Shown: in pieces, positions 1 to 64,000 of the stretch
Numbering within the stretch: position 1 is the first letter of the stretch
Layout of the letters: every line of letters begins with the position of its first letter
NCBI GenBank assembly: GCA_964017185.1
Contig: OZ024873.1
Location: 42,952,760 to 43,016,759, forward strand
DNA length: 64,000 nt
Direction: 5' to 3'
Origin: Rugalucina vietnamica
Lineage: Eukaryota; Mollusca; Bivalvia; Lucinida; Lucinidae
Notes under the pieces: generated by a model
Told to the model about the DNA's origin: nothing
Seen by the model: only the letters and a program-made list of their open reading frames with translations
Database searches by the model: none
Made by a program: the position numbers and the translations under genes

Positions 1-3000
1 GCCATTAAAGGTTGCAACTGTAACGGTTAGTGCTTACATGTTGACACTAACGTTTGCAACTGTTTTAACGGTTGCAAATGCAAAGCTTAGTGTTTACGTG
101 TTGCCATTAACGGTTTTAACTACAACGCTTAGTTTTAACGTGTTGACACGGTTTTAACGGTTGCAAATGCAAAGCTTAGTATCATTAACGGTTTTAACTG
201 CAACGCTTAGTTTTAACATGTTGCCACGGTATTAACGGTTGCAAATCCAATGCTTAGTGCTAACGTGTTGCAATTAACGGTTATAACTACAACGCTTAGT
301 TTTAACGTGTTGACATGGTTTTAATGGTTGCAACTGCAAAGCTTAGTGTTTACGTGTTGTCATTAACGGTTTTAACTACAACGCTTAGTTTTAACGCATT
401 GTAACCGCAATGCTTAGTGTTAACGTGTTGTAATTAACGGTTGCAACTGCAACGCTTAGTGTAAACATGTTACCACTAATGGTTGCAACTGCAATGCTAA
501 GTGTTAACATGTTGACATAAACGGTTGCAACGTGTTAACGTGTTGAAATTAACGTAAGCAAATGCTACACTTACTGTAATGTTGAAACTAACGGTTGTAA
601 CTGCAACGCTTAGTTTTAACGTGTTGCCACTAACGCTTGCAACTGCAATGCTTAATGTTAACGTGTTGCCTTTAAAGGTTACAACTGCAACGGTTAGTGC
701 TTACATGTTAACACTAACGTTTGCAACTGCAACGCTTAGCTTTAACGTGTTGCCACTAACGCTTAATGTTAACGTGTTGCCATTAAAGGTTGCAACTGTA
801 ACGGTTAGTGCTTCCATGTTGACACTAACGTTTGCAACTGTTTTGACGGTTGCAAATGCAAAGCTTAGTGTTTACGTGTTGCCATTAACGGTTTTAACTA
901 CAACGCTTAGTTTCAACGTGTTGACACGGTTTTAACGGTTGCAAATGCAAAGCAGCTTACGTGTTGTCATTAACGGTTTTAACTGCAACGCTTAGTTTTT
1001 ACATGTTGCCACGGTATTAACGGTTGCAAATCCAATGCTTAGTGCCACTAACGCTTGCAACTGCAATGCTTAATGTTAACGTGTTGCCTTTAAAGGTTGC
1101 AACTGCAACGGTTAATGCTTACATGTTGACACTAACGTTTGCAACTGCAACGCCTAGCTTTAACGTGTTGCCACTAACGCTTAATGTTAACGTGTTGCCA
1201 TTAAAGGTTGCAACTGTAACGGTTAGTGCTTACATGTTGACACTAACGTTTGCAACTGTTTTAACGGTTGCAAATGCAAAGCTTAGTGTTTACGTGTTGC
1301 CATTAACGGTTTTAACTACAACGCTTAGTTTTAACGTGTTGACACGGTTTTAACGGTTGCAAATGCAAAGCTTAGTGTTTACGTGTTGGCATTAACTGTT
1401 TTAACTGCAACGCTTAGTTTTAACATGTTGCCACGGTATTAACGGTTGCAAATCCAATGCTTAGTGCTAACGTGTTGCAATTAACGGTTATAACTACAAC
1501 GCTTAGTTTTAACGTGTTGACATGGTTTTAATGGTTGCAACTGCAAAGCTTAGTGTTTACGTGTTGTCATTAACGGTTTTAACTACAACGCTTAGTTTTA
1601 ACGCATTGTAACCGCAATGCTTAGTGTTAACGTGTTGTAATTAACGGTTGCAACTGCAACGCTTAGTGTAAACATGTTGACACTAATGGTTGCAACTGCA
1701 ATGCTAAGTGTTAACATGTTGACATAAACGGTTGCAACGTGTTAACGTGTTGAAATTAACGTAAGCAAATGCTACACTTACTGTAATGTTGAAACTAACG
1801 GTTGTAACTGCAACGCTTAGTTTTAACGTGTTGCCACTAACGCTTGCAACTGCAATGCTTAATGTTAACGTGTTGCCTTTAAAGGTTGCAACTGCAACGG
1901 TTAGTGCTTACATGTTAACACTAACGTTTGCAACTGCAACACTTAGCTTTAACGTGTTGCCACGAACGCTTAATGTTAACGTGTTGCCATTAAAGGTTGC
2001 AACTGTAACGGTTAGTGCTTCCATGTTGACATTAACGTTTGCAACTGTTTTGACGGTTGCAAATGCATGTTGCCATTAACGGTTTTAACTACAACGCTTA
2101 GTTTCAACGTGTTGACACGGTTTTAACGATTGCAAATGCAAAGCAGCTTACGTGTTGTCATTAACGGTTTTAACTGCAACGCTTAGTTTTTACATGTTGC
2201 AACGTGTTGACACGGTTTTAATGGTTGCAAATGCAAAGCTTAGTGTTTACGTGTTGTCATTAACGGTTTTAACTGCAACGCTTAGTTTTAACATGTTGCC
2301 ACGGTATTAACGGTTGCAAATCCAATGCTTAGTGCTAACGTGTTGCAATTAACGGTTATAACTACAACGCTTAGTTTTAACGTGTTGACATGGTTTTAAT
2401 GGTTGCAAATGCAAAGCTTAGTGTTTACGTGTTGTCATTAACGGTTGCAACTGCAACGCTTAGTGTAAACATGTTGACACTAACGGTTGCAACAGTGTTG
2501 ACATAAACGGTTGCAACGTGTTAACGTGTTGAAATTAACGTAAGCAAATGCTACACTGTTATAATGTTATAACGGTTGTAACTGCAACGCTTAGATTGCT
2601 TAGTGTTAACGTGTTGCAACTGCAGCGCTTAGTGTAAACATGTTGACACTAACGGTTGCAACTGCAATGCTAAGTGTTAACATGTTGACATAAACGGTTG
2701 CAACGTTTTAACGTGTTGAAATTAACGTAAGCAAATGCTACACTTACTGTTATAATGTTGACACTTACGGTTGTAACTGCAACGCTTAGTTTTAACGTGT
2801 TGCCACTAACGCTTGCAACTGCAATGCTTAATGTTAACGTGTTGCCTTTAAAGGTTGTAACTGCAACGGTTAGTGCTTACATGTTGACACTAACGTTTGC
2901 AACTGCAACGCCTACCACTAACGCTTAATAATAACGTGTTGCATTTAAGGTTGCAACTGTAACGGTTAGTGCTTACATGTTGACAACTGTTTTAACGGTT

Positions 3001-3390
3001 GCAAATGCAAAGCTTATTGTTTACGTGTTGTCATTAACGGTTTTAACTGCAACGCTTAGTTTTAACGTGTTGCCACGGTATTAACGGTTGCAAATCCAAT
3101 GCTTAGTGCTAATGTGTTGCAATTAACGGTTATAACTACAACGCTTAGTTTTAACGTGTTGACATGGTTTTAATGGTTGCAAATGCAAAGCTTAGTGTTT
3201 ACGTGTTGTCATTAACGGTTTTAACTACAACGCTTAGTTTTAACGCATTGTAACCGCAATGCTTAGTGTTAACGTGTTGTAATTTACGGTTGCAACTGCA
3301 ACGCTTAGTGTAAACATGTTGACACTAATGGTTGCAACTGCAATGCTAAGTGTTAACATGTTGACATAAACGGTTGCAACGTGTTAACGT
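1..3390. repeat. Left, rearranged part of the satellite array
   Basis: Landmarks here are at 542, 1749, 2528, 2715 and the next at 3391, giving spacings of 1207, 779, 187 and 676 bp. This order does not match the regular series seen further right, so this part was rearranged relative to the superunits. It contains shortened blocks, such as the monomer broken near 2067 where 16 bp are missing compared with 3704-3727. It may belong to a further superunit that is cut by the window edge. Confidence 0.7.
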
Positions 3391-6300
3391 GTTGAAATTA
3401 ACGTAAGCAAATGCTACACTTACTGTAATGTTGAAACTAACGGTTGTAACTGCAACGCTTAGATTTAACGTGTTGCCACTAACGCTTGCAACTGCAATGC
3501 TTAATGTTAACGTGTTGCCTTTAAAGGTTGCAACTGCAACGGTTAGTGCTTACATGTTAACACTAACGTTTGCAACTGCAACACTTAGCTTTAACGTGTT
3601 GCCACTAACGCTTAATGTTAACGTGTTGCCATTAAAGGTTGCAACTGTAACGGTTAGTGCTTCCATGTTGACACTAACGTTTGCAACTGTTTTGACGGTT
3701 GCAAATGCAAAGCTTAGTGTTTACGTGTTGCCATTAACGGTTTTAACTACAACGCTTAGTTTCAACGTGTTGACACGGTTTTAACGGTTGCAAATGCAAA
3801 GCAGCTTACGTGTTGTCATTAACGGTTTTAACTGCAACGCTTAGTTTTTACATGTTGCCACGGTATTAACGGTTGCAAATCCAATGCTTAGTGCCACTAA
3901 CGCTTGCAACTGCAATGCTTAATGTTAACGTGTTGCCTTTAAAGGTTGCAACTGCAACGGTTAATGCTTACATGTTGACACTGACGTTTGCAACTGCAAC
4001 GCCTAGCTTTAACGTGTTGCCACTAACGCTTAATGTTAACGTGTTGCCATTAAAGGTTGCAACTGTAACGGTTAGTGCTTACATGTTGACACTAACGTTT
4101 GCAACTGTTTTAACGGTTGCAAATGCAAAGCTTAGTGTTTACGTGTTGCCATTAACGGTTTTAACTACAACGCTTAGTTTTAACGTGTTGACACGGTTTT
4201 AACTGTTGCAAATGCAAAGCTTAGTGTTTACGTGTTGGCATTAACGGTTTTAACTGCAACGCTTAGTTTTAACATGTTGCCACTAACGGTTGCAACTGCA
4301 ATGCTAAGTGTTGACATAAACGGTTGCAACGTGTTAACGTGTTGAAATTAACGTAAGCAAATGCTACACTGTTATAATGTTATAACGGTTGTAACTGCAA
4401 CGCTTAGTTTTAACGCATTGTAACCGAAATGCTTAGTGTTAACGTGTTGCAACTGCAACGCTTAGTGTAAACATGTTGACACTAACGGTTGCAACTGCAA
4501 TGCTAAGTGTTAACATGTTGACATAAACGGTTGCAACGTTTTAACGTGTTGAAATTAACGTAAGCAAATGCTACACTTACTGTTATAATGTTGACACTTA
4601 CGGTTGTAACTGCAACGCTTAGTTTTAACGTGTTGCCACTAACGCTTGCAACTGCAATGCTTAATGTTAACGTGTTGCCTTTAAAGGTTGTAACTGCAAC
4701 GGTTAGTGCTTACATGTTGACACTAACGTTTGCAACTGCAACGCTTAGCTTTAACGTGTTGCCACTAACGCTTAATGTTAACGTGTTGCATTTAAGGTTG
4801 AACTGTAACGGTTAGTGCTTACATGTTGACACTAACGTTTGCAACTGTTTTAACGGTTGCAAATGCAAAGCTTAGTGTTTACGTGTTGTCATTAACGGTT
4901 TTAACTGCAACGCTTAGTTTTAGCGTGTTGCCACGGTATTAACGGTTGCAAATCCAATGCTTAGTGCTAATGTGTTGCAATTAACTGTTATAACTACAAC
5001 GCTTAGTTTTAACGTGTTGACATGGTTTTAATGGTTGCAAATGCAAAGCTTAGTGTTTACGTGTTGTCATTAACGGTTTTAACTACAACGCTTAGTTTTA
5101 ACGCATTGTAACCGCAATGCTTAGTGTTAACGTGTTGTCATTAACGGTTGCAACTGCAACGCTTAGTGTAAACATGTTGACACTAACGGTTGCAACTGCA
5201 ATGCTAAGTGTTAACATGTTGGCATAAACGGTTGCAACGTGTTAACGTGTTGAAATTAACGTAAACGAATGTTACACTTACTGTAATGTTGACACTAACG
5301 GTTGTAACTGCAACGCTTAGTTTTAACGTGTTGCCACTAACGCTTGCAACTGCAATGCTTAATGTTAACGTGTTGCCTTTAAAGGTTGCAACTGCAACGG
5401 TTAATGCTTACATGTTGACACTAACGTTTGCAACTGCAACGCTTAGCTTTAACGTGTTGCCACTAACGCTTAATGTTAACGTGTTGCCATTAAAGGTTGC
5501 AACTGTAACGGTTAGTGCTTACATGTTGACACTAACGTTTGCAACTGTTTTAACGGTTGCAAATGCAAAGCTTAGTGTTTACGTGTTGCCATTAACGGTT
5601 TTAACTACAACGCTTATCTTTAACGTGTTGACACGGTTTTAACGGTTGCAAATGCAAAGCTTAGTGTTTACGTGTTGTCATTAACGGTTTTAACTGCAAC
5701 GCTTAGTTTTAACATGTTGCCACGGTATTAACGGTTGCAAATCCAATGCTTAGTGCTAACGTGTTGCAATTAACGGTTATAACTACAACGCTTAGTTTTA
5801 ACGTGTTGACATGGTTTTAATGGTTACAACTGCAAAGCTTAGTGTTTACGTGTTGTCATTAACGGTTTTAACTACAACGCTTAGTTTTAACGCATTGTAA
5901 CCGCAATGCTTAGTGTTAACGTGTTGTAATTAACGGTTGCAACTGCAACGCTTAGTGTAAACATGTTGACACTAATGGTTGCAACTGCAATGCTAAGTGT
6001 TAACATGTTGACATAAACGGTTGCAACGTGTTAACGTGTTGAAATTAACGTAAGCAAATGCTACACTTACTGTAATGTTGAAACTAATGGTTGTACCTGC
6101 AACGCTTAGTTTTAACGTGTTGCCACTAACGCTTGCAACTGCAATGCTTAATCTTAACGTGTTGCCTTTAAAGGTTGCAACTGCAACGGTTAGTGCTTAC
6201 ATGTTAACACTAACGTTTGCAACTGCAACACTTAGCTTTAACGTGTTGCCACTAACGCTTAATGTTAACGTGTTGCCATTAAAGGTTGCAACTGTAACGG

Positions 6301-9300
6301 TTAGTGCTTGCGTGTTGCCATTAACGGTTTTAACTACAACGCTTAGTTTCAACGTGTTGACACGGTTTTAACGGTTGCAAATGCAAAGCAGCTTACGTGT
6401 TGTCATTAACGGTTTTAACTGCAACGCTTAGTTTTTACATGTTGCCACGGTATTAACGGTTGCAAATCCAATGCTTAGTGCCACTAACGCTTGCTTAATG
6501 TTAACGTGTTGCCTTTAAAGGTTGCAACTGCAACGGTTAATGCTTACATGTTGACACTAACATTTGCAACTGCAACGCCTAGCTTTAACGTGTTGCCACT
6601 AACGCTTAATGTTAACGTGTTGCCATTAAAGGTTGCAACTGTAACGGTTAGTGCTTACATGTTGACACTAACGTTTGCAACTGTTTTAACGGTTGCAAAT
6701 GCAAAGCTTAGTGTTTACGTGTTGCCATTAACGGTTTTAACTACAACGCTTAGTTTTAACGTGTTGACACGGTTTTAACTGTTGCAAATGCAAAGCTTAG
6801 TGTTTACGTGTTGGCATTAACGGTTTTAACTGCAACGCTTAGTTTTAACATGTTGCCACGGTATTAACGGTTGCAAATCCAATGCTTAGTGCTAACGTGT
6901 TGCAATTAACGGTTATAACTACAACGCTTAGTTTTAACGTGTTGACATGGTTTTAATAGTTGCAAATGCAAAGCTTAGTGTTTACGTGTTGTCATTAACG
7001 GTTTTAACTGCAACGCTTAGTTTTAACGTGTTGCCACGGTATTAACGGTTGCAAATCCAATGCTTAGTGCTAATGTGTTGCAATTAACGGTTATAACTAC
7101 AACGCTTAGTTTTAACGTGTTGGCATGGTTTTAATGGTTGCAAATGCAAAGCTTAGTGTTTACGTGTTGTCATTAACGGTTTTAACTACAACGCTTTGTT
7201 TTAACGCATTGTAACCGCAATGCTTAGTGTCAACGTGTTGTCATTAACGGTTGCAACTGCAACGCTTAGTGTAAACATGTTGACACTAACGGTTGCAACT
7301 GCAATGCTAAGTGTTAACATGTTGACATTAAACGGTTGCAACGTGTTAACGTGTTGAAATTAACGTAAGCAAATGCTACACTTACTGTTATGTTGACACT
7401 AACGGTTGTAACTGCAACGCTTAGTTTTACTAACGCTTGCAACTGCAATGCTTAATGTTAACGTGTTGCCATTAAAGGTTACAACTGCAAGGGTTAGTGC
7501 TTACATGTTGACACTAACGTTTGCAACTGCAACGCTTAGCTTTAACGTGTTGCCACTAACGCTTAATGTTAACGTCTTCCCATTAAAGGTTGCAACTCTA
7601 ACGGTTAGTGCTTACATGTTGACACTAACGTTTGCAACTGTTTTAACGGTTGCAAATGCAAAGCTTAGTGTTTACGTATTGCCATTAACGGTTTTAACTA
7701 CAACGCTTAGTTTTAACGTGTTGACACGGTATTAACGGTTGCAAATCCAATGCTTAGTGCTAACGTGTTGCAATTAACGGTTATAACTACAACGCTTAGT
7801 TTTAACGTGTTGACATGGTTTTAATGGTTGCAAATGCAAAGCTTAGTGTTTACGTGTTGTCATTAACGGTTGCAACTGCAACGCTTAGTGTAAACATGTT
7901 GACACTAACGGTTGCAACTGCAATGCTAAGTGTTGACATAAACGGTTGCAACGTGTTAACGTGTTGAAATTAACGTAAGCAAATGCTACACTGTTATAAT
8001 GTTATAACGGTTGTAACTGCAACGCTTAGTTTTAACGCATTGTAACCGAAATGCTTAGTGTTAACGTGTTGCAACTGCAACGCTTAGTGTAAACATGTTG
8101 ACACTAACGGTTGCAACTGCAATGCTAAGTGTTAACATGTTGACATAAACGGTTGCAACGTTTTAACGTGTTGAAATTAACGTAAGCAAATGCTACACTT
8201 ACTGTTATAATGTTGACACTTACGGTTGTAACTGCAACGCTTAGTTTTAACGTGTTGTCACTAACGCTTGCAACTGCAATGCTTAATGTTAACGTGTTGC
8301 CTTTAAAGGTTGTAACTGCAACGGTTAGTGCTTACATGTTGACACTAACGTTTGCAACTGCAACGCTTAGCTTTAACGTGTTGCCACTAATGCTTAATGT
8401 TAACGTGTTGTATTTAAGGTTGCAACTGTAACGGTTAGTGCTTACATGTTGACACTAACGTTTGCAACTGTTTTAACGGTTGCAAATGCAAAGCTTAGTG
8501 TTTACGTGTTGTCATTAACGGTTTTAACTGCAACGCTTAGTTTTAACATGTTGCCACGGTATTAACGGTTGCAAATCCAATGCTTAGTGCTAATGTGTTG
8601 CAATTAACGGTTATAACTACAACGCTTAGTTTTACCGTGTTGACATGGTTTTAATGGTTGCAACTGCAAAGCTTAGTGTTTACGTGTTGTCATTAACGGT
8701 TTTAACTACAACGCTTAGTTTTAACGCATTGTAACCGCAATGCTTAGTGTTAACGTGTTGTAATTAACGGTTGCAACTGCAACGCTTAGTGTAAACATGT
8801 TGACACTAATGGTTGCAACTGCAATGCTAAGTGTTAACATGTTGACATAAACGGTTGCAACGTGTTAACGTGTTGAAATTAACGTAAGCAAATGCTACAC
8901 TTACTGTAATGTTGAAACTAACGGTTGTAACTGCAACGCTTAGTTTTAACGTGTTGCCACTAACGCTTGCAACTGCAATGCTTAATGTTAACGTGTTGCC
9001 TTTAAAGGTTGCAACTGCAACGGTTAGTGCTTACATGTTAACACTAACGTTTGCAACTGCAACACTTAGCTTTAACGTGTTGCCACTAACGCTTAATGTT
9101 AACGTGTTGCCATTAAAGGTTGCAACTGTAACGGTTAGTGCTTCCATGTTGACACTAACGTTTGCAACTGTTTTGACGGTTGCAAATGCAAAGCTTAGTG
9201 TTTACGTGTTGCCATTAACGGTTTTAACTACAACGCTTAGTTTCAACGTGTTGACACGGTTTTAACGATTGCAAATGCAAAGCAGCTTACGTGTTGTCAT

Positions 9301-11376
9301 TAACGGTTTTAACTGCAACGCTTAGTTTTTACATGTTGCAACGTGTTGACACGGTTTTAATGGTTGCAAATGCAAAGCTTAGTGTTTACGTGTTGTCATT
9401 AACGGTTTTAACTGCAACGCTTAGTTTTAACATGTTGCCACGGTATTAACGGTTGCAAATCCAATGCTTAGTGCTAACGTGTTGCAATTAACGGTTATAA
9501 CTACAACGCTTAGTTTTAACGTGTTGACATGGTTTTAATGGTTGCAAATGCAAAGCTTAGTGTTTACGTGTTGTCATTAACGGTTGCAACTGCAACGCTT
9601 AGTGTAAACATGTTGACACTAACGGTTGCAACTGCAATGCTAAGTGTTGACATAAACGGTTGCAACGTGTTAACGTGTTGAAATTAACGTAAGCAAATGC
9701 TACACTGTTATAATGTTATAACGGTTGTAACTGCAACGCTTAGTTTTAACGCATTGTAACCGAAATGCTTAGTGTTAACGTGTTGCAACTGCAACGCTTA
9801 GTGTAAACATGTTGACACTAACGGTTGCAACTGCAATGCTAAGTGTTAACATGTTGACATAAACGGTTGCAACGTTTTAACGTGTTGAAATTAACGTAAG
9901 CAAATGCTACACTTACTGTTATAATGTTGACACTTACGGTTGTAACTGCAACGCTTAGTTTTAACGTGTTGCCACTAACGCTTGCAACTGCAATGCTTAA
10001 TGTTAACGTGTTGCCTTTAAAGGTTGTAACTGCAACGGTTAGTGCTTACATGTTGACACTAACGTTTGCAACTGCAACGCCTAGCTTTAACGTGTTGCCA
10101 CTAACGCTTAATAATAACGTGTTGCATTTAAGGTTGCAACTGTAACGGTTAGTGCTTACATGTTGACACTAACGTTTGCAACTGTTTTAACGGTTGCAAA
10201 TGCAAAGCTTATTGTTTACGTGTTGTCATTAACGGTTTTAACTGCAACGCTTAGTTTTAACGTGTTGCCACGGTATTAACGGTTGCAAATCCAATGCTTA
10301 GTGCTAATGTGTTGCAATTAACGGTTATAAACTACAACGCTTAGTTTTAACGTGTTGACATGGTTTTAATGGTTGCAAATGCAAAGCTTAGTGTTTACGT
10401 GTTGTCATTAACGGTTTTAACTACAACGCTTAGTTTTAACGCATTGTAACCGCAATGCTTAGTGTTAACGTGTTGTCATTAACGGTTCCAACTGCAACGC
10501 TTAGTGTAAACATGTTGACACTAACGGTTGCAACTGCAATGCTAAGTGTTAACATGTTGACATTAAACGGTTGCAACGTGTTAACGTGTTGAAATTAACG
10601 TAAGCAAATGCTACACTTACTGTTATGTTGACACTAACGGTTGTAACTGCAACGCTTAGTTTTAACGTGTTGCCAATAACGCTTGCAACTGCAATGCTTA
10701 ATGTTAACGTGTTGCCTTTAAAGGTTACAGCTGCAAGGGTTAGTGCTTACATGTTGACACTAACGTTTGCAACTGCAACGCTTAGCTTTAACGTGTTGCC
10801 ACTAACGCTTAATGTTAACGTCTTCCCATTAAAGGTTGCAACTCTAACGGTTAGTGCTTACATGTTGACACTAACGTTTGCAACTGTTTTAACGGTTGCA
10901 AATGCAAAGCTTAGTGTTTACGTATTGCCATTAACGGTTTTAACTACAACGCTTAGTTTTAACGTGTTGACACGGTTTTAATGGTTGCAAATGCAAAGCT
11001 TAGTGTTTACGTGTTGTCATTAACGGTTTTAACTGCAACGCTTAGTTTTAACATGTTGCCACGGTATTAACGGTTGCAAATCCAATGCTTAGTGCTAACG
11101 TGTTGCAATTAACGGTTATAACTACAACGCTTAGTTTTAACGTGTTGACATGGTTTTAATGGTTGCAAATGCAAAGCTTAGTGTTTACGTGTTGTCATTA
11201 ACGGTTTTAACTACAACGCTTAGTTTTAACGCATTGTAACCGCAATGCTTAGTGTTAACGTGTTGTAATTAACCGTTGCAACTGCAACGCTTAGTGTAAA
11301 CATGTTGACACTAATGGTTGCAACTGCAATGCTAAGTGTTAACATGTTGACATAAACGGTTGCAACGTGTTAACGT
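3391..11376. repeat. Satellite superunit A (7,986 bp)
   Basis: Landmark spacings are 950, 207, 701, 789, 1314, 610, 207, 703, 805, 207, 704 and 789 bp. The first five and last five spacings are repeated nearly exactly in the next superunit. Private differences from superunit B include a 12-bp loss near 6492 and a full-length block near 6121, where superunit B has lost 12 bp. It keeps an 831-bp stretch (610+207+703 replacing 689) that superunit B lacks. Confidence 0.85.
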
Positions 11377-14300
11377 GTTGAAATTAACGTAAGCAAATGC
11401 TACACTTACTGTAATGTTGAAACTAACGGTTGTAACTGCAACGCTTAGTTTTAACGTGTTGCCACTAACGCTTGCAACTGCAATGCTTAATGTTAACGTG
11501 TTGCCTTTAAAGGTTGCAACTGCAACGGTTAGTGCTTACATGTTGACACTAACGTTTGCAACTGCAACACTTAGCTTTAACGTGTTGCCACTAACGCTTA
11601 ATGTTAACGTGTTGCCATTAAAGGTTGCAACTGTAACGGTTAGTGCTTCCATGTTGACACTAACGTTTGCAACTGTTTTGACGGTTGCAAATGCAAAGCT
11701 TAGTGTTTACGTGTTGCCATTAACGGTTTTAACTACAACGCTTAGTTTCAACGTGTTGACACGGTTTTAACGGTTGCAAATGCAAAGCAGCTTACGTGTT
11801 GTCATTAACGGTTTTAACTGCAACGCTTAGTTTTTACATGTTGCCACGGTATTAACGGTTGCAAATCCAATGCTTAGTGCCACTAACGCTTGCAACTGCA
11901 ATGCTTAATGTTAATGTGTTGCCTTTAAAGGTTGCAACTGCAACGGTTAATGCTTACATGTTGACACTAACGTTTGCAACTGCAACGCCTAGCTTTAACG
12001 TGTTGCCACTAACGCTTAATGTTAACGTGTTGCCATTAAAGGTTGCAACTGTAAAAGTTAGTGCTTACATGTTGACACTAACGTTTGCAACTGTTTTAAC
12101 GGTTGCAAATGCAAAGCTTAGTGTTTACGTGTTGCCATTAACGGTTTTAACTACAACGCTTAGTTTTAACGTGTTGACACGGTTTTAACTGTTGCAAATG
12201 CAAAGCTTAGTGTTTACGTGTTGGCATTAACGTGTTTACGTGTTGGCATTTAACTGCAACGCTTAGTTTTAACATGTTGCCACTAACGGTTGCAACTGCA
12301 ATGCTAAGTGTTGACATAAACGGTTGCAACGTGTTAACGTGTTGAAATTAACGTAAGCAAATGCTACACTGTTATAATGTTATAACGGTTGTAACTGCAA
12401 CGCTTAGTTTTAACGCATTGTAACCGAAATGCTTAGTGTTAACGTGTTGCAACTGCAACGCTTAGTGTAAACATGTTGACACTAACGGTTGCAACTGCAA
12501 TGCTAAGTGTTAACATGTTGACATAAACGGTTGCAACGTTTTAACGTGTTGAAATTAACGTAAGCAAATGCTACACTTACTGTTATAATGTTGACACTTA
12601 CGGTTGTAACTGCAACGCTTAGTTTTAACGTGTTGCCACTAACGCTTGCAACTGCAATGCTTAATGTTAACGTGTTGCCTTTAAAGGTTGTAACTGCAAC
12701 GGTTAGTGCTTACATGTTGACACTAACGTTTGCAACTGCAACGCTTAGCTTTAACGTGTTGCCACTAACGCTTAATGTTAACGTGTTGCATTTAAGGTTG
12801 AATTGTAACGGTTAGTGCTTACATGTTGACACTAACGTTTGCAACTGTTTTAACGGTTGCAAATGCAAAGCTTAGTGTTTACGTGTTGTCATTAACGGTT
12901 TTAACTGCAACGCTTAGTTTTAACGTGTTGCCACGGTATTAACGGTTGCAAATCCAATGCTTAGTGCTAATGTGTTGCAATTAACTGTTATAACTACAAC
13001 GCTTAGTTTTAACGTGTTGACATGGTTTTAATGGTTGCAAATGCAAAGCTTAGTGTTTACGTGTTGTCATTAACGGTTTTAACTACAACGCTTAGTTTTA
13101 ACGCATTGTAACCGCAATGCTTAGTGTTAACGTGTTGTCATTAACGGTTGCAACTGCAACGCTTAGTGTAAACATGTTGACACTAACGGTTGCAACTGCA
13201 ATGCTAAGTGTTAACATGTTGACATAAACGGTTGCAACGTGTTAACGTGTTGAAATTAACGTAAACGAATGTTACACTTACTGTAATGTTGACACTAACG
13301 GTTGTAACTGCAACGCTTAGTTTTAACGTGTTGCCACTAACGCTTGCAACTGCAATGCTTAATGTTAACGTGTTGCCTTTAAAGGTTGCAACTGCAACGG
13401 TTAATGCTTACATGTTGACACTAACGTTTGCAACTGCAACGCTTAGCTTTAACGTGTTGCCACTAACGCTTAATGTTAACGTGTTGCCATTAAAGGTTGC
13501 AACTGTAACGGTTAGTGCTTACATGTTGACACTAACGTTCGCAACTGTTTTAACGGTTGCAAATGCAAAGCTTAGTGTTTACGTGTTGCCATTAACGGTT
13601 TTAACTACAACGCTTAGTTTTAACGTGTTGACACGGTTTTAACGGTTGCAAATGCAAAGCTTAGTGTTTACGTGTTGTCATTAACGGTTTTAACTGCAAC
13701 GCTTAGTTTTAACATGTTGCCACGGTATTAACGGTTGCAAATCCAATGCTTAGTGCTAACGTGTTGCAATTAACGGTTATAACTACAACGCTTAGTTTTA
13801 ACGTGTTGACATGGTTTTAATGGTTACAACTGCAAAGCTTAGTGTTTACGTGTTGTCATTAACGGTTTTAACTACAACGCTTAGTTTTAACGCATTGTAA
13901 CCGCAATGCTTAGTGTTAACGTGTTGTAATTAACGGTTGCAACTGCAACGCTTAGTGTAAACATGTTGACACTAATGGTTGCAACTGCAATGCTAAGTGT
14001 TAACATGTTGACATAAACGGTTGCAACGTGTTAACGTGTTGAAATTAACGTAAGCAAATGCTACACTTACTGTAATGTTGAAACTAATGGTTGTACCTGC
14101 AACGCTTAGTTTTAACGTGTTGCTAACTGCAATGCTTAATCTTAACGTGTTGCCTTTAAAGGTTGCAACTGCAACGGTTAGTGCTTACATGTTAACACTA
14201 ACGTTTGCAACTGCAACACTTAGCTTTAACGTGTTGCCACTAACGCTTAATGTTAACGTGTTGCCATTAAAGGTTGCAACTGTAACGGTTAGTGCTTGCG

Positions 14301-17300
14301 TGTTGCCATTAACGGTTTTAACTACAACGCTTAGTTTCAACGTGTTGACACGGTTTTAACGGTTGCAAATGCAAAGCAGCTTACGTGTTGTCATTAACGG
14401 TTTTAACTGCAACGCTTAGTTTTTACATGTTGCCACGGTATTAACGGTTGCAAATCCAATGCTTAGTGCCACTAACGCTTGCAACTGCAATGCTTAATGT
14501 TAACGTGTTGCCTTTAAAGGTTGCAACTGCAACGGTTAATGCTTACATGTTGACACTAACGTTTGCAACTGCAACGCCTAGCTTTAACGTGTTGCCACTA
14601 ACGCTTAATGTTAACGTGTTGCCATTAAAGGTTGCAACTGTAACGGTTAGTGCTTACATGTTGACACTAACGTTTGCAACTGTTTTAACGGTTGCAAATG
14701 CAAAGCTTAGTGTTTACGTGTTGCCATTAACGGTTTTAACTACAACGCTTAGTTTTAACGTGTTGACACGGTTTTAACTGTTGCAAATGCAAAGCTTAGT
14801 GTTTACGTGTTGGCATTAACGGTTTTAACTGCAACGCTTAGTTTTAACATGTTGCCACGGTATTAACGGTTGCAAATCCAATGCTTAGTGCTAACGTGTT
14901 GCAATTAACGGTTATAACTACAACGCTTAGTTTTAACGTGTTGACATGGTTTTAATAGTTGCAAATGCAAAGCTTAGTGTTTACGTCTTGTCATTAACGG
15001 TTTTAACTGCAACGCTTAGTTTTAACGTGTTGCCACGGTATTAACGGTTGCAAATCCAATGCTTAGTGCTAATGTGTTGCAATTAACGGTTATAACTACA
15101 ACGCTTAGTTTTAACGTGTTGGCATGGTTTCAATGGTTGCAAATGCAAAGCTTAGTGTTTACGTGTTGTCATTAACGGTTTTAACTACAACGCTTTGTTT
15201 TAACGCATTGTAACCGCAATGCTTAGTGTCAACGTGTTGTCATTAACGGTTGCAACTGCAACGCTTAGTGTAAACATGTTGACACTAACGGTTGCAACTG
15301 CAATGCTAAGTGTTAACATGTTGACATTAAACGGTTGCAACGTGTTAACGTGTTGAAATTAACGTAAGCAAATGCTACACTTACTGTTATGTTGACACTA
15401 ACGGTTGTAACTGCAACGCTTAGTTTTACTAACGCTTGCAACTGCAATGCTTAATGTTAACGTGTTGCCATTAAAGGTTACAACTGCAAGGGTTAGTGCT
15501 TACATGTTGACACTAACGTTTGCAACTGCAACGCTTAGCTTTAACGTGTTGCCACTAACGCTTAATGTTAACGTCTTCCCATTAAAGGTTGCAACTCTAA
15601 CGGTTAGTGCTTACATGTTGACACTAACGTTTGCAACTGTTTTAACGGTTGCAAATGCAAAGCTTAGTGTTTACGTATTGCCATTAACGGTTTTAACTAC
15701 AACGCTTAGTTTTAACGTGTTGACTCGGTATTAACGGTTGCAAATCCAATGCTTAGTGCTAACGTGTTGCAATTAACGGTTATAACTACAACGCTTAGTT
15801 TTAACGTGTTGACATGGTTTTAATGGTTGCAACTGCAAAGCTTAGTGTTTACGTGTTGTCATTAACGGTTTTAACTACAACGCTTAGTTTTAACGCATTG
15901 TAACCGCAATGCTTAGTGTTAACGTGTTGTAATTAACGGTTGCAACTGCAACGCTTAGTGTAAACATGTTGACACTAATGGTTGCAACTGCAATGCTAAG
16001 TGTTAACATGTTGACATAAACGGTTGCAACGTGTTAACGTGTTGAAATTAACGTAAGCAAATGCTACACTTACTGTAATGTTGAAACTAACGGTTGTAAC
16101 TGCAACGCTTAGTTTTAACGTGTTGCCACTAACGCTTGCAACTGCAATGCTTAATGTTAACGTGTTGCCTTTAAAGGTTGCAACTGCAACGGTTAGTGCT
16201 TACATGTTAACACTAACGTTTGCAACTGCAACACTTAGCTTTAACGTGTTGCCACTAACGCTTAATGTTAACGTGTTGCCATTAAAGGTTGCAACTGTAA
16301 CGGTTAGTGCTTCCATGTTGACACTAACGTTTGCAACTGTTTTGACGGTTGCAAATGCAAAGCTTAGTGTTTACGTGTTGCCATTAACGGTTTTAACTAC
16401 AACGCTTAGTTTCAACGTGTTGACACGGTTTTAACGATTGCAAATGCAAAGCAGCTTACGTGTTGTCATTAACGGTTTTAACTGCAACGCTTAGTTTTTA
16501 CATGTTGCAACGTGTTGACACGGTTTTAATGGTTGCAAATGCAAAGCTTAGTGTTTACGTGTTGTCATTAACGGTTTTAACTGCAACGCTTAGTTTTAAC
16601 ATGTTGCCACGGTATTAACGGTTGCAAATCCAATGCTTAGTGCTAACGTGTTGCAATTAACGGTTATAACTACAACGCTTAGTTTTAACGTGTTGACATG
16701 GTTTTAATGGTTGCAAATGCAAAGCTTAGTGTTTACGTGTTGTCATTAACGGTTGCAACTGCAACGCTTAGTGTAAACATGTTGACACTAACGGTTGCAA
16801 CTGCAATGCTAAGTGTTGACATAAACGGTTGCAACGTGTTAACGTGTTGAAATTAACGTAAGCAAATGCTACACTGTTATAATGTTATAACGGTTGTAAC
16901 TGCAACGCTTAGTTTTAACGCATTGTAACCGAAATGCTTAGTGTTAACGTGTTGCAACTGCAACGCTTAGTGTAAACATGTTGACACTAACGGTTGCAAC
17001 TGCAATGCTAAGTGTTAACATGTTGACATAAACGGTTGCAACGTTTTAACGTGTTGAAATTAACGTAAGCAAATGCTACACTTACTGTTATAATGTTGAC
17101 ACTTACGGTTGTAACTGCAACGCTTAGTTTTAACGTGTTGCCACTAACGCTTGCAACTGCAATGCTTAATGTTAACGTGTTGCCTTTAAAGGTTGTAACT
17201 GCAACGGTTAGTGCTTACATGTTGACACTAACGTTTGCAACTGCAACGCCTAGCTTTAACGTGTTGCCACTAACGCTTAATAATAACGTGTTGCATTTAA

Positions 17301-18545
17301 GGTTGCAACTGTAACGGTTAGTGCTTACATGTTGACACTAACGTTTGCAACTGTTTTAACGGTTGCAAATGCAAAGCTTATTGTTTACGTGTTGTCATTA
17401 ACGGTTTTAACTGCAACGCTTAGTTTTAACGTGTTGCCACGGTATTAACGGTTGCAAATCCAATGCTTAGTGCTAATGTGTTGCAATTAACGGTTATAAA
17501 CTACAACGCTTAGTTTTAACGTGTTGACATGGTTTTAATGGTTGCAAATGCAAAGCTTAGTGTTTACGTGTTGTCATTAACGGTTTTAACTACAACGCTT
17601 AGTTTTAACGCATTGTAACCGCAATGCTTAGTGTTAACGTGTTGTCATTAACGGTTCCAACTGCAACGCTTAGTGTAAACATGTTGACACTAACGGTTGC
17701 AACTGCAATGCTAAGTGTTAACATGTTGACATTAAACGGTTGCAACGTGTTAACGTGTTGAAATTAACGTAAGCAAATGCTACACTTACTGTTATGTTGA
17801 CACTAACGGTTGTAACTGCAACGCTTAGTTTTAACGTGTTGCCAATAACGCTTGCAACTGCAATGCTTAATGTTAACGTGTTGCCTTTAAAGGTTACAGC
17901 TGCAAGGGTTAGTGCTTACATGTTGACACTAACGTTTGCAACTGCAACGCTTAGCTTTAACGTGTTGCCACTAACGCTTAATGTTAACGTCTTCCCATTA
18001 AAGGTTGCAACTCTAACGGTTAGTGCTTACATGTTGACACTAACGTTTGCAACTGTTTTAACGGTTGCAAATGCAAAGCTTAGTGTTTACGTATTGCCAT
18101 TAACGGTTTTAACTACAACGCTTAGTTTTAACGTGTTGACACGGTTTTAATGGTTGCAAATGCAAAGCTTAGTGTTTACGTGTTGTCATTAACGGTTTTA
18201 ACTGCAACGCTTAGTTTTAACATGTTGCCACGGTATTAACGGTTGCAAATCCAATGCTTAGTGCTAACGTGTTGCAATTAACGGTTATAACTACAACGCT
18301 TAGTTTTAACGTGTTGACATGGTTTTAATGGTTGCAAATGCAAAGCTTAGTGTTTACGTGTTGTCATTAACGGTTTTAACTACAACGCTTAGTTTTAACG
18401 CATTGTAACCGCAATGCTTAGTGTTAACGTGTTGTAATTAACCGTTGCAACTGCAACGCTTAGTGTAAACATGTTGACACTAATGGTTGCAACTGCAATG
18501 CTAAGTGTTAACATGTTGACATAAACGGTTGCAACGTGTTAACGT
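11377..18545. repeat. Satellite superunit B (7,169 bp)
   Basis: Landmark spacings are 964, 207, 701, 789, 1314, 689, 805, 207, 704 and 789 bp. It carries private marks shared with the following copy: a local duplication at about 12228-12250, a 12-bp deletion near 14124 and a TGACTCGG variant at 15720. Positions from about 8.9 to 15.8 kb recur at a constant +7,169 offset from about 16.0 to 22.9 kb, without a net indel at any compared marker. That makes this the most recent large duplication in the array. Confidence 0.85.
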
Positions 18546-21500
18546 GTTGAAATTAACGTAAGCAAATGCTACACTTACTGTAATGTTGAAACTAACGGTT
18601 GTAACTGCAACGCTTAGTTTTAACGTGTTGCCACTAACGCTTGCAACTGCAATGCTTAATGTTAACGTGTTGCCTTTAAAGGTTGCAACTGCAACGGTTA
18701 GTGCTTACATGTTGACACTAACGTTTGCAACTGCAACACTTAGCTTTAACGTGTTGCCACTAACGCTTAATGTTAACGTGTTGCCATTAAAGGTTGCAAC
18801 TGTAACGGTTAGTGCTTCCATGTTGACACTAACGTTTGCAACTGTTTTGACGGTTGCAAATGCAAAGCTTAGTGTTTACGTGTTGCCATTAACGGTTTTA
18901 ACTACAACGCTTAGTTTCAACGTGTTGACACGGTTTTAACGGTTGCAAATGCAAAGCAGCTTACGTGTTGTCATTAACGGTTTTAACTGCAACGCTTAGT
19001 TTTTACATGTTGCCACGGTATTAACGGTTGCAAATCCAATGCTTAGTGCCACTAACGCTTGCAACTGCAATGCTTAATGTTAACGTGTTGCCTTTAAAGG
19101 TTGCAACTGCAACGGTTAATGCTTACATGTTGACACTAACGTTTGCAACTGCAACGCCTAGCTTTAACGTGTTGCCACTAACGCTTAATGTTAACGTGTT
19201 GCCATTAAAGGTTGCAACTGTAAAAGTTAGTGCTTACATGTTGACACTAACGTTTGCAACTGTTTTAACGGTTGCAAATGCAAAGCTTAGTGTTTACGTG
19301 TTGCCATTAACGGTTTTAACTACAACGCTTAGTTTTAACGTGTTGACACGGTTTTAACTGTTGCAAATGCAAAGCTTAGTGTTTACGTGTTGGCATTAAC
19401 GTGTTTACGTGTTGGCATTTAACTGCAACGCTTAGTTTTAACATGTTGCCACTAACGGTTGCAACTGCAATGCTAAGTGTTGACATAAACGGTTGCAACG
19501 TGTTAACGTGTTGAAATTAACGTAAGCAAATGCTACACTGTTATAATGTTATAACGGTTGTAACTGCAACGCTTAGTTTTAACGCATTGTAACCGAAATG
19601 CTTAGTGTTAACGTGTTGCAACTGCAACGCTTAGTGTAAACATGTTGACACTAACGGTTGCAACTGCAATGCTAAGTGTTAACATGTTGACATAAACGGT
19701 TGCAACGTTTTAACGTGTTGAAATTAACGTAAGCAAATGCTACACTTACTGTTATAATGTTGACACTTACGGTTGTAACTGCAACGCTTAGTTTTAACGT
19801 GTTGCCACTAACGCTTGCAACTGCAATGCTTAATGTTAACGTGTTGCCTTTAAAGGTTGTAACTGCAACGGTTAGTGCTTACATGTTGACACTAACGTTT
19901 GCAACTGCAACGCTTAGCTTTAACGTGTTGCCACTAACGCTTAATGTTAACGTGTTGCATTTAAGGTTGAATTGTAACGGTTAGTGCTTACATGTTGACA
20001 CTAACGTTTGCAACTGTTTTAACGGTTGCAAATGCAAAGCTTAGTGTTTACGTGTTGTCATTAACGGTTTTAACTGCAACGCTTAGTTTTAACGTGTTGC
20101 CACGGTATTAACGGTTGCAAATCCAATGCTTAGTGCTAATGTGTTGCAATTAACTGTTATAACTACAACGCTTAGTTTTAACGTGTTGACATGGTTTTAA
20201 TGGTTGCAAATGCAAAGCTTAGTGTTTACGTGTTGTCATTAACGGTTTTAACTACAACGCTTAGTTTTAACGCATTGTAACCGCAATGCTTAGTGTTAAC
20301 GTGTTGTCATTAACGGTTGCAACTGCAACGCTTAGTGTAAACATGTTGACACTAACGGTTGCAACTGCAATGCTAAGTGTTAACATGTTGACATAAACGG
20401 TTGCAACGTGTTAACGTGTTGAAATTAACGTAAACGAATGTTACACTTACTGTAATGTTGACACTAACGGTTGTAACTGCAACGCTTAGTTTTAACGTGT
20501 TGCCACTAACGCTTGCAACTGCAATGCTTAATGTTAACGTGTTGCCTTTAAAGGTTGCAACTGCAACGGTTAATGCTTACATGTTGACACTAACGTTTGC
20601 AACTGCAACGCTTAGCTTTAACGTGTTGCCACTAACGCTTAATGTTAACGTGTTGCCATTAAAGGTTGCAACTGTAACGGTTAGTGCTTACATGTTGACA
20701 CTAACGTTCGCAACTGTTTTAACGGTTGCAAATGCAAAGCTTAGTGTTTACGTGTTGCCATTAACGGTTTTAACTACAACGCTTAGTTTTAACGTGTTGA
20801 CACGGTTTTAACGGTTGCAAATGCAAAGCTTAGTGTTTACGTGTTGTCATTAACGGTTTTAACTGCAACGCTTAGTTTTAACATGTTGCCACGGTATTAA
20901 CGGTTGCAAATCCAATGCTTAGTGCTAACGTGTTGCAATTAACGGTTATAACTACAACGCTTAGTTTTAACGTGTTGACATGGTTTTAATGGTTACAACT
21001 GCAAAGCTTAGTGTTTACGTGTTGTCATTAACGGTTTTAACTACAACGCTTAGTTTTAACGCATTGTAACCGCAATGCTTAGTGTTAACGTGTTGTAATT
21101 AACGGTTGCAACTGCAACGCTTAGTGTAAACATGTTGACACTAATGGTTGCAACTGCAATGCTAAGTGTTAACATGTTGACATAAACGGTTGCAACGTGT
21201 TAACGTGTTGAAATTAACGTAAGCAAATGCTACACTTACTGTAATGTTGAAACTAATGGTTGTACCTGCAACGCTTAGTTTTAACGTGTTGCTAACTGCA
21301 ATGCTTAATCTTAACGTGTTGCCTTTAAAGGTTGCAACTGCAACGGTTAGTGCTTACATGTTAACACTAACGTTTGCAACTGCAACACTTAGCTTTAACG
21401 TGTTGCCACTAACGCTTAATGTTAACGTGTTGCCATTAAAGGTTGCAACTGTAACGGTTAGTGCTTGCGTGTTGCCATTAACGGTTTTAACTACAACGCT

Positions 21501-24500
21501 TAGTTTCAACGTGTTGACACGGTTTTAACGGTTGCAAATGCAAAGCAGCTTACGTGTTGTCATTAACGGTTTTAACTGCAACGCTTAGTTTTTACATGTT
21601 GCCACGGTATTAAGGGTTGCAAATCCAATGCTTAGTGCCACTAACGCTTGCAACTGCAATGCTTAATGTTAACGTGTTGCCTTTAAAGGTTGCAACTGCA
21701 ACGGTTAATGCTTACATGTTGACACTAACGTTTGCAACTGCAACGCCTAGCTTTAACGTGTTGCCACTAACGCTTAATGTTAACGTGTTGCCATTAAAGG
21801 TTGCAACTGTAACGGTTAGTGCTTACATGTTGACACTAACGTTTGCAACTGTTTTAACGGTTGCAAATGCAAAGCTTAGTGTTTACGTGTTGCCATTAAC
21901 GGTTTTAACTACAACGCTTAGTTTTAACGTGTTGACACGGTTTTAACTGTTGCAAATGCAAAGCTTAGTGTTTACGTGTTGGCATTAACGGTTTTAACTG
22001 CAACGCTTAGTTTTAACATGTTGCCACGGTATTAACGGTTGCAAATCCAATGCTTAGTGCTAACGTGTTGCAATTAACGGTTATAACTACAACGCTTAGT
22101 TTTAACGTGTTGACATGGTTTTAATAGTTGCAAATGCAAAGCTTAGTGTTTACGTCTTGTCATTAACGGTTTTAACTGCAACGCTTAGTTTTAACGTGTT
22201 GCCACGGTATTAACGGTTGCAAATCCAATGCTTAGTGCTAATGTGTTGCAATTAACGGTTATAACTACAACGCTTAGTTTTAACGTGTTGGCATGGTTTC
22301 AATGGTTGCAAATGCAAAGCTTAGTGTTTACGTGTTGTCATTAACGGTTTTAACTACAACGCTTTGTTTTAACGCATTGTAACCGCAATGCTTAGTGTCA
22401 ACGTGTTGTCATTAACGGTTGCAACTGCAACGCTTAGTGTAAACATGTTGACACTAACGGTTGCAACTGCAATGCTAAGTGTTAACATGTTGACATTAAA
22501 CGGTTGCAACGTGTTAACGTGTTGAAATTAACGTAAGCAAATGCTACACTTACTGTTATGTTGACACTAACGGTTGTAACTGCAACGCTTAGTTTTACTA
22601 ACGCTTGCAACTGCAATGCTTAATGTTAACGTGTTGCCATTAAAGGTTACAACTGCAAGGGTTAGTGCTTACATGTTGACACTAACGTTTGCAACTGCAA
22701 CGCTTAGCTTTAACGTGTTGCCACTAACGCTTAATGTTAACGTCTTCCCATTAAAGGTTGCAACTCTAACGGTTAGTGCTTACATGTTGACACTAACGTT
22801 TGCAACTGTTTTAACGGTTGCAAATGCAAAGCTTAGTGTTTACGTATTGCCATTAACGGTTTTAACTACAACGCTTAGTTTTAACGTGTTGACTCGGTAT
22901 TAACGGTTGCAAATCCAATGCTTAGTGCTAACGTGTTGCAATTAACGGTTATAACTACAACGCTTAGTTTTAACGTGTTGACATGGTTTTAATGGTTGCA
23001 AATGCAAAGCTTAGTGTTTACGTGTTGTCATTAACGGTTGCAACTGCAACGCTTAGTGTAAACATGTTGACACTAACGGTTGCAACTGCAATGCTAAGTG
23101 TTGACATAAACGGTTGCAACGTGTTAACGTGTTGAAATTAACGTAAGCAAATGCTACACTGTTATAATGTTATAACGGTTGTAACTGCAACGCTTAGTTT
23201 TAACGCATTGTAACCGAAATGCTTAGTGTTAACGTGTTGCAACTGCAACGCTTAGTGTAAACATGTTGACACTAACGGTTGCAACTGCAATGCTAAGTGT
23301 TAACATGTTGACATAAACGGTTGCAACGTTTTAACGTGTTGAAATTAACGTAAGCAAATGCTACACTTACTGTTATAATGTTGACACTTACGGTTGTAAC
23401 TGCAACGCTTAGTTTTAACGTGTTGTCACTAACGCTTGCAACTGCAATGCTTAATGTTAACGTGTTGCCTTTAAAGGTTGTAACTGCAACGGTTAGTGCT
23501 TACATGTTGACACTAACGTTTGCAACTGCAACGCTTAGCTTTAACGTGTTGCCACTAATGCTTAATGTTAACGTGTTGTATTTAAGGTTGCAACTGTAAC
23601 GGTTAGTGCTTACATGTTGACACTAACGTTTGCAACTGTTTTAACGGTTGCAAATGCAAAACTTAGTGTTTACGTGTTGTCATTAACGGTTTTAACTGCA
23701 ACGCTTAGTTTTAACGTGTTGCCACGGTATTAACGGTTGCAAATCCAATGCTTAGTGCTAATGTGTTGCAATTAACGGTTATAACTACAACGCTTAGTTT
23801 TAACGTGTTGACATGGTTTTAATGGTTGCAAATGCAAAGCTTAGTGTTTACGTGTTGTCATTAACGGTTTTAACTACAACGCTTAGTTTTAACGCATTGT
23901 AACCGCAATGCTTAGTGTTAACGTGTTGTCATTAACGGTTGCAACTGCAACGCTTAGTGTAAACATGTTGACACTAACGGTTGCAACTGCAATGCTAAGT
24001 GTTAACATGTTGACATAAACGGTTGCAACGTGTTAACGTGTTGAAATTAACGTAAACGAATGCTAAACTTACTGTAATGTTGACACTAACGGTTGTAACT
24101 GCAACGCTTAGTTTTAACGTGTTGCCACTAACGCTTGCAACTGCAATGCTTAATGTTAACGTGTTGCCTTTAAAGGTTGTAACTGCAACGGTTAGTGCTT
24201 ACATGTTGACACTAACGTTTGCAACTGCAACGCTTAGCTTTAACGTGTTGCCACTAACGCTTAATGTTAACGTGTTGCATTTAAGGTTGCAACTGTAACG
24301 GTTAGTGCTTACATGTTGACACTAACGTTTGCAACTGTTTTAACGGTTGCAAATGCAAAGCTTAGTGTTTACGTGTTGTCATTAACGGTTTTAACTGCAA
24401 CGCTTAGTTTTAACATGTTGCCACGGTATTAACGGTTGCAAATCCAATGCTTAGTGCTAATGTGTTGCAATTAACGGTTATAACTACAACGCTTATTTTT

Positions 24501-27500
24501 AACGTGTTGACATGGTTTTAATGGTTGCAAATGCAAAGCTTAGTGTTTACGTGTTGTCATTAACGGTTTTAACTACAACGCTTAGTTTTAACGCATTGTA
24601 ACCGCAATGCTTAGTGTTAACGTGTTGTCATTAACGGTTGCAACTGCAACGCTTAGTGTAAACATGTTGACACTAACGGTTGCAACTGCAATGCTAAGTG
24701 TTAACATGTTGACATAAACGGTTGCAACGTGTTAACGTGTTGAAATTAACGTAAACGAATGCTACACTTACTGTAATGTTGACACTAACGGTTGTAACTG
24801 CAACGCTTAGTTTTAACGTGTTGCCACTAACGCTTGCAACTGCAATGCTTAATGTTAACGTGTTGCCTTTAAAGGTTGCAACTGCAACGGTTAATGCTTA
24901 CATGTTGACACTAACGTTTGCAACTGCAACGCTTAGCTTTAACGTGTTGCCACTAACGCTTAATGTTAACGTGTTGCCATTAAAGGTTGCAACTGTAACG
25001 GTTAGTGCTTACATGTTGACACTAACGTTTGCAACTGTTTTAACGGTTGCAAATGCAAAGCTTAGTGTTTACGTGTTGCCATTAACGGTTTTAACTACAA
25101 CGCTTAGTTTTAACGTGTTGACACGGTTTTAACGATTGCAAATGCAAAGCTTAGTGTTTACGTGTTGTCATTAACGGTTTTAACTGCAACGCTTAGTTTT
25201 AACATGTTGCAACGGTATTAACGGTTGCAAATCCAATGCTTAGTGCTAACGTGTTGCAATTAACGGTTATAACTACAACGCTTAGTTTTAACGTGTTGAC
25301 ATGGTTTTAATGGTTGCAACTGCAAAGCTTAGTGTTTACGTGTTGTCATTAACGGTTTTAACTACAACGCTTAGTTTTAACGCATTGTAACCGCAATGCT
25401 TAGTGTTAACGTGTTGTAATTAACGGTTGCAACTGCAACGCTTAGTGTAAACATGTTGACACTAATGGTTGCAACTGCAATGCTAAGTGTTAACATGTTG
25501 ACATAAACGGTTGCAACGTGTTAACGTGTTGAAATTAACGTAAGCAAATGCTACACTTACTGTAATGTTGAAACTAACGGTTGTAACTGCAACGCTTAGT
25601 TTTAACGTGTTGCCACTAACGCTTGCAACTGCAATGCTTAATGTTAACGTGTTGCCTTTAAAGGTTGCAACTGCAACGGTTAGTGCTTACATGTTAACAC
25701 TAACGTTTGCAACTGCAACACTTAGCTTTAACGTGTTGCCACTAACGCTTAATGTTAACGTGTTGCCATTAAAGGTTGCAACTGTAACGGTTAGTGCTTC
25801 CATGTTGACACTAACGTTTGCAACTGTTTTGACGGTTGCAAATGCAAAGCTTAGTGTTTACGTGTTGCCATTAACGGTTTTAACTACAACGCTTAGTTTC
25901 AACGTGTTGACACGGTTTTAACGATTGCAAATGCAAAGCAGCTTACGTGTTGTCATTAACGGTTTTAACTGCAACGCTTAGTTTTTACATGTTGCAACGT
26001 GTTGACACGGTTTTAATGGTTGCAAATGCAAAGCTTAGTGTTTACGTGTTGTCATTAACGGTTTTAACTGCAACGCTTAGTTTTAACATGTTGCCACGGT
26101 ATTAACGGTTGCAAATCCAATGCTTAGTGCTAACGTGTTGCAATTAACGGTTATAACTACAACGCTTAGTTTTAACGTGTTGACATGGTTTTAATGGTTG
26201 CAAATGCAAAGCTTAGTGTTTACGTGTTGTCATTAACGGTTGCAACTGCAACGCTTAGTGTAAACATGTTGACACTAACGGTTGCAACTGCAATGCTAAG
26301 TGTTGACATAAACGGTTGCAACGTGTTAACGTGTTGAAATTAACGTAAGCAAATGCTACACTGTTATAATGTTATAACGGTTGTAACTGCAACGCTTAGT
26401 TTTAACGCATTGTAACCGAAATGCTTAGTGTTAACGTTTTGCAACTGCAACGCTTAGTGTAAACATGTTGACACTAACGGTTGCAACTGCAATGCTAAGT
26501 GTTAACATGTTGACATAAACGGTTGCAACGTTTTAACGTGTTGAAATTAACGTAAGCAAATGCTACACTTACTGTTATAATGTTGACACTTACGGTTGTA
26601 ACTGCAACGCTTAGTTTTAACGTGTTGCCACTAACGCTTGCAACTGCAATGCTTAATGTTAACGTGTTGCCTTTAAAGGTTGTAACTGCAACGGTTAGTG
26701 CTTACATGTTGACACTAACGTTTGCAACTGCAACGCTTAGCTTTAACGTGTTGCCACTAACGCTTAATGTTAACGTGTTGCATTTAAGGTTGCAACTGTA
26801 ACGGTTAGTGCTTACATGTTGACACTAACGTTTGCAACTGTTTTAACGGTTGCAAATGCAAAGCTTAGTGTTTACGTGTTGTCATTAACGGTTTTAACTG
26901 CAACGCTTAGTTTTAACGTGTTGCCACGGTATTAACGGTTTCAAATCCAATGCTTAGTGCTAATGTGTTGCAATTAACTGTCATAACTACAACGCTTAGT
27001 TTTAACGTGTTGACATGGTTTTAATGGTTGCAAATGCAAAGCTTAGTGTTTACGTGTTGTCATTAACGGTTTTAACTACAACGCTTAGTTTTAACGCATT
27101 GTAACCGCAATGCTTAGTGTTAACGTGTTGTCATTAACGGTTGCAACTGCAACGCTTAGTGTAAACATGTTGACACTAACGGTTGCAACTGCAATGCTAA
27201 GTGTTAACATGTTGACATAAACGGTTGCAACGTGTTAACGTGTTGAAATTAACGTAAACGAATGCTACACTTACTGTAATGTTGACACTAACGGTTGTAA
27301 CTGCAACGCTTAGTTTTAACGTGTTGCCACTAACGCTTGCAACTGCAATGCTTAATGTTAACGTGTTGCCTTTAAAGGTTGCAACTGCAACGGTTAATGC
27401 TTACATGTTGACACTAACGTTTGCAACTGCAACGCTTAGCTTTAACGTGTTGCCACTAACGCTTAATGTTAACGTGTTGCCATTAAAGGTTGCAACTGTA

Positions 27501-27728
27501 ACGGTTAGTGCTTACATGTTGACACTAACGTTTGCAACTGTTTTAACGGTTGCAAATGCAAAGCTTAGTGTTTACGTGTTGCCATTAACGGTTTTAACTA
27601 CAACGCTTAGTTTTAACGTGTTGACACGGTTTTAACGGTTGCAAATGCAAAGCTTAGTGTTTACGGGTTGTCATTAACGGTTTTAACTGCAACGCTTAGT
27701 TTTAACATGTTGCCACGGTATTAACGGT
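18546..27728. repeat. Satellite superunit C and array end
   Basis: Spacings start as in superunit B (964, 207, 701, 789, 1314). They then switch at about 22.9-23.0 kb to the superunit A pattern (610, 207, 702) and continue 699, 789, 805, 207, 702 to the end. The TGACTCGG variant of superunit B is still present at 22890, and the following block matches superunit A (8210-8431 recurs at 23378-23599). The copy is therefore a recombinant of the A and B types. The last monomers before 27728 are no more divergent than those in the middle. Confidence 0.8.
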
Positions 27729-29142
27729 AAATTAAATTTAACAGCCACCGGAAATTTTTTGCCAAACCGGTTTTTGGCAAACTCGCCTTGTAATTCTAGA
27801 AGAGTTAGAGGCTTTTAATCACTTGATTTATATAACATAGTGTTTATTAAGTACATCCTATACCATTTGGAACATATCGTAAGCCGAGTGAGCAGCTTTT
27901 TTGCTTGGCAGCGCCAGCTGCCAAGCAGTTGAGACGGAATGGGAATTTCTCTTCAATCTGCGGGGTCTTTTCCTTCAATCTGTGGGGTTTCCCTTTGACA
28001 GCCAGGGGCCTGGTTTCAGTCGTAATTTTTTGCTACTCTTGTCGCATTATAAAGAAATTGAAAACGGAAACCAGACGTGCTCTCTAGGACTTGTGGGAAG
28101 AATGACGTGCTTGGCTCTAAACATATATCGGTGCGGAGGTAAACATATACCATGTAAAATTAGACTTATTAATACGTTCCTCATGGATAATGCTAAAACC
28201 CGGAACTAGTCCAAGGTCCGACCACGTACGATTGTATCCACCGAGGAAGTCTTTTAGATGCTCCACTGCATTTTCCCCGGAGAAGCGTCTGCTAGAGGAT
28301 CTAAAATTAACATATTGTTCTTACCTAAAGTAGCTTCTGAACTTTATAACACAATGTTAATAGCTGCACTTAGTAATAAATCTATTGAGCCAACGCACTG
28401 CAGTACCAACAAAAATAAATGTTTACATTGTTTATAATTAAACAGCCACATTTAAACAGTGCCTAAGTTGTCTGCATGAAGCATAGCAAAAGCAAATATT
28501 CTCATTAGTCATATTTTGGTCCACGCTTGCACATGGGATTAATGGTATTTTGTGGGCTTCTCTGTGCATTTAATACTTGGGACGAAGTATTTGAATTTTC
28601 GTTATCAGAGTGAGTTTTCAGCAGCTCTATAAACAGAATAGGAAACTTGCAGACACTCAGATATGACGTTGTATTTACCACAAGAATGAGCCAGTAAAAG
28701 GTTAAGCAAAGTTCAACATTGGTTTGTGATATGGAATGGTCTATAGGAAGTCTTCTGCTGGGGAAGGAGTAAAACCCGGGACCAAAATCCAGGACCATTT
28801 TTTACGGTCATTAAAAGCACTATCATATGCGTGTGTAGTTTATAAGGTCATTTCAAAGAATTAAATCATCGTTTATCCAAAGAATTCGAATATTTGAAAT
28901 TTTGATCAAAATATGGGACCCCATATGGGAACCCATCCAAGAATTTAGATCCAGGACCAGTTTTGCAGTATAGACGAAATAATGTTTTATACAGACTAGC
29001 CAAGCGTTCCTTTTAACAAGGAAAATTTATCTCAATAGGCGCCCACTCAGTTGCCCGAACTTAGTCTCCATCTCATTACATGTACATCAAGGTCCAGGAG
29101 CTAGACTAACCCGAACTTAACTAAAGCTATGAAAACGTATAT
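27729..29142. other. Flank of the array without a recognisable gene
   Basis: Unique-looking, AT-rich DNA follows the array. Short frames at 27901-28209 (plus) and 28505-28798 (minus) show no recognisable domain and lack splice or promoter context. Just after the array edge an inverted pair TGCCAAA / TTTGGCA lies at about 27760-27779. The stretch near 27867-27897 resembles 51350-51375 (both contain a form of GTAAGCC-AGTGAGCAGCT), so part of this region is a dispersed repeat. Confidence 0.5.
27903..27926. other. Perfect 10-bp hairpin
   Basis: GCTTGGCAGC at 27903-27912 pairs perfectly with GCTGCCAAGC at 27917-27926 across a 4-base loop. It sits directly after a stretch that is repeated near 51350, so it may be the terminal hairpin of a dispersed element. 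No terminator function is implied in a eukaryotic genome. Confidence 0.6.
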
Positions 29143-29236
29143 AAGTTCAAGCAGCGCAAAAATTGACTCCAAAACATAAAACAAATAGACTACTACAAAA
29201 GTATCGCCTTAGAATGTTCAGTAATATAAAACTACC
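29143..29236 (+). repeat. Dispersed repeat, copy 1 (second copy at 52296-52399)
   Basis: This stretch and 52296-52399 share a common series: AGCGCAAAAATTGA, then CATAAAACAA, then AAGTATCGC, then CAGTAATATAAAA. They are in the same orientation with scattered substitutions. Here it ends in a run of G at 29238-29251. No coding content is seen. The full element and its family are unknown to me. Confidence 0.6.
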
Positions 29237-29269
29237 GGGGGGGGGGGGGGGAGCTTAAACCGGTTTTAC

Positions 29270-29692
29270 AGGGCCCTAGCATCATCTTCTGCAGTGGTTC
29301 ATAACATTTAGTTAGTTGTTCGGTCCTCGTGGTGAATTTTAAACTAGAAAATGAATCATCATGGACAAACAAATAAATCATGATAACCACCATGATGAAT
29401 CAATTTAAACGAGTACTCGCAGATTCAGTAAGCTGCCCAACGATGGAGATCCCCGGGCGCCGAATATCTTACTGAAATCCGGAGCAAAAGAAAAACATCA
29501 GTTGAACCCCGATTGGCCAAGCAGCAGACAAGAAGCCTGGCCCCAACCAACTAAAATGAATAGCTTTATGTCGGGGCCATCGTAGAGTCTGATGCCACAC
29601 CCACCGGCGTGCAATTAAAGAAGGCAGCGTAGTTATCAACCATGGTTGGGTTAAAAACTAAGCATGCAGACTGTCGCATAGCATTTAAGTAT
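29270..29692 (+). mobile_element. SINE-like body without tRNA head
   Basis: This aligns with 49881-50150. Both share TTCATAA-ATTTAGTTAG, then GGTGAAT, then ATGAATCATCA-GGACAAACA, then CCACCGGCGTGCAATTAAAG, then GAAGGCAGCGTAGTTATCA. The copy here has about 140 extra bases near 29410-29560 and lacks the tRNA-like head found at 49786. The head plus shared body suggests a tRNA-derived SINE of about 360 bp, of which this is a headless or 5'-truncated copy with an insertion. Confidence 0.55.
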
Positions 29693-29888
29693 GGGAGTTA
29701 GAGGAAAAATGCAAACTGAAGGATTTGAAAAATAAAGCATTAAATGGATGTACGGGGAGACTTTTAGGGCCGCCACTCGGCATAACCACAAGAACTCTGA
29801 TATTTAAAGGTACTTCCGTGCTCGGAAGTCAAGCAGTCCTGACAATAAGAATCATTTCAAAGTTCAGAGCACCAGAAAGCCATCAGAG

Positions 29889-30250
29889 ATGCATACTGCA
29901 ACTACGACACTGGGTTTACTTCGGTGCAGTTTGGCTCTTGCACCTCGACATACAAAGGAAGCTGCATACAAAACGTTGGTTCGTCCTCAGCTCGAGTATC
30001 CAACTCCTATTTGGCATCCCTGTAGTGACACTGAGACAGATAAGGTGGAGAAAGTGCTGCCATGTGGACCTGCAAGTGATGGAGGAACAAGAGTAGCGTC
30101 GACGATATGTTTGGCGAACGAGAGTGGTCATCCATGGAGGACCGCAGGGTGAAGTCCCCCTTAACTTTCTTTTATAAGATTCATTCCGGTACAGTGTCTC
30201 TTGATAAAGATAGATATCTGACCCCAGCACCCTACATAAGAAGTACCAGC
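29889..30250 (+). pseudogene. Non-LTR retrotransposon RT, C-terminal remnant
   Basis: The frame from 29889 reads TLGLLRCSLALAPRHTKEAA and then YKTLVRPQLEYPTPIWHP. This is the well-known region downstream of the reverse transcriptase core in jockey/CR1-type LINE proteins of invertebrates. After VEKV (about 30056) the reading frame shifts. A second frame, with one in-frame stop at about 30076, continues as WRNKSSVDDMF, then LTFFYKIHSGTVSLDKDRYL and TPAPYIRST up to about 30250. The fragment is inactive because of the frameshift and stop, and it lacks the catalytic core. The clade is inferred from remembered motifs and not from a search. Confidence 0.8.
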
Positions 30251-30252
30251 GC

Positions 30253-30405
30253 TTCAAAAAGGGTGATAAGTGTGATCCCGTAAACTACAAGCCAATTTCA
30301 CTGACCTGTATTTTGTGTAAAATTATGAAGCACATTGTTGCCTCTAATGTTGCCCAGCATCTGAACAAACACAATATACTGTATGGCTTACAGCATGGCT
30401 TTTTT
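30253..30405 (+). pseudogene. Non-LTR retrotransposon RT, N-terminal remnant
   Basis: The frame from 30253 reads FKKGDKCDPVNYKPISLT, then CILCKIMKHIVASNVAQHLN, then KHNILYGLQHGF. This corresponds to the first conserved blocks of a LINE reverse transcriptase (the KKGD...NYRPISL and QHGFR motifs). The usual Arg after QHGF is lost in a T-rich run at about 30402. In an intact element this part lies upstream of the part found at 29889-30250, so the two pieces are in swapped order. It is broken and not functional. Confidence 0.8.
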
Positions 30406-31844
30406 TTTCCTCAAGCTTCTCCGAGGGTGAGGTGTTGTGAAAAGACAGAAAGATGGCAATGATGAATGATAATGGATTAATGATGAAAGCACATTATTAT
30501 TTGTTTTTATTTATCTTCACATATTATTACATATTATTATTTCACATAACCCACATAAAAACTTTTTTTTCTAAATTGTTTATAATTTGTGTTTAAATGA
30601 TCTTTAAGAAGTTCAAAGTACAAGGGTTTAAAATGTACATTACCAAAGTAAATATGAATACATCAAAAGTATAGGTATTGTGATTTTACAAATTAAAATG
30701 ATGTCTAGTTACTAGTATATACGTATAAACTGAGTTAACCTCCTTCATGTCTGGAGGGTCCAAGCACTGAAGTGTTTATATCGCAATGCTTAGATCTCCT
30801 CAAAGTATGAAGGAACACGATATCAAAATGTTTCAATGCTTTTTGTTTCATTTGAATAGCTGCTGAGAGTTGCCTCTCTAGATTTTAACATGTAAAACAT
30901 AGTTTTATTACACATAATTTTATTCATACTACAATATTTGCAGTAGAGTTGTAGAAGGAAGCATAGGTCTAGTGATGCAATACCCTTGCATAGACCGCTG
31001 ATCCAGGAGAAGCTTGGCTTTTGTAAGAAACGCTCTTGCGAAACACAGTTACTTGAACCTGTCAAGGAATTGTGCAGAAAAGTATCAAATTGTCCCGACC
31101 GAGTTGACTCATAAAATATGCTACTATGTCAGGTGGCCCATTCTATCCTATTCTATTCTATTCTCAATGTAGGCCGAGTTGACCTGCTTCCTTATCAACG
31201 GCGTTCGATTATCAGCTGTGTCAGTTTGCTACACGAGTACGCCTTTCTGGCGGTGATGCTTTCTTCAACCTGTGCAAGTTTGGATTTAAAACTTTCTTAT
31301 GATGGTATCATATCATTATTCAAGTATGGAATAATTTTCTCACGAAACAGTGACATGAACTTCAGCCTGAAAGAAAGCTTTACGGAAGAAAAACCTTCAA
31401 GAGGCTACATCTTGATATTGTCATAGGATTTCGCGAGTCATAGACATAGCGAATAGAAAACAACAACAACATGCATTTATAAGGTGAGATGATATAATAA
31501 TCTATGTATGGGCCGCTTATATTCAAGAACTGAATTTCTTTTGTGGATATTCATGGGGGAATAAGACATCTAAATCAGTACATTGAACTGTCACGATTTG
31601 AATATCTCACCTACAAAACAACTCACCGACACAGTTTATGAGACAACTCGCCGACACTTTTGAAGACAGTTCAATGACTCTTGTTCAAAGTTAACGACTT
31701 GTAACTGATTATCATAATTGGTGATAATTCATAAATTTACCATTAATTAATATGAAATAAAGGCACGCTGCCTTATCTGCAAACACACATGGAAAACCGT
31801 ATGCTGGGATTTTTTTGTCAATAAGTGTATCCAGCTATCCATTT
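30406..31844. other. AT-rich interval without a recognisable gene
   Basis: Short frames at 30823-31065 (minus) and 31118-31426 (plus) have no recognised domain. A short TATTC/TATCC microsatellite lies at 31140-31164. At 31615-31680 there are CTCACCGACA and CTCGCCGACA motifs that recur in degenerate form at 33380-33540, so the two stretches may be parts of one repeat split by the minisatellite block. Confidence 0.5.
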
Positions 31845-32797
31845 TAGTAGACCTGAGTAAGTAGACCTTGTAGGTAAACCTAGGTAGGTAGATCTTGGTA
31901 AGTAGACCTTGGTACATAGACCTAGGTAAGTAGACCCCGGATGTAGACCTTGGTAAGTAGACATATTAGGTAGACCCAGGTAAGTAGACCTAGGTAGGTA
32001 GACCTTGGGAAGTGGACCTAGGTAGGTAGACCTAGGTAAGTAGACTTTGGTAAGTAGACATAGATATGTATGTATACCTTGGTAAGTAGACCTAGGTAGG
32101 TAGACCTAAGTAAGTAAACCTTGGTAAGCAGACGTAGATAGTTAGACCTTGGTAGGTAGAAATAGGTTAGTAAACATTGGAAGTAGACTTAGTATGTAGG
32201 TTTTGGTAGGTAGACCTTGGTAGGTAGACCTTGGTAGGTAGATATTGGTTAATAGACCTAGTAGGTAGACTTTGGTAAGTCGACCTAGGTGGGTAGACCT
32301 TGGTAAGTAGACTTGGTAAGTAGACCATAGAAGGTAGACCTTGGTAAACAGACCTTGGTAAGTAGACCCCGGAAGTGAGACCTTGGTAAGTAGACCTAGT
32401 TCGATAGACTAAGGTAAGTAGACCTAGGTAGATAAACCTTGGTAAGTAGACCTAGGTATGTAGACATTGGAAGTAGACCTAGGTATGTAGACCTTGGTAA
32501 CTTGACCTTGGTAAGTAGACCTAGATAAGTAGACCTTGGAAGGTAGACCTAGATAGGTAGACTAAGACATAGGTAAGTAAACCTAGGAAAGGGAACCTTG
32601 GTAAGTAGACCCAGGTAGATAAACCTTGGTTAGTAGACTTAGGTAGGTAGACCTTGGAAAGTAGACCTAGGTAGGTAGACCTAGGTCGGTAGACCTAGGT
32701 TGGTAGACCTAGTTAGGTAGGTAGACCTTGGTAGGCAGGTAGACCTTGGTAGTTAGGTAGACCTAGTTAGGTTTTTAGGTAGACCTAGGTAGGTAGC
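31845..32797. repeat. GTAGACC minisatellite, 14-bp unit
   Basis: About 950 bp consist of imperfect copies of a 14-bp unit, typically GTAGACCTTGGTAA or GTAGACCTAGGTAG. That is on the order of 65 copies. Units alternate between CCTTGG and CCTAGG centres and vary in length by one or two bases. No coding frame runs through. CCTAGG is itself palindromic, so single strands could fold. Confidence 0.95.
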
Positions 32798-33594
32798 TCC
32801 CTTAAATGTTTTCCTTCTGTTCCTTCAAACCTCAAATATTGTCCCCCAAAAATAACCAGGCACGCTATTCACGGCGTAATTTCCGTCTGTTCGAAACGTC
32901 TCGATAATTTCGCCGGTTACCTGCTTTAGGTACACCTCGCAGACGCTTGTTTTTTCGAGCGTTTATATTGCCTTGTTGACTGGTTTGCTATAATACGAGG
33001 ATTTTAACGGTGTAATTTCGAAAAACCAATCTTCATCGTCGTCTGCATTTGTAAATTGTGTATTTATCTTATATTTTTACATTTTGGAGACAAATATGAT
33101 CTGAAATAGGATATATGGAAATATGTTTGACAAAGAAAAATGTTCAGCCGAAAAAAGAAAACGAAAGTACAAATTTCCCGACATCTGAACGACACATTGT
33201 CTGCGCATGCCGACAAAAATGTCTGCGCCCAACATTAATGGCCGCCTAACCGTCGGTTTTGTTCGGTAAGGTATGTAGATTTTTTATTCTAAATTTCTTA
33301 CGTACGTTTATCCTAAAGCAAACACACATGTGTGTTTGCTATAAGACAGTTTACTTTCACTGACATATTTAAGAATAATAGAGATATTAAGACGATTCAC
33401 CGACAGATTTAAGATTTCAATGACAATTTTAAGGCAGTCCATCGTCAATTTTGAAAGACAATTCACTCAGTTTCATTTACAGATTTAAGATTTGAAAGAC
33501 AATTTATAGACAGCTCACCGACAGGTTTGATACTTTCAAAAAAAATTTTGACGATTCATCATCAACAGGTCCATAAAAATACTGGAATGCACCA
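32798..33594. other. Single-copy interval with a degenerate short repeat
   Basis: No gene is recognisable in 32798-33340. From about 33350 to 33540 there are degenerate copies of a motif like CACCGACAGATTTAAGAT followed by CAATGACAATTTTAAG, related to 31615-31680. No ORF with a known domain is present. Confidence 0.45.
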
Positions 33595-33918
33595 AAACAT
33601 AAAAACGCACCTGTATATAATTTACGGGAACAAATCATAAATAATGGGTAAGCACATGATGTGCTAAAAGTTTTTGGGTAGGGCTGATTTTGATGGGTAG
33701 GTAGGAGCATAGCAAACCAACAATTTTTCCTTAAGGTCAGCCCAAACAGAGTGGACCAAGGTACAAATACTAGGGGCACAAATATACTTAATGACACTTC
33801 CAATGCTATCGATAATGAATTTTGTAATGTTAATATGTTAAGTATGTTAATAATAAATTGTGACAATTTTATGCCCTTGTGAGATGCTAGATTCATTCAA
33901 CAACTTTAGATACATTTT
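33595..33918. repeat. Dispersed block with an internal insertion
   Basis: 33597-33655 and 33840-33918 align in the same orientation with 36885-37035, sharing CATAAAAACGCAC, AATTTACGGGAACA, then TTTTATGCCCTT, GAGATGCTAGATTCATTCAA and CAACTTTAGATACATTTTGT. The roughly 185 bases between them (about 33657-33840) are absent from the 36.9-kb copy. They match the reverse complement of 43400-43560, sharing GAAGTGTCATTAAGTATATT and TGTGCCCCTA. So an independent repeat was inserted here or deleted there. The minus-strand frame at 33504-33896 is a by-product. Confidence 0.65.
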
Positions 33919-33965
33919 GTTAGCCTGGGCCCAGTCATCAATATAATTATTTTTCCAAATACAAT

Positions 33966-34320
33966 CAGGGATTTTTTCTGCAATTTTGGGAAGGGGCCCT
34001 AGGGCCTTTCTGATTGGGAAAATTAGCGACATACGCCCAGAATTTGGGAAATTTTCAAACCATTCAAAGTTGATGATATTTTCCAATTTGACATAGTTAA
34101 TTAAGGTTAGTCATTTTAAATCATTAAACAATAACTTATAATCAAAGTTAACCATCATTTCAAACAGCAGATTTTGATTTTCACAATGTTTAGGAACTTT
34201 TGAGAATTATTTTTAGCTGTGATTGGGAATTTTTTTCTCCAAATTGGGAAAAAAGTCACCTAATTTCCATTGGGAATGGGGCCTTATTTCGGCCCCTGAG
34301 ACACCCGAAAAAAATCCCTG
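33966..34320. mobile_element. hAT-like MITE (CAGGGATTTTTT termini)
   Basis: The left end is CAGGGATTTTTTCTGC and the right end is the inverse of CAGGGATTTTTTTCGG. Both arms continue as a GC-rich inverted stretch with GGGGCC and ATTGGGAA. Flanking ACAAT occurs at 33961-33965 and again at 34321-34325, a 5-bp target duplication. The length is 355 bp and there is no transposase. CAGGG ends suggest the hAT superfamily, although 8-bp duplications are usual there; a 5-bp duplication fits the hAT subgroup sometimes separated on that basis. Frames at 33847-34086 and 34200-34406 are spurious. Confidence 0.75.
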
Positions 34321-34826
34321 ACAATGTACTATTTATTTGGGTTTTTGACAATGTCCGATTATACATTATAAAATTACACATCAAAGGTATTGGTAGCAGT
34401 TATTGATTTTCGTAGATAATGATGCCTGGGGACTCTGGTGGTGTTTTCCTTTGATAATCTGATTAGCAGGTAATCTAATTTTAGCCTACTGTGGCGTAAT
34501 GAAATTGATAATGAGGCGCGATAATGAGAAAGAGGCTGTAATATCAGCCATAATCAGCATGGAGGCTGGACATTTCGCCGAAATGCATTTAGCTTGGTAT
34601 TGACCCGGTCGGCAAGCTACTCTTTTGTAAGAAAAAATCAATATTGGTTACCGGGACTGCAGCTTTCCCGCCTCTTTGCTCATTCGGTCGAGGGTATAAC
34701 TCGGTCAATATCGTTGTCATTTAATCATTTTAGATGTTCATAAAATCACAATTTGTGAGAAATATAACGGGGTTCATACCTTGAGTTGAAAAAATAATGA
34801 AGGTCTAAAAATACATGCAAAGCTTT

Positions 34827-36300
34827 TATTAGCTCACCTGAGCCGTTAGGCTCACAAGGTGAGCTTATAGGATGGCCATGATCCGTCGTCCGTCGGCCAC
34901 CATTTTCAAAGATCTTCTCTGAAACCGCTTGGCCAATCAAAGCCAAATTTTATATGCAGCATCTATAGGAAGGGGGAACCAATGTGTATATAAATAATCC
35001 AGGTCACATGACCAAGATGGCCGCTATGCCCATATATGGTAAAAACCCTTCAAAATTCTTCTTCTCCGGAACCACTGGACAGATTTCAACGAAACTTGGC
35101 ATGCAGCATCGGGGACAAGAGTACTACAATGTGTATATAAATTATGACCTTTGGATGACCTTGAACAATTTTATGGCAAGGTCAACATAGGTCGCCCATG
35201 CATTTGAATGGGGAAAATTGTTAAAATGTCATTTGAAAGGCAAATCTTGCAGGAAATGGGCAAATGGACTGAAGGTTGGTAATTCTGAAAAAAATTTGGA
35301 CCCCAGGGGTTGGTCTGCCCCCACCCCGGGGCAATATACATGTATATTACAAAAATATTCAAAGATCTTCTTCTCTGAAACCACTTGGCCAATCAAAGCC
35401 CAATTTTATAGGAAGCATCTATGGGAAGGGGGAATCAATGTGTTTATAAATAATCCAGGTCACATGACCAAGATGGCCACCATGCCCATATATGGTAAAA
35501 ACCCTTTAAAATTCTTCTCCTGAACCAATGGACCGATTTCAACAAAACTTGGCATGAAGCATCGAGGACTGAAGTACTACAATGTGTTTATAAATTATGA
35601 CCTTTGGATGACCTTGACCTATTTTACAGCAAGGTCAACATAGGTCACCAATGCATTTGAATGGGGAAAACTTTAAAATGTCATTTAAAGTAAAAGTCTT
35701 GCAGGAAATGGGCAGTAGGACTGAATATTAATGATTCTGGAAAAATTGGACCCCAGGGGCTCATTTGCCCCAGCCCCGGGTCATTACCGGTATACATGTA
35801 TATTACCATAATATTCAAACATCTTCTCTTCTGAAACCGCTTGGCCAAGCCAAATTTCATGTGAAGCATCTATAGAATGGGGGAATCAATGTGTATATAA
35901 TCAAGGTCACATGACCAAGATGGCCGCCATGCCCATATATGGTATAAACCCTTCAAAAATCTTCTTCTCCGGAACCGGTGGACCAATTTCGAAGAAACAT
36001 GGCATGAAGCATCGATGACTCAAGTACTACAATGTATGTATAAATCATGACCCTGTGATGACCTTGACCTATTTCAAGGCAAGGTCAACATGGGTTGCCT
36101 TTGTATTTGAATGGGGAAAACTGTTAAAATGTCATTTGAAGGGAAAAACTTGGATGGACAGTATATTGATTATTCTGAAAAAAAAAAAATGGCCCAAGGG
36201 CTTCATCTGCCCCTATACTGGAACTATTTTCTATAACATTCGTATGTACAGCAGATCTCAGGTGAGCGTTTACAGGTCCAGGACTATTGGTCCTCTGGTT
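34827..36300 (+). mobile_element. AGCTCACC element 1, Helentron-like, 3 internal units
   Basis: The 5' end forms a hairpin, with AGCTCACCTGAGCC at 34831 pairing with GGCTCACAAGGTGAGCT. The body has three tandem units of about 455 bp, each starting near CTTCTCTGAAACC (34913, 35366, 35824). The units share the phrases GGTCACATGACCAAGATGGC and ACCTTGACCTATTTTA. The 3' end carries CAGGTGAGCG, which is inverted relative to the 5' AGCTCACCTG, then an imperfect GGACTATTGGTCC hairpin and CTCTGGTT. No target duplication is visible. It carries no protein. Similar elements are very common in bivalve genomes (from memory). Helitron/Helentron membership is inferred from the architecture. Confidence 0.75.
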
Positions 36301-36689
36301 AATATTTTTATTTCGTTTTCATATTTTCTGCTTTTAATTCAGTAAGGTCACAGCGATAAACACCGAATAACTCACCTCGTACGAATGACCTATAACGTCA
36401 CACCGACTGGATCAATGTCCAAAGAATGTATCAGCATCCTACGTTGTATCTTCTGTATTCATAGCGAATTTTATAGACAAAATAAATTAAAAACAGGTTA
36501 CAAATGGCGACGGAATCCATAGTATCGGAAATAATGGAAACGAGGAAATTGGGACTCTGATTACTATTTATAGTACATTAGAGTTATCTGAACGAGTTGT
36601 CGTTCTTGGTCTAACCCCTCAGAATTCAAGGGCAGTGTTCGCCAAATCTGTCTGACCGTCTGACATGTCAGACAAAAACTAGCCTAAAC
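36301..36689. other. Interval without a recognisable gene
   Basis: I see nothing beyond AT-rich unique sequence. CACCGAATAACTCACCTCG at about 36361 faintly recalls the CTCACCGACA motif of 31.6 kb and 33.4 kb. Confidence 0.4.
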
Positions 36690-36886
36690 ATAATGCACCA
36701 AAACCTGCAGCCTGCTATTTTTCATTTTTCATTTCACTGCCCTTTTTGTCTATATAACACAAACCCCGAGTATTTCCCCCTGCACTGCGGTGGCAAAACT
36801 TTGGTCAAAGCACCGCTCATTTCCAGGGCTATCCCAGGCACTCCCCTGGGGGTGGGGAGGCCGTGGTTACAAATGACTATATAGTG
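36690..36886. mobile_element. Short TIR element related to the one at 55646
   Basis: The block begins near AATGCACCAAAACC and ends with GGTTACAAATGACTATATAG and TGCATAA. The right part, with CCCAGGCACTCCCCTGGGGG and TGGGGAGGCCGTGG followed by ACAAATGACT, is a diverged version of the right terminus of the 55646-56108 element. The left end is less clear, so the exact boundaries are uncertain. Confidence 0.4.
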
Positions 36887-37035
36887 CATAAAAACGCACA
36901 GGTCTGTATACATAATTTACGGGAACACATAATAAATAATGAGTAAGCACATTGAGTATGTTAGTAATAATTTGTGAAATTTTATGCCCTTATGAGATGC
37001 TAGATTCATTCAACAACTTTAGATACATTTTGTAT
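36885..37035. repeat. Dispersed block, uninterrupted copy
   Basis: This is the second copy of the block at 33595-33918, in the same orientation and lacking the roughly 185-bp interior. Shared segments include AATTTACGGGAACA and GATGCTAGATTCATTCAACA. It is useful because it shows the state without the insertion. Confidence 0.65.
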
Positions 37036-37277
37036 CTACAATGTCTTCATACATTGCCTTAAGTGCTGTATTTATTGTGTTTCCTGTCAATCATTGGCCA
37101 TGAATTTGGTTGTGAATGGGTGATTGCACTGGCTCCCAAGCCAGTGCTATTTGTGGTTAGTTTGAGCAAGGGTTATGGGGCATAGTGAATTGATTTTTCA
37201 TTGCTATAAGTGGCTATGATTTGAGCGGCTACTTCCATTTCTGGTCACTGCATGCAAAATCATTTTATCATTTATAA

Positions 37278-37623
37278 CAGGGTTAGAAATAAGCAGTTGC
37301 CCACTTGCCCGTCACGGGTCAAATTTGGTGGGGGCAACCTGATCTTACTGAAAGGTTGCCCCCAGGACAACCTGAAATTTTCCAAGAAGTGTTTAATCTC
37401 ATCATTCTTAGATGAGCTAAAATACAAATTCAAAGCAATGACAATTTGACTGTACCTTTGAATCCATGCATAAACATGATAAATAATCTTCATTAAGTAA
37501 CATTTATATGACGTTTCTATGGGGGCAAGTTCAAACCATGGGGGGCTAGTTCAGCTTGATTGCAGGTTGCCCCCCCCCCCCCCCCCCAGACAAGTTGCTT
37601 CCTGGGTCTTATTTCTAACACTG
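37278..37623. mobile_element. hAT-like MITE (CAGKGTTAGAAATAAG termini)
   Basis: CAGGGTTAGAAATAAG at the left is inverted as CTTATTTCTAACACTG at the right, giving a 346-bp element. Flanks TATAA and CATAA agree at 4 of 5 positions, a possible 5-bp target duplication. Inside are paired GTTGCCC-rich stretches and a C run at about 37570-37587. No transposase is present. Short frames on both strands are by-products. Confidence 0.7.
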
Positions 37624-38005
37624 CATAACATCAAATATATATCTTAAACTGCATCGAAACATGTTTTTTGTATTCAAATGACTGAGTTTTATTAAATTTG
37701 ATGATAAAAATTAAGGAACTATTTTTCATTAAAAAGACATCGAAAGGGTGGTCGGCTTCGAAAGAAATCAATAAAAACTTTTATAAAATATGAGTGACAC
37801 AAAAAATGCTTGGCAGAATTTCATGTATATTATTTTTGTTAATACGATAAATATAAATAGATGTTATTTTATGCCACTGTACCATTTTTACTTTTTCCAT
37901 TTTGTTTTCTTTGCATTTGTGAAAACCCTCGCAGATAATCCTTTCCATTTTTCAGTGTTGCTTTACAACTCTTCGCACACTTATACATGTACATACGAAT
38001 GCATT

Positions 38006-38957
38006 CAGGGATCTCTCTAGGATTTTGAAAACAGGAGTTCGGGACTCCTCCAAAAGAAAAAGAAGGAGTCCCAGACAAAATTTAGGAGTCCCACTATACA
38101 ATGTATATAGAAACTCAATTACAATGATCCTAAATTTTTTTGTAAAATTTGGGGCTTCTATTTCTAAAGACAATAATATTGACCGTGGCACTTGTCAAAA
38201 CCTTACTCTAACCTGATGGTATAAAATGACATGCTATCAATTGTAGAATTGGTTAAATTAAACATTCTTAGTAGTGTGGTTACACTATTTAGGTACATGG
38301 GAGGAGGGGGGGGGGGTCTCTATCAGACCAGACCAAAAATGTGTGTTATAATGCACTTCAAAATTAGCTCCTTTTGTAGAAGACAAAGCCTTCCTGTGAC
38401 ATCTATGTACTATATAATGTTAGGTGTATATCATTTACTTTTGCAACAAGAACAATCAAATAATCACGATCTTTCCATTAATTCTAAAGTCGCGTAAACT
38501 AATGACATTTCAAAAATCGGTCCAAAAGTATAAAATTTTTGCTTTTTTTAATTGTTTATGTAATTCAATTTATCATTAAATGAGAATCGCTAGGTTTTCA
38601 CAAGATTTTATGACTTTAAATTGTTGTAGACCGATCAACCATAACATGTTTACACAAAGACACGTGTTATGAACTCAACCAACACATTGATCAGGCGCCG
38701 GAGGCGTGAAACTTTATCGCATGTCTAATTTGCCTTGGGACAACACCGTTAATTTGAGTAATCCCTATCTTGATTGGAGATAATTGATTCGTGGAGCTAA
38801 CAAACAACAAAGCCAAGGTAAAGATACTAAGGCATTTTGGGACGTCTCACGGCGAAAAAATCTTGCGTCCCTTGGAATCATCTCTTGGCAGAATTATGCG
38901 TCTGAGCCCAAGTTTTCTCGTCCCGGGACGCCGAATCTGGCGTCCTCAAGATCCCTG
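38006..38957. mobile_element. hAT-like TIR element (CAGGGATCT termini)
   Basis: The left end is CAGGGATCTCTCTAGGATTT. The right end is inverted CAGGGATCTTGAGGACGCC. GCATT lies directly before the left end (38001-38005) and directly after the right end (38958-38962), a 5-bp target duplication. Subterminal GGGACTCC repeats on the left face GGGACGYC repeats on the right. At 952 bp there is room for a damaged transposase, but I recognise none. A G run lies near 38307-38315. Confidence 0.6.
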
Positions 38958-38963
38958 GCATTA

Positions 38964-39490
38964 GCAACCTAAGTTGACCTTGCCATAAAATAGGTCAAGG
39001 TCATCCCAGGGTCATGATTTACACAAACTTTGTAGAGCTCAATTGCCACTGCGTCATGCCAAGTTTCAAAATCATAGGCCTTCTGGTTCTGGAGAAGAAG
39101 ATTTTTAAAAGTTTTTGCTATTTATAGCCATGGCAGCCATCTTGGTCATGTGACCTTGACCATTTATGCAAACTTTCATTCCCTCTTTCTAAGGATGCTC
39201 CACATAAAGTTTGGCTTTGATTGGCCAAGCGGTTTCAGAGAAGAAGATATTTGAATATTATGGTCATATAAATGTATATAGCCCCAGGGCAGAATGCAGA
39301 CAACCCCCTGGGCCCAAAATATTTTCATAAACATAAATTTTCTGTCCATTTGCTCATTCCTAGCAACTTTTCTGCCAGTAAATGAAATTTTCCTATTTTT
39401 CCCATTCAAATGCATAGGTGACCTAAGTTGACCTTGCCGTAAAAAAAGGTCAAGGTCATCCCAGGGTCATGATTTATACAAACTTTGATC
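38964..39490 (-). mobile_element. AGCTCACC-family fragment, reverse orientation
   Basis: Reverse-strand matches to the internal units of the AGCTCACC elements include GGTCACATGACCAAGATGGC (reverse of 39136-39155), ACCGCTTGGCCAATCAAAGC (reverse of 39214-39233) and ACCTTGACCTATTTTA. Both termini are missing, and the copy is more diverged than the three full ones, so it is older. The minus-strand frame at 39176-39415 is a by-product. Confidence 0.75.
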
Positions 39491-39832
39491 CACTCAGCTA
39501 ATATTGAGTATAACCGACATAAAATGACGGACTGGTGGCATCGATGCATCGATTCGAAGCCACAACTGCATACCAGTATGCCGCAAAATACCGCTCCTAC
39601 TCATCCCTAACAAATTGTTTTGGCTTTCTAACATGGGCAAGGTTTCGTCTCTTCAATATTTCAAAGATAATGACCCAGATATGCTACATGTAGGTTGGAT
39701 GTTAGATCAGATGAGTTCTGGCAAAGGTAAATAGTCACTATGATTGCTTGGCAGAAGGTTTACAGTCATGTACTTACGCTGTATAAAACGTTACACTGTT
39801 GTGCATCAAACGCATGCCCCTATGATTTCTTG

Positions 39833-40984
39833 TTAGCTCGCCTGCACGAAGTGCATAGAGCTATTGTAGTCACCTCGGTCGTGCGCGTTTACGTTTACGT
39901 TTACGTTTACGTGTGCGTCCGCGTCACACTTTCGGTTAAAGTTTTTTAAAAGTCTATATCTCTTGACCATGTTGATGGATCAAGTTGATACTTTGCATGT
40001 TGCTAGATATTGGTCTGAAGTTTTACGCAGTACCATCATGACCCACCCTGGGTGACCTTGAGGTCAAGGTCACAGACTTAGAAATTTTGTGTTTAAGTTT
40101 TTGGTTAAAGTTTTTTAAAAGTCTATATCTCTTGACCATGTTGATGGATCAAGTTGATACTTTGCATGTTGCTAGATACTGGTCTGAAGTTTTACGCAGT
40201 ACCATCATGACCCACCCTGGGTGACCTTGAGGTCAAGGTCACAGACTTAGAAATTTTGTGTTTAAGTTTTTGGTTAAAGTTTTATAAAAGTCTATATCTC
40301 TTGACCATGTTGATGGATCAAGTTGATACTTTGCATGTTGCTAGATATTGGTCTGAAGTTTTACGCAGTACCATCATGACCCACCCTGGGTGACCTTGAG
40401 GTCAAGGTCACAGACTTAGAAATTTTGTGTTTAAGGTTTTGGTTAAAGTTTTTTAAAAGTCTATATCTCTTGACCATGTTGATGGATCAAGTTGATACTT
40501 TGCATGTTGCTAGATATTGGTCTGAAGTTTTACGCAGTACCATCATGACCCACCCTGGATGACCTTGAGGTCAAGGTCACAGACTTAGAAATTTGGTGTT
40601 TAAGTTTTTGGTTAAAGTTTTTTAAAAGTCTATATCTCTTGAACATGTTGATGGATCAAGTTGATACTTTGCATGTTTGAAGATATTGGTCTGAAGTTTT
40701 ATGGAGTACCATCATGACCCACCCTGGGTGACTGTGAGGTGTAGGTCACAGATTTTGAAATTTTTTGTTGAAGTTTTTCGTTAAAGTTGTTAGAAGTCTA
40801 TATCTCTTGAACATGTTGATGGATCAAGTTGATACTTTGCATGTTTGTAGATATTGGTCTGAAATTTTATGCTTTTACGACCCACCTGAGCGACCTTGAG
40901 GTCAAGGTCATGGGTCATAGATTTAGATAAATTTAGTGGCAAAGCACAAGTCAGGCGAGCTACGCTGTCCTGCGACAGCTCTTA
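39833..40984 (+). mobile_element. AGCTCGCC element, Helentron-like, six 169-bp units
   Basis: The 5' end TTAGCTCGCCTGCACGAAG contains the small hairpin TGCAC-GAA-GTGCA. The interior is six tandem units, marked by CTATATCTCTTGA at 39954, 40123, 40292, 40461, 40630 and 40798, so the period is 169 bp (the last is 168). The 3' end carries CAGGCGAGCT, inverse to the 5' AGCTCGCCTG, then a perfect hairpin GCTGTC-CTGC-GACAGC at 40964-40979 followed by TCTTA. Units 1-4 are nearly identical and 5-6 are diverged. No protein is encoded. A TTTACG microsatellite lies at 39888-39911. Confidence 0.75.
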
Positions 40985-41571
40985 TAGATTCTGTGCAGTC
41001 TGTGTTTATAAGTTTTTCTCTCTCTTATTATACCCCCGGCATTTATGCCGACGGGTATGTAGTTTTCGCTTTTCCGTTCGTATGTTCGTTAGTTCGTTGG
41101 TTCGTTGGTTTGTTAGTTCAGTTAAAATGTCAAAGTTTTGGTTAAAGTTTCTCTATTGGTGTATATCTCATGAACTATATATCAGAAACCATTCATATTT
41201 GGACTATAGGTACCCTATAGGGTTGGCTTTGTTTCTATGAGTTTGGACCCCAGGGTCCATGCCCGGGGGTGGGGCTAGAGTTCAAAGTCTAGGTCACCTT
41301 TAATTTGCGTCAAAGTTTTGGTTAAAGTTTCTCTATTGGTGTATATCTCATGAACTATATATCAGAAACCATTCATATTTGGACTATAGGTACCCTATAG
41401 GGTTAGCTTTGTTTCTATGATTTTGGACCCCAGGGTCCATGCCCGGGGGTGGGGCTAGAGTTCAAAATCTAGGTCACCTTTAATTTGCGTCAAAGTTTTG
41501 GTTAAAGTTTCTGTAGGGGGGTATATCTCATGAGCCTATCATCAGAAGCCATTCATATTTGGACTATAGGT

Positions 41572-42727
41572 GGATCCATGACATTTCGTCTAAAACCATT
41601 TCGTCTACAAGCCATTTCGTCTAAAGGACATTTCGTCTAAAGGACATTTCGTCTAAAAGACATTTGGTCTAAATGTCATTTCGTCTAAAGGACATTTCGT
41701 CTAATGGACATTTCATCTAATGGACATTTCGTCGAATACGACATTTCGTCTAAAATTCGTCTAAAAATGTCTAAATTCGTCTAAAATTCGTCTAAAACTC
41801 GTCTAAAACATAAATGATAAGGAAAATACTTTTGAACAACATTTTATTGGATATCAATTTCATTATTTAATATGACAAATTGTAGCCAATCCCTCCAGCG
41901 ATGTTGCAGCAGCATCTTTTATTTAAAAAATATATAATGCTTTTATTGTTTACCAATCAACAACTGCATCAGACAACAATGGACCAAAACTAATCCTAAA
42001 CACTGCATTATAGCTATAGTTCGGCAAATGGGTCACTGTATGGGTGGCAACTTTAATATTCATATCTGGGCGTGGCCGGCTAGTCCATCTGTTCATTATA
42101 AGTAGGGAGATAATAAAAAAGTCGAATTCAGTCAGCCTAGAGCGCTGTCACATATTTTACCGTTAAAGATCAGCTACCTATTTTGTCCAATCCAGTAAAC
42201 TAGACAAACTCGGATTTTCATTCTAACGGACAACATGTGAGTTGAGTCTTTCAACTGTATACCTTTGGCTTTTACCTAGGTCAAAAGTAGACCATACCCA
42301 ATAACGTATTCATAAGGTAACGCCCATACAGTGACCCATTTGGCGAGCTATACCAGTTTGATAACTGCTCACAATGACCAGTTAAGATAGATCAATATAC
42401 ATGTATTGTCACCATAAGCTTGCAGGTAAACGGAAGTCATAAATAAATATTTCAAGTCACATCTCTGAAATTGATTTCCAGTTAAGGTGCGACATTTGGT
42501 CTAAAAAATCTTATTTTTTTCTTAACTTTTTTTTAGACCAAATGTCGCACCAACTAGATTTTTTAGACGAATTGTCCATTAGACGAAATGTCCTTTAGAC
42601 CAAATTTCCATTAGACGAAATGTCTTTTAGACGAAATGTCCTTTAGACGAAATGGCTTTTAGACGAAATGTCCTTTAGACGAAATGGCTTTTAGACGAAA
42701 TGGTTTTAGACGAAATGTCCTGCACCC
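41572..42727. mobile_element. TIR element with tandem TTTCGTCTAAA modules
   Basis: Each end is an array of roughly 16-bp modules of the type ACATTTCGTCTAAAGG, about 12 on the left (41580-41815) and a similar number inverted on the right (42537-42718). The termini are GGATCCATGACATTTCG and, inverted from the right, GGGTGCAGGACATTTCG. A 9-bp target duplication ACTATAGGT lies at 41563-41571 and 42728-42736. The pre-insertion sequence is visible in the sister units at 41203 and 41383. The interior of about 670 bp is AT-rich and has no transposase. A 9-bp duplication fits Mutator-like or Foldback-type elements. Confidence 0.88.
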
Positions 42728-42773
42728 ACTATAGGTACCCTATAGGGTATACCTGGGTTGGGTCCATGTCGTG

Positions 42774-42774
<1 letters not shown>

Positions 42775-42806
<32 letters not shown>
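42775..42806 (+). repeat. Poly-G run of 32 bases
   Basis: An uninterrupted run of G lies within the third 180-bp unit of the TATACCCCCGGC element. The sister units have GGGGGTGGGG at this place (about 41265 and 41445), so the run grew from that seed. It could form a G-quadruplex. The length in an assembly is uncertain. Confidence 0.85.
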
Positions 42807-42809
<3 letters not shown>

Positions 42810-43399
42810 TTGAGTTCAAGATCTAGGACATCAATACTTTTATTATTACTATTTTTTTTTTTAATTTAGACTGACATTCTATTTTCATTTTCCATCTAGG
42901 ACTGAGGACCTGACCCTCAATGTCCATGATTAAGTCCTAGATGGAGTACACAAGTCAGCTCTGTGTACTGCTCTAAAGAAGATATGTCACTCTAAAAACT
43001 ACACTCACTCATGTCTGTGGTCAAAGTGCTTTAGAATGCACACTTCTATAAAGTATTTGATAAGGGTACTGTCTTTTGTTCGGGATTTGTGATTCAATGT
43101 CAGGGGTGTACATGTGCTGGGTGGTTGTGGGAGGGAGAAGGAGGACTGGGTGACCACCAGCCGGGGGTATACGTTCCTCTCAAGGCACTTTTTCTAGTTC
43201 TTTTATGTGTTGTGAAAACAAAAGAAAAGAAATGATGGGATGTGAAAAATGGACAGTAAAAAACGGAGAAACTTTTGAGATGACCATTTTTTTGTGATTT
43301 TTGAAATTATGGGTTGTCTGTTAATATACAAACAAATAATGGGGTGGCTGATTAAACAATGGCGCAAATTTCAAGAAAATTGCTTTGTCGGTTTTTGAG

Positions 43400-43560
43400 A
43401 TGTTGAAAATTCATTATCGGGAAGCGTTGGAAGTGTCATTAAGTATATTTGTGCCCCTATTATTTTTGTTAACGCCGACCTTAAAAATTTTTTTTCTTTG
43501 CTATGCTCCTACCTACCCATCAAATTCAGCCCTACCCAAAAAATTGTTATGGCCACTCTG
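43400..43560 (+). repeat. Dispersed repeat matching 33657-33840 in reverse
   Basis: The segment with TTGGAAGTGTCATTAAGTAT and ATTTGTGCCCCTA, then TGCTCCTACCTACCCATCAA, matches the reverse complement of the interior at 33.66-33.84 kb. The plus frame at 43385-43618 shares the peptide ALEVSLSIFVPL with the minus frame at 33504-33896. This reflects the repeat and does not show coding. Its own family is unknown. Confidence 0.6.
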
Positions 43561-43720
43561 GGGATTATTATTTTTTTTTTTTCAATTTCAGATAAGTGCT
43601 CTAATCAAAGCTTCCTAATTTAGTGTCAAACAATATTTCAACAATGAATTCTCTTTAAATATATAGTGTTTTAACCATATTCATGTACTGATTAAGCAAA
43701 AGTGCTTTTTTCTGGTTTAC

Positions 43721-43760
43721 AAAAAAAAAAAAAACACAAAAAAAAAAAAAAAAGAAAAAA
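43721..43760 (+). repeat. A-rich low-complexity run
   Basis: Runs of A are broken only by C and G single bases. This could be the tail of a reverse-transcribed element, but I see no body upstream that would confirm it. Confidence 0.8.
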
Positions 43761-43928
43761 ACACATATCTAGTTTAATATTTATGAATCATGAAAATGAA
43801 TGTATTCAAATGCATATAAAATGTTTATGAAAAAATAAAAGAGGTGTTGATTTATACTTCATTTAGTCTTGTAATTTTTTTTTAGTAAACCATGCACTCA
43901 GGTTGCTATAAAATTATATTCCATTCCC

Positions 43929-45444
43929 TTATTAGCTCACCTGAGCCGTTAGGCTCACAAGGTGAGCTTATAGGATGGCCATGATCCGGCGTCCGTCCGT
44001 CCGTCGTCCGTCCGTCGTCCGTCCACAATTTCAAAGATCTTCTCCTCTGAAACCGCTTGGCCAATCAAAGCCAAATTTTATATGAAGCATCTATAGGAAG
44101 GGGGAATCAATGTGTATTTAAGAAATCCAGGTCACATGACCAAGATGGCCGCCATGCCCATATATGGTAAAAACCCTTCAAAAATCTTCTTCTCCCGAAC
44201 CAGTGGACCGATTTCAATGAAACTTGGTATGAAGCATCAATGGCTCAAGCACTACAATGTGTATATAAATTATGACCCTGTGATGTCCTTGACTTATTTT
44301 ACAGCAAGGTCAACATAGGTCACCAATGCATTTGAATGGGGAAAACTTTTAAAATGTCATTTAAAGTGAAAGTCTTGCAGGAAATGGGCAGTAGGACTGA
44401 ATAATAATGATTCTGAAAAAAATTGGACCCCAGGGGCTCATGTGCCCCCACCCCTGGGCAATATACATGTATATCTTCACTATATTCAAATGTCTGCTCC
44501 TCTGAAACCGCTTTACCAATCAAAGCCAAATTTTATGTAAAGCATCATTAGGAAGGGATAACCAATGTGTATATAAATAATCCAGGTCACATGACCAAGA
44601 TGGCCGCCATGCCCATATATGGTAAAAACCCTTCAAAAATCTTTTTCTCTGGAACCGTTGGACCAATTTCAATGAAACTTGGCATGAAACATTGATGGCT
44701 AAAGCACTACGATGTATATATAAATCATGACCCTGTGATGACCTCGACCTATTTTATGGCAAGGTCAACATAGGTCGCCAATGCATTTGAATGGGGAAAA
44801 CTTTTAAAATGTCATTTAAAGTGAAAGTCTTGCAGGAAATGGGCAATAGGACTGACTATTAATGATTCTGACAAAAAAATGGACCACAGGGGCTCATATG
44901 CCCCCACGCCGGGCCAATATACACGTAATATTCAAACATCTCTCCTCTGAAACCACTTGGCCAATCAAAGCCAAATTTTATGTGAAGCATCTAAAGGATG
45001 GCGTAATCAATGTGTATATAAATAATCCAGGTCACATGACCAAGATGGCCGCCAGGCCCATATATGGTAAAAATCTCTCAAAAATCTTCTTCTCCGGAAC
45101 CAATGGACAGATTTCAAGGAAACTTGGCTTGAAGCATTGATGGCTCAAGTACTACAATGTATATATAAATCATGACCCTGTGATGACCTTGACCAAGTTT
45201 ATGGCAAGGTCAACATGGGTTGCCAATGCATTTGAATGGGAATAACTGTTAAAATGTCATTTGAAGGAAAAAGCCAGCAGGAAATTGGCAAATGGACAAA
45301 ATATTGATTATTCTGAAAAAGGAAATGGCCCAAGGGCTTCATCTGCCCCTGCACTGGGATTAAATACCATAATATTCAAACATGTTTATTGGTATATGCA
45401 GCAGATCTCAGGTGAGCGTTTACAGGACCATTGGTCCTCTGGTT
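43929..45444 (+). mobile_element. AGCTCACC element 2, Helentron-like, 3 internal units
   Basis: The ends are the same as in element 1: the hairpin AGCTCACCTGAGCC / GGCTCACAAGGTGAGCT at the 5' end, and CAGGTGAGCG, AGGACCATTGGTCCT and CTCTGGTT at the 3' end. The 5' region has a CCGTCCGT microsatellite at 43988-44025. Internal units start near 44040, 44495 and 44942, so the periods are about 456 and 447 bp. Units within one element differ more from each other than the same-numbered units do between elements. The array was therefore present before the copies dispersed. No target duplication is seen. Confidence 0.78.
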
Positions 45445-48397
45445 TGGGTGTGCAATATGAAATCTTAAGTCTTCTGCTTCCAATAGACACTGGTGACCAC
45501 AAATCACATTCCTCCAGGCACCATATTGTCCAATAGACATCATAAATCAAAGACAAAACCACATGGTGGCTGTGTCATGAAAAAATTGGTTTTACATTAA
45601 GTACTGTCAGGAACATGTTTAGGGTGTTAATATATAATCTAGTAGAGGATGATATTGTAGGATAGGATAAACAAATCAATATATTTTCTCTTCACCACAA
45701 AGCAGAAGTTTTATTTTGACATCCTGTGCTAGGCATATTTCAATACAGGTCAATTCAAAACAAACCAATATCTAGAACTTTCTCTTTTAAACAATTCTAA
45801 ACTTTGTATTATTTGCAATTTTCTAGCTGTTGAACACATCTGAAATAAACCACATAGATATCCACAAAGATTCAAACTCTATAACGTGGCGCCACTAACT
45901 ACACTAAGTAAAACTAAACCACTAAGACTAACACTATAGAGTTTCTTGACAGCCAAATAATATTTGCTAAATTCCACAAAGACCACTTAGAAATATTTCT
46001 TCAGCATATTCAACACCTATTGCAATAAACTCTAATCATTACACTTCACACAGCACAACTCTGGAGAATACTGGTTTGTGAATTTCCTGATCACTAAGTA
46101 CTCTGACCTGTATATAACAACAAAATATTAATCTAATCAAACTTATTCATTTATGCACTAGCCAACTTGTTAAATATCCTGTATTCAAAATAAGCTTTCT
46201 GACCCATATGGTACACTATAGTTTGTGCAATATCTGGTATGAACTGTACAGAATCTTATATACAACAAAATCACTTCAACTGAAATTATTCAATGTCAAA
46301 TTCAAGACAACTGTAGTCACTTATGTCAAAATATCTTTCATAAAGTTTATTTCATCAGTGTCACTCAGCATTAGTTTGCCTCGGGTAGTACACCATAGTT
46401 TTTCACTCAGTATTTCTATTTATGTAACTTCAATTGAATGTATCTGTCATGTAAGATCATCAAATAACAGTGTTTATTGACTTCATCACCACATACATCA
46501 GATCAATTAGCTTAAGTTTTTCCCCTTGTGGTACACTATAGATTTCTATTCAATGTTTATTTGTTTCACCTTACTCAAAGTGCAAATCTCAGTCCAATTC
46601 TGTCAATATCCCAATGAATAATTATTATACAAACAGTTCCATTGAATCGACTGAATATGTTTTATTTGTCATTCATCAACTGAAAATCTTAGTAATTTCT
46701 GATTTATGACCCATATAGAACACCATAGATTTATCATCTTAATGCCATTCTATTTTTACACTTCTGCAGTCCCACAGCTAACTTCAATTCATCAATGCAC
46801 ATATTGTGTTGGAAACATCTTCTGCTGATTTATAACAAGAGCTTCTTCTGATCATCTACCAAGAGGCCACCTAAAAATTGCAAGTTAGTATTACAATACT
46901 AAATTAAGCAGCCAAATGAATATTACTGAATTTCACAATTCCAGAATTTCACAATATTAACAAAATCAGCAGAGAATGAATTCAACATAAAAATTACTTA
47001 CATATTTGAATAAAACAATAATTCCTTATTCTAACACTCAGTAGGATTTTACAGTCTCATTTCACATCTTCAAACATGTTTCCACTTTGAAATCTAAAAC
47101 CTGAATGAACAATGTACTCAGTAAAGCCCACTATAGCTCATAAAAAGCTCACTCTAGGCTACACTCTAGTGACATTGCAAATCTCACCTATTATTATTGT
47201 AAAACAACCAACTTGTAAAGTGAGGATTATACAGGTATAAAACAGTTAATATTCACAATAAGGAACAAGTTGCATCTTCGATAAAAAGTCAGAAGTACAG
47301 AAATGCATTTCCTGACAAGTACTTATAGAGAAATTTTAAGGTTGATACCAGTCTTAATATTCATAGGTGGATCAGTATGTATGAATTTGTTTTTGCAAGT
47401 CTTCTTTATTTGAAGCAAAGTTCTAAATATAAATAGTATATATAGCAAAAACAGAGCAGATTGGATTAAATTTTCAGAACACAATAAAATAGGTTTTCAC
47501 ATGATATGAAACTAAAAGTGATAAAGGTATAGTCTTATTTTAAGTTGAGACAGTACAACAGGTAAATTAGTTTGTTTGTTTGACTGATTATCATGATAAT
47601 AATTGCTGTTATATTTTATATTGAGTATATTGTTTTTAAATAAATGAATAAATAAATAAATAAATAAATGAGATAATTAATAAATAAATTCTCATACAAC
47701 TGGGAAATTATGAGAGGAAAAACAATTATATTGTAAGTACATGTATTAATATGGTTTTTGCTTGATTGTTTATAATAGGGTTTTAGCTTAATTGTTTATG
47801 TCCTTTGACTATGTTGGACAGTGACACTCAAAGAGTCATATCCTGACTGTTTCAGGGCAACCCTTGTGAGGCAAGTTCAGGATGTAAATCATGACTGGAC
47901 TTGTTAGAACCCTTTTGATCTGATGTATTATGATAAAAACAAATGAAGAACTTGAATTCGCTGCTTTTTAGAGATATTATGTTCTGATTTGCTGAAGAAA
48001 ACTGAAGAGAGTGACAATCTGCGCCTCCCCAGATGTGAGAAAATACTTGAGTCAGGGAAATGCAAATTGAGTCAGAGAATTGTCAGCGAATTTTGCTTCG
48101 CTAAAATTGTGGACACCCTGATCAGCTGTTTTTAAGTAGCACTTTGATCGAAAGACATATTCATGTGCAACACCTGCACCTGGGTGTATTTTTGCATCCA
48201 AGTGCAGATTTGCACCTGGGTGTTTTTTTGCCATGTGCACAGTGTTTTAAGAGAAAATACATATAGCACTAATGTGCTATATGACAGCAAACATTGAAAA
48301 CGTTGAAGAGGCTGACACATTTGTTGGGGTGTGATGAGGATAAGATATAAGTAAAGTTTCTTGGTCTGGTACCAGGTCAGTGTATTTAACCCATATG
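45445..48397. other. Long AT-rich interval without a recognisable gene
   Basis: No coding signal is recognisable in almost 3 kb. At 46199, 46387, 46530 and 46716 the sequence repeats a motif like GTACACYATAG, three of the four followed by TTT and a T/C-rich stretch, with spacings of 140-190 bp, suggesting a very degenerate tandem repeat. An AAAT-type microsatellite is at 47638-47669. The short frame at 46208-46480 has no recognisable domain. Confidence 0.5.
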
Positions 48398-48713
48398 CAT
48401 GGATCAGTGTGCATGTAGTGTCGAAAAAGAAAAAATGACAGATATTTTTGTAAAGGTTTGAAAAAAAGAACACAAAACTTTTTTAGTTACAATCTTTCAA
48501 ATAATGTACCGTATTTGTTCTAATTAGTGCATAGTCGTGTCCGAAAAAGCACATGGATCAGTGTGCATGTAGTGACGAAAAAGAAAAAAATGACAGATAT
48601 TTTTGTAAAGGTTTGAACAAAAAAAACACAAAACTTTTTTAGTTATAATCTTTCAAAATTTAATAATGTACCGTATTTTTTTCTAAATAGTGCATGGTCA
48701 TGTCCGAAAAAGC
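48398..48713 (+). repeat. 154-bp tandem duplication
   Basis: CATGGATCAGTGTGCATGTA begins at 48398 and again at 48552. The two units stay similar through GACAGATATTTTTGTAAAGG, then ACACAAAACTTTTTTAGTTA, and end at GTCCGAAAAAGCA. The second unit has a few extra bases near 48660. Each unit contains ACCGTATT and a CTAA-TAGTGCA motif that resembles ends seen near 52488-52550. Confidence 0.85.
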
Positions 48714-48837
48714 ATGTGCATAAGCGCACACTGCTCGACTAGCATGTTGGTATGTTATAGCAATTTTACACATTAGTGCTGTATTTACCAAGCAATCAGA
48801 AAGAAATTACCACTCCAAAAACCGAAGTGGGAAAAAA

Positions 48838-49787
48838 CACGCCTACCAAACGATCAAATACTTCTCCACCGGTGCATATAGTAAAATCGATTCGATTGTT
48901 ACATGGTGAAGGATTAGATGACGCATAAAGGTAGACATATTTTACATACTCTTATCTTTTTTTGCACAAAATACATTTTTAAGGAAAAAAGTGAAAAATC
49001 GGGAATACAATTCCCCGTAATATTCACTTCTACGCTTGTGGTGTCAAGCTGAGGTTATATACTTCACGCATTTTGGTTTAATTCATCAAAAACTACACAC
49101 GAGTAGCTAGAAGATATTGAAAACTCGCGAAAACTGATGATAAATAGGAAGCTAATTTAATTCTGAAGCCGGTCACAAGTTCTTACGACCATCACGCACA
49201 CACGGCATGCACATTCAGGTATATTTTTGAAGGAAATTTCAGCTGACAATGTAGCAGGGCCGAGAAAACCCCGAGGGAACTGCCGAAAATTGTTGGTCAA
49301 CAATTTGATCTATAAAAATGATAGTGAAAATGTTTGTCGTAACAAAATCTTTAACTCGTCTCAAAAAGTCTTGAAATGCATAAATGTTCTTTAATTCGTG
49401 CTTGTCTGATCATATAGCACCGGCGATACACATGGGTTTCATAATTAGTCGTTCTTGCAGTGAAAATTTATACCAACTCCAAATTTGCAGCTGCAAAGGC
49501 TTTCTCTACAAATAGTATGCTTTCTAACTATTTCTATGGCCTCGTACATGTCCAAAATATCATTTTCAGTGTTTTGGATTTTTTTTTTCATATTGGAATG
49601 CACTCCTGGTCGATTTTCTCCGGTGAAGCATTAGATCGTCTGGTGAAAAATTCGATCAGGGATTGTGTATGTCTGTTAAACGCATGTTCTTAGTGTTGTC
49701 TCACGCATTGTAGTAATAATAGACACAACTCTGATTTTAATAGACAATGTCTCGCTGCATTGTCTCACTATATCTTTAATCCATGAG
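48838..49787 (+). repeat. Left arm of a 2.5-kb palindrome
   Basis: This arm is the inverted partner of 50350-51308. Matching anchors include CACGCCTACCAAACGATCAA (48838) with its inverse ending at 51308, GGGAATACAATTCCCCG at about 49000, GAACTGCCGAAAAT at about 49277, GGAATGCACTCCTGGTCGAT at about 49594, and TGTCTCACTATATCTTTAAT at 49761. The arms are about 950 bp and clearly related but diverged by substitutions and small indels. Mirrored frames at 49460-49693 (plus) and 50444-50629 (minus) share GMHSWSIFSG and VKNSI. Confidence 0.88.
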
Positions 49788-50150
49788 CGGACTGGCGCAG
49801 TTGGTAGCGCATCGGACGTATCGCCTTGGAAAGATCAGTAATATCAAATTACTGGCGGGTTTAAATGTACTTTACATGGCCATATTCTACCCCTAACCTT
49901 CTGTAGCGGTTCATAAAATTTAGTTAGCTGTTCTGTCCTAGTGGTGAATCGCCATCTAGTCAATGAATCATCAAGGACAAACATATACCATGATAACCGC
50001 CATGTTGAATCAAAAACGAGGACATTAGAGATTAAGTCGGTGCCTTCATAGAGTCTGACGCCTGACCCACCGGCGTGCAATTAAAGAAGGCAGCGTAGTT
50101 ATCACTCATGATTGGATTAAAACCCCATAAACCTGTCGCAAAAATTTAAG
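49786..50150 (+). mobile_element. tRNA-derived SINE in the palindrome loop
   Basis: The head has a good RNA polymerase III A box, TGGCGCAGTTGGTAGCGC at 49793. It sits in a tRNA-like 5' half, and the B box expected 30-60 bases further on is degraded. The body shares GGTTCATAAAATTTAGTTAG and CCACCGGCGTGCAATTAAAG with 29270-29692, which supports a mobile SINE over a chance tRNA gene. It fills most of the 562-bp loop between the palindrome arms and begins within a few bases of the left arm's inner end. Confidence 0.6.
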
Positions 50151-50349
50151 CTTAACTGTCAACAAAGAAGTTTGTATTATGTATTTGAAGGAATTGGTTT
50201 CTTAAAATGACAGGATCATTTCAGTGCGTTGTGAATATGTAAGATATCGTCCTCAAAACAACAGCTGCTGTTTCTATCCATCGAGAGTTTATCAGTTCAT
50301 GCAGATTGCATGTTTAAAGAATAACGCTGCTCGCTAATTGGATCAATTA

Positions 50350-51308
50350 CTCATGTATTAAAGATATAGTGAGACAATGCAGCGTGACATTGTCTATTCA
50401 AATCAGACTTTTGTCTGTTATGATTACAATACGTGCGGCAACACTAAGAAAGGGCGTTTAAATCAAGACATATACATTCAACGATCGAATTTTTCACCGG
50501 ACGATCAAATGCTACACCGGAGAAAATCGACCAGGAGTGCATTCCAAAGCTGAAAAGAAAATCAAAAACACGTAAAATGGTATTTTGGACATGTTCGAGG
50601 CCATATAAATGGTAAGCAAGCATACTCATACTATTTGTAGAGAAAGCCTATGCACCTGCAAATTTGGAGCTGATATGAATTTTCATTGCAAGTACGACTA
50701 ATTATGAAACCCACATTGGTCGCCGGTGCTATATGATCAGAAAAGCACGAATTAAAGAACATTTATGCATTTCCAGACTTTTAGAGGTGTGTTAAAGATT
50801 TTGTTTTGGCAAACATTTTCATTATCATTTTTATAGATCGAATTGTTGACCGACAATTTTCGGCAGTTCCCTCGGGGTTTTCTCGGTCCTGCTACATTAT
50901 CAGCTGAAATAATCTTCCAAAATATACCTGTTTGTGCATGCCGTGTGTGCGTGATAGCCGTCAGAACTTGTGACCGGCTTCAGAATTAAATTAGCTACCT
51001 ATTTATCATCAGCTTTCGCGAGTTTTCATTGTCTTCTAGCTACTCGTATGTAGTTTTTGATGAATTAAACCAAAATGCGCGAAGCATTTGACCTCAGCTT
51101 GTCATAGAAAGCGTAGAAGTCATTATTACGGGGAATTGTATTCCCCGACTTTTGACTTCTTTCCTTAAAAAAAATATTTTGCGCAAAAAATACAGAGTAT
51201 GCAAAGCGTGTTTACCTTTTTGTGTCATCTAATCCTTCACCATGTTACAATCAAATCGATTTTCCTATATGCACCAGTGGGGAAGTATTTGATCGTTTGG
51301 TAGGCGTG
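50350..51308 (-). repeat. Right arm of a 2.5-kb palindrome
   Basis: This is the inverted copy of 48838-49787. Its inner end starts at CTCATGTATTAAAGATATAG, and its outer end is GATCGTTTGGTAGGCGTG. Outside this point the two flanks lose similarity within a few bases, which fixes the boundary. The arms could form a long hairpin in RNA read through both. Confidence 0.88.
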
Positions 51309-51361
51309 AAAAAAACTAAATTGTCAATTAGATACTTGTACTAAGAAAACATATTGTAAGC

Positions 51362-52290
51362 CAAGTGAGCAGCTATTTCCCAAAAGGTGGCCACATAGTT
51401 TCCTAAACCTAACTAAAATATGACTAGAAAATGTGTTTATGAAACACAATGCCTCATAGCTTTCAAGATGTGAAAATGTCCGAAAAATGACTAAAGTTCA
51501 AATTGCACAAAAGTGACAAAAATTAATCTGAGGAGTATATCCCAACCACATGCATATCTTCAAAGCATGGTCACATTGTCTGTAAAGTTTCAAAAGTATC
51601 GGTATTAAACTGTAGGAGTTGCACACACAAGGTACCTTCTATCTATTCACTAAAATGCAAAAAAATGACTAAAGGTTCAAATTGTGAAAAAAAAAAAAAA
51701 TGACCAAAAATAATCTGAGAATCTGAGGATTATATCCAAATGTCCAAAACACATGCATATCTTCAGACCATGCCCATAACTTATGTAAAGTTTTAAAGCA
51801 ATTGGCATGAAACTGTATGAGGAGTTGCGCACACAAGGTACCAACTGTCCATTCACTTTCATTGTCAAAATGCCAGAAAAATGGCTAAGTTCATGCAAAT
51901 TGTGAAAAAGTGACAAAAATTAATCTGATGATTATATCCAAACCACATGCATATCTTCAAAGCATGGTCACAACATCTGTAAAGTTTCAAGAGAATCAGT
52001 ATTAAACTGTGGGAGGAGTTGCGCACACAAGGTACCCACTGTCTATTCACTTTATCAAGAATTAAAAAAGGAAATAACTCTCACATAATGGGCCCCTAGC
52101 CCCTTGAATTTACCTGAAAGAAGAAATACAGGTCCTATGAATTTTCATAATGAAACCATATACCAAATTTCAAGATCCTAGCTCTAATGGTTCCTGACCG
52201 AGTGCTAAGCGTAACAGACTCACTGGACTCACTCTACGGACAGACCCAAACCAATATGACCCTTCATCTTCTTCGTAGTTGGGGGCATGA
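51362..52290 (-). mobile_element. Reverse element with three ~200-bp tandem units
   Basis: Read on the minus strand, it starts near ATGCCCCCAACTACGAAGAA (inverse of 52267-52286), followed by GTCTGTCCGTA. This layout matches the TATACCCCC / CCGTCCGT heads of the other families here. The body has three tandem units ending in CACACAAGGTACC (51625, 51831, 52025), with periods of about 206 and 194 bp. The other end near 51362 is AGTGAGCAGCTATTTCCC; it resembles 27877. No protein is encoded. The minus frames at 51677 and 51865 are by-products. Confidence 0.55.
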
Positions 52291-52295
52291 AAGCG

Positions 52296-52399
52296 AACAT
52301 AAGGTGCAAACAGCACAAAAATTGAACACCATGACATAAAACAATAAGAACCACAACAGAAGTATCGCATTGGAACGATCAGTAATATAAAATTACTGT
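52296..52399 (+). repeat. Dispersed repeat, copy 2
   Basis: This is the second copy of the stretch at 29143-29236. Shared pieces include CAAAAATTGA, ACATAAAACAA, AGAAGTATCGCAT and CAGTAATATAAAATTACTG. Confidence 0.6.
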
Positions 52400-52574
52400 T
52401 TGAACAATTGGAACACTTAAATGACATCATCATTGATATCCATATGATTTTTACAGCAGTTTGTGTTGTTTTCGTTCATAGTGTGCGCTAATTAGAACAA
52501 TATTTTGTTTGAAAAGTTAAGTGCACTGTGTGCTAATTAGAATGAATATGGTAATATAGCTTTTTTTTCCCTAC

Positions 52575-52776
52575 TGTGACGGGATAGCCTCCCTTTGAAA
52601 AATATGTTGGTGCAACATATTAGGCATATTGAGTGCTTGTAATATGCAAATTTTCAAACTCGAAACTTTGTGAATCGAGTAAGTGTTGAGTACATAGCAC
52701 AGTAAACCACCCTTGGTGGATGAGCATGCTTTTCCACTGACGGGGTTTGCTGTGGCTTGTTCGGCCGTTCGTTACA
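52575..52776 (+). repeat. 5' LTR of the TRIM
   Basis: This 202-bp LTR contains CATAGCACAGTAAACCACCC and AGCATGCTTTTCCACTGACG, shared with the 3' copy. No clear TATA box can be pinned down. The last 30 bases or so (GGCTTGTTCGGCCGTTCGTTACA region) differ clearly from the 3' LTR. Confidence 0.92.
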
Positions 52777-52778
52777 TT

Positions 52779-52796
52779 TGGTGGCAGCGGTGGGAT
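52779..52796 (+). promoter_or_regulatory. Primer-binding site for tRNA-Leu
   Basis: TGGTGGCAGCGGTGGGAT begins two bases after the LTR. It is complementary to CCA plus the acceptor stem and T-arm end of animal tRNA-Leu (ATCCCACCGCTGCCA-CCA, recalled). This is the expected position and start (TGG) for reverse-transcription priming. Confidence 0.88.
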
Positions 52797-52867
52797 AATG
52801 ACAGCTGCCAGACCGGGGTTGCCTTACCCATGTAGTCCCCAGGCCAAGACTCGGGGTGAGTCTTCTC

Positions 52868-52878
52868 GGAGGGGGAAG
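52868..52878 (+). promoter_or_regulatory. Polypurine tract of the TRIM
   Basis: GGAGGGGGAAG lies three bases upstream of the 3' LTR, the expected place for plus-strand priming. Confidence 0.85.
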
Positions 52879-52881
52879 TAA

Positions 52882-53083
52882 TGTGACGGGATAGCCTCCC
52901 TTGGAAAAATATGTTGGTGCAACGTATTAGGCATATTGAGTGCTTGTAATATGCAAATTTTCAAACTCGAAACTTTGTGAATCGAGTAAGTGTTGAGTAC
53001 ATAGCACAGTAAACCACCCTTGGTGGATGAGCATGCTTTTCCACTGACGGGGTTTCTGTGGCTCAGCTCGGCTACACGTTACA
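52882..53083 (+). repeat. 3' LTR of the TRIM
   Basis: This is the second LTR copy, nearly identical to the first over its first 170 bases (for example, a T-to-G change in CCCTTTG and CAACATATT versus CAACGTATT). It differs over the last 30 or so (CTCAGCTCGGCTACACGTTACA). Confidence 0.92.
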
Positions 53084-53087
53084 CTAC

Positions 53088-53815
53088 CAGTACTCATATG
53101 CATATAAACTTATAAAGTACTGGTAGCCTGCCTTAAGATGGCTTAACCAGGAACAGTATATGGCTAGGTGACTGTCCCAACATGACTTCAGCTGTTGAAT
53201 GTAAACATACCGTAAATCACTTACACAACAGACAAGTCTTTTTCTCTCTGGTGTGAGTGGGGATTTCATTTTTGAATAAAATTAGTTGCTCAACTTTTCT
53301 AAAACTTTAAATGAAAATCCTTTTTTTTTAATTTTTTAATGTGAAAATATTCTGTCAATTTTCATAATTCTAAAATGATGATAAATTGATAATACCCCTT
53401 CCTTTTATGTTCATAAAATCAGGTAATAAAGTATTGATCGCTTTATATGGCAGCCTGGGGCTATAATGAAACAATACCTGTGCATTATGAAATTGGTTGC
53501 ATCATGAAAAAACTATTTTAGGAGTTTCTTATCTGGTCAAACATTTATTTGGGCTGTGTAGCCATTGGAGTTGTTTCAAGGTTTGAAAATTTGCGTGAAT
53601 GTGCTTACCACATGATGACAACAACAAACTGATCAGCTTCTTGTCTTTGTGCTGTTCTGCGCCTTTATATAAATTTATCAATATATATGTTAAAACAGTT
53701 TTTCTCATGATGTAGCCCAGTTTTAACAATGTTGATTTTTTCTTCTTTATTTTAGTGAAAAGAGGGATGATTAAAGACTGACTGTCACACAGTACTGTAA
53801 GTATGTTTTAATGAA
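53088..53815. other. Interval without a recognisable gene
   Basis: AT-rich unique sequence. The minus frames at 53084-53269 and 53529-53729 show no recognised domain. Confidence 0.45.
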
Positions 53816-53817
53816 TA

Positions 53818-55424
53818 CACTCCAACCTCTTTAGTACGCGCATCAGTATAACGCGTTTACCGGTATAACGCGGTGCCTGCTTGGACCCCAAAAATTTCTG
53901 TTTATGGGAAAAAACGATGTCAAAAAAAAAAAAAAAAAAAGAAAAAAAAATCTGAAAATCCCACAAAACGATCTCTCATTCATTCTTAAAAAATCCTTAT
54001 ACCTGAATATACAAGGTGTCAAACATAAATCAATTGAATAAACAAACTTTTAAATCCAATCAATAAAAACGCCAATTAGTCTACACCAGATGTGATTGAG
54101 CAGTGTCATTGGGATCAACTTAGGTAATTTATGCAAACATCCGGTCGTAAACAATGAATGGGCCAGTGCCGAACAAAACATTAATTCGGGCAATATAATA
54201 ATGGAATGATCAGACCACCCTGTATGAAAGGGTTTGATAATTACAACACTCAAACTATAAAGCGCACAGTAAACACTGATCAGGGGTAGAATATATCAGT
54301 CTTTACTGTCTCTCTTACACTTTTTTAGTTTTTGTCATGTAGTAGCTCAGTGGAAAAACACCAATACAATGACCTTGATCTGGGTTGTTCAAGCGCATAA
54401 TTTGAATACAGTTGCTCCCCCTTGTAAAAATGTTGTACATACGTTTTGGTAAAATCTGTATTTATCCAACACAATCGGCGTAGTCTTACATTACTGACAA
54501 TGATGTATAATTTCATTTACATAATTATATTCAATTCAACTATAAAAAAAAGATTTGTGATAGCAAATCTATAAAATTGAAAGAATTTTACTGATAAAAT
54601 ATCAAAGGTACACACCTTTATACTGTTAAATTTTTGACCTACAAAATGGGTCCGTGACACTTCGCCGAAAACCACTTTGCCGAAAAGACAGTTCGCCGAA
54701 ACGACACTTTGCCGAATGCGACACTTCGCCGAAATATTGCCGAAATTCGGCAAAAATGCCGAAAAAGATTTTATTAAGAGTATTTTATACATTTTTTTTT
54801 TTTTCATAAATTTTACTCATTCCACATCATTATTACGCTTTTAACGATTAAATGTGTATAGATCTATAAAGAAATTCATTCTAAATTCTTAAGGAAATAA
54901 TGATTAGGTACATCAATGACCAATTATGGCGATAAAACTAATTAATATATGACCAATATAAAACATGGCGATTAACATAATTAATTAATCGTATTATTAT
55001 TAACATGAACACATTTTACTTAATGAATAAACAAACAAGGTAAAAACAAACATAATTATAATGCTATTATATTAGACAATTAAGGCTCGTCTAATGAACA
55101 TTAGTTTTCCTCAAGCATGGCTCATTGTTAGTCATTTGAAATTTTCGGCGAAGTGTCGCACCGCAGAAGAATTTTCGGCATTGTGTCGTTTCGGCGAAAT
55201 GTCTTTTCGGCGAAGTGGTTTTCGGCAAAGTGTCGTGCACCGTACAAAATATCTTATTGATGTAAAACCATTCATTACATTTGAAGATACCATAAACATA
55301 GGTGGTTCTTCATAGCACAAACATGCAAGGACCTGATGGTGTGTCAGTCGTTAGTACGCGACTCACTTATAATGCGGTTCAATTTTGTGGACCCCGACCG
55401 TCGCGTACTAACGAGGTTGGAGTG
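53818..55424. mobile_element. pogo/Tigger-like TIR element with nested insertion
   Basis: The termini are CACTCCAACCTCTTTAGTACGCG on the left (two parts: CACTCCAACCTC and TTTAGTACGCG) and the inverse, CGCGTACTAACGAGGTTGG plus AGTG, on the right. TA flanks both sides (53816-53817 and 55425-55426). Subterminal TATAACGCG and GGACCCC motifs also face each other. TA duplication with this type of end is usual for pogo/Tigger (Tc1/mariner) elements. Removing the nested element at 54648-55242 with its duplication leaves about 1 kb, and no transposase is recognisable. An A run lies at 53923-53949. Confidence 0.8.
54648..55242. mobile_element. TIR element with tandem CTTCGCCGAAA modules
   Basis: The left end starts GGGTCCGTGACACTTCGCC; the right end, inverted, starts CGGTGCACGACACTTTGCC. 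Each end is a short array of modules like ACACTTCGCCGAAA. An 8-bp target duplication TACAAAAT lies at 54640-54647 and 55243-55250. It is 595 bp with an AT-rich interior and no transposase. The layout and the terminal GGGTSC-GACA pattern are the same as in the 41572-42727 element, although the module sequence is different. It sits inside the pogo-like element, so it is the younger of the two. Confidence 0.88.
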
Positions 55425-55645
55425 TAACTAAATTCTGCAACATTTCATTCACATTTGATACCTGGAAGGAAGATAAAACATCTTGTTTCAACTGAATTAA
55501 AAATATAGGAATAAAATACAATATTAAAATCATACATACAGATATATGACTGACAAAAATATGAAGCAGTAATTTTTATCGCATCTGCTTATAGCAGGGT
55601 GCGATATAGGAGTCCAAATTTCCGTCTGTTTGAATTGATGTTTTA

Positions 55646-56108
55646 TGCACCAGTCATTTGCATTCCCGGCTCCCCCGGGGCCGGGGAATAGCGGAGCTTT
55701 CAACTTTTCAATTTTTAAAGCCCGGTTAAAAGCCTGGCACTGCCGGGCAAGAGTTTTGGTAAAACCCCTGCTAAAAGCCCTGGCTCCCCAGGGGCTGACA
55801 ATAACGTGGAACAACAGCTGGGAGTTGTTCTGATGAAACTGAAACATGGGAGATGGTCCTCATTTTATGCATGTAAATGTTCAGGTGCATTTGGAAATTA
55901 AATAAGTACCATAAAGATAATTAAATGTTAAAAATATCATTAAAATCTAATTTGAATTAATGTGACAGTGTATTGGCGGGAAATCATGACCCCCGCAAAT
56001 CCCCGGCACTGCTGGGACACATCAGAGGTTAAAGCCAGGCACTTTAGCCCCGCTATGTCCCCGCTATCCCCGGCCCCGGGGGAGCCGGGGATACAAATGA
56101 CTGGTGCA
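55646..56108. mobile_element. GC-rich TIR element with TTA duplication
   Basis: TGCACCAGTCATTTG is inverted at the right as CAAATGACTGGTGCA. Just inside, both ends carry CCCGGCTCCCCCGGGGCCGG or its inverse, so the TIR is about 48 bp. TTA flanks both sides (55643-55645 and 56109-56111). A 3-bp TTA duplication suits PIF/Harbinger-type elements. It is 463 bp with no transposase. Inside are GC-rich modules such as CCTGGCACTGCCGGGC and CCCCGGCACTGCTGGG. The overlapping frames on both strands are shadows of the inverted repeat. Confidence 0.8.
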
Positions 56109-56217
56109 TTAAACCTTTGTGTATATAGAGAGAAATGGAATATAATACTAATTGTGGACATTCTGGACTGAGACAGGAATGTGTAGCAAGTGAAAAAAAA
56201 TACTGCTGTTTCATTAG

Positions 56218-56400
56218 TGGTGGTACAGTTTCAAAGAAGTAATAAATTATCATCTGACATTAAAGGCAAAGGTATATTTAAGTTCTGCTCTGAAAGTTGT
56301 TTGTGGGCATTCAAATCTGTTCTTAAGAATTTAAGATTTAGTGCCATAAAAAATAGAGGAGAGACCTTTAAATTCTTGTTTAAGTGTCCAAATCTGATAG
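56218..56400 (+). CDS. Possible isolated internal exon (very tentative)
   Basis: An open frame (from 56190) ends just after an AG|GTTAGTAT sequence at 56401 that resembles a splice donor. A TTTCATTAG acceptor-like sequence precedes 56218. The 183 bp between them is a multiple of three and would encode a basic, Cys-containing peptide (FKFCSESCLWAFKSVLKNLR, then RGETFKFLFKCPN). It overlaps no repeat I recognise. I do not know the family, there is no companion exon in view, and such a combination can arise by chance. Confidence 0.15.
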
Positions 56401-56405
56401 GTTAG

Positions 56406-57014
56406 TATGATAAAACCCAAACTTTGCTACCTTTTGGCTATGACTTGTGATGATTATAAAGCTGAAGAACGGTATGATATGTTACACTCAAATTTTCAAC
56501 ATATCATTTCACCATAATGAGAAGATTATAACTTGATGTAGATTGTATACACATAGCATAAAATACTGATTCTGAACATAATAACAACAGGCTCGAAATA
56601 TAATTTTAAGTGCTTAAATTATAATTTCCTTCAAAGGTCTTTATAGTGACAATAATAGTGTTTTACTATTCACAACATTACAAGAATCGTAAGTTTACAG
56701 AAATTCAAGAACACTAAAATTCTGAAAGCATGAAAGCTTTTACCCAAACCATAACATACTTCTTAAGCCTGAGGAAATAATTCTGTTTACTTTCAATATA
56801 CCCTCGATGTCGTTGTTTAACTATCGATCGACCTTAAATTACCTTGATACTTTATACGCGCTTATATTTATTTTTAGCCAGAGAGTGACAACGAAGTATT
56901 TTTGGATCGATGACCTTGAGTTTGCTTCGTTTACAATGTAATCAGATATTTAGCATGTGTGATCAGCCATCGTTGTCCAAACATAAAAGTCATAGTTGTT
57001 ACTTGGTGGTTATA
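56406..57014. other. Interval without a recognisable gene
   Basis: AT-rich unique sequence with nothing recognisable. Confidence 0.45.
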
Positions 57015-57265
57015 ATTGAGCCGCCTCGTGGGAAAACCAACAATGTGGTTTTCGAACAGGTCTGACACTAACCAACCTGTTCAAGCACAGAAAATAGCCA
57101 GAAGCTTGAAATTTTGGATTTAACTTGAGTAGAAGAGGAATTGTACTATCCGAGCAGCGAAAACAAAGGCGCTGAAGCTTCGCGGTTACCGCGCGAAGCT
57201 GATCTGCGTCTTTGTTTTCGCCTATGCGGATTGTTGGTTTTCCCAGGGCCATGAGGCGGCTCATA
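57015..57265 (-). mobile_element. Fold-back MITE (TGAGCCGCCTC termini)
   Basis: TGAGCCGCCTCGTGGGAAAA at the left is matched by its inverse at the right, with AACCAACAAT/ATTGTTGGTT continuing the repeat. A further small palindrome, AGCTTCGCGG-TTACCGCGCGAAGCT, lies near 57174-57200. Possible TA duplications flank 57015 and 57265, but the exact ends are uncertain. Its minus-strand frame (57010-57264) reads ENKDADQLRA, LCFRCSDSTIPLL and CWFSHEAA. This pattern is familiar from fold-back repeats in corals and molluscs (memory) and is not a real protein. Confidence 0.75.
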
Positions 57266-57429
57266 TATTAGCACATTTCTGCCGTCAGGACATCCGCTTG
57301 TTGGCTCATTTGCTCATGCACACCAACAACATATTAAGTATATAGTAACTGTGTCACATTACGAAAACTTGCCCATGCGTTATACAGATTTTAAATATTT
57401 TTGCTAAAAACATCGAATGTCGAACCACG

Positions 57430-57449
57430 TTAGAACCGCCTCGCCGAGA
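57430..57449 (+). repeat. 20-bp motif shared with 60116-60135
   Basis: TTAGAACCGCCTCGCCGAGA is identical at both sites, in the same orientation 2.7 kb apart. A second weaker match follows (GGACATGTTTTCGTGAT at about 57497 versus GGCCACGTTTTCCTGAT at 60137), with about 40 extra bases between at the first site. They are probably two copies of one dispersed repeat end. Confidence 0.6.
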
Positions 57450-57824
57450 CCCACAATCTAATGCATATCCCATTTTTGCTATATAAAAGGTTAACGCGGA
57501 CATGTTTTCGTGATTGACTCTCCCAGCTTCTGAACACCATATTGCACATGAGGCTTTTCCGTAGACAACTTCTCGCCCAGCGATGTCATGTTTCAGATTT
57601 TATTTTCAAATACTTGATGGTATTAGAAAGAGGGGAACTGAACTTCCGTAAGACAACATGAAGATTTGTCTGACATTAAACCCCAAAGCCAATCGAATTG
57701 ACCGAACGATTTGTTGTGTTAACGGCTGTGTTAAACGAAGACATAGACTAGAAACAGTTTAAATTTTAACCCAGCTGTCGTGTAAAACCACATAGAACTT
57801 GACAGACGTTTTGCGTAGTGAAAC

Positions 57825-57990
57825 AGTGTCTTAGGGTGATCTGGGGGAAGAGCATCGGACTCCGTATCGAGACCCCCAAATGCGGCGGCGTGTTGTGTCA
57901 TTGAGCAAGACTCATTAACTCGCCTGCAGCTATGTCTCCGTCTCGACACAAATGGATATTTGTTGACTGGGATGTTAAGCCATTACCAGT
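57825..57990 (+). mobile_element. V-SINE-like fragment
   Basis: GTGTTGTGTCATTGAGCAAG followed by ACTCATTAACTCGC corresponds to the conserved central domain of V-/Meta-type SINEs (GTGTTGTGTCCTTGGGCAAG type, recalled). Upstream, AGAGCATCGGACTCCGTATC looks like a tRNA-derived head. The minus frame at 57731-57949 is a by-product. Confidence 0.55.
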
Positions 57991-58289
57991 CTGACAAAAC
58001 TAACCTTCAACTTATCTTTACACTGATTCATTTGTCGCTGGCATGTCGGCTTTTTAATTAACAGATACAACTATTTATTATCATTTCTCTCCCTCTTGAA
58101 ATTCAAAAGGGAATAACTTTAAAAGGCATAAAGACAAGTTTCAACTAGAATGTCCATCATAACCATGGTAAACAAATATTAAGATAATATCAAAAATAAT
58201 CTCTGGGGTCGAGGCGCATGTCTTATATAGTTTTATATTCGTGACAACTATGCTAAGTGTAATTAATAGTGCTCAAATCGCCCGGAACT

Positions 58290-58342
58290 CCTGTCTCAAT
58301 ATGATCGTACTGTTTAGGTGGGACGTAAAACACCAATAAAAG
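58290..58342 (+). mobile_element. SINE tail fragment
   Basis: GTGGGACGTAAAACACCAAT followed by AAAAG is a typical 3' tail of mollusc V-SINEs. It resembles GTGGGACATTAAACTCAAAA at 60368. The upstream body is diverged. Confidence 0.45.
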
Positions 58343-60110
58343 ATACCAACAGAATCTTACTGAAGAGGACAGAGATAGATCACTGGATGGCAAAACATTG
58401 AGTAGGCCTATTTGTAAACATACCTGTAGGAATGACTATTTAACAATGGATATTGACCAGTGTATTTGTCATCAAGTTTCAAATTGAATAAGATAAGATC
58501 TGTTTAGACAAGTGTAGATCAACCAGTTTATCGTCCGATGGACCGATTTATGGACTGATATTGTTAGTTGCATGTCCATCTGTTTTCAATATAAACATCA
58601 CAATAAAAACGGGAAAACCCCGAGGTTTTATGAAATCATAATGGACATATGCATTTTATTCGTTTGAGATCAACCAAGTGACTCGTTTAAACGCATCAAG
58701 GTCGGTGGGTTAATTTGGAAATATTGTGAAATTAGTTTCGGAATGTGGATATTCATGTTATCTAAATTTTCCGGCATCAATCATTTATGAATCTCGGGTA
58801 TGATTTTCAGATATTACCAAGCAGTGTAGATATGGATTGAATCAGATTCAAAATAATGTTTATTGGATCCGAGGTTTTACACAAGTATATCGACAGACAT
58901 ACAATGACATACAATGAGTATGTATAATTCAGGTGAGTCGGCTGTCGACATACCGAAACATGAAACCCATATCGTTATACTCGCACGAAAGTAACCTTTT
59001 GCGTATTACAAATGGCTCGGTCGACAGCACACTTGCTCCCATGGTATCTGTACCGACCTGGTGCTAAACCTAGCTTCTCTTACCAATGTTTAATATATTT
59101 GGTCCCATTTAGATAATACTAGTCTTTATATCAACTACCATGTTGAAAGTTGTAAAGTTTCAGTAATTCTCTTTGGCTCCATGTTGCCAAATCTAAAGGG
59201 TCACTGACGAGACTTTAATAGTCGAAACCGCGGTATGGCCCATCCCCTTTCTCATTAATGTCTTCACTGCTCTTAAAGGATCTCAGTTTTAATTTTTATT
59301 TGTCGTATTAACGATGGATTTGTCACGAATATGTGTCAAGATGATGCGATTGTAACGTTCGACCATCTGCTTGTGCACACAAATATGCTACAGCATCTGT
59401 TTCAGACTATCCCATATTGCGTGTTAAGACGAAGTTGCATAGACCAATGCAGATTTAAGCTTTCACGTGTGACTACTTTATATCGTGGAATTTCACCATA
59501 AAAAGCGCACGACAGCCATAGAAAACGAAGACATACTTTCAAACTTCTTTGACACTGTCATGCGTTTTGTATATGTATATCAAAATTTGCGTAAAAGAAA
59601 CACTAACTCAAATGAAAACTAACATTGAAAGCGCTTGAAATCATTCCTTGGTATTGAACTTTTACTCTATGCTCCTCCTATGCCAAACCTTTATTTGTCC
59701 TTCATGTGTCAGTCTGACATCTAAGTAGGCAACATAAACGGAATTTCATCATCAACATTGTATCATGACTTCTAAATACATAATTGGTTTAAACCCCACG
59801 CACCCTGTGTCCAGTTGATTTTATCAGTTAATGAATATTTGCTTTGTTGTAATGTCGGGATGTTCACGTCCGTTTTCAAATATCAGTTTGGATATCATAT
59901 TATTAAGAGGTAATGATCAGGAAACAGCTAAATCAGAATGAATTCCCCCTCCAACAACCCGAGATGGGAAAAACTAAACTGACAATCAGGTGCTATACAA
60001 AGACAAGAACGCCGCGGAGGTCAGCATACGACCTATACACTTCGTAGAGGAAAAAACCGATGCTTTGTAAACCCTAAAAGTCATGTTTTGTGTTTCATAC
60101 ATTGTAGGTA
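58343..60110. other. Interval without a recognisable gene
   Basis: About 1.8 kb with no frame of note and no repeat that I recognise. Direct GACATACAAT copies at 58896 and 58906 are the only local structure seen. Confidence 0.45.
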
Positions 60111-60213
60111 TACATTAGAACCGCCTCGCCGAGAACGGCCACGTTTTCCTGATGCTTTTGTATGTGCTCAGTTAAACAAAGCACCTTTGCGGACAAAATA
60201 CCACTGGTATATT

Positions 60214-60395
60214 CTTAATATTTGAATGCGAGTTAGGAAACAAGGCGTGCCAATGGTCGCATTTGGGTCTGTGTTTCCTTTAAATACCAGGGTCCAGAAT
60301 AAAGTTCGATCCCGGGCTTCTCCAAATATAAACCGACGTCCCGTCTCCATATGACCTAAGCTGTTGGTGGGACATTAAACTCAAAATCAAATCAA
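60214..60395 (+). mobile_element. SINE-like fragment with A-rich tail
   Basis: The end GGTGGGACATTAAACTCAAA followed by ATCAAATCAAAAAG has the layout of a SINE 3' tail with a short A-rich repeat. AAGTTCGATCCCGGGCTTC at about 60301 contains a B-box-like GTTCGATCCC. The A box region is unclear. Confidence 0.45.
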
Positions 60396-61090
60396 AAAGT
60401 AATCTTATTTTCATCATGGTTATATGACAATTTATAAACAGGGTTTCGTAACGAACCTTACGGAAGCCTATTGACATATTGACATATTTATTTCAAGGTC
60501 GAGCGGGATACTGGGAAACTACGCATCTAAAAATATCTTACCTGTGTCGCAGCCAATATAAAATTTACTACAGCTAAAAATAAACATTGATCGATCGAGT
60601 TAGGTTGATGTAACGTGCATAGCAAAGTAAACAGAATATTTTCTACTGGTGTATTTACTCATTTCTCTTTATTGATAAACAGCATGTGATATTTCTTTTC
60701 TTTTGGAAGATCTCCTTACTTTTGAAAACAATCTCTCCTTTTGGAATTTCAGAATTCCAAGTAATATTATATATCTGGATTTGAAATTTCAGATCAAGAA
60801 TTCTTGCTATCAAGAATTTCTTCTTTGTTCAGTCTTTCTTTCTATTTGGAAAGAGGAATATATCTGGTTGGCTTCACAGATGTATCATGTGACTGGTGGC
60901 TGATAAACATTAATTTAGCTTGTTTTCTTTCTAATGTGGAGGTGTTTCTTTATTAATATAGCTAGGTTGGTGTAATATTTTTGTTGAGGTTGATCTCTGT
61001 CTTTCTTAAAATGTGTTTAAGGAAGTTTGGATTTCAAAGCCTGTCAATAAAATCTCAGATTCAAAATTACCTGGATATGGCACTAATATT
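60396..61090. other. Interval without a recognisable gene
   Basis: T-rich unique sequence. Frames at 60703-60903 and 60981-61214 have no recognised domain; the second runs into a repeat head. Confidence 0.45.
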
Positions 61091-61092
61091 AT

Positions 61093-61440
61093 TATACCCC
61101 CCGCAAAATGAAGTTTTAGAGGGGTATACTGTTTTCAGCCTGTCCGTCATTCCGTCACTCCGTGATTCCGTGATTCCGTCATTCCGTCAACATTTTAACA
61201 TCTTTGCTGAATAACTTGAGTAGCTTTTGCCTGATTCATTTCAAATTTTTAACACACTTGCACCATCAGACAATACATATGTGGCATGAATTTAGGGGCC
61301 AAAGGGTCAGTTTTGCAAGAGTTATGGGACTTTTTAAGTCTTCATATAACATGTTTGCAAGTACTGAAACTACATACTTTGTGAAATCAACTCCTATTAC
61401 AGCTTTCAATATTTCTTTTTAATATTTTGCTGATATGTTT
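61093..61440 (+). mobile_element. TATACCCCCCGC element head 1
   Basis: TATACCCCCCGCAAAATGAAG and then GGGGTATACTGTTTTCAGCC form the 5' hairpin typical of this mollusc repeat (CCCC paired with GGGG). A CCGTGATTCCGT microsatellite follows. The sequence then runs into the tandem block at 61441. Confidence 0.65.
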
Positions 61441-62061
61441 CAGATATATTGCAGATGTGCTTGAAGAATTATCATGCTGAAACAATCATTTTTGACAAAT
61501 TTACAGCATTTTCAACATAGCAAATTTTCGATAATTCTTTATATTCAATAATGGTTGGTAGTGCATACTTTGTGAAATCAACTCCTCCTAGGGCTTTCAG
61601 AATTTCTTTTCATTACTTGGCAAACATGGTACAGACATATTGAAGATGTGCATGAAGAATTATAATGCTGAAAAAATAATTTTTGACAAAGTTACAGCAT
61701 TTTTTAACTTTGCCATTTTCTTTACTATTGCACATATACAACAATGGTTGGTAGTGCATACTTCGTGAAATCAACTCCTCCTAGGGCTTTCAGTATTTCT
61801 TTTCATTACTTGGCAAACATGGTACAGACATATTGAAGATGTGCATGAAGAATTATAATGCTGAAAAAATAATTTTTGACAAATTTACAGCATTTTTTAA
61901 CTTTGCCATTTTCTTTACTATTGCACATATACAACAATGGTTGGTAGTGAATAGTTTAAATCAACTCCTTCTAGAGATTTCATTGTTTGTTTTTTTTTAT
62001 TTCTTTGCAGATAGAATTATAATGCTGAAAAAATAATTTTTGACAAATTTACAGCATTTTT
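61441..62061 (+). repeat. Tandem block with ~192-bp unit
   Basis: GAAGAATTATMATGCTGAAA recurs at 61463, 61654 and 61847, and in truncated form at about 62012. ACAGCATTTT and TTGGTAGTGCATACTTYGTG repeat with it. Units 2 and 3 are nearly identical. The last is shortened by about 27 bp. This is probably the internal array of the TATACCCCCCGC element whose head lies at 61093. Confidence 0.8.
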
Positions 62062-62215
62062 TATACCCCCCGCAAACAAAGTTTTAGTGGGGTATACTGT
62101 TTTCAGCCTGTCTGTGATTCCGTGATTCCGTGATTCCGTCAACATTTTGACATCTTTGCCGAATAACTTAAGTAGTTTTTGCCTGATGTCCTTCAAAGGG
62201 CGATGTGCGCTTTTT
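62062..62215 (+). mobile_element. TATACCCCCCGC element head 2, truncated
   Basis: This is a second head, TATACCCCCCGCAAACAAAG, GGGGTATACTGTTTTCAGCC and CCGTGATTCCGT, with the following AACTTAAGTAGTTTTTGCCT, nearly matching 61093-61235. It is cut off after about 150 bp. The two heads are direct repeats and could have arisen by duplication within the element or by insertion of a second copy. Confidence 0.6.
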
Positions 62216-62416
62216 GGCGTTTCCGGCCTATCGTTAGTTTGCTTCGAGATTTCGTAGATGTTTTCTACAATGTTTCAAGAAAACAAATCCGAAAAAATTA
62301 AATGAATACCTCAATTCGCTTCCTCAAGAGCATTATTTCTATACACGAGGGTTATGTACATATCGGTGACATGACGCGTGGAATATGACGTCGTCATAAT
62401 CAACAGCGTCGCGTTA
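62216..62416. other. Short spacer
   Basis: No feature is seen except an imperfect palindrome around TATGACGTCGTCATA at 62385. Confidence 0.4.
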
Positions 62417-63950
62417 TTATTAGCTCACCTGAGCCGTCAGGCTCACAAGGTGAGCTTATAGGATGGCCATGATCCGGCGTCCGTCCGTCCGTCGTCCGTC
62501 GTCCGTCGTCCACCATTTTCAAAGATCTTCTTCTCTGAAACCGCCTGGCCAATCAAAGCCAAATTTTACATGAAGCATCTATGGGAAGGGGGAACCAATG
62601 TGTATATAAATAATCCAGGTCACATGACCAAGATGGCCGCCATGCCCATATATGGTAAAAACCCTTCAAAAATCTTCTTCTCCGGAACCACTGGACCGAT
62701 TTCAACCAAACTTGGCATGAAGCATCAATGACTCAAGTACTACAATGTGTATATAAATCATGACCTTGCGGTGACCTTGACCTATTTTACGGCAAGGTCA
62801 ACATAGGTCGCCTTTGCATTTGAATGGGAAAAATTGTTAAATTGTCATTTAAAGGAAAAATCTTGCAGAAAATGAGCAGTAGGACTGAATAGTAATGATT
62901 CTGAAAAAAATTGGGCACCAGGGGCTCATCCGCCCCCACCCCGGGGCAATATACATGTATATTATCATAATATTCAAACATCTTCTTCTCTGAAACCGCT
63001 TGGCCAATCAAAGCCAAATTTTACATGAAGCATCTATGGGAAGGGGGAATCAATGTGTATATAAATAATCCAGGTCACATGACCAAGATGGCCACCATGC
63101 CCATATATGGTAAAAACCCTTCAAAAATCTTCTTCTCCAGAACCGGTGGACCAATTTCAACAAAACTTGGCATGAAGCATCGATGGCTCAAGCACTACAA
63201 TGTGTATATAATTCATGACCTTTTCATGACCTTGACCTATTTTACGGCAAGGTCAACATAGGTCGCCAATGCATTTGAATGGGGAAAACTTTTAAAATGT
63301 AATTTAAAGTGAAAGTCTTGCAGGAAATGGGAAGTAGGACTGAAAATTAATGATTCTGAAAAAAATTGGACCCCAGGGGCTCATGTGCCCCCACCCCGGG
63401 GCAATATACATGTATATTTCCATAATATATATTTGTCAAACCTCTTCTCCTCTGAAATCGCTTGGCCAATCAAAGCCAAATTTTATGTGAAGCATCTATA
63501 GAATTGAGGAATCAATGTGTATATAAATAATCTAGGTCACATGACAAAGATGGCCGCCATGCCCATATATGGTAAAAACCCATCAAAAATCTTCTTCTCT
63601 GAAACCAATAGACTGATTTCAAGGAAACTTGGCGTGAAGCATCGATGGCTAAAGTACTCCAATGTATATATAAATCATGACCCTGTGATGACCTTGACCA
63701 AGTTTATGGCAAGGTCAACATGGGTTGCCTATGCATTTGAATTGGGAAAATTGTTAAAATGTCATTTGAAGGGAAAAGCCAGCAGGAAATTGGCAAATGG
63801 ACAGAATATTGAAGATTCTGAAAAAAGAAAATGGCCCAAGGGCTTCATCTGCCCCTGCACTGGAGTTAAATACCATAATATTCAAACATGTTTATTGGTA
63901 TATGCTGCAGATCTCAGGTGAGCGTTTACAGGACCATTGGTCCTCTGGTT
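62417..63950 (+). mobile_element. AGCTCACC element 3, Helentron-like, 3 internal units
   Basis: The 5' hairpin AGCTCACCTGAGCC / GGCTCACAAGGTGAGCT is followed by a CCGTCCGTCGTC microsatellite. Three tandem units start near 62530, 62988 and 63446 (period about 458 bp). The 3' end has CAGGTGAGCG, AGGACCATTGGTCCT and CTCTGGTT ending at 63950. It is inserted after GTTATTA, with no visible duplication. Apparent frames such as 63025-63261 and 63517-63921 repeat the peptide NNPGHMTKMAAMPIYGKNPS and are products of the tandem unit. Confidence 0.78.
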
Positions 63951-64000
63951 TTACTTTCATCTAGCATGCTGTTTTCCTTCGTAGAAACTTTTACATGGTA

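Follow-up and report, generated by a model that had tools for sequence, protein, structure and literature searches.

Primate alpha satellite consists of diverged monomers of about 171 bp arranged in near-identical multi-monomer blocks, with variants biased towards particular chromosomes and one locus per chromosome, and the centromeres of fission yeast carry inverted repeats around a central point. In molluscs, monomers made of subrepeats have been described in several species, including Donax trunculus, Pecten maximus and Adamussium colbecki, and termed higher-order repeat (HOR) units; one of them, Ac4p1 of A. colbecki, is a repeat of approximately 726 bp in which the number of subrepeats varies (PMC5874043, in the sections consulted). 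Bivalve satellites placed on chromosomes include, in the consulted parts of the respective papers, Cg170 of Crassostrea gigas, which shows centromeric signals on several chromosomes, also lies scattered along chromosome arms and makes up the core of Helitrons (PMC7348941), OedSat03/08 of Ostrea edulis, which are (peri)centromeric by FISH (PMC11136912), and the scallop satellite Cf303 of Chlamys farreri (PMC5904364). A search of the open-access literature, of limited reach, brought up no description of alpha-like higher-order arrays of multi-kilobase size in bivalves.

We analysed a stretch of 64,000 nucleotides (the window) from chromosome C5 of Rugalucina vietnamica, whose left part is filled by a satellite:

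1..27728, plus strand: 42-bp satellite array with higher-order blocks, which passes the left window end and continues about 78 kb further upstream, to C5:42874875
542..27256, plus strand: 40 copies of the landmark 15-mer GTTGAAATTAACGTA, belonging to two diverged but related types of monomer, 42 and 38 bp long (clusters 12 and 14)

This array is most probably a segment of centromeric (or immediately pericentromeric) satellite, in which diverged monomers were amplified in blocks, inverted and copied between chromosomes; judged from its sequence, the satellite would be a candidate for carrying the kinetochore. As in the molluscan HOR units, which have been attributed to unequal crossing-over or slippage, larger units are built here from shorter related repeats. 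However, those units are single monomers of a few hundred base pairs and of low abundance, neither multi-kilobase blocks nor a one-locus map are described in the consulted sections of that source (PMC5874043), and the two sets are compared by description. The novelty that the preliminary description suggested for bivalves is narrowed accordingly: subrepeat-built monomers and HOR units are known in molluscs, and what we did not find reported are the multi-kilobase alpha-like arrays. Cf303 and OedSat03/08 are likewise set apart by their descriptions, which, in the parts consulted, do not mention higher-order organisation.

The array end at 27728 agrees with the earlier annotation, whereas the start given there, 542, does not mark a boundary, as satellite is present from the first base of the window and extends beyond it upstream. 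We read the array base by base from C5:42882760 and, further left, at 42874875-42875999 only, with 6760 bases in between (42876000-42882759) unread; the leftmost 54 kb of the upstream part lie on the opposite strand. A limited repertoire of 24 monomer types accounts for 90% of 2446 monomers. Identity is 0.57 between adjacent monomers and 0.61 between random pairs, and 87% of 8-monomer strings recur. Nearest-neighbour monomer identity is 0.994 in the C5 core (150 monomers sampled), compared with 0.90 in a simple array (L135, 57 monomers), whose consensus was confirmed by computation. Monomers are therefore diverged inside the unit and nearly identical between unit copies, as in a higher-order repeat. 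The plain 42-mer is nearly palindromic and folds as a hairpin (z -3.8). Four core stretches give z values of -1.5, -2.3, -1.3 and 0.1, and four flank stretches give -0.4, 1.5, -1.1 and -0.7. The hairpin is accordingly not taken as general in the core; it belongs to the founder monomer and has weakened in the core sequences. A level of 14-bp subunits, also proposed earlier, is doubtful, with P about 0.04 for gapped thirds (400 shuffles) and 0.10 for the cyclic comparison (3000 shuffles).

The 40 exact plus-strand copies of GTTGAAATTAACGTA have first bases from 542 to 27242; no copy lies on the minus strand of the window or within 27729-64000. The host's own assembly (1.09 Gb, 17 chromosomes) contains 5071 exact copies (1997 + 3074), against 4 (2 + 2) for the reversed pattern. 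As positions from about -24 to +29 are similarly conserved in 230 landmark contexts, a set that was itself picked by exact match, the idea of a specially conserved protein-binding box is unsupported. Matches in viral collections were also discarded: the 15-mer gives 112 single matches in viral contigs, where each locus holds at most 13 array 12-mers, compared with 1749-3004 at eight loci of the host genome, and the viral matches are therefore taken as chance. One 27-mer of the satellite has no match in viral contigs, and one 20-mer has none in prokaryote genomes.

The landmark spacings first noticed (964, 207, 701, 789, 1314, 610 or 689, 805, 207, 704, 789) are all present in the array, and their order is not random. 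In the plus-strand array of C5, recurring runs of three block lengths number 20, whereas 1000 random reorderings of the blocks gave 1.46 on average and 7 at most. The succession is not a fixed one, however, as had been thought: the blocks of the opening 3.8 kb measure 1207, 779, 187, 676 and 950, different orders with some lengths in common occur in 24 kb upstream of the window and in a 46-kb read of the minus-strand half, and stretches read on other chromosomes have other orders as well. The array contains one tandem duplication with a period of 7169 bp:

8412..15888, plus strand: copy 1 of the 7169-bp tandem duplication, core about 8636-15832
15581..23057, plus strand: copy 2, 99.79% identical overall to copy 1

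The copies differ by 16 mismatches, 14 of them at the two ends and two (11915 and 14445) in the core. Partial self-similarity is seen at offsets 7986-8000 and 15155-15169, and at 14338, twice 7169, the best 500-bp window is 74.8% identical. What had been described as superunits of 7-8 kb thus comes down to this one local duplication and an older relative of about 8 kb. The 25 longest direct duplications listed in 98 kb of C5 have offsets of 2.3-26.8 kb with no common period, so that the third level looks like a mosaic of overlapping segmental duplications rather than a repeating superunit; the longest block duplications listed are 97.6-99.96% identical. The array seems to evolve by copying, flipping and swapping blocks, not by a fixed 7-8 kb unit.

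The likeness to alpha satellite suggested at the outset survives in its main logic: near-identical blocks of diverged monomers, simple diverged arrays beside the core, chromosome-biased variants and a single locus on each of 16 of the 17 chromosomes. It fails for the repeating superunit and is doubtful for the 14-bp level, and the satellite differs further in its 42-bp monomer (against about 171 bp) and in having strand-switched blocks on most chromosomes. One fixed-length unit tandemly repeated many times was not found in 98 kb of C5; the other chromosomes were sampled by 2-20 kb only. The CENP-B box core has no exact match on either strand of the window array.

Rare variants of the landmark were found at 323 places, and all 306 listed (227, with one scan giving 100 of 117, plus 79 of 79 from another scan) fall within a single interval per chromosome, never wider than 0.73 Mb; 16 of the 17 chromosomes have such an interval, and C10 has none of these 306 places. 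For the 15 chromosomes that hold three or more of the 227 places, the intervals span 24-727 kb (C5 has 1 place), and exact landmarks on C1 extend over about 0.74 Mb, from 59.94 to 60.68 Mb. On 14 chromosomes the interval lies at 0.30-0.72 of chromosome length, and on C12 (0.044) and C15 (0.993) it is near an end. Like Cg170, this is a bivalve satellite with a candidate centromeric place on several chromosomes; unlike it, as far as the consulted description goes, the listed places are confined to one interval per chromosome, except for one small simple array remote from the cluster, at C2:12.47 Mb. Of six common monomer cores sought in samples of 16 chromosomes, four turned up on every one of the 16, one on 15 and one on 14. 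Point variants are more local: in the 79-place scan the variant base is G at 32/32 places on C7 and 9/9 on C14, C at 13/14 on C2 and A at 7/8 on C6. Sharing of 24-mers averages 0.57 within chromosomes (12 comparisons) and 0.39 between them (98 comparisons), although unevenly, with 0.36-0.38 for two C7 samples, 0.44-0.45 for two C4 samples and up to 0.63 for pairs from different chromosomes. Simple arrays on C2, C5, C16 and C17 resemble copies of one segment in or beside clusters, C2 and C16 being the only pair compared directly.

Beyond the array, the window holds the following features:

27729..27739, no strand assigned: AT-rich linker of 11 bp from satellite to flank; the left C5 junction and C13 have the identical linker, C11 one with three extra bases
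27740..27871, plus strand: dispersed-repeat end of 132 bp, found elsewhere often in facing plus/minus pairs (40 of 568 candidates scored)
27740..64000, plus strand: non-array flank, read as the putative interior of a giant element
27902..29025, no strand assigned: extra segment of about 1.1 kb that the junction in the window has and those read at C5-left, C13 and C11 lack; a few bases recur at both edges

The same satellite/flank junction was found on C5, C11 and C13, and at C5-left, C13 and C11 the satellite is cut off at an identical point of the monomer. The 132-bp repeat end reads as the terminal inverted repeat of a putative giant transposon, and the 1.1-kb segment as a probable later insertion. 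On C5 the junction is mirrored on both sides of the array, at 42874874 and 42980488, and the array switches strand at C5:42928881, near its middle and 1.2 kb away from the midpoint between the two inverted junction copies. Two sampled flank stretches are mirrored left of the array at 99.7-100% identity (C5:42872875-42874863, and C5:42860000-42860999, which corresponds to window 44772-45771), with 6 mismatches and 2 gap positions over 2996 aligned bases. As in fission yeast, inverted repeats flank a central point in the C5 array; here, however, each arm consists of some 52-54 kb of satellite array plus a putative giant-element flank, and the organism is an animal.

One internal interval per chromosome is typical of centromeres and usually not of knobs or subtelomeric blocks. 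The presence of a single, mostly internal interval on 16 of 17 chromosomes therefore speaks against a chromosome knob or a heterochromatic block beside the centromere that plays no part in the kinetochore, the working centromere being another sequence. We consider this alternative unlikely, although other DNA does interrupt the clusters (in 10 of 20 one-kb samples from C5 42.50-42.88 Mb, array words cover no more than 3% of the bases), so that the kinetochore could sit on something else nearby, and in Crassostrea gigas, according to the consulted sections, CenH3 sits on mixed repeats and not on one satellite (PMC7348941). The centromeric reading of the present satellite would provide candidate centromere DNA with chromosome coordinates for a bivalve, a group in which that oyster, the species whose CenH3 data were consulted, shows no uniform centromere sequence. 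The satellite can hardly be a coding tandem-repeat gene or a repeat internal to some dispersed mobile element. A length of 42 bp is divisible by three (14 codons), the plain monomer is open in one frame and ORFs of 109-118 aa recur, but monomer lengths of 47, 30, 29, 40, 38 and others break the frame, stop-to-stop frames in the 27.7-kb array reach no more than 125 codons on the plus strand and 68 on the minus strand, and one such array ORF, like five flank ORFs, has no Pfam match. Satellites inside Helitrons are common in oysters, at least in the parts consulted (PMC7348941; PMC11136912), but the landmark type is not dispersed.

We regard it as unlikely that the 7169-bp duplication and the C5 mirror image arose in assembly, for instance through head-to-head joining of one locus's two haplotypes or through false duplication of a stretch. 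The few differences between the mirrored flanks, and the two sites that separate the cores of the duplication, make allelic or false duplication conceivable. Against it, the strand switch lies in sequence without N, and alignment of the two halves read gives no single palindrome, their longest inverted matches being at most 2.6 kb with scattered centres. The 1.1-kb insertion is present in the window copy and not in the other C5 copy, and the distances from junction to mirrored sample, 17032 and 13864 bases, leave about 2 kb of further length difference. Moreover, both strands are present in the clusters of 14 of 16 chromosomes (12 from the variant map, C5 from the array read, and C11 from a plus-strand junction read against minus-strand landmarks), C9 and C14 having one strand only.

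As centromeric satellite, the array probably has the following history. A nearly palindromic 42-bp monomer would first have made simple arrays, which persist in or beside clusters; in the cluster cores it would have diverged into about two dozen common types, and these would have been amplified jointly as multi-kilobase blocks through unequal exchange, giving rise to higher-order structure. Both unequal exchange as the process and the order from simple to complex are what we infer. Blocks would also have been duplicated in inverted orientation and copied among clusters of different chromosomes, which would explain why the common monomer types are shared by most or all of the chromosomes sampled and block order and point variants are local. 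More speculatively, and with some small chance of being right, clusters could be mirror-image satellite arms flanked by inverted giant-transposon copies, with satellite-transposon junctions copied between centromeres, block order remade far faster than point mutation and the strand switch as the kinetochore focus. With copies of one junction on three chromosomes, one of which carries it in mirror image as well, there is a natural clock for comparing block turnover with point divergence; between the flanks sampled on C5 the difference is about 0.2%, yet the two arms fail to align as a whole.

The landmark by which the preliminary description had divided the array, the 15-mer GTTGAAATTAACGTA, and the spacings reported for it were confirmed: 40 exact copies lie on the plus strand at 542-27242, in a satellite that occupies the first 27728 bases of the window and goes on upstream of it, and an exact search found none in 27729-64000. 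The 17 large contigs (the chromosomes, C1-C17) account for 1088.2 of the 1089.9 Mb of this 1.09-Gb genome, with the window at C5:42952760-43016759. Genome-wide, the landmark has 1997 forward and 3074 reverse occurrences; the reversed control has 2 in each orientation. Extrapolation from the density on C5 (137 per 97.7 kb) gives roughly 3.6 Mb of landmark-bearing satellite. For a map, rare landmark variants with point changes were searched (23, 7, 51, 117 and 46 places, with 100 of the 117 among the matches listed), and all 227 listed places fell on 16 chromosomes, in a single interval on each.

Satellite cluster intervals (Mb, listed places)
C1, 60.2-60.7
C2, 48.5-49.2
C3, 60.0-60.2
C4, 24.4-24.8
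C5, 42.8
C6, 34.6-34.95
C7, 23.6-23.95
C8, 44.4-44.9
C9, 37.3-37.7
C11, 25.3-25.4
C12, 2.3-2.5
C13, 17.0-17.3
C14, 38.5
C15, 46.4-46.6
C16, 22.4-22.9
C17, 15.6-15.9

None of the 227 listed variants lies on C10. A variant of another monomer contributed 79 further places (all listed), every one in or beside the same intervals, extending C3 to 60.40 and C5 to 43.06 Mb. The map resembles how centromeric satellites lie, and C12 and C15 would then be near-telocentric. This is a real satellite with higher-order organisation, centromere-like by its map, in which the fixed superunit is local; we infer that it functions at the centromere. CenH3 in Crassostrea gigas is tied to mixed repeats with a distribution that is not uniform (PMC7348941), oyster satellites are often Helitron-related and some are pericentromeric (PMC11136912), and in several molluscs monomers made of subrepeats are discussed under HOR units (PMC5874043). 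The oyster satellite CarSat51 likewise has a length of 42 bp. In the accessible open-access literature (subscription papers and preprints being outside this scope) we found no multi-kilobase HOR arrays at one locus per chromosome for bivalves or molluscs, and nothing on Tridacna satellites.

The higher-order organisation is apparent in the monomers themselves. Wrap-around alignment yielded 2450 monomers from 97.7 kb of contiguous C5 sequence, and 1073 of these have a length of exactly 42 bp; with those of ≤20 or ≥60 bases left out, the remaining 2446 formed 96 clusters at 90% identity, 24 of which hold 90% of the monomers. Neighbours are on average 57% alike, against 61% for random pairs, and recurring strings of 8 and 32 monomers cover 87% and 41% of positions, respectively. 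When block order was shuffled 1000 times and repeated triples of block lengths were counted, the plus half of C5 had 20 (shuffle mean 1.46, maximum 7), the part read of its minus half 4 (mean 0.13, maximum 3), and a 67-block stretch of C1 also 4 (mean 0.24, maximum 3). Lengths of 207, 789 and 710 recur on five, four and five of the sampled chromosomes, in differing orders.

The superunit of 7-8 kb proposed as a third level corresponds to real local duplications. The longest self-matches are 97.6-99.96% identical among the matches listed, and the longest pair (8412-15888 and 15581-23057, offset 7169) has 16 mismatches, 14 of them at its two ends; a partial, older relation appears at offsets 7986-8000. 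Offsets elsewhere among the long C5 duplications are 2297, 6637, 7637, 8798, 9456, 11753, 11877, 20688 and so on, to a maximum of 26791, and at 2 x 7169 the best 500-bp window reaches 74.8% identity. Since the offsets vary from 2297 to 26791 and the 7169 relation is poor at twice its distance, the superunit is local and does not amount to a standing third level. The 14-bp subunits also described are unproven: cyclic self-similarity at 13-15 is unexceptional (P ~0.10), and gapped thirds gave P 0.04 for one consensus.

Upstream of the window the C5 array runs on the minus strand as far as C5:42928881, where it changes to plus in sequence that has no N. At its right edge (27729) the satellite is cut inside a monomer and followed by 11 bp and a 132-bp dispersed sequence (27740-27871). 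Because the same junction, cut at the same monomer position, recurs inverted at C5:42874874, we take the C5 block as the 105.6 kb between the two (6.8 kb of it unread); the strand switch lies 1.2 kb off its midpoint. The junction is also found on C13 and C11, and the places listed include six copies in clusters (two on C5, three on C11, one on C13). Among the four copies read, the window copy alone carries a 1.1-kb insertion (27902-29025). On the left flank, a sample at 42860000 matches the reversed window segment 45771-44772 with 99.8% identity, and this sample and the junction-adjacent stretch together have 6 mismatches and 2 gap positions per 2996 aligned bases (insertion excluded). The mirrored sequence lies 13.9 kb from the junction on the left side and 17.0 kb from that on the right, and therefore the lengths differ by ~2 kb over and above the insertion. 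A sample at 42840000, with its partner by position just past the window, gave short, weaker matches only (78-93%). The two array arms do not align as a single palindrome, their longest inverted matches being ≤2.6 kb; should the mirror image be genuine, the order of the blocks was remade in the time that the flanks took to diverge by ~0.2%.

The junction common to C5, C11 and C13, at 97-99.7% identity, is the most direct evidence for copying from one chromosome to another. Mean 24-mer sharing is 0.57 within a chromosome against 0.39 between chromosomes, with C7 and C4 internally mixed (0.36-0.45). By eye, and with differing sample sizes, samples from C1, C4, C5, C11, C13, C15 and C17 have more 24-mers in common with one another than with C2, C6, C7 and C9. 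Local variants were seen among the places of the 79-place search, with G in 32 of 32 on C7 and C in 13 of 14 on C2.

A search with the founder 42-mer, ATGTTGACACTAACGGTTGCAACTGCAACGCTTAGTGTTAAC, gave 289 matches, the best of them listed (40 of 258 candidates scored); these are short arrays in or beside the clusters of C2, C3, C4, C5, C7, C8, C12, C13, C14, C16 and C17. The only site away from clusters among the matches listed is at C2:12.476 Mb, where a small simple 42-bp array occupies ~3630-4736 of C2:12473000-12482999, far from the C2 cluster. Compared by eye, the listed simple arrays fall outside the core interval or on its margin in C2, C4, C7 (23.955), C12, C13, C14, C16 and C17; inside it lie the C5 array at 42.58-42.60, other matches on C7 and those on C8, and C3 is mixed. 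An edge rule for simple arrays is drawn from these listed places and one analysed array. The 57 monomers of one C2 segment are 79% alike in pairs, and nearest-neighbour identity there is 90%, compared with 99.4% for the C5 core. The segment has 5.8 kb at 97.5% in common with a C16 segment, and matching rows suggest more copies on C5 and C17. Compared with its own rotated reverse complement, the founder agrees at 34 of its 42 bases (null 20.9 +/- 2.2; none of 2000 shuffles did as well); for the consensus of the C5 core the figure is 30 of 42 (P 0.002). The founder hairpin (-10.4 kcal/mol, z -3.8, matched or bettered by 1 of 200 shuffles) is much weaker or lacking in four core stretches (z -1.5, -2.3, -1.3 and 0.1). 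Array segments on C12 and C14, each with a strand switch, are 86-96% identical over several pieces, and rows scoring like them also occur at C4:24.846 and C5:43.090 Mb.

The 132-bp sequence is dispersed genome-wide, C10 included (40 of 568 candidates scored). Of its 34 listed places outside clusters, 18 make nine facing pairs by our own reading, spaced 44.6-47.3 kb in five and 12-62 kb in the rest, and 16 have no listed partner. Our interpretation is that it forms the terminal inverted repeat of a putative giant transposon of ~45 kb (range 12-62 kb), the first 36 kb of which the window looks to contain; no stop-to-stop frame there exceeds 137 codons. The flank also holds a repeat in three copies, 87-90% alike (pairs listed):

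Window 34826-36222, first copy
Window 43929-45445, second copy
Window 62417-63951, third copy

This repeat is partly coding-like, with ORFs containing GHMTKMA-MPIYGKNP; two of its ORFs had no match in Pfam. A degenerate tandem array with units like GTAGACCTAGGTAG / GTAGACCTTGGTAA was noted by eye at ~31840-32790. Elsewhere in the assembly, the small, AT-rich contig C47 (30680 bases, the first 300 of them read) is perhaps a candidate mitochondrial genome.
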